A stretch of DNA of 64,000 nt from Pisolithus tinctorius (taxonomy: Eukaryota; Basidiomycota; Agaricomycetes; Boletales; Pisolithaceae): NCBI GenBank assembly GCA_024663395.1, contig JANFAH010000009.1, positions 620,001 through 684,000 on the forward strand, written 5' to 3'. Positions 1 through 64,000 of the stretch are shown here, piece after piece (position 1 is the stretch's first letter; every line of letters begins with the position of its first letter). Made by a program: the position numbers and the translations under genes. Below the pieces are notes generated by a model. The model searched no databases, was not told the DNA's origin, and saw nothing but the letters and a program-made list of their open reading frames with translations.

Positions 1-3000
1 GCCTTCGTGTCCCACCACTGGTCCTGGGTGGGTGACAGTTTGTCCTTCCAAAGGGCCTTTGTACGGCTTGACCCGAGAAACGTTAACAACTGGGTGGATT
101 TTGAGGGTCTTAGGAAGTTTCAACTCTACCGCATTGGGTTTGAGTGAAACAACCTTGTAAGGGCCAATCCACCATTCCGTGAGTTTCCTGGAGGGGTGGC
201 CAGAGAGAGAGATGTGGGAGGTCTCCAGCCAAACCATGTCACCCACCGAGTAGGAAGGGGTGTCAGAACAAGACGCGTCTGCAGACACCTTCATCCGTTC
301 CATGGCTTTATCCAAAGCCTTCTTTGTATCCTCCAAAACCTTAGTGAGGTCAACGGCATGGTCCATGGCTGCCTCTGCCTTGGAGAGAAAGGGCTCTACG
401 CCCATCCTGGGAGTATAAGAGTGAGTGACCGAGAAGGGGCTCCTGCCAGTGGACTCCTGTCGTTTGTTATTGTAGGAGAACTGGGCGACCTTGAGCCAAG
501 AAGGCCAGGAACCCTGTCTGTCGTTGACAAAGAGGCGGAGATACTGCTGCAGGTCTTGGTTAAGATGCTCCGTTTGACCATCTGTTTGGGGGTGGAAGGC
601 AGTGGAGAGTTTGGGTTTGATCCCAAGCATTTTGCAGAGGTCAGTGGTGAACACGCTGGCAAACTGGGGGCCACGATCAGAGATAACGGAGGATGGTAAA
701 CCATGCTGAGTCCACACGTGATCTTGGAAGAGTTCTGCCATCTGAAGGGAGGAAACCTCCTTGGTAGTGGAGGCAAAGACCACCTCCTTCGAAAACCTGT
801 CCACCACCACCATGATGTTGTCGAAGCCCTGTGCCTCTGGTAACTCCATGAAGTCAACCGAGATGTCGGTCCAGGGGCGTTCTGGGACGGGATTTGGAAG
901 GAGCTTTCCTGTGGGAGGAGTTCTAGAACTTTTAGCCATTTGGCAGCGGTGGCACACCGAGACATAGTCTCTGACAGTGGTGGTCATTCCAGGCCAAACA
1001 TAGTTGCGAGAGACGAGTTCCAGAGTCTTCTTCCATCCAGGATGTCCTGCAAGCGGAGTGTCATGGTGTTTTTCGAGGCAGTGGACCCTGACGGCAGGTG
1101 GGACATAAACCTTCCCCTGACAAACATACAGTCCTTCCTTAAGGACGGAGCCTTCTGGTTGTGGTGTTACCGAAGAGGCGGACTTCAGAGCAAGGACAAG
1201 GTCAACATCCTCTCCTACCATCAAGGTGGCTGCCACCCTAGAGGGATCGAGTAACGTAACCCCCTGGTTGTCTGACCCCTGCGGCTCGTGATCCTCCCTC
1301 CTAGAAAGGGCATCAGCCTTAGCCATTGAAGACCCAGGCTTATACACTAGCTTATAGTTGAACCGGGAGAGGTACTGGGCCCAACATGCCTGGCAGCGAT
1401 CTAGATTCTGCGCTTTCATGAAATACTGAAGGTTTGAGTGGTCTGTCCAGACTTCGAACTGGTAAGGGGTGGCCTCCAGATAGTGTCTCCACATTTCTAG
1501 AGCACGAATTATGGCCAGCATCTCTTTATCGAAGACCTGGTAATTTCGTTCTGGGGGGGACATGGAGTGAGAGTAGAAGGCAACGGGTCGCCAGAGATCA
1601 TCATCACATTTTACAGAGAGCACAGCCCCAGTGGCAAAGTCCGAAGCGTCTGTTTCCAGATGAAACTCTCTATCTTGATCCGGGAAGGTGAGGACAGGGG
1701 CAGTAGTGAAGGCGACCTTCAAAGCATCGAAGGCCTGTTGTTCTCGTGGACCCCAAGTCCAGAGTTGATCTTTCCTTGTGAGGTCATTGAGTGGACGAGC
1801 GATCTGTGCGAAGTCCTTGATGAAGCGGCGATAGAAGTTTGCCAGTCCTAAGAAGGCTCGTACCAAGCGGACCTTCGTAGGGGTCAGCCACTCGGTAATG
1901 GCTTTCACCTTACCCTCATCCATGCTGACTCCTTCGGTTCCAACCACCATGCCCAAGAACTCCACCTGCTTCTGTTTGAAGAAACACTTCTCCGGTTTAA
2001 TGAACAGGTCATTCTCCTCCAGCCTTCTTAACACCTCCAGGACTATCTTGTCATGCTCCTTTTCATCATCCATCCTTGTGAAGATCATCAGGTCGTCAAT
2101 ATAGACCACAAGGACGTCCTCCATGTCACCGAAGATATCATTCATCATGTTTTGGAAGGTGGATGGCGAGTTGCAGAGGCCAAAGTACATGACCAGTGGT
2201 TCGTAAGCACCCTTATGAGTAACGAAGGCAGCTTTCCACTCATCCCCTTCCTTGACACGGATGTTGTTGTATCCCCATCGGAGATCCATCTTGGTGAAGA
2301 GTTTACATCCCTTGAGTTTATTGACAAGCTGAGAAATGAGAGGGAGAGGGTATGCATTCTTGACTGTATGTTCATTAAGATACCGGTAGTCCTGTACCAT
2401 ATGTTTCTTCCCATCTTTCTTTGGAATGAAGAACACCGGCAAGGTCTGTGGTGACTTTGAGGGGCGGATGTACCCTTTTTGCAGCTGATCTTCTAGGAAG
2501 TCTGACACCTCTTTCTGTTCCTCTACAGAGAGTGGGATGAGGCGACCACGTTTGGGAGTGAAGGTTTCCTTGAGGTCAATGGCATGATCCCAAGGTTTAC
2601 GAAGCAGCATCCTCTCCGACTCTTCCTTTGAGAACACCTTCAGGTACCGATGATACTCCCTTGGGACGAGCTCCTCAGTAGTACCGGTTCGAACCCTGGT
2701 AGAGCGGAGTTTCGGATAGAGGTACTCTATGTCCTGTGCCTCCTGTTCTTCTACCATCCTCTCTGCCCTTGTCTTTGGGGCGAGATCACGACACTCGCAA
2801 GGACAGCAGGACAGCTTCACCTGCTTGGTTTCCCAGCAGACCTCCGGGTTATGCTTTCGTAGCCAGGTGTAGCCAAGTATGAGGGGATGTGTGCCGAGCA
2901 TGGTGACCTGGGCCCAGACAGACTCTCGATGTCCTTGATAGTTCATAACGAGGGAGGCGACATGCGTGATGTTACCAGCCACATTAGGGGTTCCATCAAC

Positions 3001-3474
3001 GTTAAGGACAGCAACAGGTCGGCCAAGTTTGATCAGTGGGACGTCATTTTCATCGGCCCATTTTTTGTCCAAAAAGGTGTCGTTGGCCCCTGAGTCTACC
3101 AACGCTTTTACACTCCACTTCTTTTCTTGTCCTTCCAACACCACCTCCAACTCCAACTCGGCCTTTGGATCTGCTGTTCTTATCTTCAGGGTTTCTTTCA
3201 TTTTCTGGATAGGCGTATTTTTATTTTTATCACAAGAGGAATTAAGCACCGATAGTTTTACATCTGCGGCCGCGCCCACTGGGGTCGCCTCTTCAGATGG
3301 TACAGTAGTCTCTGAGTTAAATATATCCTGCTCGGTAGAGAAATCGTCAACGCCTAAGACAGAAAACTTATTGTAAACATAGCCAGTGGAGACCCGATCC
3401 TCTACTGGCCGAACTCTTTTCCCTGGCCCTTCATCTCGTTGATTTGTTTGTTGTAGAAGAAGGCCTGCATCTCT
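1..3474 (-). CDS. pol: Gypsy-1 Pol polyprotein (partial, runs off left edge)
   Basis: Polyprotein that matures to aspartic protease, reverse transcriptase, RNase H and integrase. The frame is open from 3474 to position 1 in what I read. Seen in order: protease core LVDSGAND (about 3110-3090), RT active site VVYIDDLMIF (about 2115-2085) with the following FLGLANFYRRF, RNase H start LETDASDFATG, integrase zinc segment with H-H-C-C spacing ending in CHRC near 950, then the catalytic core with SDRGPQF near 685-665 and HPQTDGQTE. It has no start codon of its own: it overlaps gag by about 70 nt in the -1 frame, with slippery heptamer GGGAAAA at 3417-3423. The integrase C-terminus and any chromodomain are cut off by the window edge. 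It looks potentially functional as far as visible. Confidence 0.9.
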
Positions 3475-4460
3475 TCAAACGACATCTGGCAGAGGGCGGT
3501 CTCTTGTGCTTCTTGTGTAACCTCCCATATGTTGGGCCTAGCAGGACCCTTTCCTTTGGCACAGGGACAGTCTCATTTATAGTGATTCCCCTGACAGTCG
3601 AAGCACTTGATGTGAGAGGGGACGGGGCAAGGAGGAAAGCGAGCGGCGCCAATTTCCATGGGGGCGCCTTGGCTGGGTTGAGTACCGGTAGGGGTAAAGC
3701 AGGGAGAGTATGAGGGGCGGTTATAAGAGGAACGGGGAGCGGGTTCATCGGGGTAGTGATTATACAAGAGTTTGAAGCGATCCCTGGCGAGGGCAGCCTC
3801 CCGAAATGCGATGGTCATCTGGAGGTAATCACCTTGTGTGTATCCCCTCCTTAGGGCCTCCTTTACGATGGTGGGGTGTACGGCATTTTCCAGCAGAAAG
3901 CTGGTGGTTTCATCGGTGACATGTCCTTGTACCTTCAGGGACTCAAACCTTGCATAGAACTCCTCGTATCGAGAGTTCCCTTGGCGCATCGTGCACATCT
4001 GTGCCTTCGCCCACTCCACATCCATCTGAGGGGTGAAGAACCTGTCAATATCCTCGATCATCTCGGCTGTGTCAGGCCATACTCCAGTAATGATGGCGAG
4101 GGAGAATTTGGCCTGAGCAAACCTTCCTGCTACAGGGCCTGTCATGCGGGACCATACCGCAGTACATTTATCTTGGGCCGTAGGTAGGGTGGTCCTATTC
4201 TGCGCAACCCATACCTTCATCTTTATCCACCATTCGGAGAACTTAGCACGATCACCGGCATACTGACCTGGGTCGGCCATCACCTCTATTCTCCTTTGGA
4301 TTACATCTGCGGGGAGAGCATTCCACTGCTCCCTTTGTCCTTCAATAGTTGCAATCGTTCCTCGAGCATCCCTTAGCTTGTTGTTTAACCTGTAGTTTTC
4401 GTCACGAAGACCATCGAGGAGGTCACAGAGCTCGGTAAGCTGGTCTTGGATGCCTTCCAT
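3402..4460 (-). pseudogene. gag: Gypsy-1 Gag with one in-frame TGA
   Basis: Structural capsid/nucleocapsid protein. It starts at the ATG at 4460 (MEGIQDQLTEL) and is open for 295 codons to a TGA at 3573-3575; without that stop it continues to TAG at 3402-3404. The stop lies inside the zinc knuckle: Cys-Phe-Asp-Cys-Gln-Gly-Asn-His-Tyr-Lys, then TGA, then Asp-Cys-Pro. The knuckle needs the final Cys, so the stop disables nucleocapsid and blocks the frameshift to pol. An Arg codon CGA changed to TGA is the simplest origin (inference). An overlapping minus-strand frame (4423-4692, containing RYNLRP) may be a leader peptide or a frameshifted N-terminal extension; I cannot decide. Confidence 0.85.
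3417..3423 (-). promoter_or_regulatory. Gypsy-1 -1 ribosomal frameshift site
   Basis: Minus-strand GGGAAAA sits in gag frame as G GGA AAA, the X XXY YYZ form of slippery heptamers, and lies 12 nt upstream of the gag TAG (3402-3404). The pol frame is exactly -1 relative to gag and is open across the site. No downstream pseudoknot was analysed. Confidence 0.6.
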
Positions 4461-4754
4461 AGCGATCTGGACATTTTAAAGTTTGACAGGGGCGGAGGTT
4501 ATAGCGGGGTTGCTGTGGTTCAGCAGGGAGCGAGCAGGGGAAGACGGATTCGATGGAAAAAGGGTAAGAAGGGGGTGGAGGAAGAGAGTAGAGGTTGTGA
4601 TCGAAGAGCAGGGTGAGCGAGCGGTGCTCGGGGATGTATGGGACGAAGAGATTTGGATCAGGTTCTGAGGCTGGGGGACTTGGCGAGTACACCCACGAGC
4701 CTTCGCGAAGGAAACGAGGAATGGTGACGGCGGGTGCGAGGGTACAACGATAAG

Positions 4755-4765
4755 AAGCTAGTTCA
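4755..4765 (-). other. Gypsy-1 primer binding site, self-priming type
   Basis: Two nt inside the LTR, minus strand TGAACTAGCTT is a perfect 11-nt complement of AAGCTAGTTCA located in the LTR at 4891-4901 (minus). In Tf1-type elements the first 11 nt of the mRNA fold back as primer; the predicted mRNA start at 4901 fits. No TGG of a tRNA-primed PBS is present. Confidence 0.75.
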
Positions 4766-4767
4766 AG

Positions 4768-5163
4768 TGTGACAAGACCTAAACAACAGGGTTTGTTGTA
4801 GGCTCACACCAAGAACCAACAGAAGAGAGAAGAGAGAAGAAAGGGGAAGCGGCTTAGAAGCAGGCAGCTTTTAGGACTCGAAGACCCAAATGAACTAGCT
4901 TAGAGCTAGTTGGGCGATTGAGCGATGGTACTTATACTAAGGTACACGAGGTAATGGTGAGGCATACACGAGGTCCATGACATCATGGTGATGTCATGAT
5001 GACACCATAGTAGAGCGGAACATACTAGAAGGAGAAAGCATGGTAAAGGCGAGGCAAGGTCTAGGCCGGGGCCCGGACCGAGATCAAGAGATAAGACAAG
5101 ACGAGAAGATTAGATAAGACAAAAAGGAAAAGAAAAGAAAGAAAAAGAGTATGTATCGTAACA
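4768..5163 (-). repeat. Gypsy-1 5' LTR (396 bp)
   Basis: Bounded by TGTGAC (plus, 4768) and GTAACA (ends 5163), giving TG...CA ends with imperfect inverted termini TGTTAC/TGTGAC. The right end coincides with the point where the copia reading frame is lost. The left end is fixed by the adjacent self-priming PBS. The partner LTR is outside the window, so identity cannot be measured. Confidence 0.8.
4901..4936 (-). promoter_or_regulatory. Gypsy-1 core promoter and predicted transcription start
   Basis: On the minus strand TATAAG occupies 4936-4931, and the self-primer sequence AAGCTAGTTCA starts at 4901, 35 nt downstream. A transcript starting at 4901 would carry the primer at its 5' end, which is what Tf1-type self-priming requires. 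Confidence 0.6.
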
Positions 5164-5666
5164 TGTGCAGCTTCTTCGGCTGGCTGCGGAATTTCTCTGC
5201 GAGAGAGTTTTATTCCAGGGTCCATCGGAATTGCAGCAGGTTTGCAGTCAGCAAGGTTGTATTTCATTAGGATGGCCTCGATGTATGACTGCTGTGACAG
5301 GGATATGGTGCGGGCTTCTCTGTTCCATGTCACCTTCATCCCAAGTAGCCAACTGATGGGCCCTAGGTCGGAGATTTTAAAACGAGTGCTGATCTCCTGT
5401 TTAAATGAGTGAATTAATGATGGGGAACTGCCTGTTACAGTGCAGTCATCGATGTGGCTGGCAAGGATGAGGGTTTCTGATCTTATGTGACCATAGAACA
5501 CTCCCCAGTCTGCGTGTGCTCTGGTGAGCCCAAGATCTGCAAGAGTAGCACATAGCTTCTGGTACCACCGAAGTGCACCTTGTTTCGAGCCGTATAATGC
5601 TACATTTAGCTTCCCAACTGGACGGGAAAAATTCCGCCCTACAGCGTAGCCCTCAGGGAGCTCCAT
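5164..5666 (-). pseudogene. Ty1/copia reverse transcriptase fragment
   Basis: Remnant of a copia polyprotein, RT part only. Visible motifs are MELPEGYAVG, LYGSKQGALRWYQKL, the active-site region ASHIDDCTV (copia elements usually have YVDD), LGMKVTWN and SLSQQSYIEAIL. The right boundary (5666) is where tnp2-like sequence changes to copia in the same reading frame. The left boundary is the Gypsy-1 LTR. No LTR, integrase or gag of this copia element is present, so it is a relic. The in-frame junction with the transposase looks accidental, but it makes one continuous 261-codon frame starting at 5846. Confidence 0.82.
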
Positions 5667-7985
5667 ATGAATCGCAGATACTTGAATGATTTCCTTCTGA
5701 GTCAGTGAGGTAGTGGTTGGGTCAGCTTGGATGAAGTCATGGTGGAAGGCAGGGAATTTTGAGGTTGTTGTCACTGAATCTTCTGTAGATAACCCCAACA
5801 GAGTGTGTATGTGGTGTTGGACCAGCCCCTCCAGAATGCAATGCATTGAATCGATGACGAGTTGACATGTGGGATCCCAGTAAGGAAGACACCAAAGTTC
5901 CGAGTAGCGTACACCATGATCTTTGAAGAGTCGCTCTCAGTCTGCAGATGAGACTGCATCCTGCCATTGCTCAGCATGAAAATGAAGTTTATCTCGATCC
6001 TGGGGAGCCCAATGCTCACAGTCAACTCTACCATAGTTATTCTTATGATAGCAATCACACACACTGCAGAAAAAGTGGCTGCCGACACCAGCGAGTGCTG
6101 CCAGATGACAAGCAGCAGGAAGATCACACACAATGAGTGCGATGGCACTGCGAGTGACCCGACCATCAGGGAATTTAGCTGTTTTTGAGAAGCAGATGCC
6201 ACATTCCCAAGCAACGAGCAAGTCATCGATCAAGGGATGTATGTAATGATTAAGTTTTTCTAGGGATGGCTGTTTCGGGCCAGGAATAATACCTGCTGAA
6301 CATGAGTGTTCATTCTCTGGACACTCTTGTGAATGAGAATGTACCAGCTAAGTATAGGTTTTCTGGCTTGTAGCGGATGTCCAGCGGTAAATTAAGGCAA
6401 GCCATGGATATGATTCCTGAAGATACGGTCACCCCATGCTGACACATCCCCTCTGGGTTGAAGAAATCAACATGTAGCACAAAAGCATAGCGGCCTTCAT
6501 CTCCCCTGTCAATGAAGAGTTTACCTGGTTGGGGACCTGTAAACTGGTGGAGGAACTCAGCTTCAAAGGGATTCGTGACAAAGCGAGGTGGTGACAAGTG
6601 GAGCGACTTTGCAAGGTCATCGCAAGCTGTGTCCATCATAATTTCGATGTCACGATGGGAAAGGAGGCTGGCGAGGTAGTCTTTGAAGTCATGGTACAGA
6701 AAAACTTTCTTGGGATGAAGCTGACCATCAGAATGTTTGTCCAGCAGTGGTTCACCACAGACAGTCTCAGGTGTAGGACGGTTGGTACAGTGGGGGGGGG
6801 TAACTTGCGATCTTGGAGTCATTCGCATATGTTGGTGCATATGTACAATGACAACTGCAGATAGCATAAGGAATGGTGTTACCTGTGAGCTTGAATTTGC
6901 TGAGGGCGCTAGTGATAGACAATGGGATTTGTGTGAGGATGTTTTCATGAGAGACACTAAGCTGTCCACTGGTATCCTTGAAGGCGAGGAACAGTAGAAG
7001 GGAAAGGGCATTCATGATAAAGTTGCCTGCCCGAGTACTGACATCCATTACTATACTGCAGATGACACCAATGACCAGTGTGACTTGTGTGATAGTGTCC
7101 ATATGATTGACGGGAGAGCAATATTGGTCATCTGCCAGAAATGTCACTTTGAGTTCAGAGCTAGGGCTAGGGCTAGAATCACTACACACTGGCCACAAAA
7201 GGTACAGGCTGAAAGTCTTCAGGGGATGGTGTCACAGGCCTACTTTTGAGTATGGATTCTAGCTCATCCATAGTTTCGATGACCACTCTCTTGCATGCAA
7301 CTATGCAATTGGCATGGCACTTTATGTCGTTGGTTGCCTGGTGGAGCAGACTAAGTTCTCTGCTGATGGTAGTAAAACTTTGTCCATCCAGCAGAAGGCG
7401 GGAACATCTTTGTATTCGGGAGTCAATATTTGATAAAACCTTCATAGCCCTGCTAGTTTGCTGACGAACATTCCTGATCTGAGGACAGGTATCATGTGGA
7501 ATGGCTTTGGCAGTCGATAATGGTGGCTGAGCACTCGTGGGGGTGCAGGAGAAGCTCGATGTATTCATGAGATGGTGGAGAGATTGGGTGATACTGGAAG
7601 TGATAGAAATAGGGTTTTGTGGACCAGCCAGGATGTCAGCAGTGGCTCCCATCTGCTGGAATTCCTCATGGGGGTTCCACATTTTAGAAGCATGGGACAT
7701 GGAGTTCGGACCATCGTTGGTGATGGTAAGAGCCACTAAATGGCTAGCTAGGGCATCTGAAGGAGAGGCTAATTCTGATGATTCAAGTATGTGTTCTGGA
7801 AGAGTTCTATCTAGAGCACGAGGTAGTGTTTGGTGGGTATGGGGGTCTGCTCGAGGGGATTCACTTCGCTGTTTTATGTGTTTCAGATGCAGCAACAAAC
7901 AATGGGAGTCCATGAGAACACCCCTGCCATTTTCCCTGACACGTTCTTCGCAGGTGCACCACTTCAGGATGGGTGAGGCAGGCAT
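5667..7985 (-). pseudogene. tnp2-family (CACTA-like) transposase, decayed
   Basis: Resembles the tnp2-type transposases of mushroom genomes. Motifs in order: ATG at 7985 just after a possible intron with branch site TACTAAT; a cysteine pair WCTCEE; CSPVNHMD and STRAGNFIMNAL (7100-7000); CTNRPTPETVCGEPLL; HVDFFNPEG; LPLDIRYKPENLYLAG; then after a 52-bp GT-AG intron (6293-6344) IIPGPKQPSLEKLNHY, DDLLVAWECGICFS, GSHFFCSVC, and WCLPYWDP with DSMHCILEGLVQHH. Lesions: a C9/G9 homopolymer near 6791-6799 where the frame changes, TGA near 5934 where relatives have Arg (SAD-stop-ERLF), and replacement of the C-terminus by copia sequence at 5666. The frame between about 7180 and 7200 is unresolved. Terminal repeats of the transposon were not identified. 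Confidence 0.78.
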
Positions 7986-8441
7986 AACAGCAACCTGTAA
8001 TTGTATTAGTACAACATTCACATATGCCACTATGTAGTCATACCTAGAACAATAGACAGTGAGCTCACAAATGAAGCAGTAGAGGAATATCTGTGTCACA
8101 GCACAAGAACAAGTACGGGCAATGGCCAAGACTGGGCATACTGCAGTCGCTTTTATATCCTAGAATGAGAACAAGAACAAGACAAATTGCCATTGACTGG
8201 TACATACTTGCGATGAAACACAGACCCTGCCAAGCGCTGTTCATCCTCCGCTATGATTCATACATCATGAAAAACAAGATCCTATATAAAGAAAATTCAT
8301 CAGCATACATGAGTTGAGAACAAGGCCACCAACAGGCTGGCACTATGGAGTAGCATAAGAACAACTGCCACTGGTCGATACACAACTATAAAATGAATGT
8401 AGTCCTACAATGATCTATTGACAAATTGAATATGGTAGATG
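7986..8441. other. No recognised gene
   Basis: AT-rich sequence upstream of the transposase. It includes the possible 5' intron (minus, about 8000-8045, TACTAAT branch, ending CAG). Nothing else is recognised. Confidence 0.5.
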
Positions 8442-9425
8442 TTAGACAATATGGATTGAAACCATATTTGGATTAATGTTGGACTCACTCATGCGCGTCT
8501 TGATGACATTGGGTTTCTAGCTTCGCAACCTTGTCAATTGGTCGTCAAGTGGTTTGGAAATGCATTCAGATTGGAAAACAATAAAAAATTATCGCCACGA
8601 TGGCCACTAAAAAGGTAGCAAGTGTTGGAACATAAAGTGCCCCTGCGGTACTTGACCACTGTGCGATGTTTTGGCTGCTTACATAAGCTAAAATAGCGCA
8701 CCTACTTGTAGTATTTTCTACTAGTATTCCCTCAGTAGTTTGTTCATTACTGAGGGTAAGTCTGTTTATATTACAGTATTCTACTATACTGACATCCTGT
8801 AGTAGCCTACAGGTACATCTAATACATCAGTAGTTTGTTCACTACTGAGGCCTACAGATCTTTCAACAGCAAGACCTAGGTATGCTTAATTAATTAGATT
8901 AAACATGTATGCAGAGTTAGTATGCAACCAACCTGTGTGTGGTGACAGGTATGCGATGTCATGGGTTATAGGGACCTGCAGATAATTATTAATGGTCCTG
9001 GAGTATGTAGTCAGATTGATAACCAAGTAAGCAGCATACTTTGTGCTTATCTTTATTGAATGCCATGTCATATTGTTGCTTCCTCAGGCATATGAATTTT
9101 ATTATATCTTCATCTACACTCATATTATTGAAATTCTACAGTACTCATCAGTTTCACGTTGATGGTCACATCGCACCATCTTTGCAAAGACTACTATTAA
9201 TATTGATGTAATTCTAATTCTAATACTGCAGTGTCTAATGCTAAAGTGGTGGGCTGCGAGTGAAGAAGGTTAATAGATTGCTGAGTACTAAGAAGTGATG
9301 AGCGACTTGCCTGTAGGTGGTGGAAAGAAGGAAAAAGTGTTCGTGAGAAATTTCGTTGTTGATATACTGAATGCAACTCACGCTCACATGCTCCCGTTAG
9401 GTGGCATAAGCTTACTGCTGATATA
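8442..9425 (+). repeat. Repeat R, copy 1 (half of the palindrome)
   Basis: Shares long similarity with 20542-20624 plus 36840-37440 and with 44296-45060. It begins TTAGACAATATGG and runs through GGGTTTCTAGCTTCGCAACC (the uninterrupted version of the Gypsy-5 target), GGTATGC...TTACAGG/TTATAGG, CAGATTGATAACCAAGTAA, and GTGGTGGGCTGCGAG to CAACTCACGCTCACATGC, where it stops at what is the palindrome centre in the other copies. A solo LTR (8623-8868) interrupts it. No credible coding function; origin as a non-autonomous DNA element is a guess. Confidence 0.75.
8623..8868. repeat. Solo LTR, 246 bp, TSD GCAAG
   Basis: Starts TGTTGGAACA and ends TTTCAACA (TGTTG...CAACA), flanked by direct copies GCAAG at 8618-8622 and 8869-8873. 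Repeat R copy 2 lacks this segment at the matching place (about 36940), which acts as an empty site. Inside are two similar hairpins, CTCAGTAG-TTTGTTCA-TTACTGAG near 8730-8754 and a near copy at 8829-8852. No internal retroelement sequence adjoins it. Confidence 0.75.
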
Positions 9426-9714
9426 ACCGTGCCATGGAAGTTTCAATGTTATCACACACTCTAAAGAGTATTCCAAAATGAAAATGTCATCACATTCATA
9501 CAAGATGACATTCAAGATGATGTGCAGTCATCTAAATAATAGGGCATATAAGTGGGTATGTGGGTTATAGCTGTAAGTTTGTGTGAGATGTACACATATG
9601 ATAGATTCTAGGCACAAAGGTACAAGTTATTGGGGTTGGCTGTATCCAGCACATTGACTACTCACCTACAGTTCGAGTCAGACAGTTCACTCAGGTGAGG
9701 AGTCTCTTCTTATC
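9426..9714. other. No recognised feature
   Basis: AT-rich; nothing supported beyond the end of repeat R. Confidence 0.5.
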
Positions 9715-10437
9715 TTTTGCCAGTGCCTTGATGAAAGGTACTTGAGATGAAGGTGGATCATATCAATAACAGGCCAACAGTGCTCGTAGTCCTTGAGTCG
9801 TGGGAACCGTTGCCTGGCCTAAAATGAGTGAGTAAATTCCCTCCAGACACAATAAATAACCTACAATGCCTGTGACTTTCTGAACAGCCTTGAAATCCTG
9901 GTAGCTCCTGCTTTTCATCGTATCAAGATACTTCTTCACTGCAGTGTGGATGACTCGCTGCCAGGTCTTACCTTAGTTAATGAAGCACATTGTCAACAAT
10001 GTACATACCTTGAGTTTACACATCTCATCGTCACTCCATCGCAAGTGCTCCTCAAGGTTGTATCCACCCCTTCCTGGGTGGCCTACCTTGCTGGGTGGTT
10101 TCCGAATTTTAGTGGTAAGCTCAATAGACTCGAGGCTGGTGAGTGAGGAGTCTGACGGTGAAGGCAAAGATCGTGGTTCCCCAACATCAACACTGGTGAA
10201 ACTGACTGTCTTTGGTGACTGAGGTGATTTGGGTGTATCCTGATCAGGCGACTGTGGCTGAGGCAATTTGGGTGTATCCTGAGCGAACATCTGGCTGGAC
10301 TGGGGTGACTGCGCCCTACATAGCTCCTTTCTATTCTCTAAAGAGGTCTGACAGCTCATGGGGCTCATTTCTTGCTCTGCTACCACTATGACACGCCAGA
10401 CCTGCTGATACACCATCTCAGCCTGTGAGGATAACAA
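9715..10437 (-). pseudogene. Fragment of a conserved mushroom-specific protein (PGRGGYNLE family)
   Basis: The minus strand encodes a Ser/Pro-rich leader with repeated QSPDQDTPKSPQ-like units, then KPPSKVGHPGRGGYNLEEHL and WSDDEMCKLK, a probable 42-bp intron (9967-10008), TWQRVIHTAVKKYLDTMK, a second intron, and FPRLKDYEHCWPVIDMIHLHLKYLSS. I recognise the GRPGRGGYxLE and YEDCWPVxDMIxLxLKYxSS signatures as a domain common in predicted mushroom proteins of unknown function, often followed by a coiled coil and the C-terminal domain seen at 60060-62845. The start and the rest of the gene are missing or unrecognised, so I treat it as a fragment. Confidence 0.55.
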
Positions 10438-11717
10438 GGGGGGGAACAGATCGAGACCTTGCGTGTTGCAACCTGACAGGAGGCATGGGGATTCAGTTTG
10501 ATTCAGTCACTGGGAGGAATTTATGAGAGTATTTATGAGATGGGCAGGTTGTTATTGTTACCCACATCATTGTTTCTGATCAACCAATCATGATGGCATT
10601 CTCATTGTGTGGAGTTAGTTGCCTGGTTGCAAATGCCATGCTTCTCTGTATTTTTCTTATTGGTTCATCCCTAATATAATGATTTGTACCTTGATCTAAC
10701 AACAGACATCTGATTGGCACCATGCACCAGGAATGAACAATTTCTTTGACACTACTGATTCTGTTTGCCCCTGCTGCTGGCACATTATCTTAGATAGAAC
10801 ATAACATAGGAGGGTGGAGAAACAGACCTGGGTGGAATTGCAGGAGTCATCATTATGTGGGGGAGCAACTTTGGAAAGCTGTCAAGGAAGCACTAAGCAG
10901 AGACACAGTCAAGACAAAGGATGCCCTACCCTTCTCATGCACCTCTGCATGATTCCAAAAGCTAAACCAATGGCATCTGCAGTTACACACTCAATATCAT
11001 CGCAGAATTTCTCATCCATCAGTCCCTGGAAATCTGCTAAGTGGCGCTGCACTATACTAATGATGTGGGCTTCAAGATTAACCAAAGACAACTGGGTATC
11101 TTGGAACGACATTCGATTGAGGCAAAATAGATTGAACAAAGTAGATACTCACTGCCTGAGCTAGCAGAAGACTGGATATTGGTATCTTGGAACGATGTTG
11201 AGTTGAGGGGAAATGGATTGAGTGCAGTAACAATACTTACCAGTGTCAAGGGAAGGCAAGAGTGCACTACCAGAGGTAGCACTGAAATACTGTGTTGCTT
11301 GTGTAGAAGTACCATCGCTCCCACTAACTGCTGCGTATATTCATCAAAAATCAGGCATTCAAATTTCATTGTGCACCAGAGTTACCAGAAGTGCCCCAGA
11401 CCATCATGCTGCATCAGACCAGCCGGGAGGAGCACGAGCATGCAGATGGGGTGGAGGCTGATAATGATGAACCAGGGCAATGCATGTAGGGATGGAGATG
11501 GTTGTGGGAACGCTTCGCGTGACAAGTAGGTTCCGCCATGTGTGTGTGGTGAAAATTGGCTACGACAGGAGATGTTATATAGTAAGATTGTTATTGTCAG
11601 CACAGGGCATTGCAGAAAATGCACAAGACAATTGTCGTCGCCAGCATCACGCCTTGACCAAGATAACAAAGTCAAACCTAAATAAATATGAAATGAGTAC
11701 ATATGGTCTAGATAGTG
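10438..11717. other. No recognised gene
   Basis: Short frames only. The longest of interest is 10909-11139 (minus, 76 codons, ends IMQRCMRRVGHPLS), which could be an upstream exon of the gene at 9715-10437. A duplicated stretch GGTATCTTGGAACGA(C/T) occurs at about 11095 and 11181, showing a local imperfect duplication. No function is inferred. Confidence 0.4.
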
Positions 11718-12020
11718 TTACTTTGCTACTTCCTCTATTGGGAGTTCAATACCAAGGGCTGCACCCCACACGAGTAATACAATGTACATACAGAACAAGC
11801 AAACTAACACACTGCAAAAACCTAGCATCGGGGATGGAATGAAGGAAGCCAAGTCTACCAGGTAGGCGAAAAAGAGCAGGGCACAAAATGCCATGAAGCT
11901 GGAGGACAACGCAGACCAAATGCCAACTTTCGCACGAGGGACACCTGGTCTGGCGCCTCGTACAGGGATGTTTCTTGCACATACACCTAATCCAGTCATG
12001 AATGTGGGTTGTAGAACCAC
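11718..12020 (-). CDS. Possible membrane-protein fragment, unknown
   Basis: A 100-codon minus-strand frame with two hydrophobic stretches, SSFMAFCALLFFAYLV and LGFCSVLVCLFCMYIVLL, preceded by a basic segment (GVPRAKVG) and separated by a short polar linker, compatible with two transmembrane helices. No family is recognised, no intron was confirmed and upstream sequence gives no continuation I trust. It may be a chance frame. Confidence 0.25.
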   Translation of the reverse strand: MVLQPTFMTGLGVCARNIPVRGARPGVPRAKVGIWSALSSSFMAFCALLFFAYLVDLASFIPSPMLGFCSVLVCLFCMYIVLLVWGAALGIELPIEEVAK

Positions 12021-12337
12021 AGAATTTTACTCACAACGAGCAGGGCGACAGCCTGAACTTACAAAGCGGCTTTCTGTTTGAGCAGGAAGCATGCTGAATC
12101 ATTGACAGTCAGTTCAGTGTTCGCTACAGGGGTTTGGGGTTATCAACTCACACTGGTTGCAGGAGTAGGGACTGAATCTACCACAAGTCCCCCCCCTTGC
12201 ACTATATATGGAAGGGACCTAACTCCTGGCTTGATACTAGCCTTATTTGTAATAGCGTAGACCAACTTGACAACTGTGGGCTTTTGTTTTCGCTCGAGGG
12301 AAGAGCTGTATTAACAGGAAGCATCATAGGAATGAGG
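12021..12337. other. No recognised gene; left flank of Gypsy-3
   Basis: Contains a C8 tract near 12190. TGAGG at 12333-12337 is the left target-site copy of Gypsy-3. Confidence 0.5.
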
Positions 12338-13050
12338 TGTCAAGTCCGGGCCTACTCCGACCAACTCCGACACTATACAAGGTCTAGAGAGTGGTTCAGA
12401 AGTAAGTCCAACAGGGAAGAACGAAACTCCGACTAGCGGAGTGGTGGCAGGAACGAAGTCCGCCGAGGCAGAGGTGGAGCGGAGTGAGGGCGTCGGGTTT
12501 AGCTCGTGCGCTACCCCCTTGCACGATCTCAGCCCTCGTATTTCAGAGGGAGAGTACAGACGGAGTGTCGGAGGTAAGTCCGACAGACAGAAGACGGAGT
12601 CAGGAGGAGTAGGAACTAAGTTGATATTCGTACTGAAGAACAGCGGAGTACAGTACATGCTTTTATACTGTTACGGAGGTACAGTAATCGGAATCGGAAC
12701 TGACATACGGAGACTGATAAATTTTCAAGTAAAATTTCCTGGACGACGAATGAAGGGTGGACGGAGGACATACGAACGGGTAACACAGAACATCCAGAAA
12801 AGGAAATAGTCCAGGCGCTGGACCATGCGGTGAGCGCGCTGCGGAGTACCTGACTGCGAAGGTAGTCACATGCCCCTCAGAGAACGGACCACTCGGTCCG
12901 GTAGGAGAGTAACACAAGTCCGACAGCAGTCGGAGCGGAGATTGTTCGTAAACAGCAGATGTTGGGCAGAGTTGATGCGGAGTGAGTGAACAACCGGCGG
13001 AGTAGGGTGCGGAGCATATAGGGACTTATAATGAACGCATGGTCATGACA
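12338..13050 (-). repeat. Gypsy-3 3' LTR (713 bp)
   Basis: TGTCAAG...CATGACA, same length as its partner at 19718-20430. I counted 19 CGGAG/CTCCG pentamers here, against about 1.4 expected by chance on both strands. Confidence 0.95.
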
Positions 13051-13063
13051 GTGCCCCCCCCTT
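13051..13063 (-). other. Gypsy-3 polypurine tract
   Basis: The minus strand reads AAGGGGGGGGCAC immediately before the 3' LTR, the expected place for the plus-strand primer. Gypsy-4 and Gypsy-5 have comparable tracts at their 3' LTRs. Confidence 0.75.
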
Positions 13064-13244
13064 AGGGCCTGAACCCCTGAAGGCCGCGTGTACGGGACGA
13101 GATCAACACGAGTTGATCATTTGAAATTATTTTGATGCCTCGAGGATAATGGCTTTAGCCGCGGCGGAGCTCCGTCGGAGTTCGAAGTACCGCTTAAAAA
13201 CACGTGTTAGGGTACTGAACCTTCGTATTCCATCCCCCATCATC

Positions 13245-14469
13245 ATGTCTTCCCAGCGCCAGAGCAGAACCCCCCAGCCAACCCCTGGCCATGTCCGCGA
13301 CTACTCCCAAGTCGCGGATGAAGAACTGGCCGTTCTCACAGACGACTCCACCGACACCGAGCGGGAGAAGTCCGCGGAGAAGGCGCGCCGTCGAGAGGAG
13401 ACCGAGCGGAGAGAGAGAGAACGCGATGCAGAGCGCAAGGCCAAACGCGAGGAGGCCAAGAGGCGGAAGGCGGAGGAGGAGAGGTTGGAGGCGGAGCGGA
13501 GGAAGAGAGCGGAGGAGGAAGAGGAGGCTCGAAGGAAGAAGGCGGCAGAGGAGGAGGCAGAGAGGCAGAGGCAGAGGCAGAGGGCCTCTGAGGAGAGGGC
13601 TCAGGCCAAGCGGAATGAGGCCGCACAAAGGTGAGTGGCGGAGTACTGTGAGTCAGGCGGAGCTGACTCGCAGTTTTTATTTTCTTAGATTATGCGGCAC
13701 GGTGTACGATGTCAACACCGCCCAGAAGGTCCCTGGGACCTCCGTGGTGGTCACTGCGACCAGAAGAGCCCCCTGCACTCGCTGTATAGCGAGTCTGACG
13801 GCGGGGCAGTGCGAGCCGGGACAGGGCAAGACCAGGGCCTGCATGCCCTGCCACAACAAGAAGAAGACGTGCAGCTGGACGCGGGAAGAGGCGGCGGCGG
13901 GGCCTTTGTGGAAGAGAGCAGGGACGGGGAGCTCCCGAGGGGAGAAGAAGAAGAGGACGCGAGGGAAGGGAAAGGAGAAAGCGACAGAGACGGAGGAAGC
14001 GGACGACGAGCGGGAGGCAGGCGGAGAGGACGAGGAGGAACCAGAGACGCCGCTCGAGGGACCCTCGGGGGTCTCCTCCTGGTGGACGGAGTGGGAGCGG
14101 GAGCGGCAGTTGCAGGCTGCAGAGAGGTATGCGGCGGCGCATGAAAAGGCTGCGACAGCCTTCGAGAGGATGGCAGAGGCAGCGGAGCGGATGGCGGAGG
14201 CAGCGGAGCGGACTGCCGACGAGTGGGGGATGTACCGTGCATGGGCGGAGTGGGCGGAGATGAGGAGAAGGGAAGACGCGCACGAAGCCAGACTGGCTGA
14301 ACTCGAGCGTGCGGGAGGAGGTTGGAAAAGGCCTCAGTCAGAGGCGGCGGAGGACCAGCGAGAGGAAGCGGATGAAGGTGCGGAGGGGGATAACGAGGAA
14401 GAAGTTGAAGGAGAGCAGGAAGGCGGTGAAGAACAGGAGGGTGGTGGAGAACAAGCGATGGAAGAGTAA
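13245..14469 (+). CDS. Antisense spliced gene of Gypsy-3: charged protein with Zn2Cys6-like cluster
   Basis: Two exons, 13245-13630 and 13689-14469, around a 58-bp intron (GTGAGT...TTCTTAG). Joined they give 1167 nt, 388 residues plus TAA, with no internal stop. ATG 13245 (MSSQRQSRTPQP) was chosen because an acidic DDSTDTE segment follows, as in the Gypsy-5 homologue. Residues 50-128 are a highly charged Arg/Glu/Lys helix. Cysteines 158, 161, 170, 180, 183 and 190 are spaced C-X2-C-X8-C-X9-C-X2-C-X6-C, near the fungal Zn2Cys6 pattern (third spacer 8 instead of 6). Then come a basic KKKRTRGKGKEK stretch, an Ala-rich helix with repeated ERMAEAAER, and an acidic tail. It points toward pol and starts 195 nt from the 3' LTR, so its promoter is probably in or near that LTR. 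Function unknown; DNA binding is inferred from the cluster. Confidence 0.78.
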
Positions 14470-14656
14470 AGTAGTTTTGTTTTCTTTTTTTTTTTTTTTT
14501 TTTTTTTGTATATTTTGTATTACTACGAGATAGACTTGTGATTTTGTTTGTGACTCTGAGAAGTGAAACGGATAAGTGGAGAAAACTCTAAAGTACTTAA
14601 GATAGTTCGGTAAGAGGCGGAGTTGGCCCGCGGAGGAAGTTTATGTGGGCGGAGTA
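14470..14656. other. Convergent spacer between antisense gene and pol
   Basis: 187 bp between the stop codons of two facing genes. It holds a T-rich run (about 14480-14507, over 20 consecutive T). Gypsy-5 has a 181-bp spacer at the equivalent place. Confidence 0.7.
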
Positions 14657-17600
14657 CTATGGCGGAGTTTGGTACGGGCCAGGTTTGTGTGGATAGCGTT
14701 CGTGGAAAGCGGATACTATGTCGGAAGCGTGATCCAGCTCAGTTGCAAGCAACCAAGAGGTTTCTTCGTCGGTGTTCTCGTAACCAGCCCAGCGGACTAG
14801 ATACAAGAGTTGACAGTGGCGGCAACGGCGGTCCACCTTAGAGTCGAGTATCTCTGATACTTCGTACTCAAGGTCACCATCGACATCTACTGGCAGAGGC
14901 GGAGGTTGTTGTCGGTTTGGGAAAGGGTTGGCCGCTGCGGCTTCCAGTTGCGAGACGTGGAAGACCGGATGTACCGAGCGCATAGAGTCAGGGAGTTTAA
15001 GGGTGACAGAATGCGTACCTGGCCTGGCCAAGATGGTGAACGGGCCTAAGTACTTTTCGGAGAGTTTTTCCGAAGGACGAGTGGAGCGGAAGTACTTGGC
15101 TTTGACGTAGGCCTGTTCTCCGACCTTGAACTCAGGCGGAGGTATGCGTTTAGCATCTGCTGGACCCTGGTAGCGCTGTTGAGCAGCAGACATTTCGGAG
15201 CGGAGGAAATCATGAAGGGCGGAGAGCTCAACGACATAGTCGTGAGCCCTTGGAGAGGTGAAGTCTTGGTCAGGGACCACAGACAGGTTTGGATGGTATC
15301 CCTTGTTAGCGAAGAAGGGAGAAACTCCAGTTGTCACACTTGGTGCGTTGTTGAAAGCGAACTCCGCTAGAGGTAACAGCTCAGCCCAGTTGTCCTGTTG
15401 GTAGTTACAGTAGACATGAAGGTACTGCTCGAGGGTCTGGTTCGTTCGCTCGGTCTGGCCATCGCCTTCTGGGTGGTAACCCAAGGTGAAGTGAAGACGC
15501 ATGTCAAGGGCCTTTCCTAGAGAGCGGAAGAAGTGAGAGATGAACTCAGGACCTCTGTCGGAGGTGACATTAGCTGGTACTCCGTGCTTGGAGAAGACAT
15601 GGGTTAGGAAGAGCTTAGCGAGTTCGGCGGAGGTGACGGAGTCGTGGGTGGGGATGAACACCGCTTGCTTTGAGAGGCGGTCCACTACCACGAGTATGGT
15701 GGAGTAGCCATCGGAGTTGGGGAGGTGTTCGATGAAGTCCATGGAGATGGAGTTCCAAGGTCTCTCCGGGACGGGGAGTTGCTTCAGTAGACCATAAGGG
15801 CGGTGACGCGGAGTTTTGCTCCGTCCACAGGCGGTGCAAGACCTGACGTATTCTTTCACGTCGGAGCGGAGGTTGGGCCACACGTAGTCCCTGCGGATGA
15901 GTTCTAGGGTGCGGTTTTGCCCGAAATGGCCTGCTAGAGGATGGTCATGCTTGAACCGAAGCACTCGAAGGCGGAGGTCATCAATGTCAGGGACAAAGAT
16001 ACGGCCGTCAAGGCGGAGTAGACCGTCGGAGTCCAGGGACCACCGAGGCTTAGTCGGAGTTGGAAGATGGCTGGCGGAGACAGGGTCGGATGGTAGGGCG
16101 GAGATGATGTCGGAGTGCAAGCACTCGACATCGAAGACCATGGCGGCGCGGAGCACAGGTGCCATGAGGGTGGTGGTACGGAGGGACGACGCGAGCTGCT
16201 CCTGTGTAAACATAGGGCGGAGATTGTGAGGATTTACCTGTGCGTAGTCCCTATCCCCCCCTTTTGGGTAGACGTCCCAATGTCGAGTAAGCGCGTCGGG
16301 TTTGGCTCCTAAGCAGCCAGGTCGGAAGCGGATGGAAAGATTAAACTGCGAAAGGTACTCCGACCAGCGGGCCTGTCGACGAGTGAGAACCTTAGAGGTG
16401 GAAAAGTACTCAAGGTTTTTGTGGTCCGTCACCACGTCGACAGGTAAGGCGGAGCCTTCTAAGTAATGCCGCCAATGGCGGAAGGCCTCGAAGATAGCCA
16501 ACAGCTCCTTGTCGTGGGTATCATAATTGAGTTCCGGCGCAGTCATGGTGCGGGAGTAGAAAGCGACTGGGCGGAGTTCACCGTCAGAGCAGGTGATCGA
16601 CAAAATGCCAGCAATGGCATAGTCGGAGGCGTCGGTTTCCACTGTAAGCGGAGCGTCAGGGACCCAATGAGTGAGAATAGGAGCAGAGCTGAAGGCATCC
16701 TTCAGGCAGAGGAAAGCGGAGCGGCACTCCTCGGAAAAGTTCCAAGGAGCACCCTTTCGTGTGAGGCGAGTGAGAGGGACGACGATGTCGGAGTAGTTAT
16801 TAATGAAGCGTCTGTAGAAATTGGCGAAGCCAAGGAAGGACTGGATGTCTCGCACCTTCCGCGGCTCAGGCCAGTCGCGGACTGCCTGAACCTTCTCAGC
16901 GGACATGGTGAGACCGGAGGGAGAAAGAACATAACCAAGGTACTCGATGGAGTCGGAGTGAAACTTGCACTTCTCTGGCTTGGCATAAAGGCCATGCTTT
17001 CGAAGGTGGCGGAGTACCTCTTTTACGTGTTCGCGATGCGACTCCATGTCCTGCGAATAGATTAGGATGTCATCGAGGTATACCACGACGCAGACATCGA
17101 GCATGTCTGCAAAGATGCTATTGACGAATCGCTGGAAAGCCGCAGGCGCGTTAGTCAGACCGAATGGCATTACCCGCCACTCGTAAGAACCATAACGAGT
17201 GCGGAATGCCGTTTTCCATTCATCTCCATCTGCGATGCGGACCAGATGATAGGCATGGCGGAGGTCGATCTTGGTGTAGACTTTAGCGCGGCTTGGAGAG
17301 TCGAGTAGGTCGGAGATGAGCGGCAGCGGATAGCGGTCTTTTTTCGTGATTTTATTGAGTCCTCGATAATCAATGCAGAGGCGGAGTGAGCCATCCTTCT
17401 TCTTCACGAAGAGGACAGGGGCACCGTGAGCGGAGGTGGACTGCTTGATGAAACCGTAGCCAAGATGCTCGTCAATGAAGGTGTGGAGAGCCTCAAGCTC
17501 TGGCGGAGAAAGAGAGTAGATTGTACCGATGGGCGGAGAAGCTCCTTCCTCGAGGTCGATCTTGAGATCGAACGAGCGGTGTGGCGGAAGTTCAGTGGCC

Positions 17601-18382
17601 TTGTCTTTACTGAAGACATCGGCAAACTCGTGATACTCAGAAGGAACCGAGGAGAGGTCAGGAGGCGGAGATGAAGCGGAGGACGCACGAAGCTTCACAT
17701 CATCAGCGGAGAGCTGTAAGCGGAACTGTCTGGAGCCAGGGAGAGCACAGGCTCTGACATACGCAGCAGCATTGATGAGTGAGACGAGCGGAGCGGAGCG
17801 TGGCGAGTCGGTCGGAGTTGCAGACGGAGCTGCAGACGGAGCAGAGGGTGTCAGATCTGGAGCGGAAGTCGCAGCGGAAGGTGACGAAGGCGCCTGGGGT
17901 GTCGGCATTCCCTGTAACGATGGTTTGAACAATATACTGCCCAGTACCCAGTCAATTGACGGATTGAAGCGGGTGAGCCAGTTGTGTCCTAATACCAGCG
18001 AACATGAAGAATCCAACGGAGTAACATAAAATGAAACGGAATTGACATCACTGGAAGGAAAGCGGAGGGAAAGATCTACTTCTTGGGAAATGACAGCATT
18101 TGTACTACCATCAAACAAGCGGAGCGGAATTGGCGGAGAAACGGAGGAAACAGGAATAGCATATTTTTTAATTACAGACAGGTCTACGAAGCAATGAGAA
18201 GAACCAGAATCGATCAACGCAGAAAAAGTATCGACAGAATAATCCGGAAGGGTTACAGACGGAAGTAAAGAGTTGGGACTAGAAAGAGCGGACGCGTTGA
18301 GTCGGATGTCCGGTGGTGCACAGTTGGGTTCAACGCTTCCTCCAGGCTGTGCGAGCTCCCTGGAGGAGCGGACTAATTTTTT
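14657..18382 (-). CDS. pol: Gypsy-3 Pol polyprotein with chromodomain
   Basis: Open from the frameshift site to a stop at 14657. Order: protease LIDSGSSHCF; RT with [17 protein letters not shown] and active site VVYLDDILIYS; RNase H VETDASDYAIAG and YDTHDKELLAI; integrase zinc segment HDHPLAGHFG...CTACGRSK; catalytic core SMDFIEHLPNS, TSDRGPEFISHFF and YHPEGDGQTERTNQ; then a chromodomain YEVSEILDSKV...YLVRWAGYENTDEETSWL near the C-terminus. The chromodomain places it among chromoviruses, whose integrases are guided to marked chromatin. No lesion was seen, so it may encode active enzymes. No usable ATG upstream of the protease: expression by -1 frameshift. Confidence 0.93.
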   Translation of the reverse strand, partial: KKLVRSSRELAQPGGSVEPNCAPPDIRLNASALSSPNSLLPSVTLPDYSVDTFSALIDSGSSHCFVDLSVIKKYAIPVSSVSPPIPLRLFDGSTNAVISQEVDLSLRFPSSDVNSVSFYVTPLDSSCSLVLGHNWLTRFNPSIDWVLGSILFKPSLQGMPTPQAPSSPSAATSAPDLTPSAPSAAPSATPTDSPRSAPLVSLINAAAYVRACALPGSRQFRLQLSADDVKLRASSASSPPPDLSSVPSEYHEFADVFSKDKATELPPHRSFDLKIDLEEGASPPIGTIYSLSPPELEALHTFIDEHLGYGFIKQSTSAHGAPVLFVKKKDGSLRLCIDYRGLNKITKKDRYPLPLISDLLDSPSRAKVYTKIDLRHAYHLVRIADGDEWKTAFRTRYGSYEWRVMPFGLTNAPAAFQRFVNSIFADMLDVCVVVYLDDILIYSQDMESHREHVKEVLRHLRKHGLYAKPEKCKFHSDSIEYLGYVLSPSGLTMSAEKVQAVRDWPEPRKVRDIQSFLGFANFYRRFINNYSDIVVPLTRLTRKGAPWNFSEECRSAFLCLKDAFSSAPILTHWVPDAPLTVETDASDYAIAGILSITCSDGELRPVAFYSRTMTAPELNYDTHDKELLAIFEAFRHWRHYLEGSALPVDVVTDHKNLEYFSTSKVLTRRQARWSEYLSQFNLSIRFRPGCLGAKPDALTRHWDVYPKGGDRDYAQVNPHNLRPMFTQEQLASSLRTTTLMAPVLRAAMVFDVECLHSDIISALPSDPVSASHLPTPTKPRWSLDSDGLLRLDGRIFVPDIDDLRLRVLRFKHDHPLAGHFGQNRTLELIRRDYVWPNLRSDVKEYVRSCTACGRSKTPRHRPYGLLKQLPVPERPWNSISMDFIEHLPNSDGYSTILVVVDRLSKQAVFIPTHDSVTSAELAKLFLTHVFSKHGVPANVTSDRGPEFISHFFRSLGKALDMRLHFTLGYHPEGDGQTERTNQTLEQYLHVYCNYQQDNWAELLPLAEFAFNNAPSVTTGVSPFFANKGYHPNLSVVPDQDFTSPRAHDYVVELSALHDFLRSEMSAAQQRYQGPADAKRIPPPEFKVGEQAYVKAKYFRSTRPSEKLSEKYLGPFTILARPGTHSVTLKLPDSMRSVHPVFHVSQLEAAAANPFPNRQQPPPLPVDVDGDLEYEVSEILDSKVDRRCRHCQLLYLVRWAGYENTDEETSWLLATELDHASDIVSAFHERYPHKPGPYQTPP
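18373..18382 (-). promoter_or_regulatory. Gypsy-3 -1 frameshift site and gag stop
   Basis: Minus strand AAAAAAT (18382-18376), in gag frame A AAA AAT, is followed directly by the gag TAG (18375-18373). The pol frame is -1 and open. Gypsy-5 has A AAA AAA directly before its gag TAG. Confidence 0.75.
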
Positions 18383-19656
18383 GACTCTGCCTTCTCCGCA
18401 GGCGGAGTAGGTGGAGTTTCAGCCGTAGCTGCACGGGCTTTGGCTGCGCGAGAGGTGGACTTGGGACAGTCCTTGGCGGAGTGGCCAGCCTCGCCACAGA
18501 AGAGGCAGAGGTTGTTCTTCATCCTGCGCTGGCGCTCAGCGGAGGTGAGTTTGCCATCTTTACCCAGAAGGTGGGCAATATCGGACTTGGACGCGTCGGA
18601 CTTGGGCAGATCTTTCTGTTTGCCCTTGCCCTTGGCGTCAGACTTCGGAGCGGAGGCAGAGGACGACGATTTAGTTCTGTTGTCGGAGTTGGAAGACTGC
18701 GACTTGTCGGAGGCGGACTTGGTGGTGCACGAGATCTCTGCTTTGCGCTCCCAGTAGCGCGCATCGATGGTTTGGGCGAGTTCGCGGAGTTGTGCGAGGG
18801 TAGAAGGCTTACCGACGCGAGCGATCTCGTCTTTGATGCGGTCTGGAAGTCTGCTATAGAAGCGGTGGCGGAGTGCACCGACACCGTAGTCCTTGACCTG
18901 TGAAGCCCAGCGATTGAACTCCACGACGTATTTGGTAATTCGAGAACCATCCTTCATGGTAAGGTTCTCGAGTTGTTGGACAGCATCCGCTATGGCATCA
19001 TGCGGACCGAAATTAGCTGTGAGCTCTTGCAAGAACTCATGATAGTCGTCCATCCAGAGCGGGCGGTCATAGTTGTCGGGGTTTAGTAAATCTGGCTCGA
19101 ACCAAGCCAGGGCCATACCCTTGAGATAAGACTGAGCGAAGGTAACTTTTGCTCTGTCGGAGCGGAATGCGTGAGGGTGGTCTTGGAAGTTCAGCTCGCA
19201 CTGAACGAGGAACTCGCGGAGTTTTTTAGGGTCGGAGCCATCGAAAGTGTCAGGCTCGTGGACTTTGGTTTTCGGAGCGGAGTCCCCAGTACGCGAACTA
19301 GACTGCGCAAGTGCATGGACAGCTCTAGCAAGAGCTACGAGGGGATCCTCTGGCGGCTCAGCCGGGTCTTCGGGGATATCCCCGTCACCGCTGCCCCTGC
19401 CGTCAGGATCACCATCAGGATAGTCAGGGTCGGGATCGGGTCCATCATCTCGGTTACGAGGAGACGGAGTATGGAAAGTTGTTGGGTGGAGGTCGGAGCG
19501 ACCAGCTTGCGAAGCGCTTTCACCCTCAGCGCGAGAGCGGCGTCGAGCGGAGAAGGACTGGAATTGTTCGACAACGGAAGGGAGTTGACGCGGATTAGCT
19601 AGCGCTGCAGCGAGGTTCTCAGCAACCTCTCTCTGGGATTGAGCTCGAGTTCTCAT
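18373..19656 (-). CDS. gag: Gypsy-3 Gag (427 aa)
   Basis: Capsid/nucleocapsid protein starting at ATG 19656 (MRTRAQSQREVAENL). It has an acidic Asp/Pro-rich linker (DDGPDPDPDYPDGD), the retrotransposon gag core (FDGSDPKKLREFLVQCELNF, FAQSYLKGMALAWFEPDLL, HRFYSRLPDRIKDEIARVGK), a Ser/Lys-rich linker and one CCHC knuckle CLFCGEAGHSAKDC near the C-terminus. The same blocks occur in the Gypsy-5 gag, so the two families are sisters. It ends at TAG just after the slippery site. Intact. Confidence 0.93.
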   Translation of the reverse strand: MRTRAQSQREVAENLAAALANPRQLPSVVEQFQSFSARRRSRAEGESASQAGRSDLHPTTFHTPSPRNRDDGPDPDPDYPDGDPDGRGSGDGDIPEDPAEPPEDPLVALARAVHALAQSSSRTGDSAPKTKVHEPDTFDGSDPKKLREFLVQCELNFQDHPHAFRSDRAKVTFAQSYLKGMALAWFEPDLLNPDNYDRPLWMDDYHEFLQELTANFGPHDAIADAVQQLENLTMKDGSRITKYVVEFNRWASQVKDYGVGALRHRFYSRLPDRIKDEIARVGKPSTLAQLRELAQTIDARYWERKAEISCTTKSASDKSQSSNSDNRTKSSSSASAPKSDAKGKGKQKDLPKSDASKSDIAHLLGKDGKLTSAERQRRMKNNLCLFCGEAGHSAKDCPKSTSRAAKARAATAETPPTPPAEKAESKN

Positions 19657-19704
19657 AATGATGTAAGTTTTTTGGAAGACAGAAAAGGAGACCGTACAAG
19701 TGTG

Positions 19705-19715
19705 AGTACGAATAT
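19705..19715 (-). other. Gypsy-3 self-priming PBS
   Basis: Two nt inside the 5' LTR, minus strand ATATTCGTACT is a perfect 11-nt complement of AGTACGAATAT located within the LTR (20004-20014). This matches the Tf1 arrangement; no tRNA-type TGG is present. Confidence 0.8.
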
Positions 19716-19717
19716 AC

Positions 19718-20430
19718 TGTCAAGTCCAGGCCTACTCCGACCAACTCCGACGCTATACAAGGTCTAGAGAGTGGTTCAGAAGTAAGTCCAACAGGGAAGA
19801 ACGAAACTCCGACTAGCGGAGTGGTGGCAGGAACGAAGTCCGCCGAGGCAGAGGCGGAGCGGAGTGAGGGCGTCGGGTTTAGCTCATGCGCTACCCCCTT
19901 GCACGATCTCAGCCCTCGTATTTCAGAGGGAGAGTACAGACGGAGTGTCGGAGGTAAGTCCGACAGACAGAAGACAGAGTCAGGAGGAGTAGGAACTAAG
20001 TTGATATTCGTACTGAAGAACAGCGGAGTACAGTACATGCTTTTATACTGTTATGGAGGTACAGTAATCGGAATCGGAACTGACATACGGAGACTGATAA
20101 ATTTTCAAGTAAAATTTCCTGGACGACGAATGAAGGGTGGACGGAGGACATACGAATGGGTAACACAGAACATCCAGAAAAGGAAATAGTCCAGGCGCTG
20201 GACCATGTGGTGAGCGCGCTGCAGAGTACCTGACTGTGAAGGTAGTCACATGCCCCTCAGAGAACGGACCGCTCGGTCCGGTAGGAGAGTAACACAAGTC
20301 CGACAGCAGTCGGAGCATAGATTGTTCGTAAACAGCAGATGTTGGGTGGAGTTGATGCAGAGTGAGTGAACAACCGGCAGAGTAGGGTGCGGAGCGTATA
20401 GGGACTTATAATGAACGCACGGTCGTGACA
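19718..20430 (-). repeat. Gypsy-3 5' LTR (713 bp)
   Basis: Partner of 12338-13050. Of 20 differences, 19 are transitions that fall on a CpG in one copy or in the inferred ancestor, and one is a G/T transversion. Confidence 0.95.
20014..20047 (-). promoter_or_regulatory. Gypsy-3 TATA box and predicted start
   Basis: Minus strand TATAAAA at 20047-20041; the self-primer AGTACGAATAT begins at 20014, 33 nt downstream, the usual TATA-to-start distance. Confidence 0.65.
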
Positions 20431-20541
20431 TGAGGTGAGCACACCCATTGTCAGGCGCCATGAAGGGTGATATATATGCAATGCGCTGACAGGTGGGGGG
20501 ACCGCCACAAGGGCATGGGAAAAAATGAATGGGTGCTATTT

Positions 20542-20624
20542 TAGACAATATGGATTGGAGTCACATTTGGATTAAGGTTGAACTCACTCATGTGCATCTT
20601 GATGACATTGGGTTTCTAGCTTCG
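20542..20624 (+). repeat. Repeat R, copy 2, left part
   Basis: TTAGACAATATGG...GGGTTTCTAGCTTCG, matching 8442-8525. It is interrupted at CTTCG (20620-20624) by Gypsy-5 and resumes at 36840. Confidence 0.85.
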
Positions 20625-20677
20625 TGTCATAGCCATGTCTTGACTCCGGCCGGACTCGGCCTCGCACTCACTCAGTC

Positions 20678-21128
20678 TGTTACGTTTCACCCCTAACTTT
20701 TCCCTTTGTGCACGTTCACCTCGTTCTTGGTTCCGTTGGACTTATTTTCCTTTTTGAGCCGTCTTCTCTCTGATCTGACGGCTCCCTATTTCCACCACTA
20801 GCGTTACTGGCTCGTTACATGCTTAGGACATGTGTCGTCGTTGTTCAACCAATGGCGTAGTTACCTCATTACATACGGACGCCTCATGGTCCGTTTCTGT
20901 GTAGTATTTAGACTGCCGGCTCAAGTCCTGGAAACCCAGACTTGAGCTGCTCAATCATACGCAGCGTTCCTTAGAACTTCGTCCTCAGTGTCCCTAACCA
21001 GGACCACTCTTACCGGCGTTGCCCCAAAATCCTCTGTCGATTACAGAGGTTACTGCAGCCGTTGCTCAGTAGAAACCTTAGTCTGCGTTTGAGCTCTCCC
21101 TACGTCTTGACTTCGGTCGAGCGTAACA
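20678..21128 (+). repeat. Gypsy-4 5' LTR (451 bp)
   Basis: TGTTACG...CGTAACA. It carries the stem GAGCCGTC...GACGGCTC (about 20756-20784) that is absent from the 3' LTR. Confidence 0.95.
20905..20948 (+). promoter_or_regulatory. Gypsy-4 TATA-like box, predicted start and self-primer
   Basis: TATTTA at 20905-20910; the self-primer AGACTTGAGCT (20938-20948) begins 33 nt downstream. GCTCAAGTC just upstream can also pair with it, giving a possible hairpin at the RNA 5' end. Confidence 0.6.
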
Positions 21129-21130
21129 AA

Positions 21131-21141
21131 AGCTCAAGTCT
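21131..21141 (+). other. Gypsy-4 self-priming PBS
   Basis: AGCTCAAGTCT, two nt after the LTR, is a perfect 11-nt complement of the LTR sequence at 20938-20948. Confidence 0.8.
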
Positions 21142-21427
21142 CCAGCCTTTGGCCGAATCGGTCACTGCTTAGTGAACCACCACGAACCCCCGGAACAACC
21201 GACGTTGGGCGCCGGTGCGACCCACTCGTGAAGAATCGTCGTCAGACGAAGAACAGGAGAGCACTGTCACAGACACCTCCTCCAACGAACCCGAACAGCC
21301 AGATAGAGGTTTTACCTCTGGAATTCTCTCGAACCTTTTCTCCCAGTCACTTGCGTCACTTGGTACCCCCATCCAACCAAGTCCCCCACCACTCTTCCCT
21401 ACACCGCCGCCCCCACCACAGATTGCG

Positions 21428-22327
21428 ATGTCTGGCTCATCGTCGAAGGCACCAGTTGGCAATGCCACCAAAGCCACTGAACTGAAGATTGGTGCTCCAT
21501 CTGATTTTGATGGTAACCAAAAGAACGCCATGAGCTGGCTGTACTCCATACAGACCTACCTCTTGATCAATGAAGAATTGTACGACTCCGACACCAAAAA
21601 GGTTGTCTATGCGCTGTCGTACATGAAGAAAGACGTTGCCCGCTCTTGGGCTGCTACCTTCCAGAAAACGTCTCTGGAAAAGAATCCTCCGAGTTTCGGC
21701 ACCTTTGCCGATTTCATAAAAGATTTCAAGGCCTCGTTCACCTCCGCAGACACCGCGGGTACTGCCATTGCCAAACTACGTACCCTAAAACAAAAAGAAT
21801 CGGTCGAACAGTATATCACCGATTTCCGAACTGCTGCTGCCGACTCTACCATCACGGAAGACGTCGCTTTGATTGAGTTCTTCTCACAAGGACTCAAACC
21901 TTTCATCGCGAACCGGATCCACATGATGGAAACCACTCCTACCAAAATTACTGATTGGTATACCCATGCACAGAAGTTCGACGCTAAATGGAGAAAGGTC
22001 AACGAAACCTTTGGAAGGAAAGAAAAGAAAACGTTCCACCCACGGAACAATCTTACTGAAGAAAAAGATCCAAACGCTATGGACGTGGATGGAGTGAGAC
22101 TCTCCAAAGAAGAACGAGACTGTCACATCAAGGAAGGAAGATGTTTCGGCTGTGGAAATAAAGGACACCTCTCCCGAGAATGTCCAGACAAGGGGAAAAC
22201 CCCCCAAAAGAAAGTAAAGAAGATCCGCAAAATTGTGGAGGTAGAAGAAAGTGACGATGAAGAAAAAGTCGCTGGTCCATCCATCGCTCTAGTTAACATT
22301 GCTAGAGCTCTTGGGAAGGATTTTTGA
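21428..22327 (+). CDS. gag: Gypsy-4 Gag
   Basis: Capsid/nucleocapsid protein. The first ATG downstream of the predicted RNA start is 21428 (MSGSSSKAPVGN), giving 299 residues. Coding-like sequence in the same frame extends upstream to 21176 (acidic SSSDEEQEST, then proline-rich PPPLFPTPPPPP) without any ATG, so a lost start codon or non-AUG initiation is possible. Core blocks are IGAPSDFDGNQKNAMSWLYS, YALSYMKKDVARSWAATF and VEQYITDFRTAA, with a CCHC knuckle CFGCGNKGHLSREC near the C-terminus. The stop at 22325-22327 overlaps pol in the -1 frame. Intact. Confidence 0.88.
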   Translation: MSGSSSKAPVGNATKATELKIGAPSDFDGNQKNAMSWLYSIQTYLLINEELYDSDTKKVVYALSYMKKDVARSWAATFQKTSLEKNPPSFGTFADFIKDFKASFTSADTAGTAIAKLRTLKQKESVEQYITDFRTAAADSTITEDVALIEFFSQGLKPFIANRIHMMETTPTKITDWYTHAQKFDAKWRKVNETFGRKEKKTFHPRNNLTEEKDPNAMDVDGVRLSKEERDCHIKEGRCFGCGNKGHLSRECPDKGKTPQKKVKKIRKIVEVEESDDEEKVAGPSIALVNIARALGKDF

Positions 22328-25300
22328 ATGGGAACTCTGCGTTGACGCCAGATGTTCCCCAAACTAAGGACAGTCTAGTTTCTGTTGCACCTGTACTTGT
22401 AACATCTACACCCGAACGTACTATGCAGATTCCCATCTCCCTTTACACATCAGGAACTACTCTGAAAGTCGTCAACACCACCGCTTTAGTGGATTCTGGA
22501 GCAGAAATCTCCTGCATCGATTGGGGCTTTGTGCGAAAGCACCGAATCCCCACTCAACGACTCGCCGAACCCATCCTCGCCAAAAACGCCGATGGAACCC
22601 AGAACTCAAAAGGAAGAATATTGTTTTCCACCACCCTCTACTTCAAAGTCAAAGGACTCATTCACCAGTCCTTTTTCCATGTCATCAACTGTGGAACGGA
22701 AAACGTCATTCTGGGCCTCCCCTGGCTCCAGGAGAACAACCCCGTTGTAGACTGGAGGATGGGCACGTTATCTATCGACGAGAGAACCGATAGATCAAAA
22801 GGGTTAGAACGCAGCGTCTCTTCCGTTGCCATCGAAGAACCAACCGTCAATCTTGTGTCCCCTGTTGAGAAAAAGGGGATAAACAAGTTCATGGATTACG
22901 AAGAACCAGAAGATGAAACCATCCGAGCACACTTCGTGATGTTGGTTGGAAAACTTGTTGAAGAAGCAAAGAAGATTAATCCCAACAATAGTCTTCTTCG
23001 AAAGATTACCACAGCTACGGAGCTAGCCCAGGAAGAACATAAGAAAAAACCGAAGGCTGTTCTCCCTGAAGAATACAAAGACTTTGCCTCGGTTTTCGAG
23101 AAACCATCTGATGGAGTTTTACCTCCATCACGACCATATGACCATGCCATAAACCTTGTAGAGGACTTCGTCCCCAAGGTGGCTAAAGCATATCCTCTCT
23201 CTCCCTCCGAACGAAACTCTGCAGAAAAGTTTATCGAAGAAAATCTTCGAGAAGGAAAGATCCGCCCCTCAAAGTCTCCCCAAGCTGCCCCCTTCTTCTT
23301 CGTAGGAAAGAAGGATGGTTCCCTACGACCCTGCCAAGATTACAGGTACCTGAATAAAAATACTGTGAAGGATGCATACCCCCTTCCCCTCATTTCGGAC
23401 CTTGTAGACAAACTAAAGGGAGCCTCCGTCTTCACAAAGATGGATGTCAGGTCAGGCTACAACAATGTTCGCATCAAGGAAGGAGACCAGTGGAAAGCGG
23501 CGTTCATCACTCACAAAGGACTTTTCGAACCAACCATTATGTTCTTCGGCCTCTGTAACTCCCCGGCCACCTTCCAGCGATTCATGAACGACTCTTTCAG
23601 AGATATGATCGCAGAAGGGTGGTTGGTGGTCTACATGGATGACCTCCTCATCTTCTCCAATGACCCTGAAGAACACAAAAAAAGAACTTGTCGTGTTCTT
23701 GAACGAATGAGGGAGCTCTCCCTCCCCTTGAAACTGGAGAAATGTCATTTTGATCTGGCTGAGGTGGAATACCTCGGAATGATCATCAAAGAAAATACCG
23801 TTGCCATGGACCCTGTCAAAGTCCAAGGCATAGCCGATTGGCCTGTCCCAAAAAAGGTCAAGGATGTGCGGTCCTTTTTAGGGTTCGCAAACTTTTACAG
23901 AAGATTTGTTCCCTACTACTCGGACATTGCACGACCACTCATCGACCTCACCAAGAAAACGGTCGATTGGAGTTGGTCCAAGAAATGCCAAAATGCCTTT
24001 GAACTTCTCAAACGGATCTTTATGGCACAACCTACACTTCGAATGCCCGACACCTCTCGGCCATTTGCAGTCACTACAGATGCGTCCAAGTACGCAACAG
24101 GAGGGATCCTCCTTCAGGAAGATTCGAATGGACAGTGGCAACCCTGTGCCTTCCTGTCTCAATCATTCAATCCTGCAGAAAGAAACTATGACATTTATGA
24201 CAGAGAACTGCTAGGAGTTATTCGAGCACTGAAATCCTGGAGACATTACCTCCATGGATCCCCTTTCCCGGTCAAGGTCTTCACTGACCATAAAAATCTG
24301 ACATACTTCAAGTCACCACAAAACTTGAATCGTCGCCAGGCCCGCTGGCTCCTCGACCTTGCAGACTTTGATCTGCAGTTAGAACACGTCCCAGGCAAGG
24401 ACCTGGCCGCACCAGATGCCCTCTCCCGTCGACCCGACCATATCCCCGATGATGACGAAGATAACAAAGGAGTTACCCTCCTTCCACAGACCCTGTTCAT
24501 CAATCTTATTGACACCAATCTCACTCAAAAGGTCGTGTCATCCTCCATGAAAGACCCTGTTGTCCAAACGGCACTCCGTGCCATCGAAAATGTCGACATG
24601 CCACTCCCGTTTAAATCCCATCTCTCGGATTGGAGATTTGATAGTGGGGTGTTACTTTACAAAGAACGAGTGTATATCCCTGACGACCCTACCCTCCGAC
24701 GGACCGTCGTGTCCAAGCACCATGACCATCCCTCCGCTGGACACCCCGGTGTCCTGAAAACACGGCAACTCGTTTCTTCCGAGTTCTGGTGGCCTGGACT
24801 TGCATCCTTTGTCCGAAAATACGTAGAAGGCTGTGCTGTATGCCAGCAAAATAAAGCAAATACCCATCCTACGACACCACCCCTTACGCCTATCCCCTCC
24901 ACCTCGACCTGCCCTTTCCAACAGATCTCTTGTGATCTGGTAACTGACCTACCCGTTTCTAACGGCTGTGATTCCCTTTTGGTTGTGGTAGACCATGGGC
25001 TTACGAAGGGAGTAATCTTAACGCCGACCAAGAAAGCTGCTTCCGCTGCCGATATTGCGGCGTTGTTTTTCAAGAAAGTCTACTCCCGCTTCGGATTGTA
25101 CGACAAAATCATATCAGATCGAGGCCCTCAGTTTGCCTCCGCCTTTGCAAAAGAACTCGCTTCCCTCTTGGGGTACTCCCTTGCCCTGTCAACAGCATAT
25201 CACCCGCAGACCGATGGAGAGACGGAACGAGTAAACCAAGAGGTGGAAACCTATCTCCGCATCTTTTGCCAGAACGATCCCACCTCGTGGGTAACCAACC

Positions 25301-27030
25301 TTCCCATGGCAGAATTTGCGCACAACCACCGACCCCACTCTGTCACACATCAATCGCCGTTCTACCTCATGTACGGCTATGAACCGAAACCCCTTCCGTC
25401 TCTGATTGCCGAAACCCACCTTCCTGCCGCCGAGTCTAGACTCGATGAACTCAAGAGGGCTAGAGAAGAAGCCCTAGCAGCCCATGACCTAGCAAGAAAA
25501 ACTATGAAAGACCGCTCGTCACGACCCTTCACCCCCTTCCAGAAAGGTGATAAGGTTTGGCTAGAAGCACGAAATTTGAAATGCTCCTATGAAAATAGGA
25601 GGTTCGCACCCAAACGAGAAGGACCCTTCACAATCTCCGGTGTCCTGTCCCCAATTACGTATCGTCTAGTGATTCCCACGCGATGGAAGATTCATAACGT
25701 TTTCCATGCTTCTCTCCTGTCGCCCTATCGCGAAAATGACGTTCACGGTCCGAACTTCCCAGCCCCACCACCTGACCTGGTCAATGAGGAAGAAGAGTAC
25801 GAAGTTGAGGCGATAGTCGGCCATAAAAGGTCCGGCCGAGGACACGCCTTCTTAATCAAATGGAAAGGTTACCCTTCTTCCGAAAACTCATGGCAAAAAC
25901 AGTCACACCTTGAACATGCGGATGATACGCTCTCCGCTTATAAGAAACGGTTTCCTAAGGATTTCCCTCCTCAGAAACAACCCACTCGACACTCCACTCG
26001 TACTGTCAGAAACATCTCCCTCATAATGCCCCCTCGTCGTTACACCTACCCACGAGAACCCTCCCGTCGCCACACTCCGTTTGCTCGTCGGCAACGACAG
26101 CCCGCAAGCGATCAGATGATCGCTTCTTACCGACTCTTCATCGCTGACCCCGCCGTCATCGGCACCGTTTATCACGAAGTGGATGAAAACTCCCCACTCG
26201 ACCTCGTATATCATGCTACCATCCAAGCCCTTCGGCTTGAGGAACTCTCCCGTTACGTTAACCGCCAGAACCCCCTTCTGTCTCCCGCTCGTACCATCCT
26301 GGGCGAGATCGCCCTCCAACAGGTCCCCTTGCTTCTTAAACTCTTTGACGTCCTTGGAGGAGCAGACCTCATCTATAACGTTCGCCAGTACCCTACGTTG
26401 ATTGCTCCTCCCCCTCCTGGGTCTAGAAGACCCTCGACAGCAACTTCCCCTCCGGTTTCCTCCGCATCGTCCTCCCCTCCGGCACCGTCGTCGTCATCAT
26501 CCTCCCGTTCGTCCCGCTCTCTTCGTAGAGCCGATAGACCTCGCGCCTGCTGCCTATCAGGCCCGAACCCTCAACCTTGCGAATCTCATAGTTCGCCATC
26601 CGAAGTAGACCCCGAGACTGCCTTTGGCATCTCCCGTGCTGAGCTCGACTACACGTTAAACATTGTCGAAAACCTTGCACAGTTACCGCCGTCTCCTGTG
26701 CTGAATGCTTTGACTGAGTTCGACATCCCTCTTACTCCATCTGATCCACGCTATCGTCAAGCATGTTATGTCTGTCGTCGTCTCGGCCATATTCGCGTCA
26801 ACTGTGGACTGTACGAATGTCCCCTTTGTCACGCCACTCGCCCCGGGCACACTCAGGCCCAGTGTCCTTCCATCCGCCCTCGTCGTCCTCTACAGGACAG
26901 AATAGCTACCCCCGCTCTGGTAGATGATCGTACCCTCGTTGGGAGCGAGGATAATGATCTGTACGACAATGATTTTGACTTCGACGACTCCGCCATCAGC
27001 AACATGACCAGAGAACCTTACGGAGAATAG
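22321..27030 (+). CDS. pol: Gypsy-4 Pol with chromodomain and C-terminal double zinc-knuckle extension
   Basis: About 1570 residues, frame open from 22306, reached by a -1 shift near GAT TTT TGA (no classical slippery heptamer; the TTT run is the likely slip site). Order: protease TALVDSGAEISC; RT with KKDGSLRPCQDYRYLN and active site VVYMDDLLIFS; RNase H VTTDASKYATGG and YDIYDRELLGVI; integrase H-H-C-C (HHDHPSAGHPG...CAVCQQ) and core SCDLVTDLPVS, ISDRGPQFASAF, YHPQTDGETERVNQ; chromodomain YEVEAIVGHKR...LIKWKGYPSSENSW. About 330 more residues follow, starting MPPRRYTYPREP and ending with CYVCRRLGHIRVNC and CPLCHATRPGHTQAQC, two CCHC-like knuckles, and an acidic tail. The extension is unusual for a gypsy Pol and its role is unknown. 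All catalytic residues are present. Confidence 0.93.
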   Translation, partial: FLNGNSALTPDVPQTKDSLVSVAPVLVTSTPERTMQIPISLYTSGTTLKVVNTTALVDSGAEISCIDWGFVRKHRIPTQRLAEPILAKNADGTQNSKGRILFSTTLYFKVKGLIHQSFFHVINCGTENVILGLPWLQENNPVVDWRMGTLSIDERTDRSKGLERSVSSVAIEEPTVNLVSPVEKKGINKFMDYEEPEDETIRAHFVMLVGKLVEEAKKINPNNSLLRKITTATELAQEEHKKKPKAVLPEEYKDFASVFEKPSDGVLPPSRPYDHAINLVEDFVPKVAKAYPLSPSERNSAEKFIEENLREGKIRPSKSPQAAPFFFVGKKDGSLRPCQDYRYLNKNTVKDAYPLPLISDLVDKLKGASVFTKMDVRSGYNNVRIKEGDQWKAAFITHKGLFEPTIMFFGLCNSPATFQRFMNDSFRDMIAEGWLVVYMDDLLIFSNDPEEHKKRTCRVLERMRELSLPLKLEKCHFDLAEVEYLGMIIKENTVAMDPVKVQGIADWPVPKKVKDVRSFLGFANFYRRFVPYYSDIARPLIDLTKKTVDWSWSKKCQNAFELLKRIFMAQPTLRMPDTSRPFAVTTDASKYATGGILLQEDSNGQWQPCAFLSQSFNPAERNYDIYDRELLGVIRALKSWRHYLHGSPFPVKVFTDHKNLTYFKSPQNLNRRQARWLLDLADFDLQLEHVPGKDLAAPDALSRRPDHIPDDDEDNKGVTLLPQTLFINLIDTNLTQKVVSSSMKDPVVQTALRAIENVDMPLPFKSHLSDWRFDSGVLLYKERVYIPDDPTLRRTVVSKHHDHPSAGHPGVLKTRQLVSSEFWWPGLASFVRKYVEGCAVCQQNKANTHPTTPPLTPIPSTSTCPFQQISCDLVTDLPVSNGCDSLLVVVDHGLTKGVILTPTKKAASAADIAALFFKKVYSRFGLYDKIISDRGPQFASAFAKELASLLGYSLALSTAYHPQTDGETERVNQEVETYLRIFCQNDPTSWVTNLPMAEFAHNHRPHSVTHQSPFYLMYGYEPKPLPSLIAETHLPAAESRLDELKRAREEALAAHDLARKTMKDRSSRPFTPFQKGDKVWLEARNLKCSYENRRFAPKREGPFTISGVLSPITYRLVIPTRWKIHNVFHASLLSPYRENDVHGPNFPAPPPDLVNEEEEYEVEAIVGHKRSGRGHAFLIKWKGYPSSENSWQKQSHLEHADDTLSAYKKRFPKDFPPQKQPTRHSTRTVRNISLIMPPRRYTYPREPSRRHTPFARRQRQPASDQMIASYRLFIADPAVIGTVYHEVDENSPLDLVYHATIQALRLEELSRYVNRQNPLLSPARTILGEIALQQVPLLLKLFDVLGGADLIYNVRQYPTLIAPPPPGSRRPSTATSPPVSSASSSPPAPSSSSSSRSSRSLRRADRPRACCLSGPNPQPCESHSSPSEVDPETAFGISRAELDYTLNIVENLAQLPPSPVLNALTEFDIPLTPSDPRYRQACYVCRRLGHIRVNCGLYECPLCHATRPGHTQAQCPSIRPRRPLQDRIATPALVDDRTLVGSEDNDLYDNDFDFDDSAISNMTREPYGE

Positions 27031-27067
27031 TTGAAGTCAGGGACTTCAACGCTTAGAAAGGGGGTAA

Positions 27068-27490
27068 TGTTACGTTTCACCCCTAACTTTTCCCTTTGTG
27101 CACGTTCACCTCGTTCTTGGTTCCGTTGGACTTATTTTCCTTTTTGAGCATTTCCACCACTAGCGTTACTGGCTCGTTACATGCTTAGGACATGTGTCGT
27201 CGTTGTTCAACCAATGGCGTAGTTACCTCGTTACATACGGACGCCTCATGGTCCGTTTCTGTGTAGTATTTAGACTGCCGGCTCAAGTCCTGGAAACCCA
27301 GACTTGAGCTGCTCAATCATACGCAGCGTTCCTTAGAACTTCGTCCTCAGTGTCCCTAACCAGGACCACTCTTACCGGCGTTGCCCCAAAATCCTCTGTC
27401 GATTACAGAGGTTACTGCAGCCGTTGCTCAGTAGAAACCTTAGTCTGCGTTTGAGCTCTCCCTACGTCTTGACTTCGGTCGAGCGTAACA
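27068..27490 (+). repeat. Gypsy-4 3' LTR (423 bp)
   Basis: Partner of 20678-21128 with a precise 28-bp loss of the hairpin arm-loop-arm. The PPT AGAAAGGGGGTAA lies directly upstream. Confidence 0.95.
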
Positions 27491-27720
27491 CAGTCCAGCC
27501 TCGGCCTCACCTGTCCTCTTGTCCCCAGTTGGTCTAGCACAGTAAGCACTGCTTTGCAGTGCGTGTCATTTCAGTTAAGTCCTGTCCCTGGTCCTGTCCC
27601 CGGTCCACCTGTCCCGGTCTCTGTTACCTTAGTCATACGTTAGTAATCCTTGTCTTACCAATCGTCTTAGCAATCCTTGCGAGACCGGCATTACCGGTCT
27701 CCATACTATAGTTACTCTAG

Positions 27721-27765
27721 TATATAAACTCGTAGATACTCGGCCTGTAGACTTCAGTCTGAAAT
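27721..27765 (+). promoter_or_regulatory. Gypsy-5 TATA box, predicted start and self-primer
   Basis: TATATAA at 27721-27727; AGTCTGAAAT (27756-27765), 35 nt downstream, is complementary to the PBS at 29826-29835. The nested insert separates them, so a transcript of this copy would be extended. Confidence 0.6.
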
Positions 27766-27911
27766 CAACTAAGTTACCTCTGATAACTCCGTCTCGGCCT
27801 CGGACTCGGACTGAGGCCCATGCAAGGGAATAGCGCTGTACTCTCAGTCGCTAAGTCCAACCAGTCCAATCTTCTGTACTCTCATCTCCCCTCTTGATCC
27901 CGACCCTCCGG

Positions 27912-29760
27912 TGTGAGTCAAAGTGTGGAAAAGCAGTATAAACCAAACAAATCCAACACCAAAAGACAAATAAAAGCAAGTGGTGGTTTGCCTCCGCGGA
28001 ACCTGGAGTGCAGAGAAACCTAAAGTGGGGGGAGTTTCAATGGCAGGTGCTCCTAGCGCAAGTCGACGACGAGTTACGCAGGAGAAGACAAGCAAGTGAT
28101 GATTGGATGGGGGATGCTGAACAGAGCAAAGGTGTTCAGCTGAAAGGACTTGGGATGATGGACTTTAATAAGATGTGCTCCTGGCGCAAGTCGATGATGA
28201 GTTACGCAGGAGTGGAGGGATGACTAAGACTGCTGACTAAGAGGAAGCTTCAGATGAATGATGGAGGCAGATAGACTCTTCCGAATGAGCCTCAACTACC
28301 AAGTATACGAATGATGACAGGTAGACCCCTTCGTGGAGCCTCAACTGTTGACGACGAGATAGGCACTGGACTGACTGCTGGACTGCTTCTGAATTGATTC
28401 TGATTGATTCTGGGTAGCTAAGTACATGGGGGTTTATATACTATGGGGGGAGCACAGCTTGTGACAAACAAGGCACAAACACTTGGTAAGTAATGAGTAA
28501 GGACTGAGTAATCATGATGAGTAAGCAAGAAATGATAAGTAAGCAAGCAAAGAAGATTGGTAAGTATTGGCAATGAACAAGTCAAGGATAGTCAAAATAT
28601 CACAGAATGAGTCAAATAGAATCAGAAACTGAGTAAGCGCACTGATATCACATTAGGGGGTGGCGATGCAAGTTAGATCTCGGCGGAGACATCTCTAGAT
28701 CCAAAGATGGCATGACAGATGGATGGTGTTTCCAGATAGGGAAGTATTAATTCCAGAATTGAAGGGCATGAGTCAGGTGTCAAAGGGGGCTAGGGCATTG
28801 GGGGTCTGTGGGGCAATGAGAGCATACGCGATCGCGTCTCCCACCCTTCCATCCTCTCAGCGAAGTTAACAAAAACTTCATGAATGGGGCTCTGATGGAG
28901 GAGGAGGAGAAGGGGGAACGTCTTCTGCTGGATCTTGCAGTAAGAAGGCAAGATGCATGTCATACTCGTCATGAATGCGATCAGGGAGGCTGGAGGACAG
29001 TAGATTATACTGCAGCTGTCGCAATGCGGGAAGAATGATGGACGAGACTGGAATAAAGACGGTGCAGGGAGCAGGGAGGAACGATCCATATGCTTCATCA
29101 ACCGGGGAGACTGAAACGACCACATAAGACCTTTCTAACCGAGTGACAGACCTGAGGCGACCAAAGAACGTCCTTCTGGAAGTCATACTGACAAGGAGAA
29201 CATGCTGACCAAGCTGCATGGGACGAGATGGGGCTGACAATGACGGGATGAACCAGGGGGCTTCAGGACGGAAGCTGGTGGGAACACCTGGCAGATATAC
29301 GTAGCCACTGTCTCTGGCAAATGAGACAAGCGAGATGATCGACGAAGAGGTGGCCATGATTGATGGACTTAGCGAAATGAGCGTCTGATGGATGGAGTGC
29401 TGTAGAAATGTGCAGGGTGCGAGGATCCTCTCCAAATTTGGAAGGAAGAATCGTGGGGCTGAGCACTTTAAGCGAGCATGGGAACGGAGTCGATATCTTT
29501 GGAAATGGTGGAGATACGACGAAAACCGGAATGCCGTACACGGGCGCTAAAAACCTTTAATGCGCGCTTAACTCGCTTCCTCTTTTCTCTTTAGCACTGA
29601 TGACTCGATCTTGTGCGAAGGATGACTGTTCACGTCCAACAGTCTTTCTACGCATGAGGCCTTTAGTCTTCGTCTGCATGCTTGGGCATTGTGCGCAACT
29701 CGTCAACGAGTTAGGCAGAGTCAGCTGTAACCATGTCCACAACACCTTTGGTGTGTGACA
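27912..29760. mobile_element. Unclassified 1.85-kb insertion, TG...CA ends, TSD CCGG
   Basis: Inserted in the Gypsy-5 5' LTR; CCGG at 27908-27911 and 29761-29764, while the intact 3' LTR has a single CCGG there. Ends are TGTGAGTCAAAG and ...TTTGGTGTGTGACA, only weakly inverted. No LTR pair is visible. The left part has an imperfect duplication (GTGCTCCT(A/G)GCGCAAGTCGA near 28047 and 28173, each followed by GAGTTACGCAGGA). The right part carries a 185-codon frame (28878-29435). It could be a non-autonomous LTR or DNA element carrying a host gene piece; class unresolved. Confidence 0.7.
28878..29435 (-). CDS. Unknown protein or captured fragment inside the 1.85-kb insertion
   Basis: A 185-codon minus-strand frame. 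The middle looks like real protein: GYVYLPGVPTSFRPEAPWF, LGQHVLLVSM and RTFFGRLRSVTRLERSYVVV, followed by DEAYGSFLPAPCTVFIPV. The C-terminal end is Pro/Ser-rich. No catalytic or transposase motif is recognised and the start is uncertain. It may be cargo picked up by the element or its own unknown gene. A second short frame lies at 29263-29541 in another register. Confidence 0.35.
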   Translation of the reverse strand: MERILAPCTFLQHSIHQTLISLSPSIMATSSSIISLVSFARDSGYVYLPGVPTSFRPEAPWFIPSLSAPSRPMQLGQHVLLVSMTSRRTFFGRLRSVTRLERSYVVVSVSPVDEAYGSFLPAPCTVFIPVSSIILPALRQLQYNLLSSSLPDRIHDEYDMHLAFLLQDPAEDVPPSPPPPSEPHS

Positions 29761-29825
29761 CCGGCCTCGCGCCCACTTCGGTCTCCAGTCCGGACTCAAC
29801 CCGGACAATCCTCATACTTGACAGT

Positions 29826-29836
29826 ATTTCAGACTC
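29826..29836 (+). other. Gypsy-5 self-priming PBS
   Basis: ATTTCAGACT, two nt after the LTR end (29823), is complementary over 10 nt to LTR sequence 27756-27765; the eleventh position mismatches. Confidence 0.7.
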
Positions 29837-29861
29837 GCCACTTGTGTGGGTCTAAACCATC

Positions 29862-31253
29862 ATGGCAACCAAGACTCGCTTCCAACCTCCCCGTGGCCGC
29901 TCTGCCACCAATCCCGACTCCGCTTCAGCCAGTGGGGCTCGCTGCAAGACAGCACTAGCTGCCTTGGGCACCACTAGGCGCTCCCCAGGTCCTGTCAGCC
30001 CTTTCAGGGGCTTCTCAGCCCACACATCCAACACCCCTACTCCACGTCGCCCTGTTGCCCCCATTCCCGGCAGTGACCCTGGGGATGAAGGGCCGGACGA
30101 CGAGGATGATAATAACCCAGATAATGATGACCCCGGCAACGGTCCTGGTGATGATGGGCCTGGTGACGATAATCCGGATGAGGATGATCCAGAGGACAAA
30201 CCGGACTTCCCAGACCCGGACACTGAACCCACAGTCGCGGTCTTTGACAGTCTTGCAAAGGCCATCAAGCTGTTGGCTCGCAACTCCCGTACTAGTCCTG
30301 AGTCCTCAAGCAGGACCAAGCTATGCGAGCCCGATACCTTTGATGGCACCGACCCTAAGAAGCTCTGCGCGTTCTTTATCCAGTGCGAGCTTAATTTCCA
30401 AGACCGACCTCGGGCTTTCAGGACCGATCGCACCAAAGTCATCTTCGCCCAGTCATACCTCAAAGGTATGGCTCTTGAATGGTTCGAGCTGGACTTACTC
30501 GGACTCGACGATCCCAATGATCGGCCTCTCTGGATGGACTCCTGGAGGGAGTTTGTCCTAGAGCTGCAAACCACCTTCGGCCCCCACGACCCGGTCGCTG
30601 ACGCCGAGAGTCAGCTTGACCATCTACATATGAAGGAAAGTCAGTGCATTAATAAGTACATAGTTGACTTTAATCAGCTTGCTTTGCAAGTCCGAGGCTA
30701 CGGTGATGGTGCGCTGCGCCATCATTTCTATTCTGGCCTCCCAGACCGAATCAAGGATGAGGTCTGCCAGGTCGGCAAACCCCGGACACTTCACGAGCTC
30801 CGCCACCTCACCCAAGAAATAGATGCGCACTATTGGGAGCGCAAGGAAGAAGTCCAGCGGGCGAGCAAGCACCAAGGCTTGTCTAACCCTAGTAACAATA
30901 AGTCCGGTGGCTCCGGCAACAATAACCAGTCCAAGACCGGTCAAGAGAAGACCAAGACCGGCAACAATAACAACTCCAGTTCTACCCCTAAGCCGGCTTC
31001 ATTGAAGCTGGGCAACAATAGTAACAGCAATTCATCTAAGCCCGAGCCTAGCAAACTTGGCAAAGATGGAAAGCTTACCCCGGAAGAACACAAGCGTCGC
31101 CTAGACGGAAACCTCTGCATGTTCTGCGGAGGGTCCGGTCACTTCGCTGACAAATGCCCCAAGAAAGCCGGAAAGGCCAAGGCTCGCGCTGCGGCTACCA
31201 CCGAGGCCACACCGGCCTTGGGCTCGGGTACTACCCCCGAGACAAAAAAATAG
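29862..31253 (+). CDS. gag: Gypsy-5 Gag (463 aa)
   Basis: Capsid/nucleocapsid protein from ATG 29862 (MATKTRFQPPRGR). It has an acidic Asp/Asn-rich linker (DDEDDNNPDNDDPGNG), a gag core nearly the same as in Gypsy-3 (FDGTDPKKLCAFFIQCELNF, FAQSYLKGMALEWFELDLL, HHFYSGLPDRIKDEVCQVGK), an Asn/Ser-rich linker and a CCHC knuckle CMFCGGSGHFADKC. It ends TAG 31251-31253, directly after the A7 slippery run (31244-31250). Intact, although pol is not. Confidence 0.92.
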   Translation: MATKTRFQPPRGRSATNPDSASASGARCKTALAALGTTRRSPGPVSPFRGFSAHTSNTPTPRRPVAPIPGSDPGDEGPDDEDDNNPDNDDPGNGPGDDGPGDDNPDEDDPEDKPDFPDPDTEPTVAVFDSLAKAIKLLARNSRTSPESSSRTKLCEPDTFDGTDPKKLCAFFIQCELNFQDRPRAFRTDRTKVIFAQSYLKGMALEWFELDLLGLDDPNDRPLWMDSWREFVLELQTTFGPHDPVADAESQLDHLHMKESQCINKYIVDFNQLALQVRGYGDGALRHHFYSGLPDRIKDEVCQVGKPRTLHELRHLTQEIDAHYWERKEEVQRASKHQGLSNPSNNKSGGSGNNNQSKTGQEKTKTGNNNNSSSTPKPASLKLGNNSNSNSSKPEPSKLGKDGKLTPEEHKRRLDGNLCMFCGGSGHFADKCPKKAGKAKARAAATTEATPALGSGTTPETKK

Positions 31254-34200
31254 GTAGCAGCTCCCAGGACTCCGCACAATCTGGGAGCTGCATTGACTCC
31301 GGTTGTGCAAACTTGGAGGCTCGTCTCAACGCGTCCGCTCTTTCCAGTCCGAACTCCTTGACCCCGTATGTCACTATAGAAAACCCAGAAATACCTCGGC
31401 TTCGTACTTTAGTGGACTCCAGTTCCACCCATTGTTTTATAGATAATCAGTTTGTTAATCAACACTCGTTTACCCCTTACTCGGTCTCACCAATCTGACT
31501 CCGGCTCTTCAATGGAATGTCCACCTTCACTATAACCCAGGCAGTAGATGTCATTATCCGCTTCGCATCCGGCGATGTCACACCGGTAACCCTGTTTTTA
31601 GCCCCGTTGGATTCCGAGTGTAAGATAGTTCTCGGACATGACTGGCTCACCCGCTACAATCCATTGATTGACTGGGTACTGAGCAGTCTAACATTCCGGA
31701 CTCCTGCACAAGGAATGCCAACCCCGTCGACACCCCCTGTAAGCCTGGTCTCCACCGGCCTTCCTGACCCCGGTCCTAGTGACCAACCCGGCCTTGTGCC
31801 ATCTGTACCGGTCCCCAACTCCCCGGCTCGCACCCCTCTGAAGGCCCCTCTTGTTTCCCTGATCAATGCAGCCGCCTTTGTGCATGCCTGCAAACTAGAA
31901 GGGTCCGTCCAATTCCAACTTCAGCTCTGCCCCTTGGACTCAGCCCAAGCCCGATCGGCCTCGGCTTCCCCTCCTCCGGCCTTACCCAATGTCCCGGAAG
32001 AGTACCACGACTTCGCTGATGTATTCAGCAAGGCCAAGGCCTCGGCACTCCCACCACACCGGGAGTATGACCTGAAGATAGAGCTCGAAGAAGGAACAAC
32101 CCTGCCTCTCGGCACCATCTATTCGCTGTCCCCGGTTGAGCTCCAAGCTCTCCGGACTTTCATCGACAAAAACCTTACTACTGGATTCATTCGGCCTACT
32201 TCCTCCCCTTATGCTGCACCAGTCCTCTTTGTCAAAAAGAAGGACGGCTCCCTCCGGCTTTGTGTAGATTTCCACAGCCTGAACAAAATCACTAAGAAGG
32301 ACCAATACCCACTACCGCTCATCTCCGACCTCTTGGATTCACCAAGCTGAGCCAAGATCTATACTAAAATTGATCTTCGGCATGCCTACCATCTCGTCCA
32401 GATTGCTCCGGGCGATGAATGGAAGACTGCATTCCAGACTCGGTATGGATCCTACGAGTGGTTAGTGATGCCTTTTGGCCTCACCAATGCCCCGGCCGCC
32501 TTCCAGCGCTTCGTCAACACCATCTTCGCAGATATGTTAGATGTCTGTGTGGTCGTCTACCTAGATGACATCTTGATCTATTCCGGAGATAAGGAGTCTC
32601 ATAAGCAGCATGTCCGAGAGGTCCTCCGCCGGCTTCGGCTTCATGGTCTTTATGCGAAGCCAGAGAAATGTGAGTTTCACTCGGACTTGGTCGAATACCT
32701 CGGATTCCACCTCTCCCCTGCCGGCCTCACGATGTCCAAGGAAAAGGTCCAGACCATCTGCGACTGGCCTGAGCCTCGCAAGGTCAAGGATGTTCAATCC
32801 TTCCTCAGCTTCGCCAATTTCTACCGCCGCTTTATCTTTAATTACTCGGACATCGTCGTACCGCTGACTCGGCTTACCCGCAAGGGGGCTCCTTGGAACT
32901 TCTCTGAGGAGTGCTGCCGGTCATTCAACAACCTCAAGGCCGCCTTCACCACCGCACCGGTCTTAACTCATTTCATCCCCGGGGTCCCTATCACTGTCGA
33001 GACCGATGCATCGGACTACGCCATCGCCGGCATTCTGTCTATTACCTGTGGCGACGGCCAGATCCATCCGGTCGCTTTCTACTCCTGGACTCTGACGGCT
33101 CTGGAGTTGAATTATGATACCCATGAGAAGGAATTGCTTGCAATTTTTGAAGCATTCTGGACCTGGTGTCACTACCTTGAGGGCTCGGCCTCACCGGTCG
33201 ACATTGTTACCGACCACAAGAACCTCAAGTACTTCTCCACCTCTAAAGTACTCACCCGCTGCCAAGCTTGCTGGTCAGAATTCCTTTCTCAGTTCAACAT
33301 GATCATTAGATTCAGGCCCGGTAAGCTTGGGGCTAAGCCCGATGCCCTAACTAGACGATGGGACATCTACCCCAAAGAGGGGGATAGCGGCTACGCCCGA
33401 GTGAACCTGCAAAACCTGAGACCGGTATTCACCCAGGAGCAGCTAGCGGTCTCCCTTCGCGCAACTTACCTAGAGTACCCGGTCTTATGAGCAGTTGCCT
33501 TAATGGATGTCGAGAAGCTTCATAATGATATCCTGACCACACTGCTGGATGACCCGGTCTCACAAATCCGCCTGTCCGACATATCAGATCCCCGGTGGTC
33601 AGTAGATGATACCGGCTTCCTTCGGCTTGATGGAAGGATCTACGTGCCGGACTCAAATGACCTCCGCCTTAGGGTCTTGCGCCTCAAGCATGACCACCCT
33701 CTGTCCGGCCACTTCGGCCAAAACCACACTTTAGAACTCATACGGCGTGAGTATACCTGGCCCGGCCTCAGGACCTTCGTCAAGGACTGTGTCCGGTCTT
33801 GCACAGCCTGTGCTCGGGCTAAGGTTCCCCACCATCAGCCTTACGGCCTCCTCAAGCAGCTTCTGGTGCCGGAGAAACTGTGGAATTCCATCTCTATGGA
33901 TTTCATCGAGCAGCTCCCAGCCTCAACCGGCTTCACGGCCATCCTCATAGTAGTTGACCGGCTTTCCAAGCAGGCCATATTCATCCCCACCCATGATACC
34001 ATAACAGCCCCAGAACTCGCCAAGTTGTTCCTACTCCATGTCTTTTCAAAGCACGGAGTACCGGCCCATGTAACTTCAGACCAAGGTTCGGAGTTTGTCT
34101 CCCACTTCTTCCGGTCACTCGGTAAGGCCTTAGATATGTGTCTACATTTCACCTTGGGCTACCACCCTGAAGGTGATGGCCAGACCGAGCGGACTAACCA

Positions 34201-34969
34201 GACCCTTGAACAATACCTCCGAGTCTACTGTAACTACCAGCAGGACAATTGGGCCGACCTATTACCTCTGGCAGAGTTCGCTTATAACAATGCCCCTAGC
34301 GCTACTACCGGTGTCTCACCTTTCTTTGCTAATAAGGGCTATCATCCCAACATCTCGGTATACCCAGAGCGCGATCTTACCTCTGCTCGGGCTCGCGATT
34401 ATGCAGTCGACCTGGACTCACTGCACCAGTTCTTACGCGAGGAGATGACCCTCGCACAACAGCGTTATCAAGGACCGGCTGATGCCAGACGCATGCTGGC
34501 TCCAGACTTCAAGGTCGGTGACCAGGTATATGTCAAAGCCAAATACTTCCGGTCTACCCGGCCTTCCAAGAAACTCTTGGAGAAGAACCTTGGACTGTAT
34601 CCGGTCATAGCTCAGGCCAGTACCCACTCGTTCACACTGCACCTGCCAGACTCAACGTGCGCAGTACATCCAGTCTTCCACGTTTCCCAGCTCGAGCCGG
34701 CCATCCCTAATACCATTCCGAACCGGACTCAACCACCACCCCCACCAGTCAAAGTCGATGGTGATCTAGAGTTCGAGGTGGCAGAAATCCTCGACTCTAA
34801 GGTCGACCGGCATCACCGGTGTTGGCTTCAGTACTTAGTCCGGTGGACCGGCTACGAGGGGACCGATGAAGAAACTACTTGGGTACTCGCTACAGAGCTT
34901 GACAATGCTTCTGAACTTGTCCAAGAGTTTCACTCCAGCTATCCCAGTAAACCCAGCCCATATCAATAA
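31154..34969 (+). pseudogene. pol: Gypsy-5 Pol with three TGA stops
   Basis: One reading frame (-1 to gag) from the frameshift to 34969, broken only by TGA at 31496-31498, 32348-32350 and 33488-33490. The last two align with Arg in Gypsy-3 (DSPS-R-AK and PVL-R-A), so CGA to TGA. Order: protease TLVDSSSTHCF (the conserved Asp-Ser-Gly has become Asp-Ser-Ser), RT active site VVYLDDILIYS, RNase H VETDASDYAIAG, integrase H-H-C-C and core SMDFIEQLPAS, TSDQGSEFVSHFF, YHPEGDGQTERTNQ, and chromodomain FEVAEILDSKV...YLVRWTGYEGTDEETTWV. Colinear with Gypsy-3 over its whole length. Confidence 0.93.
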
Positions 34970-35150
34970 GGACCGGTCTCAACCGGCCTTAGTCTCTGTT
35001 TCTGTTTTCTATCAGTATCTAGTTTCCTTTGATCTCTTACTTATTTTGTTTTCTCTTTCTTGTCTTCTCTTACTGTACTATAGAAGACCGAGACTGGACA
35101 CCACCCATGACATTCTCAGGAAAAAATCTACATGACCATACGATACGAAA
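34970..35150. other. Convergent spacer, Gypsy-5
   Basis: 181 bp between the pol stop (plus) and the antisense gene stop (minus). T-rich, and the counterpart of 14470-14656 in Gypsy-3. Confidence 0.7.
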
Positions 35151-36174
35151 CTACTCGGCTTCAGCCATAGACTCATCCTCCCCGCCGGACTCCTCCTCTT
35201 CGTCCTTGCTGTGGGTTTTCAGCCACTCGGCCTCCTCGCACAGTTCATCGGAGTCGAGCTCGGACGAGCCCGAGTCCGAAGGGGACACTGCCATCCCGAA
35301 GCCATAGGACTTGTCGAGCATCGCCTTGAGCGCATTGGCGATCCTGCCAGAGTTTTCGGCCACGGCCTCATGGGCCTCAAAGAGGCCCACAACGTCGATG
35401 AGCCGCTCGAGCTTTTCCTCTAAGCCTGAGTAACGCTCAGCACCGGTCTCCCTCAGCCCGCTCCCACTGGCCTCAGGCTCATCGAGGTCCAGAACCTCGG
35501 TCGGCCTCGGACTTGTCTTCGCCCGCTTCTGTTTGCTGGGCCCGGCTTCAGCGTTTTCCTCGTCGACCTTCCTCTTCTTGCCCTTGATGGCCTTGGGACT
35601 GGCCTTGCCGTCCTTTCCATCCCCGGGCCAGTGACACTTGCCTTTCGATTGATTGCATCGCACGCAGGCGACGCGCTTCTTGTTACCATCTACGACAAAC
35701 TTGCAGACGGTTTGGGCCTGGGCACAGCGAGTGCAGCTAAAGGGGTTGTCAGAGGAGATATGCACAAGGTTAAAAATTTACTCACCCGGGGTCCATTACC
35801 ACTCTCTTTACTTCACCCCCAGCCTTGTCTCCCTTGTCGGCCTCGGCCTTATGCTTACGTTCAGCCTCCTTTTCCTCCTCGGCTCTGCGCTTCTCCTCCT
35901 CCTCACGCGCCCTCTCCTCTTCGGCCTCCCGCGCTGCCCTCTCGGCTTCGGCCTTCTCCCTTTCTGCTCTCTCAGCTTCAAGCCGAGCCTGCTCCTCCCG
36001 CTGGGCTTGTTCAGCCACCTTTTGCCTTTTTCTCTCCTTCGCCTTCGCCTTCATCACCTCCTCTTCATCGTCGGTGTCATACCTGATGTCGTCATCAGGC
36101 ATTTGGGTCCAGTCAATGACGACCCGGCTTTCGTCATTGTTGTCAGTGGCGACGATCGGTCTCGAATCGGACAT
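35151..36174 (-). CDS. Antisense spliced gene of Gypsy-5: charged protein with Zn2Cys6 cluster
   Basis: Exon 1 36174-35786, intron 35785-35737 (49 bp, GTGAGT...CCTTTAG), exon 2 35736-35151; 975 nt, 324 residues plus stop, no internal stop even though pol in the same element has three. The N-terminus MSDSRPIVATDNNDESR is followed by acidic DDDIRYDTDDEEE and a long Glu/Arg/Lys helix. Cysteines 131, 134, 141, 154, 157 and 164 are spaced C-X2-C-X6-C-X12-C-X2-C-X6-C, within the Zn2Cys6 signature of fungal DNA-binding proteins. Then come a basic GKKRKV and KQKRAK stretch that may act as nuclear signals, a Leu-rich helix (LEEKLERLIDVVGLFEAHEAV) and an acidic tail. The intron has the same phase as in Gypsy-3. 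Start 138 nt from the 3' LTR. Family unknown; a regulator binding element DNA is the leading hypothesis. Confidence 0.8.
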
Positions 36175-36295
36175 GATGGTTAGGATGAGAAAGAGAGACG
36201 CAAAAGGCTTAGCGAGCCACAAGTATCAATTTTTCGAACTCAGCCAACTTTCGGACTCAGCCTACCACTCTCGCAGGGGCCTCATGGGTTCGACC

Positions 36296-36311
36296 CCTAA
36301 GAGGGGGATAC
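36296..36311 (+). other. Gypsy-5 polypurine tract
   Basis: AAGAGGGGGATAC immediately before the 3' LTR. Confidence 0.7.
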
Positions 36312-36839
36312 TGTCATAGCCATGTCTTGACTCCGGCTGGACTTGGCCTCGCACTCACTCAGTCCGGCCTCGGCCTCACCTGTCCTCTTGTCCCCAGTTG
36401 GTCTAGCGCGGTAAGCACTGCTTTGCAGTGCATGTCATTTCAGTTAAGTCCTGTCCCTGGTCCTGTCCCCGGTCCACCTGTCCCGGTCTCTGTTACCTTA
36501 GTCATACGTTAGTAATCCTTGTCTTACCAATTGTCTTAGCAATCCTTGCGAGACTGGCATTACCGGTCTCCGTACTATAGTTACTCTAGTATATAAACTC
36601 ATAGATACTTGGCCTGTAGACTTCAGTCTGAAATCAACTAAGTTACCTCTGATAACTCCGTCTCGGCCTTGGACTTGGACTGAGGCCCACACAAGGGAAT
36701 AGCGCTGTACTCTCAGTTGCTAAGTCCAACCAGTCCAATCTTCTGTACTCTCGTCTCCCCTCTTGATCCCGACCCTCCGGCCTCGCGCCCACTTCAGTCT
36801 CCGGTCCGGACTCAACCTGGACAATCCTCGTACTTGACA
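36312..36839 (+). repeat. Gypsy-5 3' LTR (528 bp)
   Basis: TGTCATAGCC...TACTTGACA, uninterrupted. It serves as reference for the broken 5' copy and shows several C/T and G/A differences from it. Confidence 0.93.
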
Positions 36840-38005
36840 CTTCGCAACCTTGACAATTGGTCATCAAGCCATTTGGAAACATGTGTTCAGATTGAAAAAC
36901 AATAAAAAATTGTCGCCATGATGGCTGCTAACCGGGTAGGAAGGCCTAGATATGCATAAATGATTAAATTAAGACCAACCTGGGCATGGTGACAGGTATG
37001 CAACATCATGGGTTACAGGGACCTGCACAGACATAATGGTCCTGGGGTATATAGTCAGATTGATAACCAAGTAAACAGTGTACACTGCTTATCTTTATTG
37101 AATGTGTGTATGCAATTTTATTATATCTTCGTCTAGTCTACACTCATATTATAGATTATTTGGCTCATGTCGAATGTTTTCACGTTGACAGTTGCACTGT
37201 CTTCGCAAATACTACATACTACTATCAATACTGATATAATTCTAGTTATTCTAATGCTACGGTGTCTAACACTGGAGTGGTGGGCTGCGAGCGAAGAGGG
37301 TTAATAGAATGCCAAGTATTGAGAAGCAACAACTTACCTGTCGGTGGTGGAAAGAGGGAAAAGGTGTTCATGAGAAAAGTTGTCATTGATATACTGAATG
37401 CAACTCACGATCACATGCTTGTGTTTAGTGGTGGCGATCTTTGCTGCGGCTACCACGTGATCGTGAGTTGTGTTCAGTATATCAACAACGACTTTTCTCA
37501 TGAACACCTTTTCCCTCTTTCCACCACTGACAGGTAAGTTGTCGCTTCTCAATACTTGGCATTCTATTAACTGTCTTCGCTCGCAGCCCACCACTCTAGC
37601 GTTAGACACCATAGCATTAGAATTAGATTTACATCAATATTGATAGTAGCCTTTGCAACTAGAACTAGAATTAGATCAATATTCATAGTAGTCTGCAATG
37701 ACAGTGTGATGTGGCTGTCAACGTGAAACTTAAACTTCGAATGATTGCTATCGACAGTAGTTCATACTGCAGCTGTCATCAATTTAAATATTCGACATGA
37801 GCCGAACAATCCTATAATACGAGTGTAGATGTAGATGAAGATATAATAAAGTTGGGTATACATGAGGCAATGGCTTAGAAGCAATGATATGAAGTGCATT
37901 CCATGAAGATAAGCACAGTGTATGCTGCTTACTCCATTATCGATCTGACTACATACCCCTAGACCATTCTTCCATCCTGTTGTCCACATCAAAAGACACC
38001 GTCTT
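36840..38005. repeat. Repeat R, copy 2, right part: long palindrome
   Basis: After CTTCGCAACCTTG (continuation of 20542-20624) a large inverted repeat follows: left arm about 37036-37436, right arm about 37470-37975, around a loop near 37440. Both strands therefore encode almost the same 91-residue frame (VVGCERRGLIECQVLRS and onward), which is a symmetry effect rather than two genes. The right end shares CCATCCTGTTGTCCACATC with copy 3. It resembles a foldback element; no terminal target duplication was identified. Confidence 0.8.
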
Positions 38006-38170
38006 TTGTCCTATTGTCCAGGACAATAGCAGTTCTGCTTGCTGAGCTTAGTGCCCCCCCCTCAAATAGCAGAAATCATCGCCTTATATTGCTTCATTAG
38101 TACTTCCCCCCTCACTCCATTTACCACTCACTAGTTACTTCCAGCTCTTTCGACAACACCCCTGCTATCA

Positions 38171-38748
38171 ATGGAACCAAAGGTCGAAATCACCCCCACT
38201 CTCCTCAATGACAAGGCTTTTGCCTTTCTTGAGAGGTTTGCATGCGATAATGTCACTGACACCTCCCTTCTATTCAATGTCAAAATCGAGCTTGCTGTCA
38301 CGGGTATCGCCTTCAAATTGGAAGAATGGATAGACCTGATCGATATCATCATATTGAATCCGAAGGGCATAGGGATAAATGCCATCAAGGCTGCATGGGA
38401 GCTCACACAAGCTAAGGTAGTCACAGTAGTTCCCCTGTTGGAAGATGCTGCTGCATGGCAGTTGGTTTTGCATTGGGCAGCTGATGATAGCCTCTCCTTT
38501 GCCAATTTCTTGACAGAGATGGAGAAATTCGGCGACAGGTACCAGTTCGATGAGTGGAAGTCCATCTTCGACCAAGTATTCGAAGTGTCTCGGGAGGGTA
38601 CTGCTGTTGAGGTCATTAGGGCAGCCATGGCTGAGTGTGGCATCATTGAGCCTTCTAGTAAGTAGATCTTTAAATCCTCATGATTTACTGACATCCTCCA
38701 GGTGCACGCGATGCCCCCCCTGCTCAGGCTTCTTCCTCCCATAAGTAA
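38171..38748 (+). CDS. Unknown small acidic protein (177 aa)
   Basis: ATG 38171 (MEPKVEITPTLLNDKAF). Exon 1 38171-38657, intron 38658-38701 (GTAAGT...CTCCAG), exon 2 38702-38748; 534 nt, 177 residues, intact. Helix-rich with many hydrophobic/acidic repeats (DIIILNPKGIGINAIKAAWE, WQLVLHWAADDSLSFANFL, FDEWKSIFDQVFEV) and a Ser/Ala/Pro tail. No membrane segment or known motif. It lies 200 bp upstream of the SPT5-like gene on the same strand; co-function is not implied. One of the few intact-looking cellular genes in the window. Confidence 0.6.
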
Positions 38749-38950
38749 ATTTCTCAAAGAAATTTCGTAAACCAATTCATACTGTATCTTGCAGGCAACA
38801 TCTCCCATGTGGTCCTCTCCCCCCAAGCTTCTTCATCGCAGACTCATAAGCTAATGTTCACCTTCGGTTTTGGATCCCTCGCTAACCACTCAATCAGGCA
38901 AAAGCTCGCACAGATCCCACTGCTCCCTACACCCAGTGAAGCGTCCAAGA

Positions 38951-41783
38951 ATGAGCAAGTCTGCTTCCCGATATCTGGATATTTCTGTGCAGGAGAATGA
39001 AGAGGATGAAGAGGAAGACGAACTAGATGACGAAGCTAACTGTTGTCCAAGGGTGACCGAGATAGCTCTGTCGGGGCATGCAAATTTAACTCAACAGCTT
39101 GAAAGCCTTTTTCATCACTATGGTGGTGAGGGGAGTGCAGAAGGGTCGAGGGCGAAGGCGCATCAGCAGGGCCCAGTTCACAGTGTTGAAGGTCATATGG
39201 AGGTGGGTATGAATTGGACTCAGCCAAGAGTATTCAAGGTCGTGCTGCCCTCTGGTATGTCCTGTCTCCTCTTCACTCCTTTGCTTGGGAACTCACCTGG
39301 TCTCCATTAGCTTGTTCTGCAGGATTCGTCCTCCAGCACTTCAAGCTGGAAGGCCTAAAATGCAAGACTTTCCATTTGGTCCCTCACCACATTTATGTGG
39401 AAGCTCCCAGCATGCAAGACATCCGACTCAGGCTTCCCCCTTTGCACACCAATCTTGTCCCACAGATCATGCCAGTACCAATGGAAGAAATGGAACCCTT
39501 TGCGCAGCCCAGCGACATACCTGTTCACTCTTGGGTTCACTTGTTAACAAGTGGTCTCAAGAACGAAATTGCCTATGTAAAGTGTGTTGAAGGTGACTCA
39601 GTGTACCTTCTCATCATTCCTTGGAATTTGCCTTACATCTCTGGTGGTGAGAACTCTGTGGCCCACTGGGAGCTTTTTGACGTGGACCTGGCCCGCCAAC
39701 ATGGCCTGGAGGTAATCCTTACCCTGAGTCCAGAGGGGCATACTATCGCCCACTGCCTCCAGTCTCAGTACCACTGCAGCCTTCTTCACAGGCATTTTCA
39801 GAGGCATAACGTTGAGCCGGTGAGCTTGCCTACTCCTGAGCAAATTGCATGGTTCGTCATGTTGGACGTGGATCCCACTTTGGTTGCACATACCTTGACT
39901 TGTTTCTCTGCTCAAAGGTGGCAGGTAGGAGATTGTGGCAAGATTCAGGCTGGGGAGTTTGTCAACAAGGTAGCATACGTCGCAATGGATGTCCAAGGTG
40001 AATCAGTGATTGTTCATTTGGATAATCCTACTCTGGAATTGCCTACATCTCTGGAGATTTCAATTCATGACTTCAAACGCAAGTTTTGCAGTGGCAATTC
40101 AGTAGATGTCATTGCCAGCCCTCATCATGGCTTTGAGGGCATGGTACTCAGTGTCAATGTGATTGAGGACATGGCTCTTTTGTGTGGCAACAGCAGACAA
40201 CAGGCAAGTCAGGGTATTTGGAGTAAAATCCTTTGCTAATGCTTGCTCATAGATGGATGTCCCTATGATCTTCCTCGCATCACACAGAGTGCTGCTGAGC
40301 TATCCCAACCAAGACCCCCACGATCAACTGCGATGCCATCCCCCAGTTGAAGAGCACTTCATAGAGCCCGGGGACATGGTATGTATCATCAGCAGACCCT
40401 ACAGGGGCCTCACAGGCCGAGTGCAATACTTCTCCCACAGCCTCAGACAAATATGGGTCATGCAGCACATCGAACAGGCATTCAACGATGAAGATGCCAA
40501 GGGGGACAAAGGCAAGTCCAAGGCTCAAGTACCAGAGGTTCCCGGTAAGGACAGTGACAGCGATGGGGCTGACGATGAGGAGGTGATCATTGTCAGCTTG
40601 GACGATGTCCAAGTGACAGCTCAACCAACACTGCAGTTCTCAAAGGAGAAGGGGTGGGACATTTCTAAAGGTGACCTAATACAAGTCATATGGGGTCCTG
40701 CTGTAGATGTCGAAGGAGTTGTTCACAGTGTCGACCTGATCACCGCAACCCTTACACTGGAGTCTGAAGACGGTCCATGGGTACGTGGTTCTACTTTGCC
40801 TGTCATCCCATCTCTAAAGGCATCATAGCACAACATCCCTATTAATTTCTGCGCTAAATTAAGGGACTACTCCCTTCATGATGCAGAATGACATATTGGA
40901 TGTGAAGTATGGATCATCTCGGGTCCGAATAAGGGATACAGTGGGATGCTGCAATCAGTAGGCCAAACTTCATGTATGGTTGCAATCCATTCCGGTGCCA
41001 TGACATTCAAAAATACTGCAGTTGCCTCCAGGTAAGTCACTTCATTGCTAGGGGTCATGCGCTGATATTTCCTTTTTAGATTTGGCATCTTGCTTGATGG
41101 GACACCACTAGGTCCCTCGTGCTTGGCAGCATTCAACCATATGCGACAGAGGTGTTTCATAACTCAATCTCAATGTTGCAGCACCACTCCACCTCCACTG
41201 CCAAGCGAAAATCCCTCAGCAGATCCAGGTCCAAGCAACCCCTGGGTCACCACTCCTGATGATGTCAATCTGCAATGTCACAGTGAGCAGGAGTGACAAA
41301 CCATTGACTACAGTACATCAATTCTCTCCCCCCTCTCGCTACACATTCTCTTGACTTTGTTGTTTAGGATGTGTGTCTTGGCTCTTTGACAACGACTTTT
41401 GTAACTTCAGCAAGTGGCATGTCTGCTTGAGAGTCAGGCTTGCCTACAATTGTGGGACCCTGGGCAAGCAGGTGGTTTGCACCACCATTCCAGATCATTT
41501 CTTTTTGGAGAAGCATGGCGTGGCACCTCCTGGGCATGTGTTGGTTACTGTGACCTCAAGCATGGTAAGCACCATCATCGAACACCACACTATTCCGGCA
41601 CATGACTTGTCCCCCACCAACCTGACAAGTACTGGTCAGTTCTGCCTAATACTGAAGGGCGCACTCCAAGGCAAAATTCACTGCATCAATAAATGTCAAA
41701 CTAAGAAATCCCCGAAAGGGGTGGTATTAGAGGATGGGACTCAGCTTCTGTTACGTGATGTTTGCCTGGTCATTGCTGCATGA
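38951..41783 (+). pseudogene. SPT5-like NGN/KOW protein, probably decayed
   Basis: Resembles transcription elongation factor SPT5 and the paralogues I associate with mushroom genomes. ATG 38951 (MSKSASRYLDIS) leads into an acidic N-terminus (ENEEDEEEDELDDE). After an intron (39255-39322) come an NGN-like part (CKTFHLVPHHIYVEAPSMQD) and a first KOW-like unit (IPVHSWVHLL...EIAYVKCVEGDSVYLLIIP), then VDVIASPHHGFEGMVL, GDMVCIISRPYRGLTGRVQY and GDLIQVIWGPAVDVEGVV, later VWIISGPNKGYSGMLQSV, and a final exon ending GQFCLILKGALQGKIHCINK...DGTQLLLRDVCLV. Exon 2 appears to end at a GC donor (CAG then GCAAGT near 40203), acceptor before 40253. A missing base near 40910 breaks the KOW unit there, so I call it a pseudogene, though an unseen splice could rescue it. 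Confidence 0.65.
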
Positions 41784-42405
41784 CTGATTGATGCCACAAG
41801 GTAGGTCTTTCAGCCTAATCATAATCAATTTACTGACATTTCGTCAGTGCTTCTCGTATAGTCACATCATATAGTTATCGATTTGACTATGTATATATTT
41901 TGACATAATTTACCTTTGACACAAGCATCTTTACAAGTTTATCACATCCTGTATGTACTATGCCTGGGAGAGAGGAACTCCAGCATTAGTACATGGATTA
42001 GTATCTTGGACCATCCTGGTATAGAGTGGAGCAGAAGGGGCACTAGGGGGCTAACATGTGTCATGTTAGCAGGAGGGGTGGCAGGGGAGCAAAGTGAGGT
42101 GTACGTTTCCTGGGGGGATGCGGTCAGCATGGTTAACTTCATGTTGATTGCAGAGGGCACCGCTGGTATTCAAGGTAATTCTCTACTCGATCTCAATATG
42201 CTCCAACATGTCCATTGTAGATGGCATACGTTCAAGTAAAATCATCAATACTGGTATGGAATAATCGTGATCTCCACATTTTGTTGAGTGAAGGGGCAGA
42301 AAATAGCCTTGTATCTATCGAGAGGGAGGGGTCTACCTGATGCGATATGCAGCACACGAACATTAGGAAATGCTCTAAGCCAAGGGCCACAGTGACCCTG
42401 AAAAA
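41784..42405. other. No recognised gene
   Basis: A 107-codon frame at 41916-42239 has no family resemblance. The rest is intergenic between two converging genes. Confidence 0.4.
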
Positions 42406-43559
42406 CAGTTAGAGGCAACAAAGTAAGTGCAGAGAAGAACTTACAATTGCATCAAAGACATCTGGAGTACTAAGGATTGGGTGGATTCCCCTAAAAGTGA
42501 GGTCTCTCACAGGGATTATGCGCTTGTCAGTTATTGGGAATGTGACAAATGCTGCAAGCTCGTCGGTGGAAGTGATCATGGGCATTGAGATTTCAAGATG
42601 GGAAAGACACGGGAGGTATTCCACACACGACAAAATGTCAGAAAAGACATTTTGATTTCTTTCAGGATGGTAGGGATGAAATGTAATGTATAGGCATTGG
42701 AAGTCACTGGGAAGGGTAATTACCTTCAGAAGGGGGAGGATCCTGGTAGTGGGTCCTGCAAGCTTTCGAAGGGAGTGAAGGACAGAACAAGGAGTGATAT
42801 CTTCCACAGACATGGTAGGAAAGCCACAATGGGAGATAGTTAGCTTGGAGATAGCCCAATGTGCGATTAGACAGGTAGCGAGGGCACCATACAGGCAAGT
42901 CTGGTCCACCTCCAATTCAACGAGGGAAGGTAGGTTTACTTTGCCAAGGAGTACCACCCACTGTAAAGGACTTAGGCCTGTATTATTAAGCCATAAAATT
43001 GCCAGTGGAGCACTTCGCAGCACAGAGAGGGTAAATCGGATAGAGTGTGGAAAAAAGAACATAGGCAACGAGATATTGAGAGATGTCAAGGTGCTTGGAA
43101 ACAATTGGGTCATGCAAGGAATACGGATCAAGCCACCAGAAGCACTGTGGCTACTTGCATGAAGTTCAGTGCACCCAGAGCCTAGTATACTTTCTAGCAG
43201 AGAACCAAATATGGGGGACATGCCCGTTGGATCAATATATAAGTGCAAGTGCACTGGACAGACTGCTTGTGTATCCTTGAGGGAGTCGAAGAACGCACAC
43301 ATTGCACCTAGCTTCCGTCTGCTTAATGTTTCATTAAGGAAGAGTGCAAACATGCACCTAATTGTTGCCTGCTTAATGTTTGCGAAGACCTGAACCACAA
43401 AGTCTTCACTGGTTTAAATGCAACGCGCCTCCACACAGGGAGGGCATTACAAACTACCTCATTCACATCCAGCCAACCAGCAATCAGCAGCCTGAAGCCT
43501 ACCGAGACAAGATAACAATGACCAGCAATGCGTTGTAGTCGTTGGGATACTTGGGACAA
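42406..43559 (-). pseudogene. LRR/F-box-like mushroom protein, frame broken by a tandem duplication
   Basis: N-terminal part from 43559 (MSQVSQRLQRIAGHCYLV...ALPVWRRVAFKPVKTLWF) and a long second frame to about 42409 with Leu-rich beta-strand repeats (LTSLNISLPMFFF, LVELEVDQTCLY, ISKLTISHCGF, LPCLSHLEISMPMI, PVRDLTFRGIHPIL). This pattern fits the LRR-type proteins, often with an F-box, that are abundant in mushrooms; no F-box itself is seen. At the join a segment is duplicated: TLSRQQLGACLHSS and TLSRRKLGAMCAFFDS are translations of two about 55-bp copies (about 43270-43385), and the frame changes between them. An intron at the join is an alternative. Function would be substrate recognition for ubiquitination, by analogy only. 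Confidence 0.5.
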
Positions 43560-44295
43560 CCTTCAAAGTGAATCTGTGTCCAACAGGTCCACAATTTCCA
43601 GTAGCAGTTCATCTGGAAGTCATGACAGATGGCAATCTTGGGGCACCTCCTAGATGCTATGAGGAAAGGTCAAATCTTGACATTGCTGGCCACTTACATA
43701 TTTTGTGGGGAGCCCCACGGCATCGTCTTCTGCTGTGCACTTGGGAACCCACCCAAATGACTGCATGAGAGGTTTCGCACCAGGATCTGCCTTGCAACCA
43801 CATATGGGTGGCTGGTGGGAAGTACCCCTCACCTTTTTGTAAGGTGGTCCCAGGGTATCTTCTACTTTGCGTTTGGGAACCCACCCACACAAATTCTTCA
43901 GTTAGCATACCATTTAGTAATAAGAGTGAGAAAATATCTAGTACACACCAGCATGGCTTCACACCTGGTGATGTTGCACCAGCTAACCCATTAAATATGC
44001 AGAGGACATCAGAGGCTTTATCAGACAACACAATAGACTACCTAACTTGACACTGCATTTGGTCACCTACTGCAACAAAAGCATTGCCAGAATTCAGGAA
44101 CTCTCAATATCAACCTTGCTATTGCGGTCGCCCTCATTTGATTGTAATAGTGCTCGTCACCCACTTACATCACTACATCCAAATTGCAGTAACAGCTGAT
44201 GGGCCTTTTGTTTGACACATAATATTCCAGAAAACTGCAATATTGCATTGGAGGACAACTAAAAATTAATCATGGTGGCTAATGAACGACCTAAA
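43560..44295. other. No recognised gene; local imperfect duplication
   Basis: The minus strand holds two similar stretches (WVGSQ(T/V)(Q/H)SRR when translated) from DNA near 43735-43755 and 43865-43890, reading TTGGGAACCCACCCA on plus. Nothing else is recognised. Confidence 0.4.
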
Positions 44296-45500
44296 GATGC
44301 TTAGTTGATTGATTAAACATGTACATGGGGTTAGTATGCAACCTGCCAGTAGTAACAGGTATGCAGTGTTGGAAATACACCTGAATACATGACTAATTTG
44401 AGGGATCTTCCACAGGGGGGGAGGGGATTCTTTGATGGAAAATTGATGCATTTTTTGTGTTTGACATGCGTTAGTTATTAAATGCAGTCGCAAAAATGGG
44501 TGACTTACTTTGCGAAAACAAAAGAAAAGAAAAGAACCAACATAATCGCTGCCATCGCAAAAATGAGTGACTTACTTTGCGAAAACAAAAGAAAAGAAAA
44601 GAACCGACATAATTGCTGCCGTTGCAGCAAGATATGCATCAGCAACAATGGTAATGGACCTGGATGTATATGGTTAACTGGAGCAGCTGTAGATTGTTTG
44701 ACTCATGTTGGATGCTTAAATCGATGACAGCCGCAGTATGAACTACTGTCGATAGCAATCATTTGAAGTTTAGGTTTTGCGTTGACGGTTGCATCGCACT
44801 GTCATTGCAGACTACTATGAATATTGATCTAATTCTAGTTCTAATTGCAAAGGCTACTATCAATATTGATGTAAATCTAATTCTAATGCTACAGTGTCTA
44901 ACACTAAAGTGGTGGGCTGTGAGCAAAGATGGTTAATAGAATGCCAAGTATTGAGAAGTGACAACTTACCTGTAGGTGGTGGAAAGAGGGAAAAGGTGTT
45001 CATGAGAAAAGTCGTTGTTGATATACTGAACGCAACTCATGATCATGTGGTAGCCACAGCAAAGATCACCACTACTAAACATGAGCACGTGACCATGAGT
45101 TGCGTTCAGTATATCAACAATGACTTTTCTCATGAACACCTTTTCCCTCTTTCCACCACCTACAGGTAAGTCATTGCTTCTCAATACTTGGCATGCTATT
45201 AACCCTCTTTGCTCACAGCCCATTAGCGTTAGACACTGTAGCATTAGAATAATTAGAATCATATCAGTATTGATAGTAGTATGTAGTATTTGTGAAGATG
45301 GTGCGATGTGACTGTCAACGAGTTAAACATTTGACATGAGCCGAATAATCTATAATATGAGTGTAGACAAAGATATAATAAAATTGCATACGTGCATTCA
45401 ATAAAGATAAGCACAGTGTACACTGTTTACTTGGTTATCAATCTGACTACATACCCCTAGACCATTCTTCCATCCTGTTGTCCACATCAAAAGACACTGC
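44296..45500. repeat. Repeat R, copy 3: long palindrome with inverted loop
   Basis: Left arm from AAGATGCTTAG...ATTAAACATGTA through GTGGTGGGCTGTGAG to CAACTCATGATCATG; right arm 45090-45500 ending CCATCCTGTTGTCCACATC. The loop (GGTAGCCACAGCAAAGATCACC) is the reverse complement of the loop in copy 2. An extra segment including a 67-bp tandem duplication (44488-44621) sits in the left arm. Confidence 0.78.
44488..44621. repeat. 67-bp direct tandem duplication
   Basis: Two units starting TCGCAAAAATG(G/A)GTGACTT, with AAAAGAAAAGAAAAGAACC inside, at 44488 and 44555. Confidence 0.8.
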
Positions 45501-45592
45501 TAAAGTTCGCACATGTCAACTCTACATCTCTTACTGATGAAATCAATCATTAAATCATTCTCCACAGTGGCCTTCCTATGATCTGCCTTTGG

Positions 45593-45802
45593 TCAGTCGG
45601 TATTAAGTTGATTGGATAGGTGGTAACTAACTGCAACATCATAGGCGAGCTTCACCGCAAAGGCAATGGTGAGTAGTTGCGTTAAGAATTGTATTGTGGC
45701 ATGTATAGCCCCGAACAGGGCCTGCAACGAGCTTTCTTTCTTCCCTGGCCGTGATTGCAAATCCCTCTTCAGCTTTTTCCAGACTGTTATCATATTGTCC
45801 GC
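45593..45802 (-). pseudogene. WD40-like protein, C-terminal piece (severed)
   Basis: The minus strand reads ADNMITVWKKLKRDLQSR, then a hydrophobic stretch (LQALFGAIHATIQFLTQLLTIAFAV) and a polar end. This is the last propeller strand (ITVWKK) plus a C-terminal membrane helix. The 5' part of the same gene is at 57993-59160: its last readable residues (IIAVSSNNDT) continue in frame into ADNM once the 12.2-kb retroelement block is removed. I infer a single ancestral gene split by insertion. Confidence 0.7.
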
Positions 45803-46798
45803 CATAGGGAGCCATATACTCCCTGAGGCTGGAACAGGAATCTGTCACTAAATTCTGCAGGCCTCTATGACAAACCTGTTTCAGAATCTTTCCCACTCAT
45901 GTCCTCGTGTTCCCTCCCAACCCCTGTTGCCTTCGGAGTTTCTACCAACCTTCCGCATGTTGCTCAGTCATCAAAATGCTGATCTGGAAATTCCGCATCC
46001 ATGCAGAGTCATCTGGAATTCAGTAGCCATGCCACCACTCAGCCATGTCACCAGTCATCTGTGCCACTTACCTCTAAAAAACACCAGTTTCCCCTGTCAC
46101 CTAAATTCCGCAAGCTGGACTTCGTGCTAGTATGCTATGCTCTGCCCCTGTGCTGCTCAGCCCCACCTCTCACTTGTATGCATACTCTTGTTCTGTTGGA
46201 AGATACCCCTTACTGTTGTCCCATTCTTACTCTTGTCTACTACCCACTGGTCTATTTCACGTGCATCTGTACTTCGCTGATGTCTGACATCCTTTCCTTT
46301 ATTTTCCGGTCTTTTAGTTTTCCCACCCCACCTTACTCTGACTTGTACCTACTTTCCCCATACTATATAATTCCGCCATGATGTTGGAAATATACCACCC
46401 ACCTTTGGAGTTGCTATCTGTGTGTGTTCTGCGAGTTCAAGAGTTTCTAGAGTCTAAAGTGTGTATATAGAGTCTACTGCGTCTTCAGTGTCCCCAGAGG
46501 TCTTCATGTCTCCTGTGTCCTCCAGCCCTGCACACCTAATCCCATGTCCCTTTTGCTTCAAATTCGCTCCTCTTGACACGTAGCGACCTCTCGGAATTTC
46601 ATATACCCATCTTGCTGTTCCTCACAAATCTACATCTGCCCAGAATTAAATTCTGTGACTCTTGCTCAAATTTCCCCACTGCTTCTAAGCCCTTTCTCGA
46701 CCTCTCCTTCCACACAGTACCCCTTGGGACAATCCTAGGGAATTCTCCCTTCACCCTTCCTCTAGTCGCACGCTTCCCAGAAGTCATGTCTCACAATG
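45803..46798 (+). repeat. Gypsy-6 LTR A, inverted relative to B and C
   Basis: Begins at CATAGGGAGCCATATACTCC (B and C have TGTAGGGAGCCGTATACTCC on their sense strand) and ends TCTCACAATG, followed by TTTTGG and a T16-type run. Ends are uncertain by a few bases because both termini vary between CG, TG and CA among copies. Confidence 0.8.
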
Positions 46799-46933
46799 TT
46801 TTGGAATTTTTTTTTTTTTTTTAGACTTTGTCTCTTTCATGTGAGCGGTGCGGAATTTATATATGAGATGAAACGGGTATCGATAAAAGAAAGAAGAGAG
46901 AAAGAAAAGAAAAGAGGTAGAGAGAAGGACGGG

Positions 46934-49900
46934 CTACTCATCTGACTCGTCCAAAGGGACGCCAGTGAGTGTAGGGTCTGGGAATGCATCATCTTCAAGA
47001 CAATCCAGGTCTTGTGAGGAAGTGCCAGTCAGCTGGGTGACTTCAATACAAGCATTATTCTGCGGGAAATAGGGGTATAGGCGAAAGGCAGTGAAGCGGA
47101 ATTTCGAGATAGCTCCATCTAATTCCGCAAGTATGTACGAGCTGCCTTTAGTGCATCTGACGATGATCATAGGCCCTAGGTAGCACAGTTTGGTTTTCCA
47201 GTCAAGTTCTAGTTTGATACAGGAATTCCAAACGAGGATGAGTGACCCTGGTTCAAAGTTAAAGTCTTGGATAGAACATGCAAAACAGTCGACAAAATCT
47301 TTGGCTGAGGCAAAGCAGGATTTTAGGACCAGATCATGGATGCAAGCGAGGTCCTCTGGGCGTTTCTGGAGTTGGCGAGCATGGTGAGCAATAAGATCTG
47401 AGGTTGAGTAGAATTCTGCCTTGAAAGGGGCTAAAAACATCGCTTTGACCAGATCAAAAGGGAGTCTCGGTTCAACACCATGAGCCATATAGAAAGGAGA
47501 AAACCTGGTTGCCTTGTGGACTGTAACCCTCTCTGCCCAAAATACTGCAGGGGCCACTTCTGACCACCTCAACACTTCCCCACCACAACTTTTTACCATC
47601 GCTTCTCTTACATCAAAATGCCGCCATTCGACAACTCCATTAGCCTGCGAGTTATAAGGGGAGATGCGTATGTGATGAATTCTGAAGGTCTTGGAGAGCC
47701 AGTTGAGAGCAAGGACGTATGGTCCCCCATTATCTGTGACAATTTCCGCAACGGCACCCCAATGGCACAGAATCTGTTCAAAAATGAACTTTCCAATGGA
47801 CTTGCCTGTCTCTGCATGAAGCATAGCCCATTCAGGGTAACTGGTGAGTGAACAGCGGGCTTGGGTAATGTAGCGAAAGCCATTCAACTTCGGCATTAAG
47901 AACGTGTCCATGTATGCTTTGTAGAACAGGGGTTCAGGAATAGCAATGACTGGCAGGATATGGATGTAGTCCAAACAGCAGATCTGGCACTCATGGCATG
48001 ATTTAACATACCAACGGACGTCCTGCTCTAGCATGGGCCACCAAAAGCGAGTCAGCAAACACATGTGAGTCGAGAAGATACCCTTATGCCCTAGATCATC
48101 ATGGGCCTGGTGGAGAATTCCAAGGCATTTGTGTGGGGGTACCACTAGCTGATGCTGCCCCTGGGGATCCTTCCTCCACAGTTCTCCTCCTTTGACGAAA
48201 TACCGAGTCGCAAGGCGCACTAGGCTTTCCAATTCCGCCTCTTCCAATCCTTCTGGCGCTTTCTTCGTCTCCAAAAACTCCTTCACTACTCTCATCCTCT
48301 CCTCCCTCTGCTTCGCTTTCTCTGACCTCGGAATTTCAGGCTCGAGAGTTCCAGGCATCGATTCTTTGGTAGTAAAGATTCCTAGACTCTGTGATAGGGG
48401 GAGAGATGAGTCTGACATGATGCTCGGAATTTCCAAGGGGTAAGGTCGAGACTCAAAATGCACTTCCCTACGATTCAAGAGCTCGACTGCAAAAGCCCCA
48501 CACTCATCTATCCAATCCTCATAGTCCTCGTCTCCCTCCTCATCTTCTTCTGCCCTCGGCCTCCTTGAAAGTCTGTCTGGTGCTGTGTGCTTGTGTCCTG
48601 GAACATGTATGAGCTTGAAGTTGAATAGGAGAATTCTGGTGATCCAACGATTTATGGTCACATTAGGCTGTAGATCGGGATTATTAATCATCCCTTTGAT
48701 ATATCGTGCATCCACTTCGACAACTAAATTCCACATGCCGAAGATATGAAGTCAGACATCATGCAAAGCTCGGAAAAGACCAAATAGCTCTAACTTAGCT
48801 TGGCTGTAGCGACGTTTGCGATCATTGAGGGTTATCGAGCCAAACCTAGCAGGGTAGCATTTTCTGTCTTCCCCTTCTTGCATGAGGAGGTACCCAACAG
48901 CGATGTTAGAAGTGTTGACTGCTAAGATGACCTTCCTCTCGGAATTACAGTTGATAGTTCGCAATGCAGGGGACGAGATGATCGCCCGTCGAAGGTACTC
49001 CATGGCTTCCCTATGTTCGTCGTGGAAATTGAAGGGGATGTCCTTCTTGGTCAGTTTGACGAGGGGATGGGCATGTTTGGCAAAGTCTTTGATGAAGATC
49101 CTGCAGTAAGAGCAGAGACCTAAAAATCCACGTACTTCAGTAATGTTTGCGCAGTAAGGCCAATCTTTAATTTTCTGGACTTTAGTTTCGTCCAGAATTC
49201 TACCCTCGAACGACACCTTATGCCCAACCACTACAATAGATGGCGCAGCAATGACACATTTCTTTGCCAACATGGTGGCTCCTGCATGGCATAGACAGTG
49301 TAGGACTCGGTTGACATTCTGCAGGTGCTCCCAGATGAAGTGTCTAACCCCAGGATTTTGTGGAATCATTTCGTAGGTCCCATCGGGATTTTGGTAGCGA
49401 GATTTGGGACCTTTAACAGGACAGTCGTCGATAAATGGAACAGTGACTTCTGGAATTTCATCTTTTAAAATCCAACAGACATCTCCATGGAAAATTTGGA
49501 TGGCATTTGTGTAGCCCATAGGAAGTTTGGTGAGTCGAAGAGTACCTATAGGAGTTTGGAAGGTAGTGAGGTCGCAGTAATCGTCGTGTATGGTGCGATG
49601 ATCATATCCAACCATAAGATCCAAAATTCCATAGGCCGAATGACAAGCGAAGGCTTCAGCGATCAAATCGACGAAGGGGGGAATGGCTGAGTCCTGGATA
49701 GAAATGGCATTTAGAGGTTGTAAGTCATGGATGAGGTGGAGAGATTTTCCGTCCTTCTTGACTATGCAGAACCATTTTGAGCGATAGGACGAAGTAGACA
49801 GTTCATAAACCCCTGTGGAAATCTTTTCTTTGATGATGTTAACGACTTCATGGAAAATAGCAGGAGGAATGGGAATATTCTGCTCGATCCAAGGCTTATG

Positions 49901-51699
49901 GGCTAGCATAGGTATCTTCAGGGATGGGAACATGTCCTCTCAAAAGGTCCCTCTTTCTGAAGTGTCCCAAGCAAAGGCATCTTCTTGCTCCCTGACTAAC
50001 CACCGTACTAGGTCTAATTCCGTAGGCCAAAGGAACCTTGCTGGGTCCAAATCGAGCTTGTCAGCTCTTTCCTGAGTAAACCTGGAACCTGGCATGAACA
50101 GAGGGGGATGAGTAGGTAAAACAGGCAGATCTGCGAGTGGGTCTTTGGCCTCCTGATGCTCTACCTGGAATTCTGCTGGCATCGACATTGGTACCAGCCT
50201 CACCTTCCTCGCTACAGGTTTGTACTTTAAGACATGATAAACGGGATGGAACTGATAAGTAGAGTGTAAGGCAGAAATTGTCAGTGGAGAAATGGTAGTA
50301 GCAGTCGAGAACAAGAAAGGATCAGATGGGGAAACAGAACTGGTGTCAAAGGGGTTGACAGGGGGTGTAATGTTGCCTCGTAAGTCGTAGATAAATGCCA
50401 CAGTGGAATTTATGACAGTGTCTGTGGACAAAAACATGGAAGACTTCAAAGGGTATAAAGGCGGATCAGAAACATAAAGTGAACACATGGAGAAAGCACA
50501 GTCCTGGCCTCCTCACAGATCGTACGAGTCCTCGACCAATACTAAAAACCCTGTTCGGGTGGATTCATGTGGCAATGCATTTGTTTTTGTGTGAAGAAGT
50601 CTTCTTTGTCTTCGGAATTTATGAAATGTGGAAGGGGTTGTAGTCTGTTGTGAGGTCGTGTCGGAATTAAAACTTGTTTCCTGGAATTAGGGTCGTGGAT
50701 TTCTAGAGACTGTTCTCCATCAGGGAAATTGTGAAGGACGCTGGAGAGTAGGCAGAAGAAGGGTCAACCGAGGAGTAAGTCGAGAGGTGCGCGATCAATG
50801 ACCTGGATTTGTAGATGAGCCTCAATGTTTCCTATGCGCAAGGTGGCATTCTCTATGACCCCAAGGGTGCTTTCTTTGGATTGGTTAGTGGCCTCCAGAG
50901 TCATGGTCATGTCAGTATGGAGAGGGGCCTCTAAGGCTTCCCACAACTCCCGTCGCAAGGCCACTACCTGGCATCCACTGTCCAAAATACATTTGACATG
51001 GAGTTTGTCCATCAAGATCCCATCGACAGCACGTAAGGGAGCCGTAGCGAGGCCCATGCACTTCCCTTCTGTGTCTCTGACCCAGTATTGCTCATAGGAT
51101 GCCCAAGCAGCCGAGGGAGTCACATCTGATGTGGTTTCTAAACTCCCAATAGTTATCTTCTTCGTCACAGCTAGTTCTCTGATCTGCTTGCGAATCTCTG
51201 GGCTGACAGCTAATAGATCTTTAGTAGAGATTTCCATTTTTGCATCTAAGACCTGGTTTACGATCTGCTTGGTTGCTGCAGCCTCATCAAAACTGCTTTG
51301 GTAACGGAATTGGGGTGCAGAATTTGTAGATGGCTTAAGTTTCTGGAGATCTGTAAGATTAAGAGCAACTGGAGTTTTTCCGGCTGTTGGGGCTTCCAAA
51401 GATGAGGCAGGGTTAGCTGGAGCGGAATTACTGACTGGGATAGGAGGCGCTGGTGCATTGGCAGATGCTGGGACTGCTAGTGCTGGCCTTTGATGATGAA
51501 CCGGGACTTCTACACTGTCGAAGCGAGCTGTCTTCTTTCTCTTGATAGCATTCTTCAACTCATCTACCTGTGCATAAGCCCTTGCTAAGGCACATTGGTC
51601 TTCTTTGTCAGCATCCTCCTCTAGGTTTTCATTGACTAGATAGGAAGAGGGGTGCAGGTCAACTTGGTATTCCGAAACATCTTTGTTGCTGAAGAACAT
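46934..51699 (-). pseudogene. pol: Gypsy-6 Pol (protease, RT, RNase H, integrase), decayed
   Basis: Protease part 51699-50764 with CILDSGCQVVALRREL, ending LLLG-TGA-PF where the family has Arg. A frame change follows near 50490-50560, then RT (KKDGKSLHLIHDLQPLN; active site VPFIDDCPV) with TGA at 49940-49942 (ERGTF-stop-EDMFPSLKIP) and at 48752-48754 (ALHDV-stop-LHIFG). The RNase H aspartate motif has become VNTS (normally Asp). Integrase: HQAHDDLGHKG...CHECQIC, first Asp in AYMDTF, VTDNGGPY, and GVVEWRH with the catalytic Glu. C-terminus YILAELDGAISKFRFTAFRLYPYF and an acidic tail; no chromodomain. All three TGA are explained by CGA to TGA. Confidence 0.85.
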
Positions 51700-52211
51700 T
51701 GAGCTGATGAGATGGGGAGGAGTTTCATGCCCACGGGATGAGGTTGACTGCTGGCCAGTGTAAGGAGAGAGATCTCCTTACTATGGGATTGGGTGTTAAT
51801 CTCTATTTTATTTCTTTTATGGTTTCTTTACTTAATGTTGAGGGTACTATACTTGAGTACCATAGTTCGCTTTTTTTGTGTGCTTAGTCAGCACTTACTT
51901 ACAGTTAGTTTGTACTGTAAGTTTTTACCAATAGATGAGTTACCCCCAAAAGACAAGAACAAGGGAAAGACTGCCCCAGACAGCTCTAGACAGTTTCCTA
52001 TCCCCCTTCCCTCTCTGCTCAGGCTAAAGGAGCCCCTTTGGACTTACTCACTCCCTCTCAGATCCTACTCCATCCTCAATCCACACTATTATATTTCCTC
52101 ACACCGGGTTGCTGAACTGAGACGAGGTTTGCCAAGGCAATGATTGAGTTGTGCATGGCAAGGAAGTATTGATCTTTTCCTTGAAATTACGACCTGCAGC
52201 TGTCCCCAAAA
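51700..52211. other. Gypsy-6 pol-half leader, gag missing
   Basis: About 510 bp between the protease N-terminus and LTR B. The minus strand reads TTTTGGGGACAGCTGCAGG next to LTR B, PBS-like in place. No gag core or zinc knuckle is present. Confidence 0.5.
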
Positions 52212-53176
52212 CGTTGTGAGACATGACTTCTGGGAAGCGTGTGACTAGAGGAAGGGTGAAGGGAGAATTCCCTAGGATCATCCCAAGGGGTACTGTGTGG
52301 AAGGAGAGGTTGAGAAAGGGCTTAGAAGCGGTGGGGAAATTCAAGTGAGAGTCACAGAATTTAATTCCGGGCAGATGTAGACATGTGAGGAACAGCAAGA
52401 TGGGTATATGAAATTCCGAGAGGTCACTACGTGTCAAGAGGAGTGAATTTGAAGCGAAAGGGACATGGGATTAGGTGTGCAGGGCTGGAGGACACAGGAG
52501 ACACAAAGACCTCTGGGGACACTGAAGACGCAGTAGACTCTATATATGCACTTTAGACTCTAGAAACTCTCGAACTCGCAGAACACACACAGATAGCAAC
52601 TCCAAAGGTGGGTGGTATATTTCCAACATCATGGTGGAATTATATAGTACAGGGAAAGTAGGTACAAGTCGGAGTAAGGTGGGGCGGGAAAACTAAAAGA
52701 CTGGAAAATAAAGGAAAGGATGTCAGACGTCAGCGAAGTACAGATGCATGTGAAATAGACCAGTGGGTAGTAGAATCTTCCAACAGAATGAGAGTATGTG
52801 TACAAGTGAGAGGTGGGGCTGAGTGGCACAGGGGCAGAGCATAGCATACTAGCACGAAGTCCAGCTTGCGGAATTTAGGCAACAGGGGAAACTGGTGTTT
52901 TTTAGAGGTAAGTGGCACAGATGACTGGTGACATGGCTGAGCGGTGGCACAGCTACTGAATTCCGGATGACTCTGCACGGATGTGGAATTTCCGGATCAG
53001 TGTTTTGATGACTGAGCGACATGTGGAAGGTCAGTAGAAACTCCGAAGGCGACAGGGGTTGGGAGGGAACACAAGGACACGAGTGGGAAAGATTCTGAAA
53101 TGGGTTTGTCGTAGAGGCCTGCAGAATTTAGTGACAGATTCCTGTTCCAGCCTCAGGGAGTATACGGCTCCCTACA
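52212..53176 (-). repeat. Gypsy-6 LTR B (about 965 bp)
   Basis: Plus-strand ends CGTTGTGAGACATGAC and GGCTCCCTACA. Uninterrupted at the SINE insertion site of LTR C (reads GACGCAGTAGACTCTATATATGC), thus an empty-site control. Confidence 0.85.
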
Positions 53177-53480
53177 CCTCCTGGGGACTTCGAATGCTGA
53201 CCATCCTTGGTCAGACCGAACTGAGACATGACAGTGACAAGTGGAATTTTGGCAGACGTTACGTAACAATGATGGTGCATGGTCAGAATTCCGCCTCGTG
53301 CAGAGGGAAATTCCCCATTGTATGAGATGGCCCTGCGGAATTTAAACTTGCCCAGAAGGTGGCTCACCGCTCGTCAAACTCTCCTGACAACACCCTCGCT
53401 CACCTATCCTGCTCCCAATGTCTCATCTGCTCGTCGACATGCAAGCTTACTCGATCCATGATGCATGACCGGTGTGCAGC

Positions 53481-54980
53481 ATGAGGGACCAGGCAATCAC
53501 CTCGCTGTCAGCAGCTCTGAGGCACATTAGAGTGCTGATCGACACAGCGCCACAACCTGAAGAGAGCTTAGAGGTGATATATGAGTGGGTGGGGGACTGG
53601 GACCAGACTTGGGTGAGTGCACTGGATACTCGTGCAATCACGATGTGCTAACAGATCTCCAGGCTGGTATTTACTCGTGGTGGAAATATGTTGACAAGAA
53701 CGAGATCTCCATCCCAAAGGTGTGCAATGCCAACCTTCGTGACATGACAGAAGAAACCACGATGCAGCAGAACAAGGTGATCCCGGCGGTCATAGCTATA
53801 GCAGATCTTCATCAGCCAGAAGGGCAGCGGAGATTCCACATCGATGACGTCTTCGAGGACTACCAGGAGTGGGTTGAGGAGAGAGCGCGCTTGGAGGCTG
53901 AGAGGTTGGCCAAGGCACTGTCAGTGCATACCCAGGGCCAAACAGCAAGAGATGTGGGCCAAGACCATGTGCCCAAGGACACCGAAGGACACCTGTCAAG
54001 AGGAGCTGCACGTTCAACAGGAGGGGGCTCTGGTAGTGCGAGCAAAGGAAAAGGGAAACAGAAGGTGCATTCCACATCCTTGACAACCCCAAGTGTGAAT
54101 GCTGACTTCAAAGGAAATTCTGCAGGCCATCAGCGAGGAGGACGAGCTGGCTGATGACATCAACGATGATGAGGGCGATGGCAAAGGCAAAGGCGAACCA
54201 GGTCCTTCTGCAAAGGGACCTCACGTGGCTGGAGACAACGAGCCCTGCGAGACATGTGTGCAGGCGAACCGCATGTGCATCGGGGAGCCAGAGTCATCCT
54301 GTAAATGGTGCCAGAAGGCAAAGCACAAGTGCTCTCACTCTCGTGGAGTAGGGAGAAAGGTGAGTACCGAACAGGTGAAATTCCGCAAGGGAACGAGCTG
54401 ACACCACCTTCAGCGAAAGAACTCTGGTACCATTGGGGAAGCAGGGCCGTCCCACAAACCCGTCAAATCGTTTATGACTTTGAAGCCGGCCCTGGCAGAG
54501 TCTGCAACCAAACTTGCCAAGAAGCTCACTCTGAAAATTCCAGCTCAAAAATGGCAGCCTGATCTGACTCCCACACGTTCTCCTTCGCCACAACCAACCC
54601 CTTCACCACATGATCCTTTGCCAACACCTTGCCTCTTTTTCCACAGGGCTACTCCAACACCCAGACCCTCATTCAAGCCCTCACCAGCCCCTGTCGATGA
54701 ACCTGGAGCGTCACTTCCGATCAACAAACCACAAGTCATGAGTGAACCATTCTTTGTGACTGCGACTGGTTTACTGGAGGAACCTGGAGACATCGAAGTG
54801 TCAGCCCAGAGCAACACTCCACCAGCCACAGAAATTCTGGAGGTCGAATACCCATGCAAGCAGTTGACAGCAAATATTGTTGAGCGTCTGCAAGTGCTCG
54901 AGGCAAGAGCCAAGGATGAAGAATTCGAGTTGGAGCAGGTCTACTGGCTGCTGGAGACTCGTCCTAGGAATATCAGAGCC
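53481..54980 (+). pseudogene. Antisense spliced gene of Gypsy-6 with Zn2Cys6 cluster
   Basis: Probable ATG 53481 (MRDQAITSLSAALRH); exon 1 to 53612, intron 53613-53662 (GTGAGT...CTAACAGATCTCCAG), exon 2 with YSWWKYVDKNE, FHIDDVFEDYQEWVEERARLEAERL and a Gly/Ser/Lys linker. The frame changes near 54095-54130 (indel or unusually short intron). Then acidic DELADDINDDEGDG and cysteines C-X2-C-X6-C-X7-C-X2-C-X6-C (CETCVQANRMC...CKWCQKAKHKC), a full Zn2Cys6 match, an intron 54360-54413, a Pro/Ser-rich part and a Leu-rich helix (LTANIVERLQVLEARAKDE). Coding similarity ends near 54960, where sequence becomes the back of gag: the gag/antisense junction left by loss of pol. Same domain order as the genes in Gypsy-3 and -5 but different intron positions. 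Confidence 0.62.
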
Positions 54981-56207
54981 ATCTGGCATGAAAACTCTCC
55001 CTCCAATCAGGGAGCATTTCCCAGCTTGTACGTATTCGTGACACAGTGCACACTCTGCAGTTCTGTGCCCATCTGTTCCTCCGCAGAAGAAACACCATGG
55101 ATCGAAGGAACAACGGAATTGTCCTTCTTGACCTTGTTGGGTGGGCAGGGTAGAAACAGGCTGCTGAGCGACATGGACATACTCTCACTTCAGGATAGTA
55201 GGAACAGCCAGCGAGGAAGATGGAGCAGAATTCTGGGGAAACAGTGCCGACAAGTCTGGTTGAGGGAGGTTCTGTTTGGCCCCACTGAGGAGGTAGTTGG
55301 CATGTTTGTAGACAGTATCGGACTTCCATGGTTCATCGATGTCATGATCTAGGTCAGAGAGTTGCAATCATGTGAGCAAGGAATTCCGAAACCTCGGGGG
55401 AAACCCCTCAAGGAATTTCTCATTGGTGTAGTCCTCAGGGAGTTTCTTCTTCTTCTGGACAAGGCCGATGATATGTCGGAATTCTCGGACATATTTCCCA
55501 AGATCTTCCAGCAACTCCATAGGCTTCTGAACCTGATGGTAGAGTAAAGTTTCGAGGTCAGCTTTGGTATAATGACGATCTTTCACTGAGGCACCTGGGT
55601 AGTAGTTCAGGAGCTCTTTGGAGAAAGCATCCCAATCATCGAAGCTGTCAGTTGCAGCATCTAAGGTGGACCAAAATTCTGCCTTGTTGTGGTCAGTGTA
55701 ATGAATGACCCAGTGGATCTTATCTTTTCTGGAAATGAGACCAGCGTCAAGACAGAGTTGTTCAACATCTTTGAGGTAGCGGGTGATATCTTCAGTATGC
55801 CCAGAAAACTTTGGGGCTTTGTTGGAACCCCTGAGCAGCATATCTTTTGCTCCAGACATTATGCGAGGTGGTGCAGGGATCTGGCTCGGAATTTGGGGAA
55901 TGACGGGAGCGGAATTCGAGAGAGTCAAGACAAGAGTATTCTGTATGGGTATTTGAGTAGAAAGGGTGATAGCGGAATTTGTGATTAGAGAATAGGAAGG
56001 AAGGAGAAGCTGTTCAGCGGCTAGTTCTGAATCACTGGATGATGAGGGCGACAAAGGAGTCAGTTCTGAAAGGGGTGAAAGTTCTTGATGCTCAGAGGGA
56101 GGATCAAAAGGTTCGTCAAGGTCAAAACCTCCTGGAAATGCTGGGTAAAATGCTGGGGACTCTGGGCTCCGAAAGATCTCGTCTAAACCAAGATCTGAGT
56201 CTGACAA
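54960..56207 (-). pseudogene. gag: Gypsy-6 Gag with two TGA stops
   Basis: ATG 56207 (MSDSDLGLDEIFRSPESP). Gag core KAPKFSGHTEDITRYLKDVEQL, WSTLDAATDSFDDWDAFSKELLNYYPGAS split over normal gag positions, and FRHIIGLVQKKKKLPEDY. TGA at 55368-55370 (NSLLT-stop-LQLSDLDHD) and at 55185-55187 (PTILK-stop-EYVHV). Reading on, the CCHC knuckle CFFCGGTDGHRTAEC and MPDGSDIPR follow near 55120-54970, after which similarity stops. The two stops remove nucleocapsid. The usual continuation into pol is deleted. Confidence 0.8.
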
Positions 56208-56376
56208 GTGTGGCTCTGAAATATCTCTAGGATCAGCTACCGGGATTAGGATTTCTGATGAAGAAATAGATAGTCTGCGGAAGGGCTCTAGGAGCTCTTC
56301 AAGTTCGGTTCTTTGATGAGTGGGTCATAAGGATCTCCTTTCCAGATCTACAGACCCCTCACAGTGGGCTCCAAAA

Positions 56377-57992
56377 TGTTGTGAGACACGACTTCTGGGA
56401 AGCATGCAACTAGAGGAAGGGTGAAGGGAGAATTCCCTAGGATTGTCCCAAGGGGTACCGTGTGGAAGGAGAGGTCAAGAAAGGGCTTAGAAGCAGTGGG
56501 GAAATTCGAGCGAGAGTCACAGAATTTAATTCTGGGCAGATGTAGATGCGTGAGGAACAGCAAGATGGGTATATGAAATTCCGAGAGGTCACTATGTGTC
56601 AAGAGGAGCGAATTCGAAGCAAAAGGGACACGGGATTAGGTGTGCAGGGCTGGAGGACACAGGAGACATGAAGACCTCTGGGGACACTGAAGATGCAGTA
56701 GACTCCCTCTGGTGGGAGATGGACTTTCCCCTCACTAGACCTTGACGAGGTCCAGAGGCTTGGTGTGGTGGCTGCCCCACTGCCTAAGAAGTGAGTTATA
56801 TGGGTGAAACCCCCTTCAGGTGTTCAAAGTGAAACTAGTCTGCCCCCTCCATCTGGACAGATGGGTGTCAAGCCCTCCTGAGCCGACACTAAAAACAATC
56901 AGCAAGCCTTTAGAGGTATGTACAGCCGGGGGTACAAGCCCGGGGCACTGGGGGGAGCTGTTTGGTCTAGGCCTTCCTGCTGGAGATGTCCGTTGGCACA
57001 GATACTCAGGTGGCCACTCCACTTAATCCTGGCACCTTCGTATACAAATCGGAGGTAATCCCCAAAGGGTGGCAAAGGCGCACCAGGAAGCGCAGTGTCT
57101 GGCTGTTTTGACCCCTCTGGATTGGCTCCCTGTACGGTCAGCAGTCCCCTTGTCAGGGTCTGTGTTACTGACTGGGAGGTTTTTAGTCAGTTGGGCCCCT
57201 TCGACGCCTTGAGCGCAACGCTGTATGTAGCATGGGTAGCCCAACCTGACATCACCGGAGTCTGACAACCGGTACTCACCTATGAGTTTTCCTCCTACCT
57301 AACAAAAAAAAAAGATGCAGTAGACTCTATATATGCACTTTAGACTCTAGAAACTCTCAAACTCACAGAACACACAGATAGCAACTCCAAAGGTGGGTGG
57401 TATATTTCCAACATCATGGTGGAATTATATAGTACAGGGAAAGTAGGTACAAGTCAGAGTAAGGTGGGGTGGGAAAACTAAAAGACTGGAAAATAAAGGA
57501 AAGGATGTCAGATGTCAGTGAAGTACAGATGCACGTGAAATAGACCAGTGGGTAGTAGACAAGAGTAAGAACGGGACAACGGTAAGGGGTATCTTCCAAC
57601 AGAATGAGAGTATGCGTACAAGTGAGAGGTGGGGCTGAGTGGCACAGGGGCAGAGCGTAGCGTACTAGCATGAAGTCCAGCTTGCGGAATTTAGGCGACA
57701 GGGGAAACTGGTGTTTTTTAGAGGTAAGTGGCATGGATGACTGGTGACGTGGCTGAGCGGTGGCATGGCTACTGAATTCCAGATGACTCTGCACGGATGT
57801 GGAATTTCTGGATCAGCATTTTGATGACTGAGTGACATGCAGAAGGTTGGTAGAAACTCCAAAGGTGACAGGGGTTGGGAGGGAACATGAGGACACGAGC
57901 AGGAAAGATTCTGAAATGGGTTTGTCGTAGAGGCCTGTGGAATTTAGTGACAGATTCCTGTTCCAGCCTCAGGGAGTATACGGCTCCCTACA
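56377..57992 (-). repeat. Gypsy-6 LTR C with nested insert
   Basis: Plus ends TGTTGTGAGACACGAC and GGCTCCCTACA, about 995 bp once the 56706-57313 insert and its duplicated target are removed. Minus-strand TTTTGGAGCCCACTGTGAGG next to its inner end is a candidate tRNA-type PBS. Confidence 0.85.
56706..57313 (+). mobile_element. SINE-like or 5'-truncated LINE insertion (608 bp)
   Basis: Starts CCTCTGGTGGGAG and ends CCTAACAAAAAAAAAA, flanked by 14-nt direct repeats GATGCAGTAGACTC (56692-56705 and 57314-57327; up to 16 nt if preceding A residues count). A poly(A) tail plus a long variable TSD is the signature of LINE-type retroposition. The body has no convincing protein; no clear Pol III A or B box was found. 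LTR A and LTR B lack it. Confidence 0.85.
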
Positions 57993-59160
57993 CCGTGTCA
58001 TTATTGGAAGACACCGCAATGATCCCTGTATGATCCTCTCTGTCGTATGTCTGGTACATGTGAGTGTAAGATGGTTTCTACATTTATGGGGATGCTCACT
58101 GTAATTGTCTGTGTCCATGCCATCCTTGAGTGCCATAGCACCTGTCACTTGGTTCCAGTATTCATTTCGAAGATATATACTAACCCATTATCAGATCCCC
58201 CAACGATCGTCGTGCCGTCCTCCGCAAAGGCTACTTGTTTGGGGTACGTTTTTAGCAGTTTGGTATCATACATCCTTATGCAGCTTCCGTCATTCAGTCG
58301 ATGTAGGCTAAATCCACTTATAGCATTGTCTATGATGAATAAACTTCCCGTCTTGTCGACACATGCAGAGCCCCTAAGTACAGGTCAGATCAATTGGTTT
58401 GCTGAGACTGAAGATCTCTCACTCACGTTGTCATTCCTGTAGACCTTGTTTCGACGACCATCCCATTGTCGCTTTGTAGAACATGGCTTGCAAAGGGTAA
58501 TCTCATTAGGTCTGTATTCATGAGTCTCGGGCCTATTGTCTTACATGTCTCCATCATACATCCCGAAAACTATGATGTCGCAGCCTCGGAGGTACACAGC
58601 ACATGGAATGGATGTCATTAACTCGACCCTGAAGACATTTGACAGTCGATTCCTAGAATCTATTGTCCATCTGAACTCGTTTGTCCCGCATTGTTATGAC
58701 GATATGAGTTCCTGTGCCGTTACCTGCATCCGAAGCAATGGCCATGATTTCATGCCCCCCACTAATCCTCCTGGCAACTACTTCCTCGAATTCGACCACA
58801 GTATGTGGGCACTGCCTCCAGATCAGCAAGTAGCCCAGTCCTGTCCTGCAGCACAAGGTTTCCTGTATACTGTCATTTTGTGCAAGCCAAGTAATAGTTG
58901 TAATGGGATCTTTGGGACTTCGCATCTGCGGAGGTTGGGGTAGCTGAACCTCTTTGTGTAAGTCCCATACCCTCAGTCCATTGAAACCTGTTGGCTAATA
59001 TGCATTGGATTCGAAATAACACTACTGAATTCCTACCTCCACTTGCCAACAGTGTTCCAGAGTTCGACACTGCTAGACAGAGGATCGCATCCTGGTGCCC
59101 CCACAAGTGGCACCCAAGTGCGTACTTCGTCAGCAACTTGAGAATAGAGCTGAATATCAT
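57993..59160 (-). pseudogene. WD40-like protein, N-terminal and middle part (severed)
   Basis: The minus strand starts near 59160 (MIFSSILKLLTKYALG) with propeller strands HLWGHQDAILCLAVSNSGTLLASGG. After a 49-bp intron (58988-59036) come FNGLRVWDLHKEVQLPQPP, PKDPITTITWLAQNDS, FEEVVARRISGGHEIMAIAS and RDKRVQM, then lower DIIVFGMYDGDM, GFSLHRLNDGSCIRMYDTK and YPKQVAFAEDGTTIVGGSDN. This is the beta-propeller family with a C-terminal membrane helix that I associate with mushrooms. The frame ends at the LTR C border (IIAVSSNNDT) and the missing C-terminus is at 45593-45802. Several middle junctions are not resolved into exons. Confidence 0.65.
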
Positions 59161-60059
59161 TGGGTAAATTGTTCATTGGTAAGGCAAAGTTGTCATCGAT
59201 GTAAATACGTCGTATCTGTTATTGTCTAACAGCTAATTCACATAATGTTGTAAAGGCATAACCTGAGTGTTGCTAATGTGACAATTTTATTATTATTGTG
59301 CCCTCATGACGGTGCCTACCATGGCTAATGGAGGTGCGTTTCCTCCTGACTATGACCATTACGACATTGCCTATTATTTCAGGTGAGGTTTAATTGTAGG
59401 AAGAATGACCGATCTGATTTTAATAAGGTGAACCAAAAGCTCAACTTGAAATAATGAAGTGGCACAACTAAATTACTACCATAACTACAATAGTAGATGC
59501 CTGTAATGACAATGGAGGTGCATTTGCCTGGCTGTGCTGGAGACTGATCAGATCTTTTCTTTTGAGCAATTACCTCCTCCAGACCCATTCTGTTCACCTG
59601 GGGCGATTATTGGTGATAGGCCCATACCTCTGCATGTGTGTATGTGAGCATGCCTGTGATATCAACTTATTTCCCATATGGCAATGTGCCCGCATTTGAC
59701 TGCCCCATTTTTGTCCGCTTTTGTTTGCCTAGTGCTGAACTCATTTTTTCCCTCTAACCTCATTCCAGATGTGCACTACATGTTGCTGTACTCTGTCGTC
59801 GTGTCTGCTGATCCCTGACCATGGACGCTTTTGTTCCATGTGACTTTCTATTGTCTTTCCTTTTTTTTTTGTTAGGGACTCATGGCACTGATCGCCTCCA
59901 ATTTAACCCTCTAGGTCTCCAGTCACACTGCAATTACTAACTCTAACCCATTTTCAATGCCAGGTGCATTTGGTATCTGTACGTGTATGCATTGGATTCC
60001 ACAATGATAACTAACTGCAGCTACTAGGAGGAGAAAGCACACAAACCATTGATAGCAAC
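59161..60059. other. No recognised gene
   Basis: AT-rich, with a T11 run near 59865. A possible 5' part of the next gene lies before the acceptor at about 60104 (TTTGCAG followed by ATGGAAACC). Confidence 0.4.
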
Positions 60060-62845
60060 ATGTTGCTTTTTGATGATGATAATGACAACAACTTCTGTTT
60101 GCAGATGGAAACCAGCAGCAATGCATCCGTCAAAGAACAGCTTACCATTGGGCACAGTGAGGATGATGGCAATGGCATGTCCATTGCCAACTCATGTACA
60201 GATGCTAGTTACAATGCATCCTCCACAGACCAGCTTGCTGCAAGATGTACCACGCCAAAACCAGCAGAGCGCAACACCACTGCTGGCATCGCCCCTAAAC
60301 ATGAGCCCCCGCATGCCTCAGCTTCCACCACACATACCATGACCACTACATCAGCACATCACAAGCGATGCAACAAGGGTGACAAACCATGGCCTATTGC
60401 GAAGTGTCATAACAGAGAACTAGATTACTCCTACTCACTTCGTCAGCAACTCTGGGGAATGGGAGCAGAATTGAACCACCTGAAGGCCAAGTTATGTCTG
60501 AAAGGGTCAGTAAGTAGCCAACTCTAACCTACTACTTGTCACTGTGGCTGATGGACTATCATGAACATGCCAGTGCAAACTTGCCACCCTTGAGAAGACT
60601 ACACAAAACAGCCTTCTCACTGCAAAGAATGAGTTTGATTTGCAGAAGAAAGTTCTATCTGATATGCGTACTTTGCTTGCTACTCAAGAACAAGAGCTCT
60701 GCAGACTCTGGCATGAAATTCAGGTCAGCCATCACATATCACTGTCTTGGACTGTATTCATGTGAACCAAGGAGCATCACCAAGAGCACAGTGTTTTGCA
60801 AAACCTCCAAGAAGAGGTTCAGGTGAGAAGTGCATAGCTTTACTTAGTATCATACTCATGTGTTTGAAAGGAAAACCACAGACAGCAGGAAACTCTTCTT
60901 AAATCTCATGACCAGGCACTTACCATGCTCAGAGATGAAATTCAGGTATGCCATCCTCAGTGCTCTGTCAGGCCATTGCTCAATGAATGAAGGAACAACA
61001 CTGTCAGCGTGATACCTTACTGGCAGCTCAAAAGGAGGAGTTTTTGAGGTTCCGAAATGAACTGCAGGTGAGTCATCGTGGATCACTATACACTCCTGAC
61101 AGTTTACATCACACTGAAGGAATGTGATCAACTACAGGAAATCGAGATAGTGCAACATACTGCTGCTATGGAAGAGCACTTGCGATCAGAACTGAAGAAG
61201 GTTGGGAATGATGTGGTGACGTGCTGCCAAGCAGAGAAAGAGAGGGAATTAGCAGCAATGGTTCAACACAATATGTGACATAGACATGTAAGTGAACAAA
61301 CTATGTAGTTTGTTGGGCAATGCTGACTGCCCTCAGACAATTCAAACAGCATCTCAAGCTGAACCAGCACGCTTTCCAGCTGAATCTGAGTCTCCTACCT
61401 GCCAGGACAACCAGCCGCAAACACCATGACAAGCGTCCACTGCACCACTGCCCCAGCATGCACGAACTCCATATTTGGACGCTATCAAGAAGATCAAACA
61501 AACCCAAGAAGCTTCACGAAGAACCCGCCTCATCAGCATGTCTCATGAGGTAAGTAAGGAAATATACGACTTGATATGAATATCTCACAATCAATAGCCT
61601 ATTGACAATGAAGAGTTCTGATCTACTGCTTCAGAACCTGAGGTATCACAAGCAAACAACAGTGATTCTGTATCAATGGTGGAGGTGATTGCCAAGGGGG
61701 TTGAAGCTGTGCTTTGGAAAGTACTTGGTGATGGTGCTATCACTATGCCATGAACAGGGCAGTCACGGCGGTCACCTCAAAAACAAAAGGAGGTGGATAA
61801 AGAAGTGGAGATAGAGAAGGCTACAGAGCCACAAGGACATCATGATCTTATACTGGTAAGTGACATTGCTAATTCTGTTCATGTGCTAAACCAGCTGTGA
61901 TAGAGTGAAGTCCATCGCTTCTTCAAGGAAAAACTCAAAATAAGTCAGGACCATGAATTTATTTTGAATGAAACAGCCCCCCCCCCGATGATGTCCATGC
62001 ATATGAACACAAAGACAGTCCACCACCCGACATGGACTCACCAACTTTCGATCTCATGCAGGGCTATTCCTCACCATGGAATTCTTTCATCATCAACCAC
62101 CTTCTTGATGAATTTCAGAGACAAGGCAATGAAGAACACTGGCCTGTAATGAAGTCCAATGATTATGTGTTGGAAATCCTACATGAACGCTACAGACATC
62201 TATGCATGACATGGTAGAAAGCTCAGCCACATATTACAACAAAGGGCACAGTGGAAACTTCTGCTGAGATTGAAGAACACTTGGTAGTGGAACGAACCTG
62301 GGTACTCAAAGAGGGCAGACAGACCACACGACGATGAAATGTAGGGCATTAATTTTGCTGTTTCATACTGGTAACTCAACCTGTTTTAGAAATATCAGCG
62401 TCAATGTGCCATTCTCGAACATATGGTTGCTCTCAAGAAAGACTCCACGAATGGCAAAGGTGATCTCTGTGCTTGGCAATGGCTCCTGCAGCTGATCCAC
62501 ACACTGGGCGAGCATGGGATGAGTTCCAAGGACAGCGACATTGACAACAACATCATGACTATCCTCCAAGTTAAGAATATGGCATGGTGACACAGTATTG
62601 AATGGGAACTTGATATTATTGACCTCCAGAGACTTGTCGACAATGATGATTTTGCACCCCAAGGATCAAAGCCTATCCAGAGGTTTCATGCACCTGGAAA
62701 CCCCCAAAGTCTGCACACTCCAGTCCCAGGCTTACCACAGTCTATCTATGATTCTGTTTGGCTTGCTGGGCTTACTCACCATGAACAGGACTGCCTGAAA
62801 GTATCAGAGGAACCATTTCCATGGATGGAGATAGCCATTGCCTGA
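60060..62845 (+). pseudogene. Coiled-coil protein of a conserved mushroom family, with internal stops
   Basis: Multi-exon plus-strand gene of unknown function. A Ser/Thr/His-rich N-terminus (KHEPPHASASTTHT) leads to a series of short coiled-coil exons each ending (E/D)E(I/V/L)Q before GT: KNEFDLQKKVLSDMRTLLAT...LWHEIQ, EHSVLQNLQEEVQ, SHDQALTMLRDEIQ and AAQKEEFLRFRNELQ. Later come PYLDAIKKIKQTQEASRRTR, VHRFFKEKLKISQDHEFI, FDLMQGYSSPWNSFIINHL, SAEIEEHL, LCAWQWLLQLIHTLGEHGMSS, and DDFAPQGSKPIQRFH with VPGLPQSIYDSVWLAGL to TAG near 62845. I recognise the last blocks as a domain common in mushroom genomes, often together with the PGRGGYNLE domain seen at 9715-10437. TGA stops near 61748 (TMP-stop-TGQ) and 62588 (MAW-stop-HS), and a TAG near 62215, make it a pseudogene. 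Confidence 0.6.
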
Positions 62846-64000
62846 TACTAGATACCCAATGTAGTGTACATACATATAGATACTAAGAACATCTACGTGA
62901 AAATGGATGATCACACTAGGCAATCACTGTGCGACCACAGGGCGATCATTGGGCAATGAACAGGTGACTGTCAGGTGATTAGTACGGGCCATGGCAAAAC
63001 TTCAAGTGTAGGCACATGTAGGAACACTAATTCTAGACTTGAAGTAAAATTTGTTACTGGAATTTTGGCAGTACTTCGTGTATTGTCAGTTATGCAAATT
63101 AGGACAAAACTTAAAGTTTCACCCTGCACTGCACATGTTGACATAACTTCCTATCTTGGACAACATCTGCTATTCAACCATACTTATTGTTTACACAATG
63201 ATTAGATGTTCGCTCTGACTTCAAACCTGAGCAAACGTGTAGAAAAGGATCTAAACTTCAAGTATGGATTTTTTCAGTATGCCATCACAAACTCTAAGTG
63301 TGAGATTGACGTATTGTATTACATATGACAGGGTACTATATAGTGGAAAACTCGCTGTGATTGGTGTGATAACCAGTATCAACCAATCATCACTGACATC
63401 ACCTGATACACCCGGGTAGACGTGAGGTGATGTAGTTTGTGTCTGACATTTCTCGCCCAGACTGATGACTCAGGAAGTGCCACCTGCATCGGCACTAACC
63501 TTGCTTGCTATTGCCATGCTTGCATCTTACTTGCTGGGAGATTATGGGCTTTCACAGGTTCTAGTACTGTAGACTTTTCTGTTGAGTTCTCACAGTCAGA
63601 CGTCGGATGTCTAAGATGTATTCTTGCTGTTAAACACTACAATAAGGTTTTCTGTTGAGTTCTCACAGTTGTGCATTCGATGCATATGATGTATTCTTGC
63701 TGATGGATGGTTGTAATATCTCGCTTGTTCTTCTGCCGCCCCTCTTGCTTTTCCGCAGGCTGATACTACTCGGCGAGAGCTTTCTAAAGATCACAAGAAC
63801 CTCTTGGTGCGCTCAGCAGTTCCGGACTTATTCCACATTTTGTGCACATGAAGTCTTCTGGTTGTATCTCGCGCGATTCGGCACCGTTTCTCTCGCTTTT
63901 CCGGTCACAGGTCCCCCTCGCTGAGCCCTTTCCATAGATACTTCGTTTGTCCGGTTCAGCGCAGCCGTTGCGAAGATATGACTGTCTCCTTGCTTGGAGG
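62846..64000. other. No recognised gene at right end
   Basis: Short frames only. A local duplication is visible: TTTTCTGTTGAGTTCTCACAG occurs near 63575 and 63648, each followed by GATGTATTCTTGCTG about 40 nt later. A frame near 63760-63850 (TRRELSKDHKNLLVRSAVPD) could be the start of an exon continuing past the window. Confidence 0.4.

Follow-up and report, generated by a model that had tools for sequence, protein, structure and literature searches.

Family-specific CGG-containing motifs in Pisolithus tinctorius Gypsy retrotransposons that carry an antisense zinc-cluster gene

Organization of the window

The window is a stretch of 64,000 nucleotides from Pisolithus tinctorius, whose 92.5 Mb genome was also screened. 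Between positions 12,338 and 57,992 it holds the Gypsy families G3, G4, G5 and G6, with the following features.

12338..13050, minus strand: G3 (Gypsy-3) 3' LTR in the gag-pol sense, 97.2% identical to 19718-20430
13149..14469, plus strand: G3 antisense zinc-cluster gene (ORFs; exon limits set by eye)
14657..18217, minus strand: G3 pol with protease, RT, RNase H, integrase and chromodomain (Pfam)
18373..19656, minus strand: G3 gag (Pfam Ty3_capsid, Retrotrans_gag and zf-CCHC)
19718..20430, minus strand: G3 5' LTR, paired with 12338-13050
20788..27490, plus strand: G4 (Gypsy-4), control element without a zinc-cluster gene, young, LTRs 99.7% identical
27488..27911, plus strand: G5 (Gypsy-5) 5' LTR, 96.2% identical to 36357-36780
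29862..31253, plus strand: G5 gag-like ORF (likeness to G3 gag by eye)
31517..34969, plus strand: G5 pol, fragmented in the window copy, 73-74% DNA identity with G3 pol
35151..35765, minus strand: G5 antisense zinc-cluster exon (Cys spacing)
36357..36780, plus strand: G5 3' LTR, paired with 27488-27911
45805..57992, minus strand: G6 (Gypsy-6) region, copies rearranged
45805-46805 (inverted), 52206-53178 and 56370-57994: G6 LTR-like stretches
46934..49933, minus strand: G6 pol pieces, integrase H2C2 within 46934-48736
54153..54401, plus strand: G6 antisense zinc-cluster exon, Cys cluster at 54246-54332

The domain set of Gypsy chromoviruses (RT, RNase H, integrase and chromodomain, by Pfam) was present in G3 pol and was matched in part only in the pol pieces of G6 and G7, and G5 pol was assigned to Gypsy through its DNA identity to G3 alone. 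G7, a fourth family with the gene, is related to G6 and is found beyond the window, at loci L015, L033 and L034. A zinc cluster was looked for in G4 and none was found.

The antisense zinc-cluster gene and its product

The zinc-cluster gene lies within an LTR-bounded element in G3, in G5 and at locus L010, and between pol and the 3' LTR wherever a copy is whole enough to judge. In G3 it comprises a charged, coiled-coil-like ORF (13149-13634) and an ORF with the Cys cluster (13291-14469). Cysteines are spaced C-x2-C-x8-C-x9-C-x2-C-x6-C in G3, C-x2-C-x6-C-x12-C-x2-C-x6-C in G5, where the C-terminus is acidic, and C-x2-C-x6-C-x7-C-x2-C-x6-C in G6. The Zn2Cys6 family PF00172 is spaced C-x2-C-x6-C-x5-12-C-x2-C-x6-8-C, which fits G5, G6 and G7; G3 deviates by the x8 of its first lobe. 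The basic lobe, CxxCx3KxKC, is the second in these proteins and the first in Gal4. The PF00172 profile (Zn_clus) matched four of seven proteins at E values up to 10, the best at 12.9 bits and thus below the cut-off of 21, and Pfam returned no other regulator domain and no TRP28 domain. A sequence search of solved structures found no relative, only four 21-residue thanatin chains matching outside the cluster (E 0.64-0.9).

The mean dN/dS of the G5 zinc exon among related copies is about 0.11, and the G5 protein is under purifying selection. For the G3 gene, 513 first-look candidates were found in the genome and all 150 that were scored matched, giving at least 150 places; for the G5 gene 150 of 150 scored places matched, again at least 150. 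Relatives of the G3-type protein came from P. tinctorius only (74 of 74), as did those of the G5-type protein among the best 120 of 169 matches listed; relatives of the G6 type also occur in P. orientalis (36 rows).

Motif enrichment

Each of the four Gypsy families with the antisense gene has its own motif: CGGAG in G3 (132 sites, 29 expected), YCGGNCTC in G5 (core CGG.CT, 127 against 22 expected in one young copy), CGGAATT in G6 (31 over 45805-57992 against 0.9 expected, with a maximum of 4 in 300 shuffles) and CGGARTT in G7 (21 against 1.9). L033 and L034 of G7 had been picked by zinc-cluster similarity alone, and the CGG motif showed up afterwards. The CGG core is constant over the families and most of the information lies in the neighbouring bases; CGG triplets are what Gal4-type Zn2Cys6 proteins read. 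G4, as had been claimed, is not enriched in any of the three window motifs (CGGAG 19 against 15.9 expected, CGG.CT 4 against 11.8, CGGAATT 0 against 0.9).

Most counts of the original prediction were reproduced. CCGG occurs 18 times in 32941-33962 of G5 and twice in 24001-25000 of G4, with the G5 motif better written YCGGNCTC; CGGAATT/AATTCCG occurs 11 times in 46934-51699 of G6. The variants named as CpG-decay products, AATTCTG/CAGAATT and AATTCCA/TGGAATT, were counted 19 and 18 times in 45805-57992, against 0-2 for each of four non-decay words. For CGGAG/CTCCG in the 713-bp G3 LTR at 12338-13050, the predicted 19 became 18 (15+3) and the expectation of 1.4 became about 2 by dinucleotide shuffles; the LTR at 19718-20430 carries 13.

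The predicted density of the G3 motif in gag and pol was borne out after codon shuffling (18 sites against 6.7 and 58 against 22.6), and enrichment in both G3 and G5 survived this control of codon use. After the same shuffling CTCCG ranks top among sense-strand 5-mers in G3 pol and gag, the top words of G5 pol are overlapping parts of the motif, G5 gag is enriched for the whole pattern only, and the G6 pol pieces hold 6 CGGAATT against 0.8. Site counts in pol are low in G6 (6) and G7 (7). In G3 and G5 there is about one site per 60 bp across LTRs, gag, pol and the zinc-cluster gene, dispersed and using three reading frames in pol and gag. By eye, neighbouring sites may abut, and in G5 distances of 21, 24 and 27 bases are somewhat over-represented.

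Fold enrichment is higher in the LTRs (8.3 and 11.1; the G5 5' LTR holds 8 CGG.CT/AG.CCG against 0.84 expected) than in whole elements (4.5 and 5.8). This gradient, the acidic C-terminus and the fact that Zn2Cys6 proteins are usually activators would fit a motif-reading protein of the ordinary kind that activates or represses the element's transcription, or one that switches an antisense promoter, with internal sites adding enhancer strength. We consider this unlikely: the sites run throughout gag, pol and the gene and are conserved at synonymous positions, and more than 100 per copy exceed what promoter control needs.

Family specificity and its exceptions

The link between protein and motif is drawn over four families that form two related pairs (G3/G5 by pol, G6/G7 by gene type), with one full-length gene-less control, G4. 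Pol is 76% identical between G3 and G5, yet at amino acids shared by the two, 7 of 27 G3 sites and 4 of 26 G5 sites are also present in the other family. Where the encoded residues agree, related families whose zinc proteins differ carry different motifs.

This comparison bears on whether the reader is instead a factor of the host or some other protein of the element (Gag or integrase), acting for example in cDNA packaging or in integration into own copies, while the zinc-cluster gene does a separate job. Such a reader would suit locus L028, a gene-less LTR insert with a weaker local motif of another kind (AGCGAGA, 10 against 1.0 expected). A common host factor, however, leaves unexplained a flank that differs per family around a constant CGG core, the recent G4 lacks such a motif, and motifs so unlike beside Pol proteins so similar speak against another element protein; we rate this possibility slightly below that of a transcriptional switch.

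Saturation had been predicted for each family with a zinc-cluster gene, which holds in the four Gypsy families seen and fails in two further gene families, H-a (L038, L040 and L041) and H-b (L039 and L042-L044), whose seven loci of 2.5 kb each show no motif saturation. H-a has a mild word, GTCGA (19 against 6.4 expected in L038, 14 against 4.1 in L040, 13 against 3.4 in L041), as does H-b, CGGCA (24 against 7.8 in L039, 19 against 7.3 in L043). Codon shuffling of the ORFs of L038, L039 and L043 (L040-L042 and L044 were left out) gave no word above z 4.5. No Gypsy domain was found in the scanned H-a and H-b ORFs, and at E 0.01 Pfam matched nothing in the ORFs of L035, L038 and L039 or in the gag-like ORF of L028. 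L035 was considered as a fifth family (ACGGGCC 23 against 0.5) and left out of the count because most of its CGGGCC sites belong to a tandem array (1-1240).

Conservation and orientation of the motifs

Among young G5 copies, four-fold sites differ at 10 of 389 positions within motifs against 471 of 3113 elsewhere in pol, and at 4 of 120 against 204 of 1075 in gag; in the region after pol 36 of 982 motif positions differ against 1092 of 8415, so that non-coding sites agree with four-fold ones. When 574 gapped words were ranked by retention over six young G5 copies, the top five were shifts of YCGGNCTC (0.89-0.86, mean 0.70). At non-CpG motif bases G3 and L029 differ at 0 of 60 four-fold sites against 47 of 625 and at 3 of 162 non-coding sites against 227 of 2548; with L030 the non-coding contrast is less clear (9 of 165 against 260 of 2577). 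Purifying selection maintains the motifs at synonymous and non-coding sites in G3 and G5, a result that goes beyond the original prediction. The co-evolution of protein and motif predicted there is partly supported: family specificity, the codon and dinucleotide controls, the lack of enrichment in G4, the CGG core and the newly seen purifying selection speak for it, and universality is not upheld.

It is hardly credible that base composition, codon usage or a bias of mutation produced the motifs as a by-product. Young copies, being rich in GC and CpG, do inflate raw counts, but enrichment outlasts codon and dinucleotide shuffles, synonymous and non-coding conservation is seen in two families, and mutation in the P. 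tinctorius genome works against CpG-containing words.

Sites are oriented 117:15 in G3 and, in seven less-decayed G5 copies, 75-100 against 22-33, LTRs included, and 18:13 in G6, without clear bias. The bias had gone unnoticed in the first reading of the sequence. It prompted consideration of a function in RNA (packaging, export or stability), to which the region after pol also lends something, minority-orientation G5 sites being retained less there (106 of 145) than majority ones (822 of 988). At four-fold sites, however, wrong-way motifs (3 of 105 differing) are as conserved as right-way ones (11 of 404) against 675 of 4188 outside motifs, and this equal conservation of both orientations in coding DNA points to duplex DNA rather than RNA. 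Since, moreover, G6 lacks a clear bias and the strand that reads CGG is the sense strand in G5 but the antisense strand in G3, an RNA-level function was dropped as very improbable.

A lasting shield of motif CpG against methylation decay was looked for in old G5 copies, where CpG within motifs decays as other CpG does, and in G3 against L029, where motif CpG was retained at 94 of 129 places and other CpG at 139 of 189 and 188 of 252; as motif CpG is kept no better, no protection is visible. In many old copies almost no CpG is left, which makes silencing by CpG methylation a plausible enemy.

Proposed function

We favour self-recognition, in which the zinc-cluster protein probably reads its own family's motif along the element to the element's benefit. 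The protein's role as putative reader is the firmest part, and we hold it likely. Each zinc-cluster Gypsy family would then be a self-marking retrotransposon. Its antisense gene would yield a small Zn2Cys6-like protein with a charged coiled-coil-like stretch, the zinc cluster, a basic stretch and an acidic tail, predicted to recognise CGG plus a few adjacent, family-dependent bases (CGGAG in G3, YCGGNCTC in G5, CGGAATT in G6, CGGARTT in G7). With sites about every 60 bp in G3 and G5, it could coat the entire element, in the form of duplex DNA, and hardly any other sequence.

The most likely purpose would be to free own copies of CpG methylation and silent chromatin, as VANC does for VANDAL; if the zinc-cluster protein is the reader, anti-silencing is somewhat favoured as its effect. 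Self-recognition and anti-silencing taken together remain a tentative proposal. Equally tentative is the fuller picture, in which the whole element, coding DNA included, may serve as an array of binding sites for a zinc-cluster protein, self-encoded and with swapped lobes, whose flank specificity shifts while dozens of synonymous codons are rewritten, a private code by which each family would lift silencing for itself alone.

Comparison with known systems

The VANDAL elements of Arabidopsis are DNA transposons. Their VANC proteins are described as element-encoded and as matched to a short motif of their own family, with related families differing in motif (PMC5735166, PMC10398659). The Pisolithus families share these features: a protein encoded by the element itself, an accumulated own-family motif, and different motifs in related families. 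They differ in being LTR retrotransposons with a zinc cluster and in their dispersed sites in coding sequence under synonymous-site selection; VANDAL motifs lie in tandem repeats of non-coding regions, and those here are spread over gag, pol, the gene and the LTRs. Binding and demethylation have been demonstrated for VANC; for the Pisolithus proteins they are proposals.

Retand, a Gypsy element of plants, carries antisense TRP28 ORFs and tandem repeats in the interval from pol to the 3' LTR (PMC11963269). As in the present families, the gene in this position is antisense and its product probably binds DNA. The protein domain is another, and the available part of the Retand description mentions no element-wide motif. 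Likeness to Gal4-type fungal factors (PF00172) lies in the six-Cys spacing of G5, G6 and G7 and in the CGG of the motif; unlike those factors, the proteins score below the Pfam cut-off, carry no other regulator domain and have the basic lobe second. Fungal DNA transposons with TET/JBP dioxygenases have been proposed to counter effects of cytosine methylation (PMC12730594); these carry an enzyme rather than a protein that binds a motif of its own in a sequence-specific way. Literature searches, with subscription journals mostly outside their scope, gave no precedent for this system among the matches listed, as far as these were available.

The best reading may thus be self-recognition of the VANDAL/VANC kind, achieved with another protein, in retrotransposons and through coding DNA. 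If true, protein-motif self-recognition would have arisen in mobile elements a second time and independently, with a different kingdom, class of element and type of protein, and with a codeword written in coding DNA by synonymous-site selection. With at least 150 scored places in each of two families, one genome offers a natural series in which the zinc-cluster recognition code and the cost of synonymous rewriting are directly measurable.

Elements and antisense genes

The window lies in a 92.5 Mb genome assembly of Pisolithus tinctorius, an ectomycorrhizal basidiomycete; among the matches listed, the proteins most similar to those encoded by its zinc-cluster genes came from P. tinctorius Marx 270. 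The four Gypsy elements or element regions originally predicted (Gypsy-3 to Gypsy-6, here G3 to G6) were borne out, with LTR pair identities of 97.2% (G3), 99.7% (G4) and 96.2% (G5). Features are given in window positions.

8927-9392: fragment related to the inverted repeat below
12338-20430: G3
20788-27490: G4, window copy without zinc-cluster gene or motif
37035-37811 and 44692-45466: two inverted repeat copies at 89% identity, with shorter inverted arms inside
45805-57994: G6 region, with two LTR copies in one orientation and a third inverted
55368-56207: gag-like ORF of the G6 region, with no pol between it and the zinc-cluster gene

Judged from its sequence, the G6 region is a rearranged or non-autonomous arrangement. 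G3 pol encodes protease, RT, RNase H, integrase and chromodomain. On the strand opposite gag-pol, G3, G5 and G6 each have an ORF containing a six-cysteine cluster; in G3, G5 and L010, a G5 copy elsewhere in the genome, this ORF is placed after pol and before the 3' LTR. A pattern scan found no such cluster in G4; the same pattern also failed to pick up the G3 cluster, which inspection by eye revealed. The G4 integrase region has at least 91 genome copies, 89-100% identical (91 of 91 scored; 2736 first-look candidates). High copy number is thus also possible for a family that lacks gene and motif, as read in the window copy.

Motif enrichment

Motifs were counted with their reverse complements: CGGAG for G3, YCGGNCTC (core CGG.CT) for G5, CGGAATT for G6 and CGGARTT for G7, a G6-related family outside the window. 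The motif counts in the original prediction held on recount, except that one LTR count was 18, not 19. Against dinucleotide shuffles, G3 carried 132 CGGAG (29.1 expected; highest of 300, 41), L010, the young G5 representative (7540 bp, LTRs 99.8% identical), 127 CGG.CT (21.8 expected; highest of 300, 38), and G6 31 CGGAATT (0.9 expected; highest of 300, 4). The corresponding G4 counts were 19 CGGAG (15.9 expected), 4 CGG.CT (11.8) and 0 CGGAATT (0.9). Single LTRs were enriched 8.3 fold in G3 and 11.1 fold in L010. Base profiles around every CGG read kCGGAG in G3, yCGGnCT in G5 and CGGAATT in G6, with little information at other positions; the G4 profile held little information.

Codon use, the check named with the original prediction, was controlled by swapping codons between positions that encode the same amino acid, which keeps protein and codon use, and the own-motif excess persisted: 58 CGGAG/CTCCG against 22.6 in G3 pol (z 8.8), 18 against 6.7 in G3 gag, 55 CGG.CT against 16.0 in pol of the G5 copy L012 (z 11.4), 19 against 7.2 in its gag, and 6 CGGAATT against 0.8 in the G6 pol pieces. 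In these shuffles the other families' main motifs reached at most z 1.7 in G3, G5 and G6 coding DNA, and no main motif exceeded z 1.2 in G4 coding DNA. CTCCG was the first-ranked sense-strand 5-mer in G3 pol and gag, and overlapping pieces of the G5 motif ranked first in G5 pol (L012, L023); in G5 gag, motif 5-mers were absent from the first eight and only the whole pattern was enriched. Sites in coding DNA occupied all three frames.

G3 and G5 Pol are identical at 897 of 1181 aligned residues. At residues common to both families, the G3 motif was present in G5 at 7 of 27 G3 sites, and the G5 motif in G3 at 4 of 26 G5 sites.

Selection on motif sites

Twenty G5 loci were fetched, spread by rank over 150 listed, and six copies were aligned (L009, L010, L011, L012, L014, L023; CpG observed/expected 0.85-1.02; 90-93% identical); the other 14, including L019 (CpG 0.83), were excluded for CpG loss, nesting or truncation. 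For the 574 gapped words that had 12 or more sites in every copy, mean retention over the six was 0.697. The five best retained were shifts of YCGGNCTC (0.89-0.86), CGG.CT being second (0.880) and first of the 30 words that match it in composition. Taking L012 as the reference, four-fold sites differed at 10/389 inside motifs and 471/3113 outside in pol, and at 4/120 and 204/1075 in gag; after pol the counts were 36/982 and 1092/8415, and in the 5' LTR and leader 25/333 and 292/2339. G3 was compared with four copies.

Differences between G3 and each copy at non-CpG positions, in motifs versus outside
L029: four-fold 0/60 vs 47/625; non-coding 3/162 vs 227/2548
L030 (decayed): four-fold 0/60 vs 82/639; non-coding 9/165 vs 260/2577
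L031 (decayed): four-fold 3/60 vs 104/633; non-coding 4/168 vs 317/2578
L032 (decayed): four-fold 5/59 vs 95/645; non-coding 4/75 vs 173/1439

Selection on motif sites in G5 and G3, the two families covered, is the main new result, read from alignments whose counts are sequence comparisons, not independent events.

CpG decay

Motif CpG shared with L010 numbered 121 or 122 of 124 in L009, L011, L012 and L023 (other CpG, 84-91%), 112/122 in L014 and 97/124 in L019. Old G5 copies had lost motif CpG as they had other CpG (e.g., 2/105 kept in L020, 1/103 in L026), and the 19 comparisons with L010 gave no demonstration that the motif protects CpG. In L029, G3 motif CpG was retained no better than other CpG (94/129 vs 139/189 and 188/252). 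The pattern fits selection in active lineages and, after silencing, CpG decay driven by methylation, which we infer.

Site orientation

G3 sites were oriented 117 one way and 15 the other, and those of seven less-decayed G5 copies 75-100 and 22-33, both beyond dinucleotide expectation; G6 had no clear bias (18 vs 13). Relative to gag-pol, the bias of G3 (12338-20430) and that of G5 (L009-L023) take opposite CGG directions. Four-fold differences in G5 were 3/105 in minority-orientation sites, 11/404 in majority sites and 675/4188 outside motifs. Whole-site retention was 352/385 (minority) vs 1160/1240 (majority) in pol and 254/285 vs 252/275 in gag; after pol, minority sites were less retained (106/145 vs 822/988). 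Because minority sites are as conserved at four-fold positions and G6 lacks a clear bias, the motif reader most likely sees duplex DNA, not RNA.

Zinc-cluster protein

The G5 cluster is spaced C-x2-C-x6-C-x12-C-x2-C-x6-C; G6 and G7 differ by x7 in the middle, and G3 deviates with x8 and x9. A charged coiled-coil-like stretch precedes the cluster, and a basic segment and an acidic tail come after it. Pfam Zn_clus matches were weak (at most 12.9 bits, cut-off 21); profile positions 1-13 or 1-14 aligned to the second cysteine lobe of three scanned proteins (P0001, P0002, P0113), and in a fourth (P0010) the first lobe was matched by positions 18-32. The basic lobe, CxxCx3KxKC, is second in the cluster (13291-14469, 35634-35735, 54246-54332); in Gal4 it comes first. 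The swapped order of the Zn_clus matches to G5-type proteins, together with the basic lobe lying second, hints that the lobes are swapped relative to Gal4.

Over 21 pairs of seven copies, the G5 cluster exon had mean dN 0.071 and dS 0.640 (ratio 0.11), L019 contributing 38 codons only and two pairs at 0.36 and 0.45; by this ratio the G5 gene is maintained as a protein. The exon dS of 0.64 (L009-L014, L023) looks several times larger than the raw pol four-fold difference, about 0.15, a hint of recombination or exchange of the zinc-gene module.

Other families

Weak resemblance to the G6 cluster was the sole criterion for picking five loci (L033-L037). In L033 and L034 there is a related cluster (45% identical) together with CGGARTT; L033 also includes a fragment of G3 gag, which accounts for part of its CGGAG. 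The first 7560 bases of L015, fetched as a G5 locus, are a G7-type copy with pol, 14 CGGAATT and 7 CGGAGTT, and a zinc exon that matches only partially and contains a stop; motif sites in its pol number 7 against 1.36 in codon shuffles. The G6 region has 2 CGGAGTT beside its 31 CGGAATT. L036 and L037 are decayed. In L035, ACGGGCC falls mostly inside a tandem array (1-1240), built of ~219-bp units in which ACGGGCCC is abundant; a Zn2Cys6-like ORF follows downstream.

Seven further loci picked by similarity to L035 (L038-L044) form two multi-copy families, H-a and H-b, with no motif saturation and milder words only (GTCGA, CGGCA) over 2.5 kb at each locus. Pfam found no Gypsy domain in ORFs of L035, L038 and L039 (2.5-5 kb per locus) and no match for the Zn2Cys6-like ORFs of the latter two. 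The LTR insert L028:4825-8875, in which no zinc gene was visible, contains AGCGAGA repeated locally (10 vs 1.0 expected), in pairs 24-25 bases apart and nearly all on one strand.

The expectation that every zinc-gene family has its own motif thus held for Gypsy with the antisense gene (4/4) and failed in the other families (0/2, L035 doubtful); the protein-motif link is a correlation over four families plus one full gene-less control, in one genome.

Proposed mechanism

The antisense zinc-cluster protein is the predicted reader of its own family's motif. What points to it is a constant CGG with variable neighbours, neighbour bases that change between related families, and gene and sites being maintained together. 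Sites spread over the entire element, roughly one every 60 bp, would fit an action across the chromatin better than control of a promoter. The opponent would be silencing, seen in the almost complete loss of CpG from many old copies. By analogy, VANC-like anti-silencing is our best guess; reading the motifs as a private anti-silencing code stands somewhat below an even chance, lowered by the G3 motif CpG result.

VANC is described in the cited passages as an anti-silencing protein of Arabidopsis VANDAL elements (PMC5735166). The L035 array outwardly resembles the tandem targets of VANC. VANDAL motifs, in those passages, lie in non-coding tandem repeats (PMC5735166), whereas those of the Pisolithus elements run through coding sequence, which sets the two systems genuinely apart.
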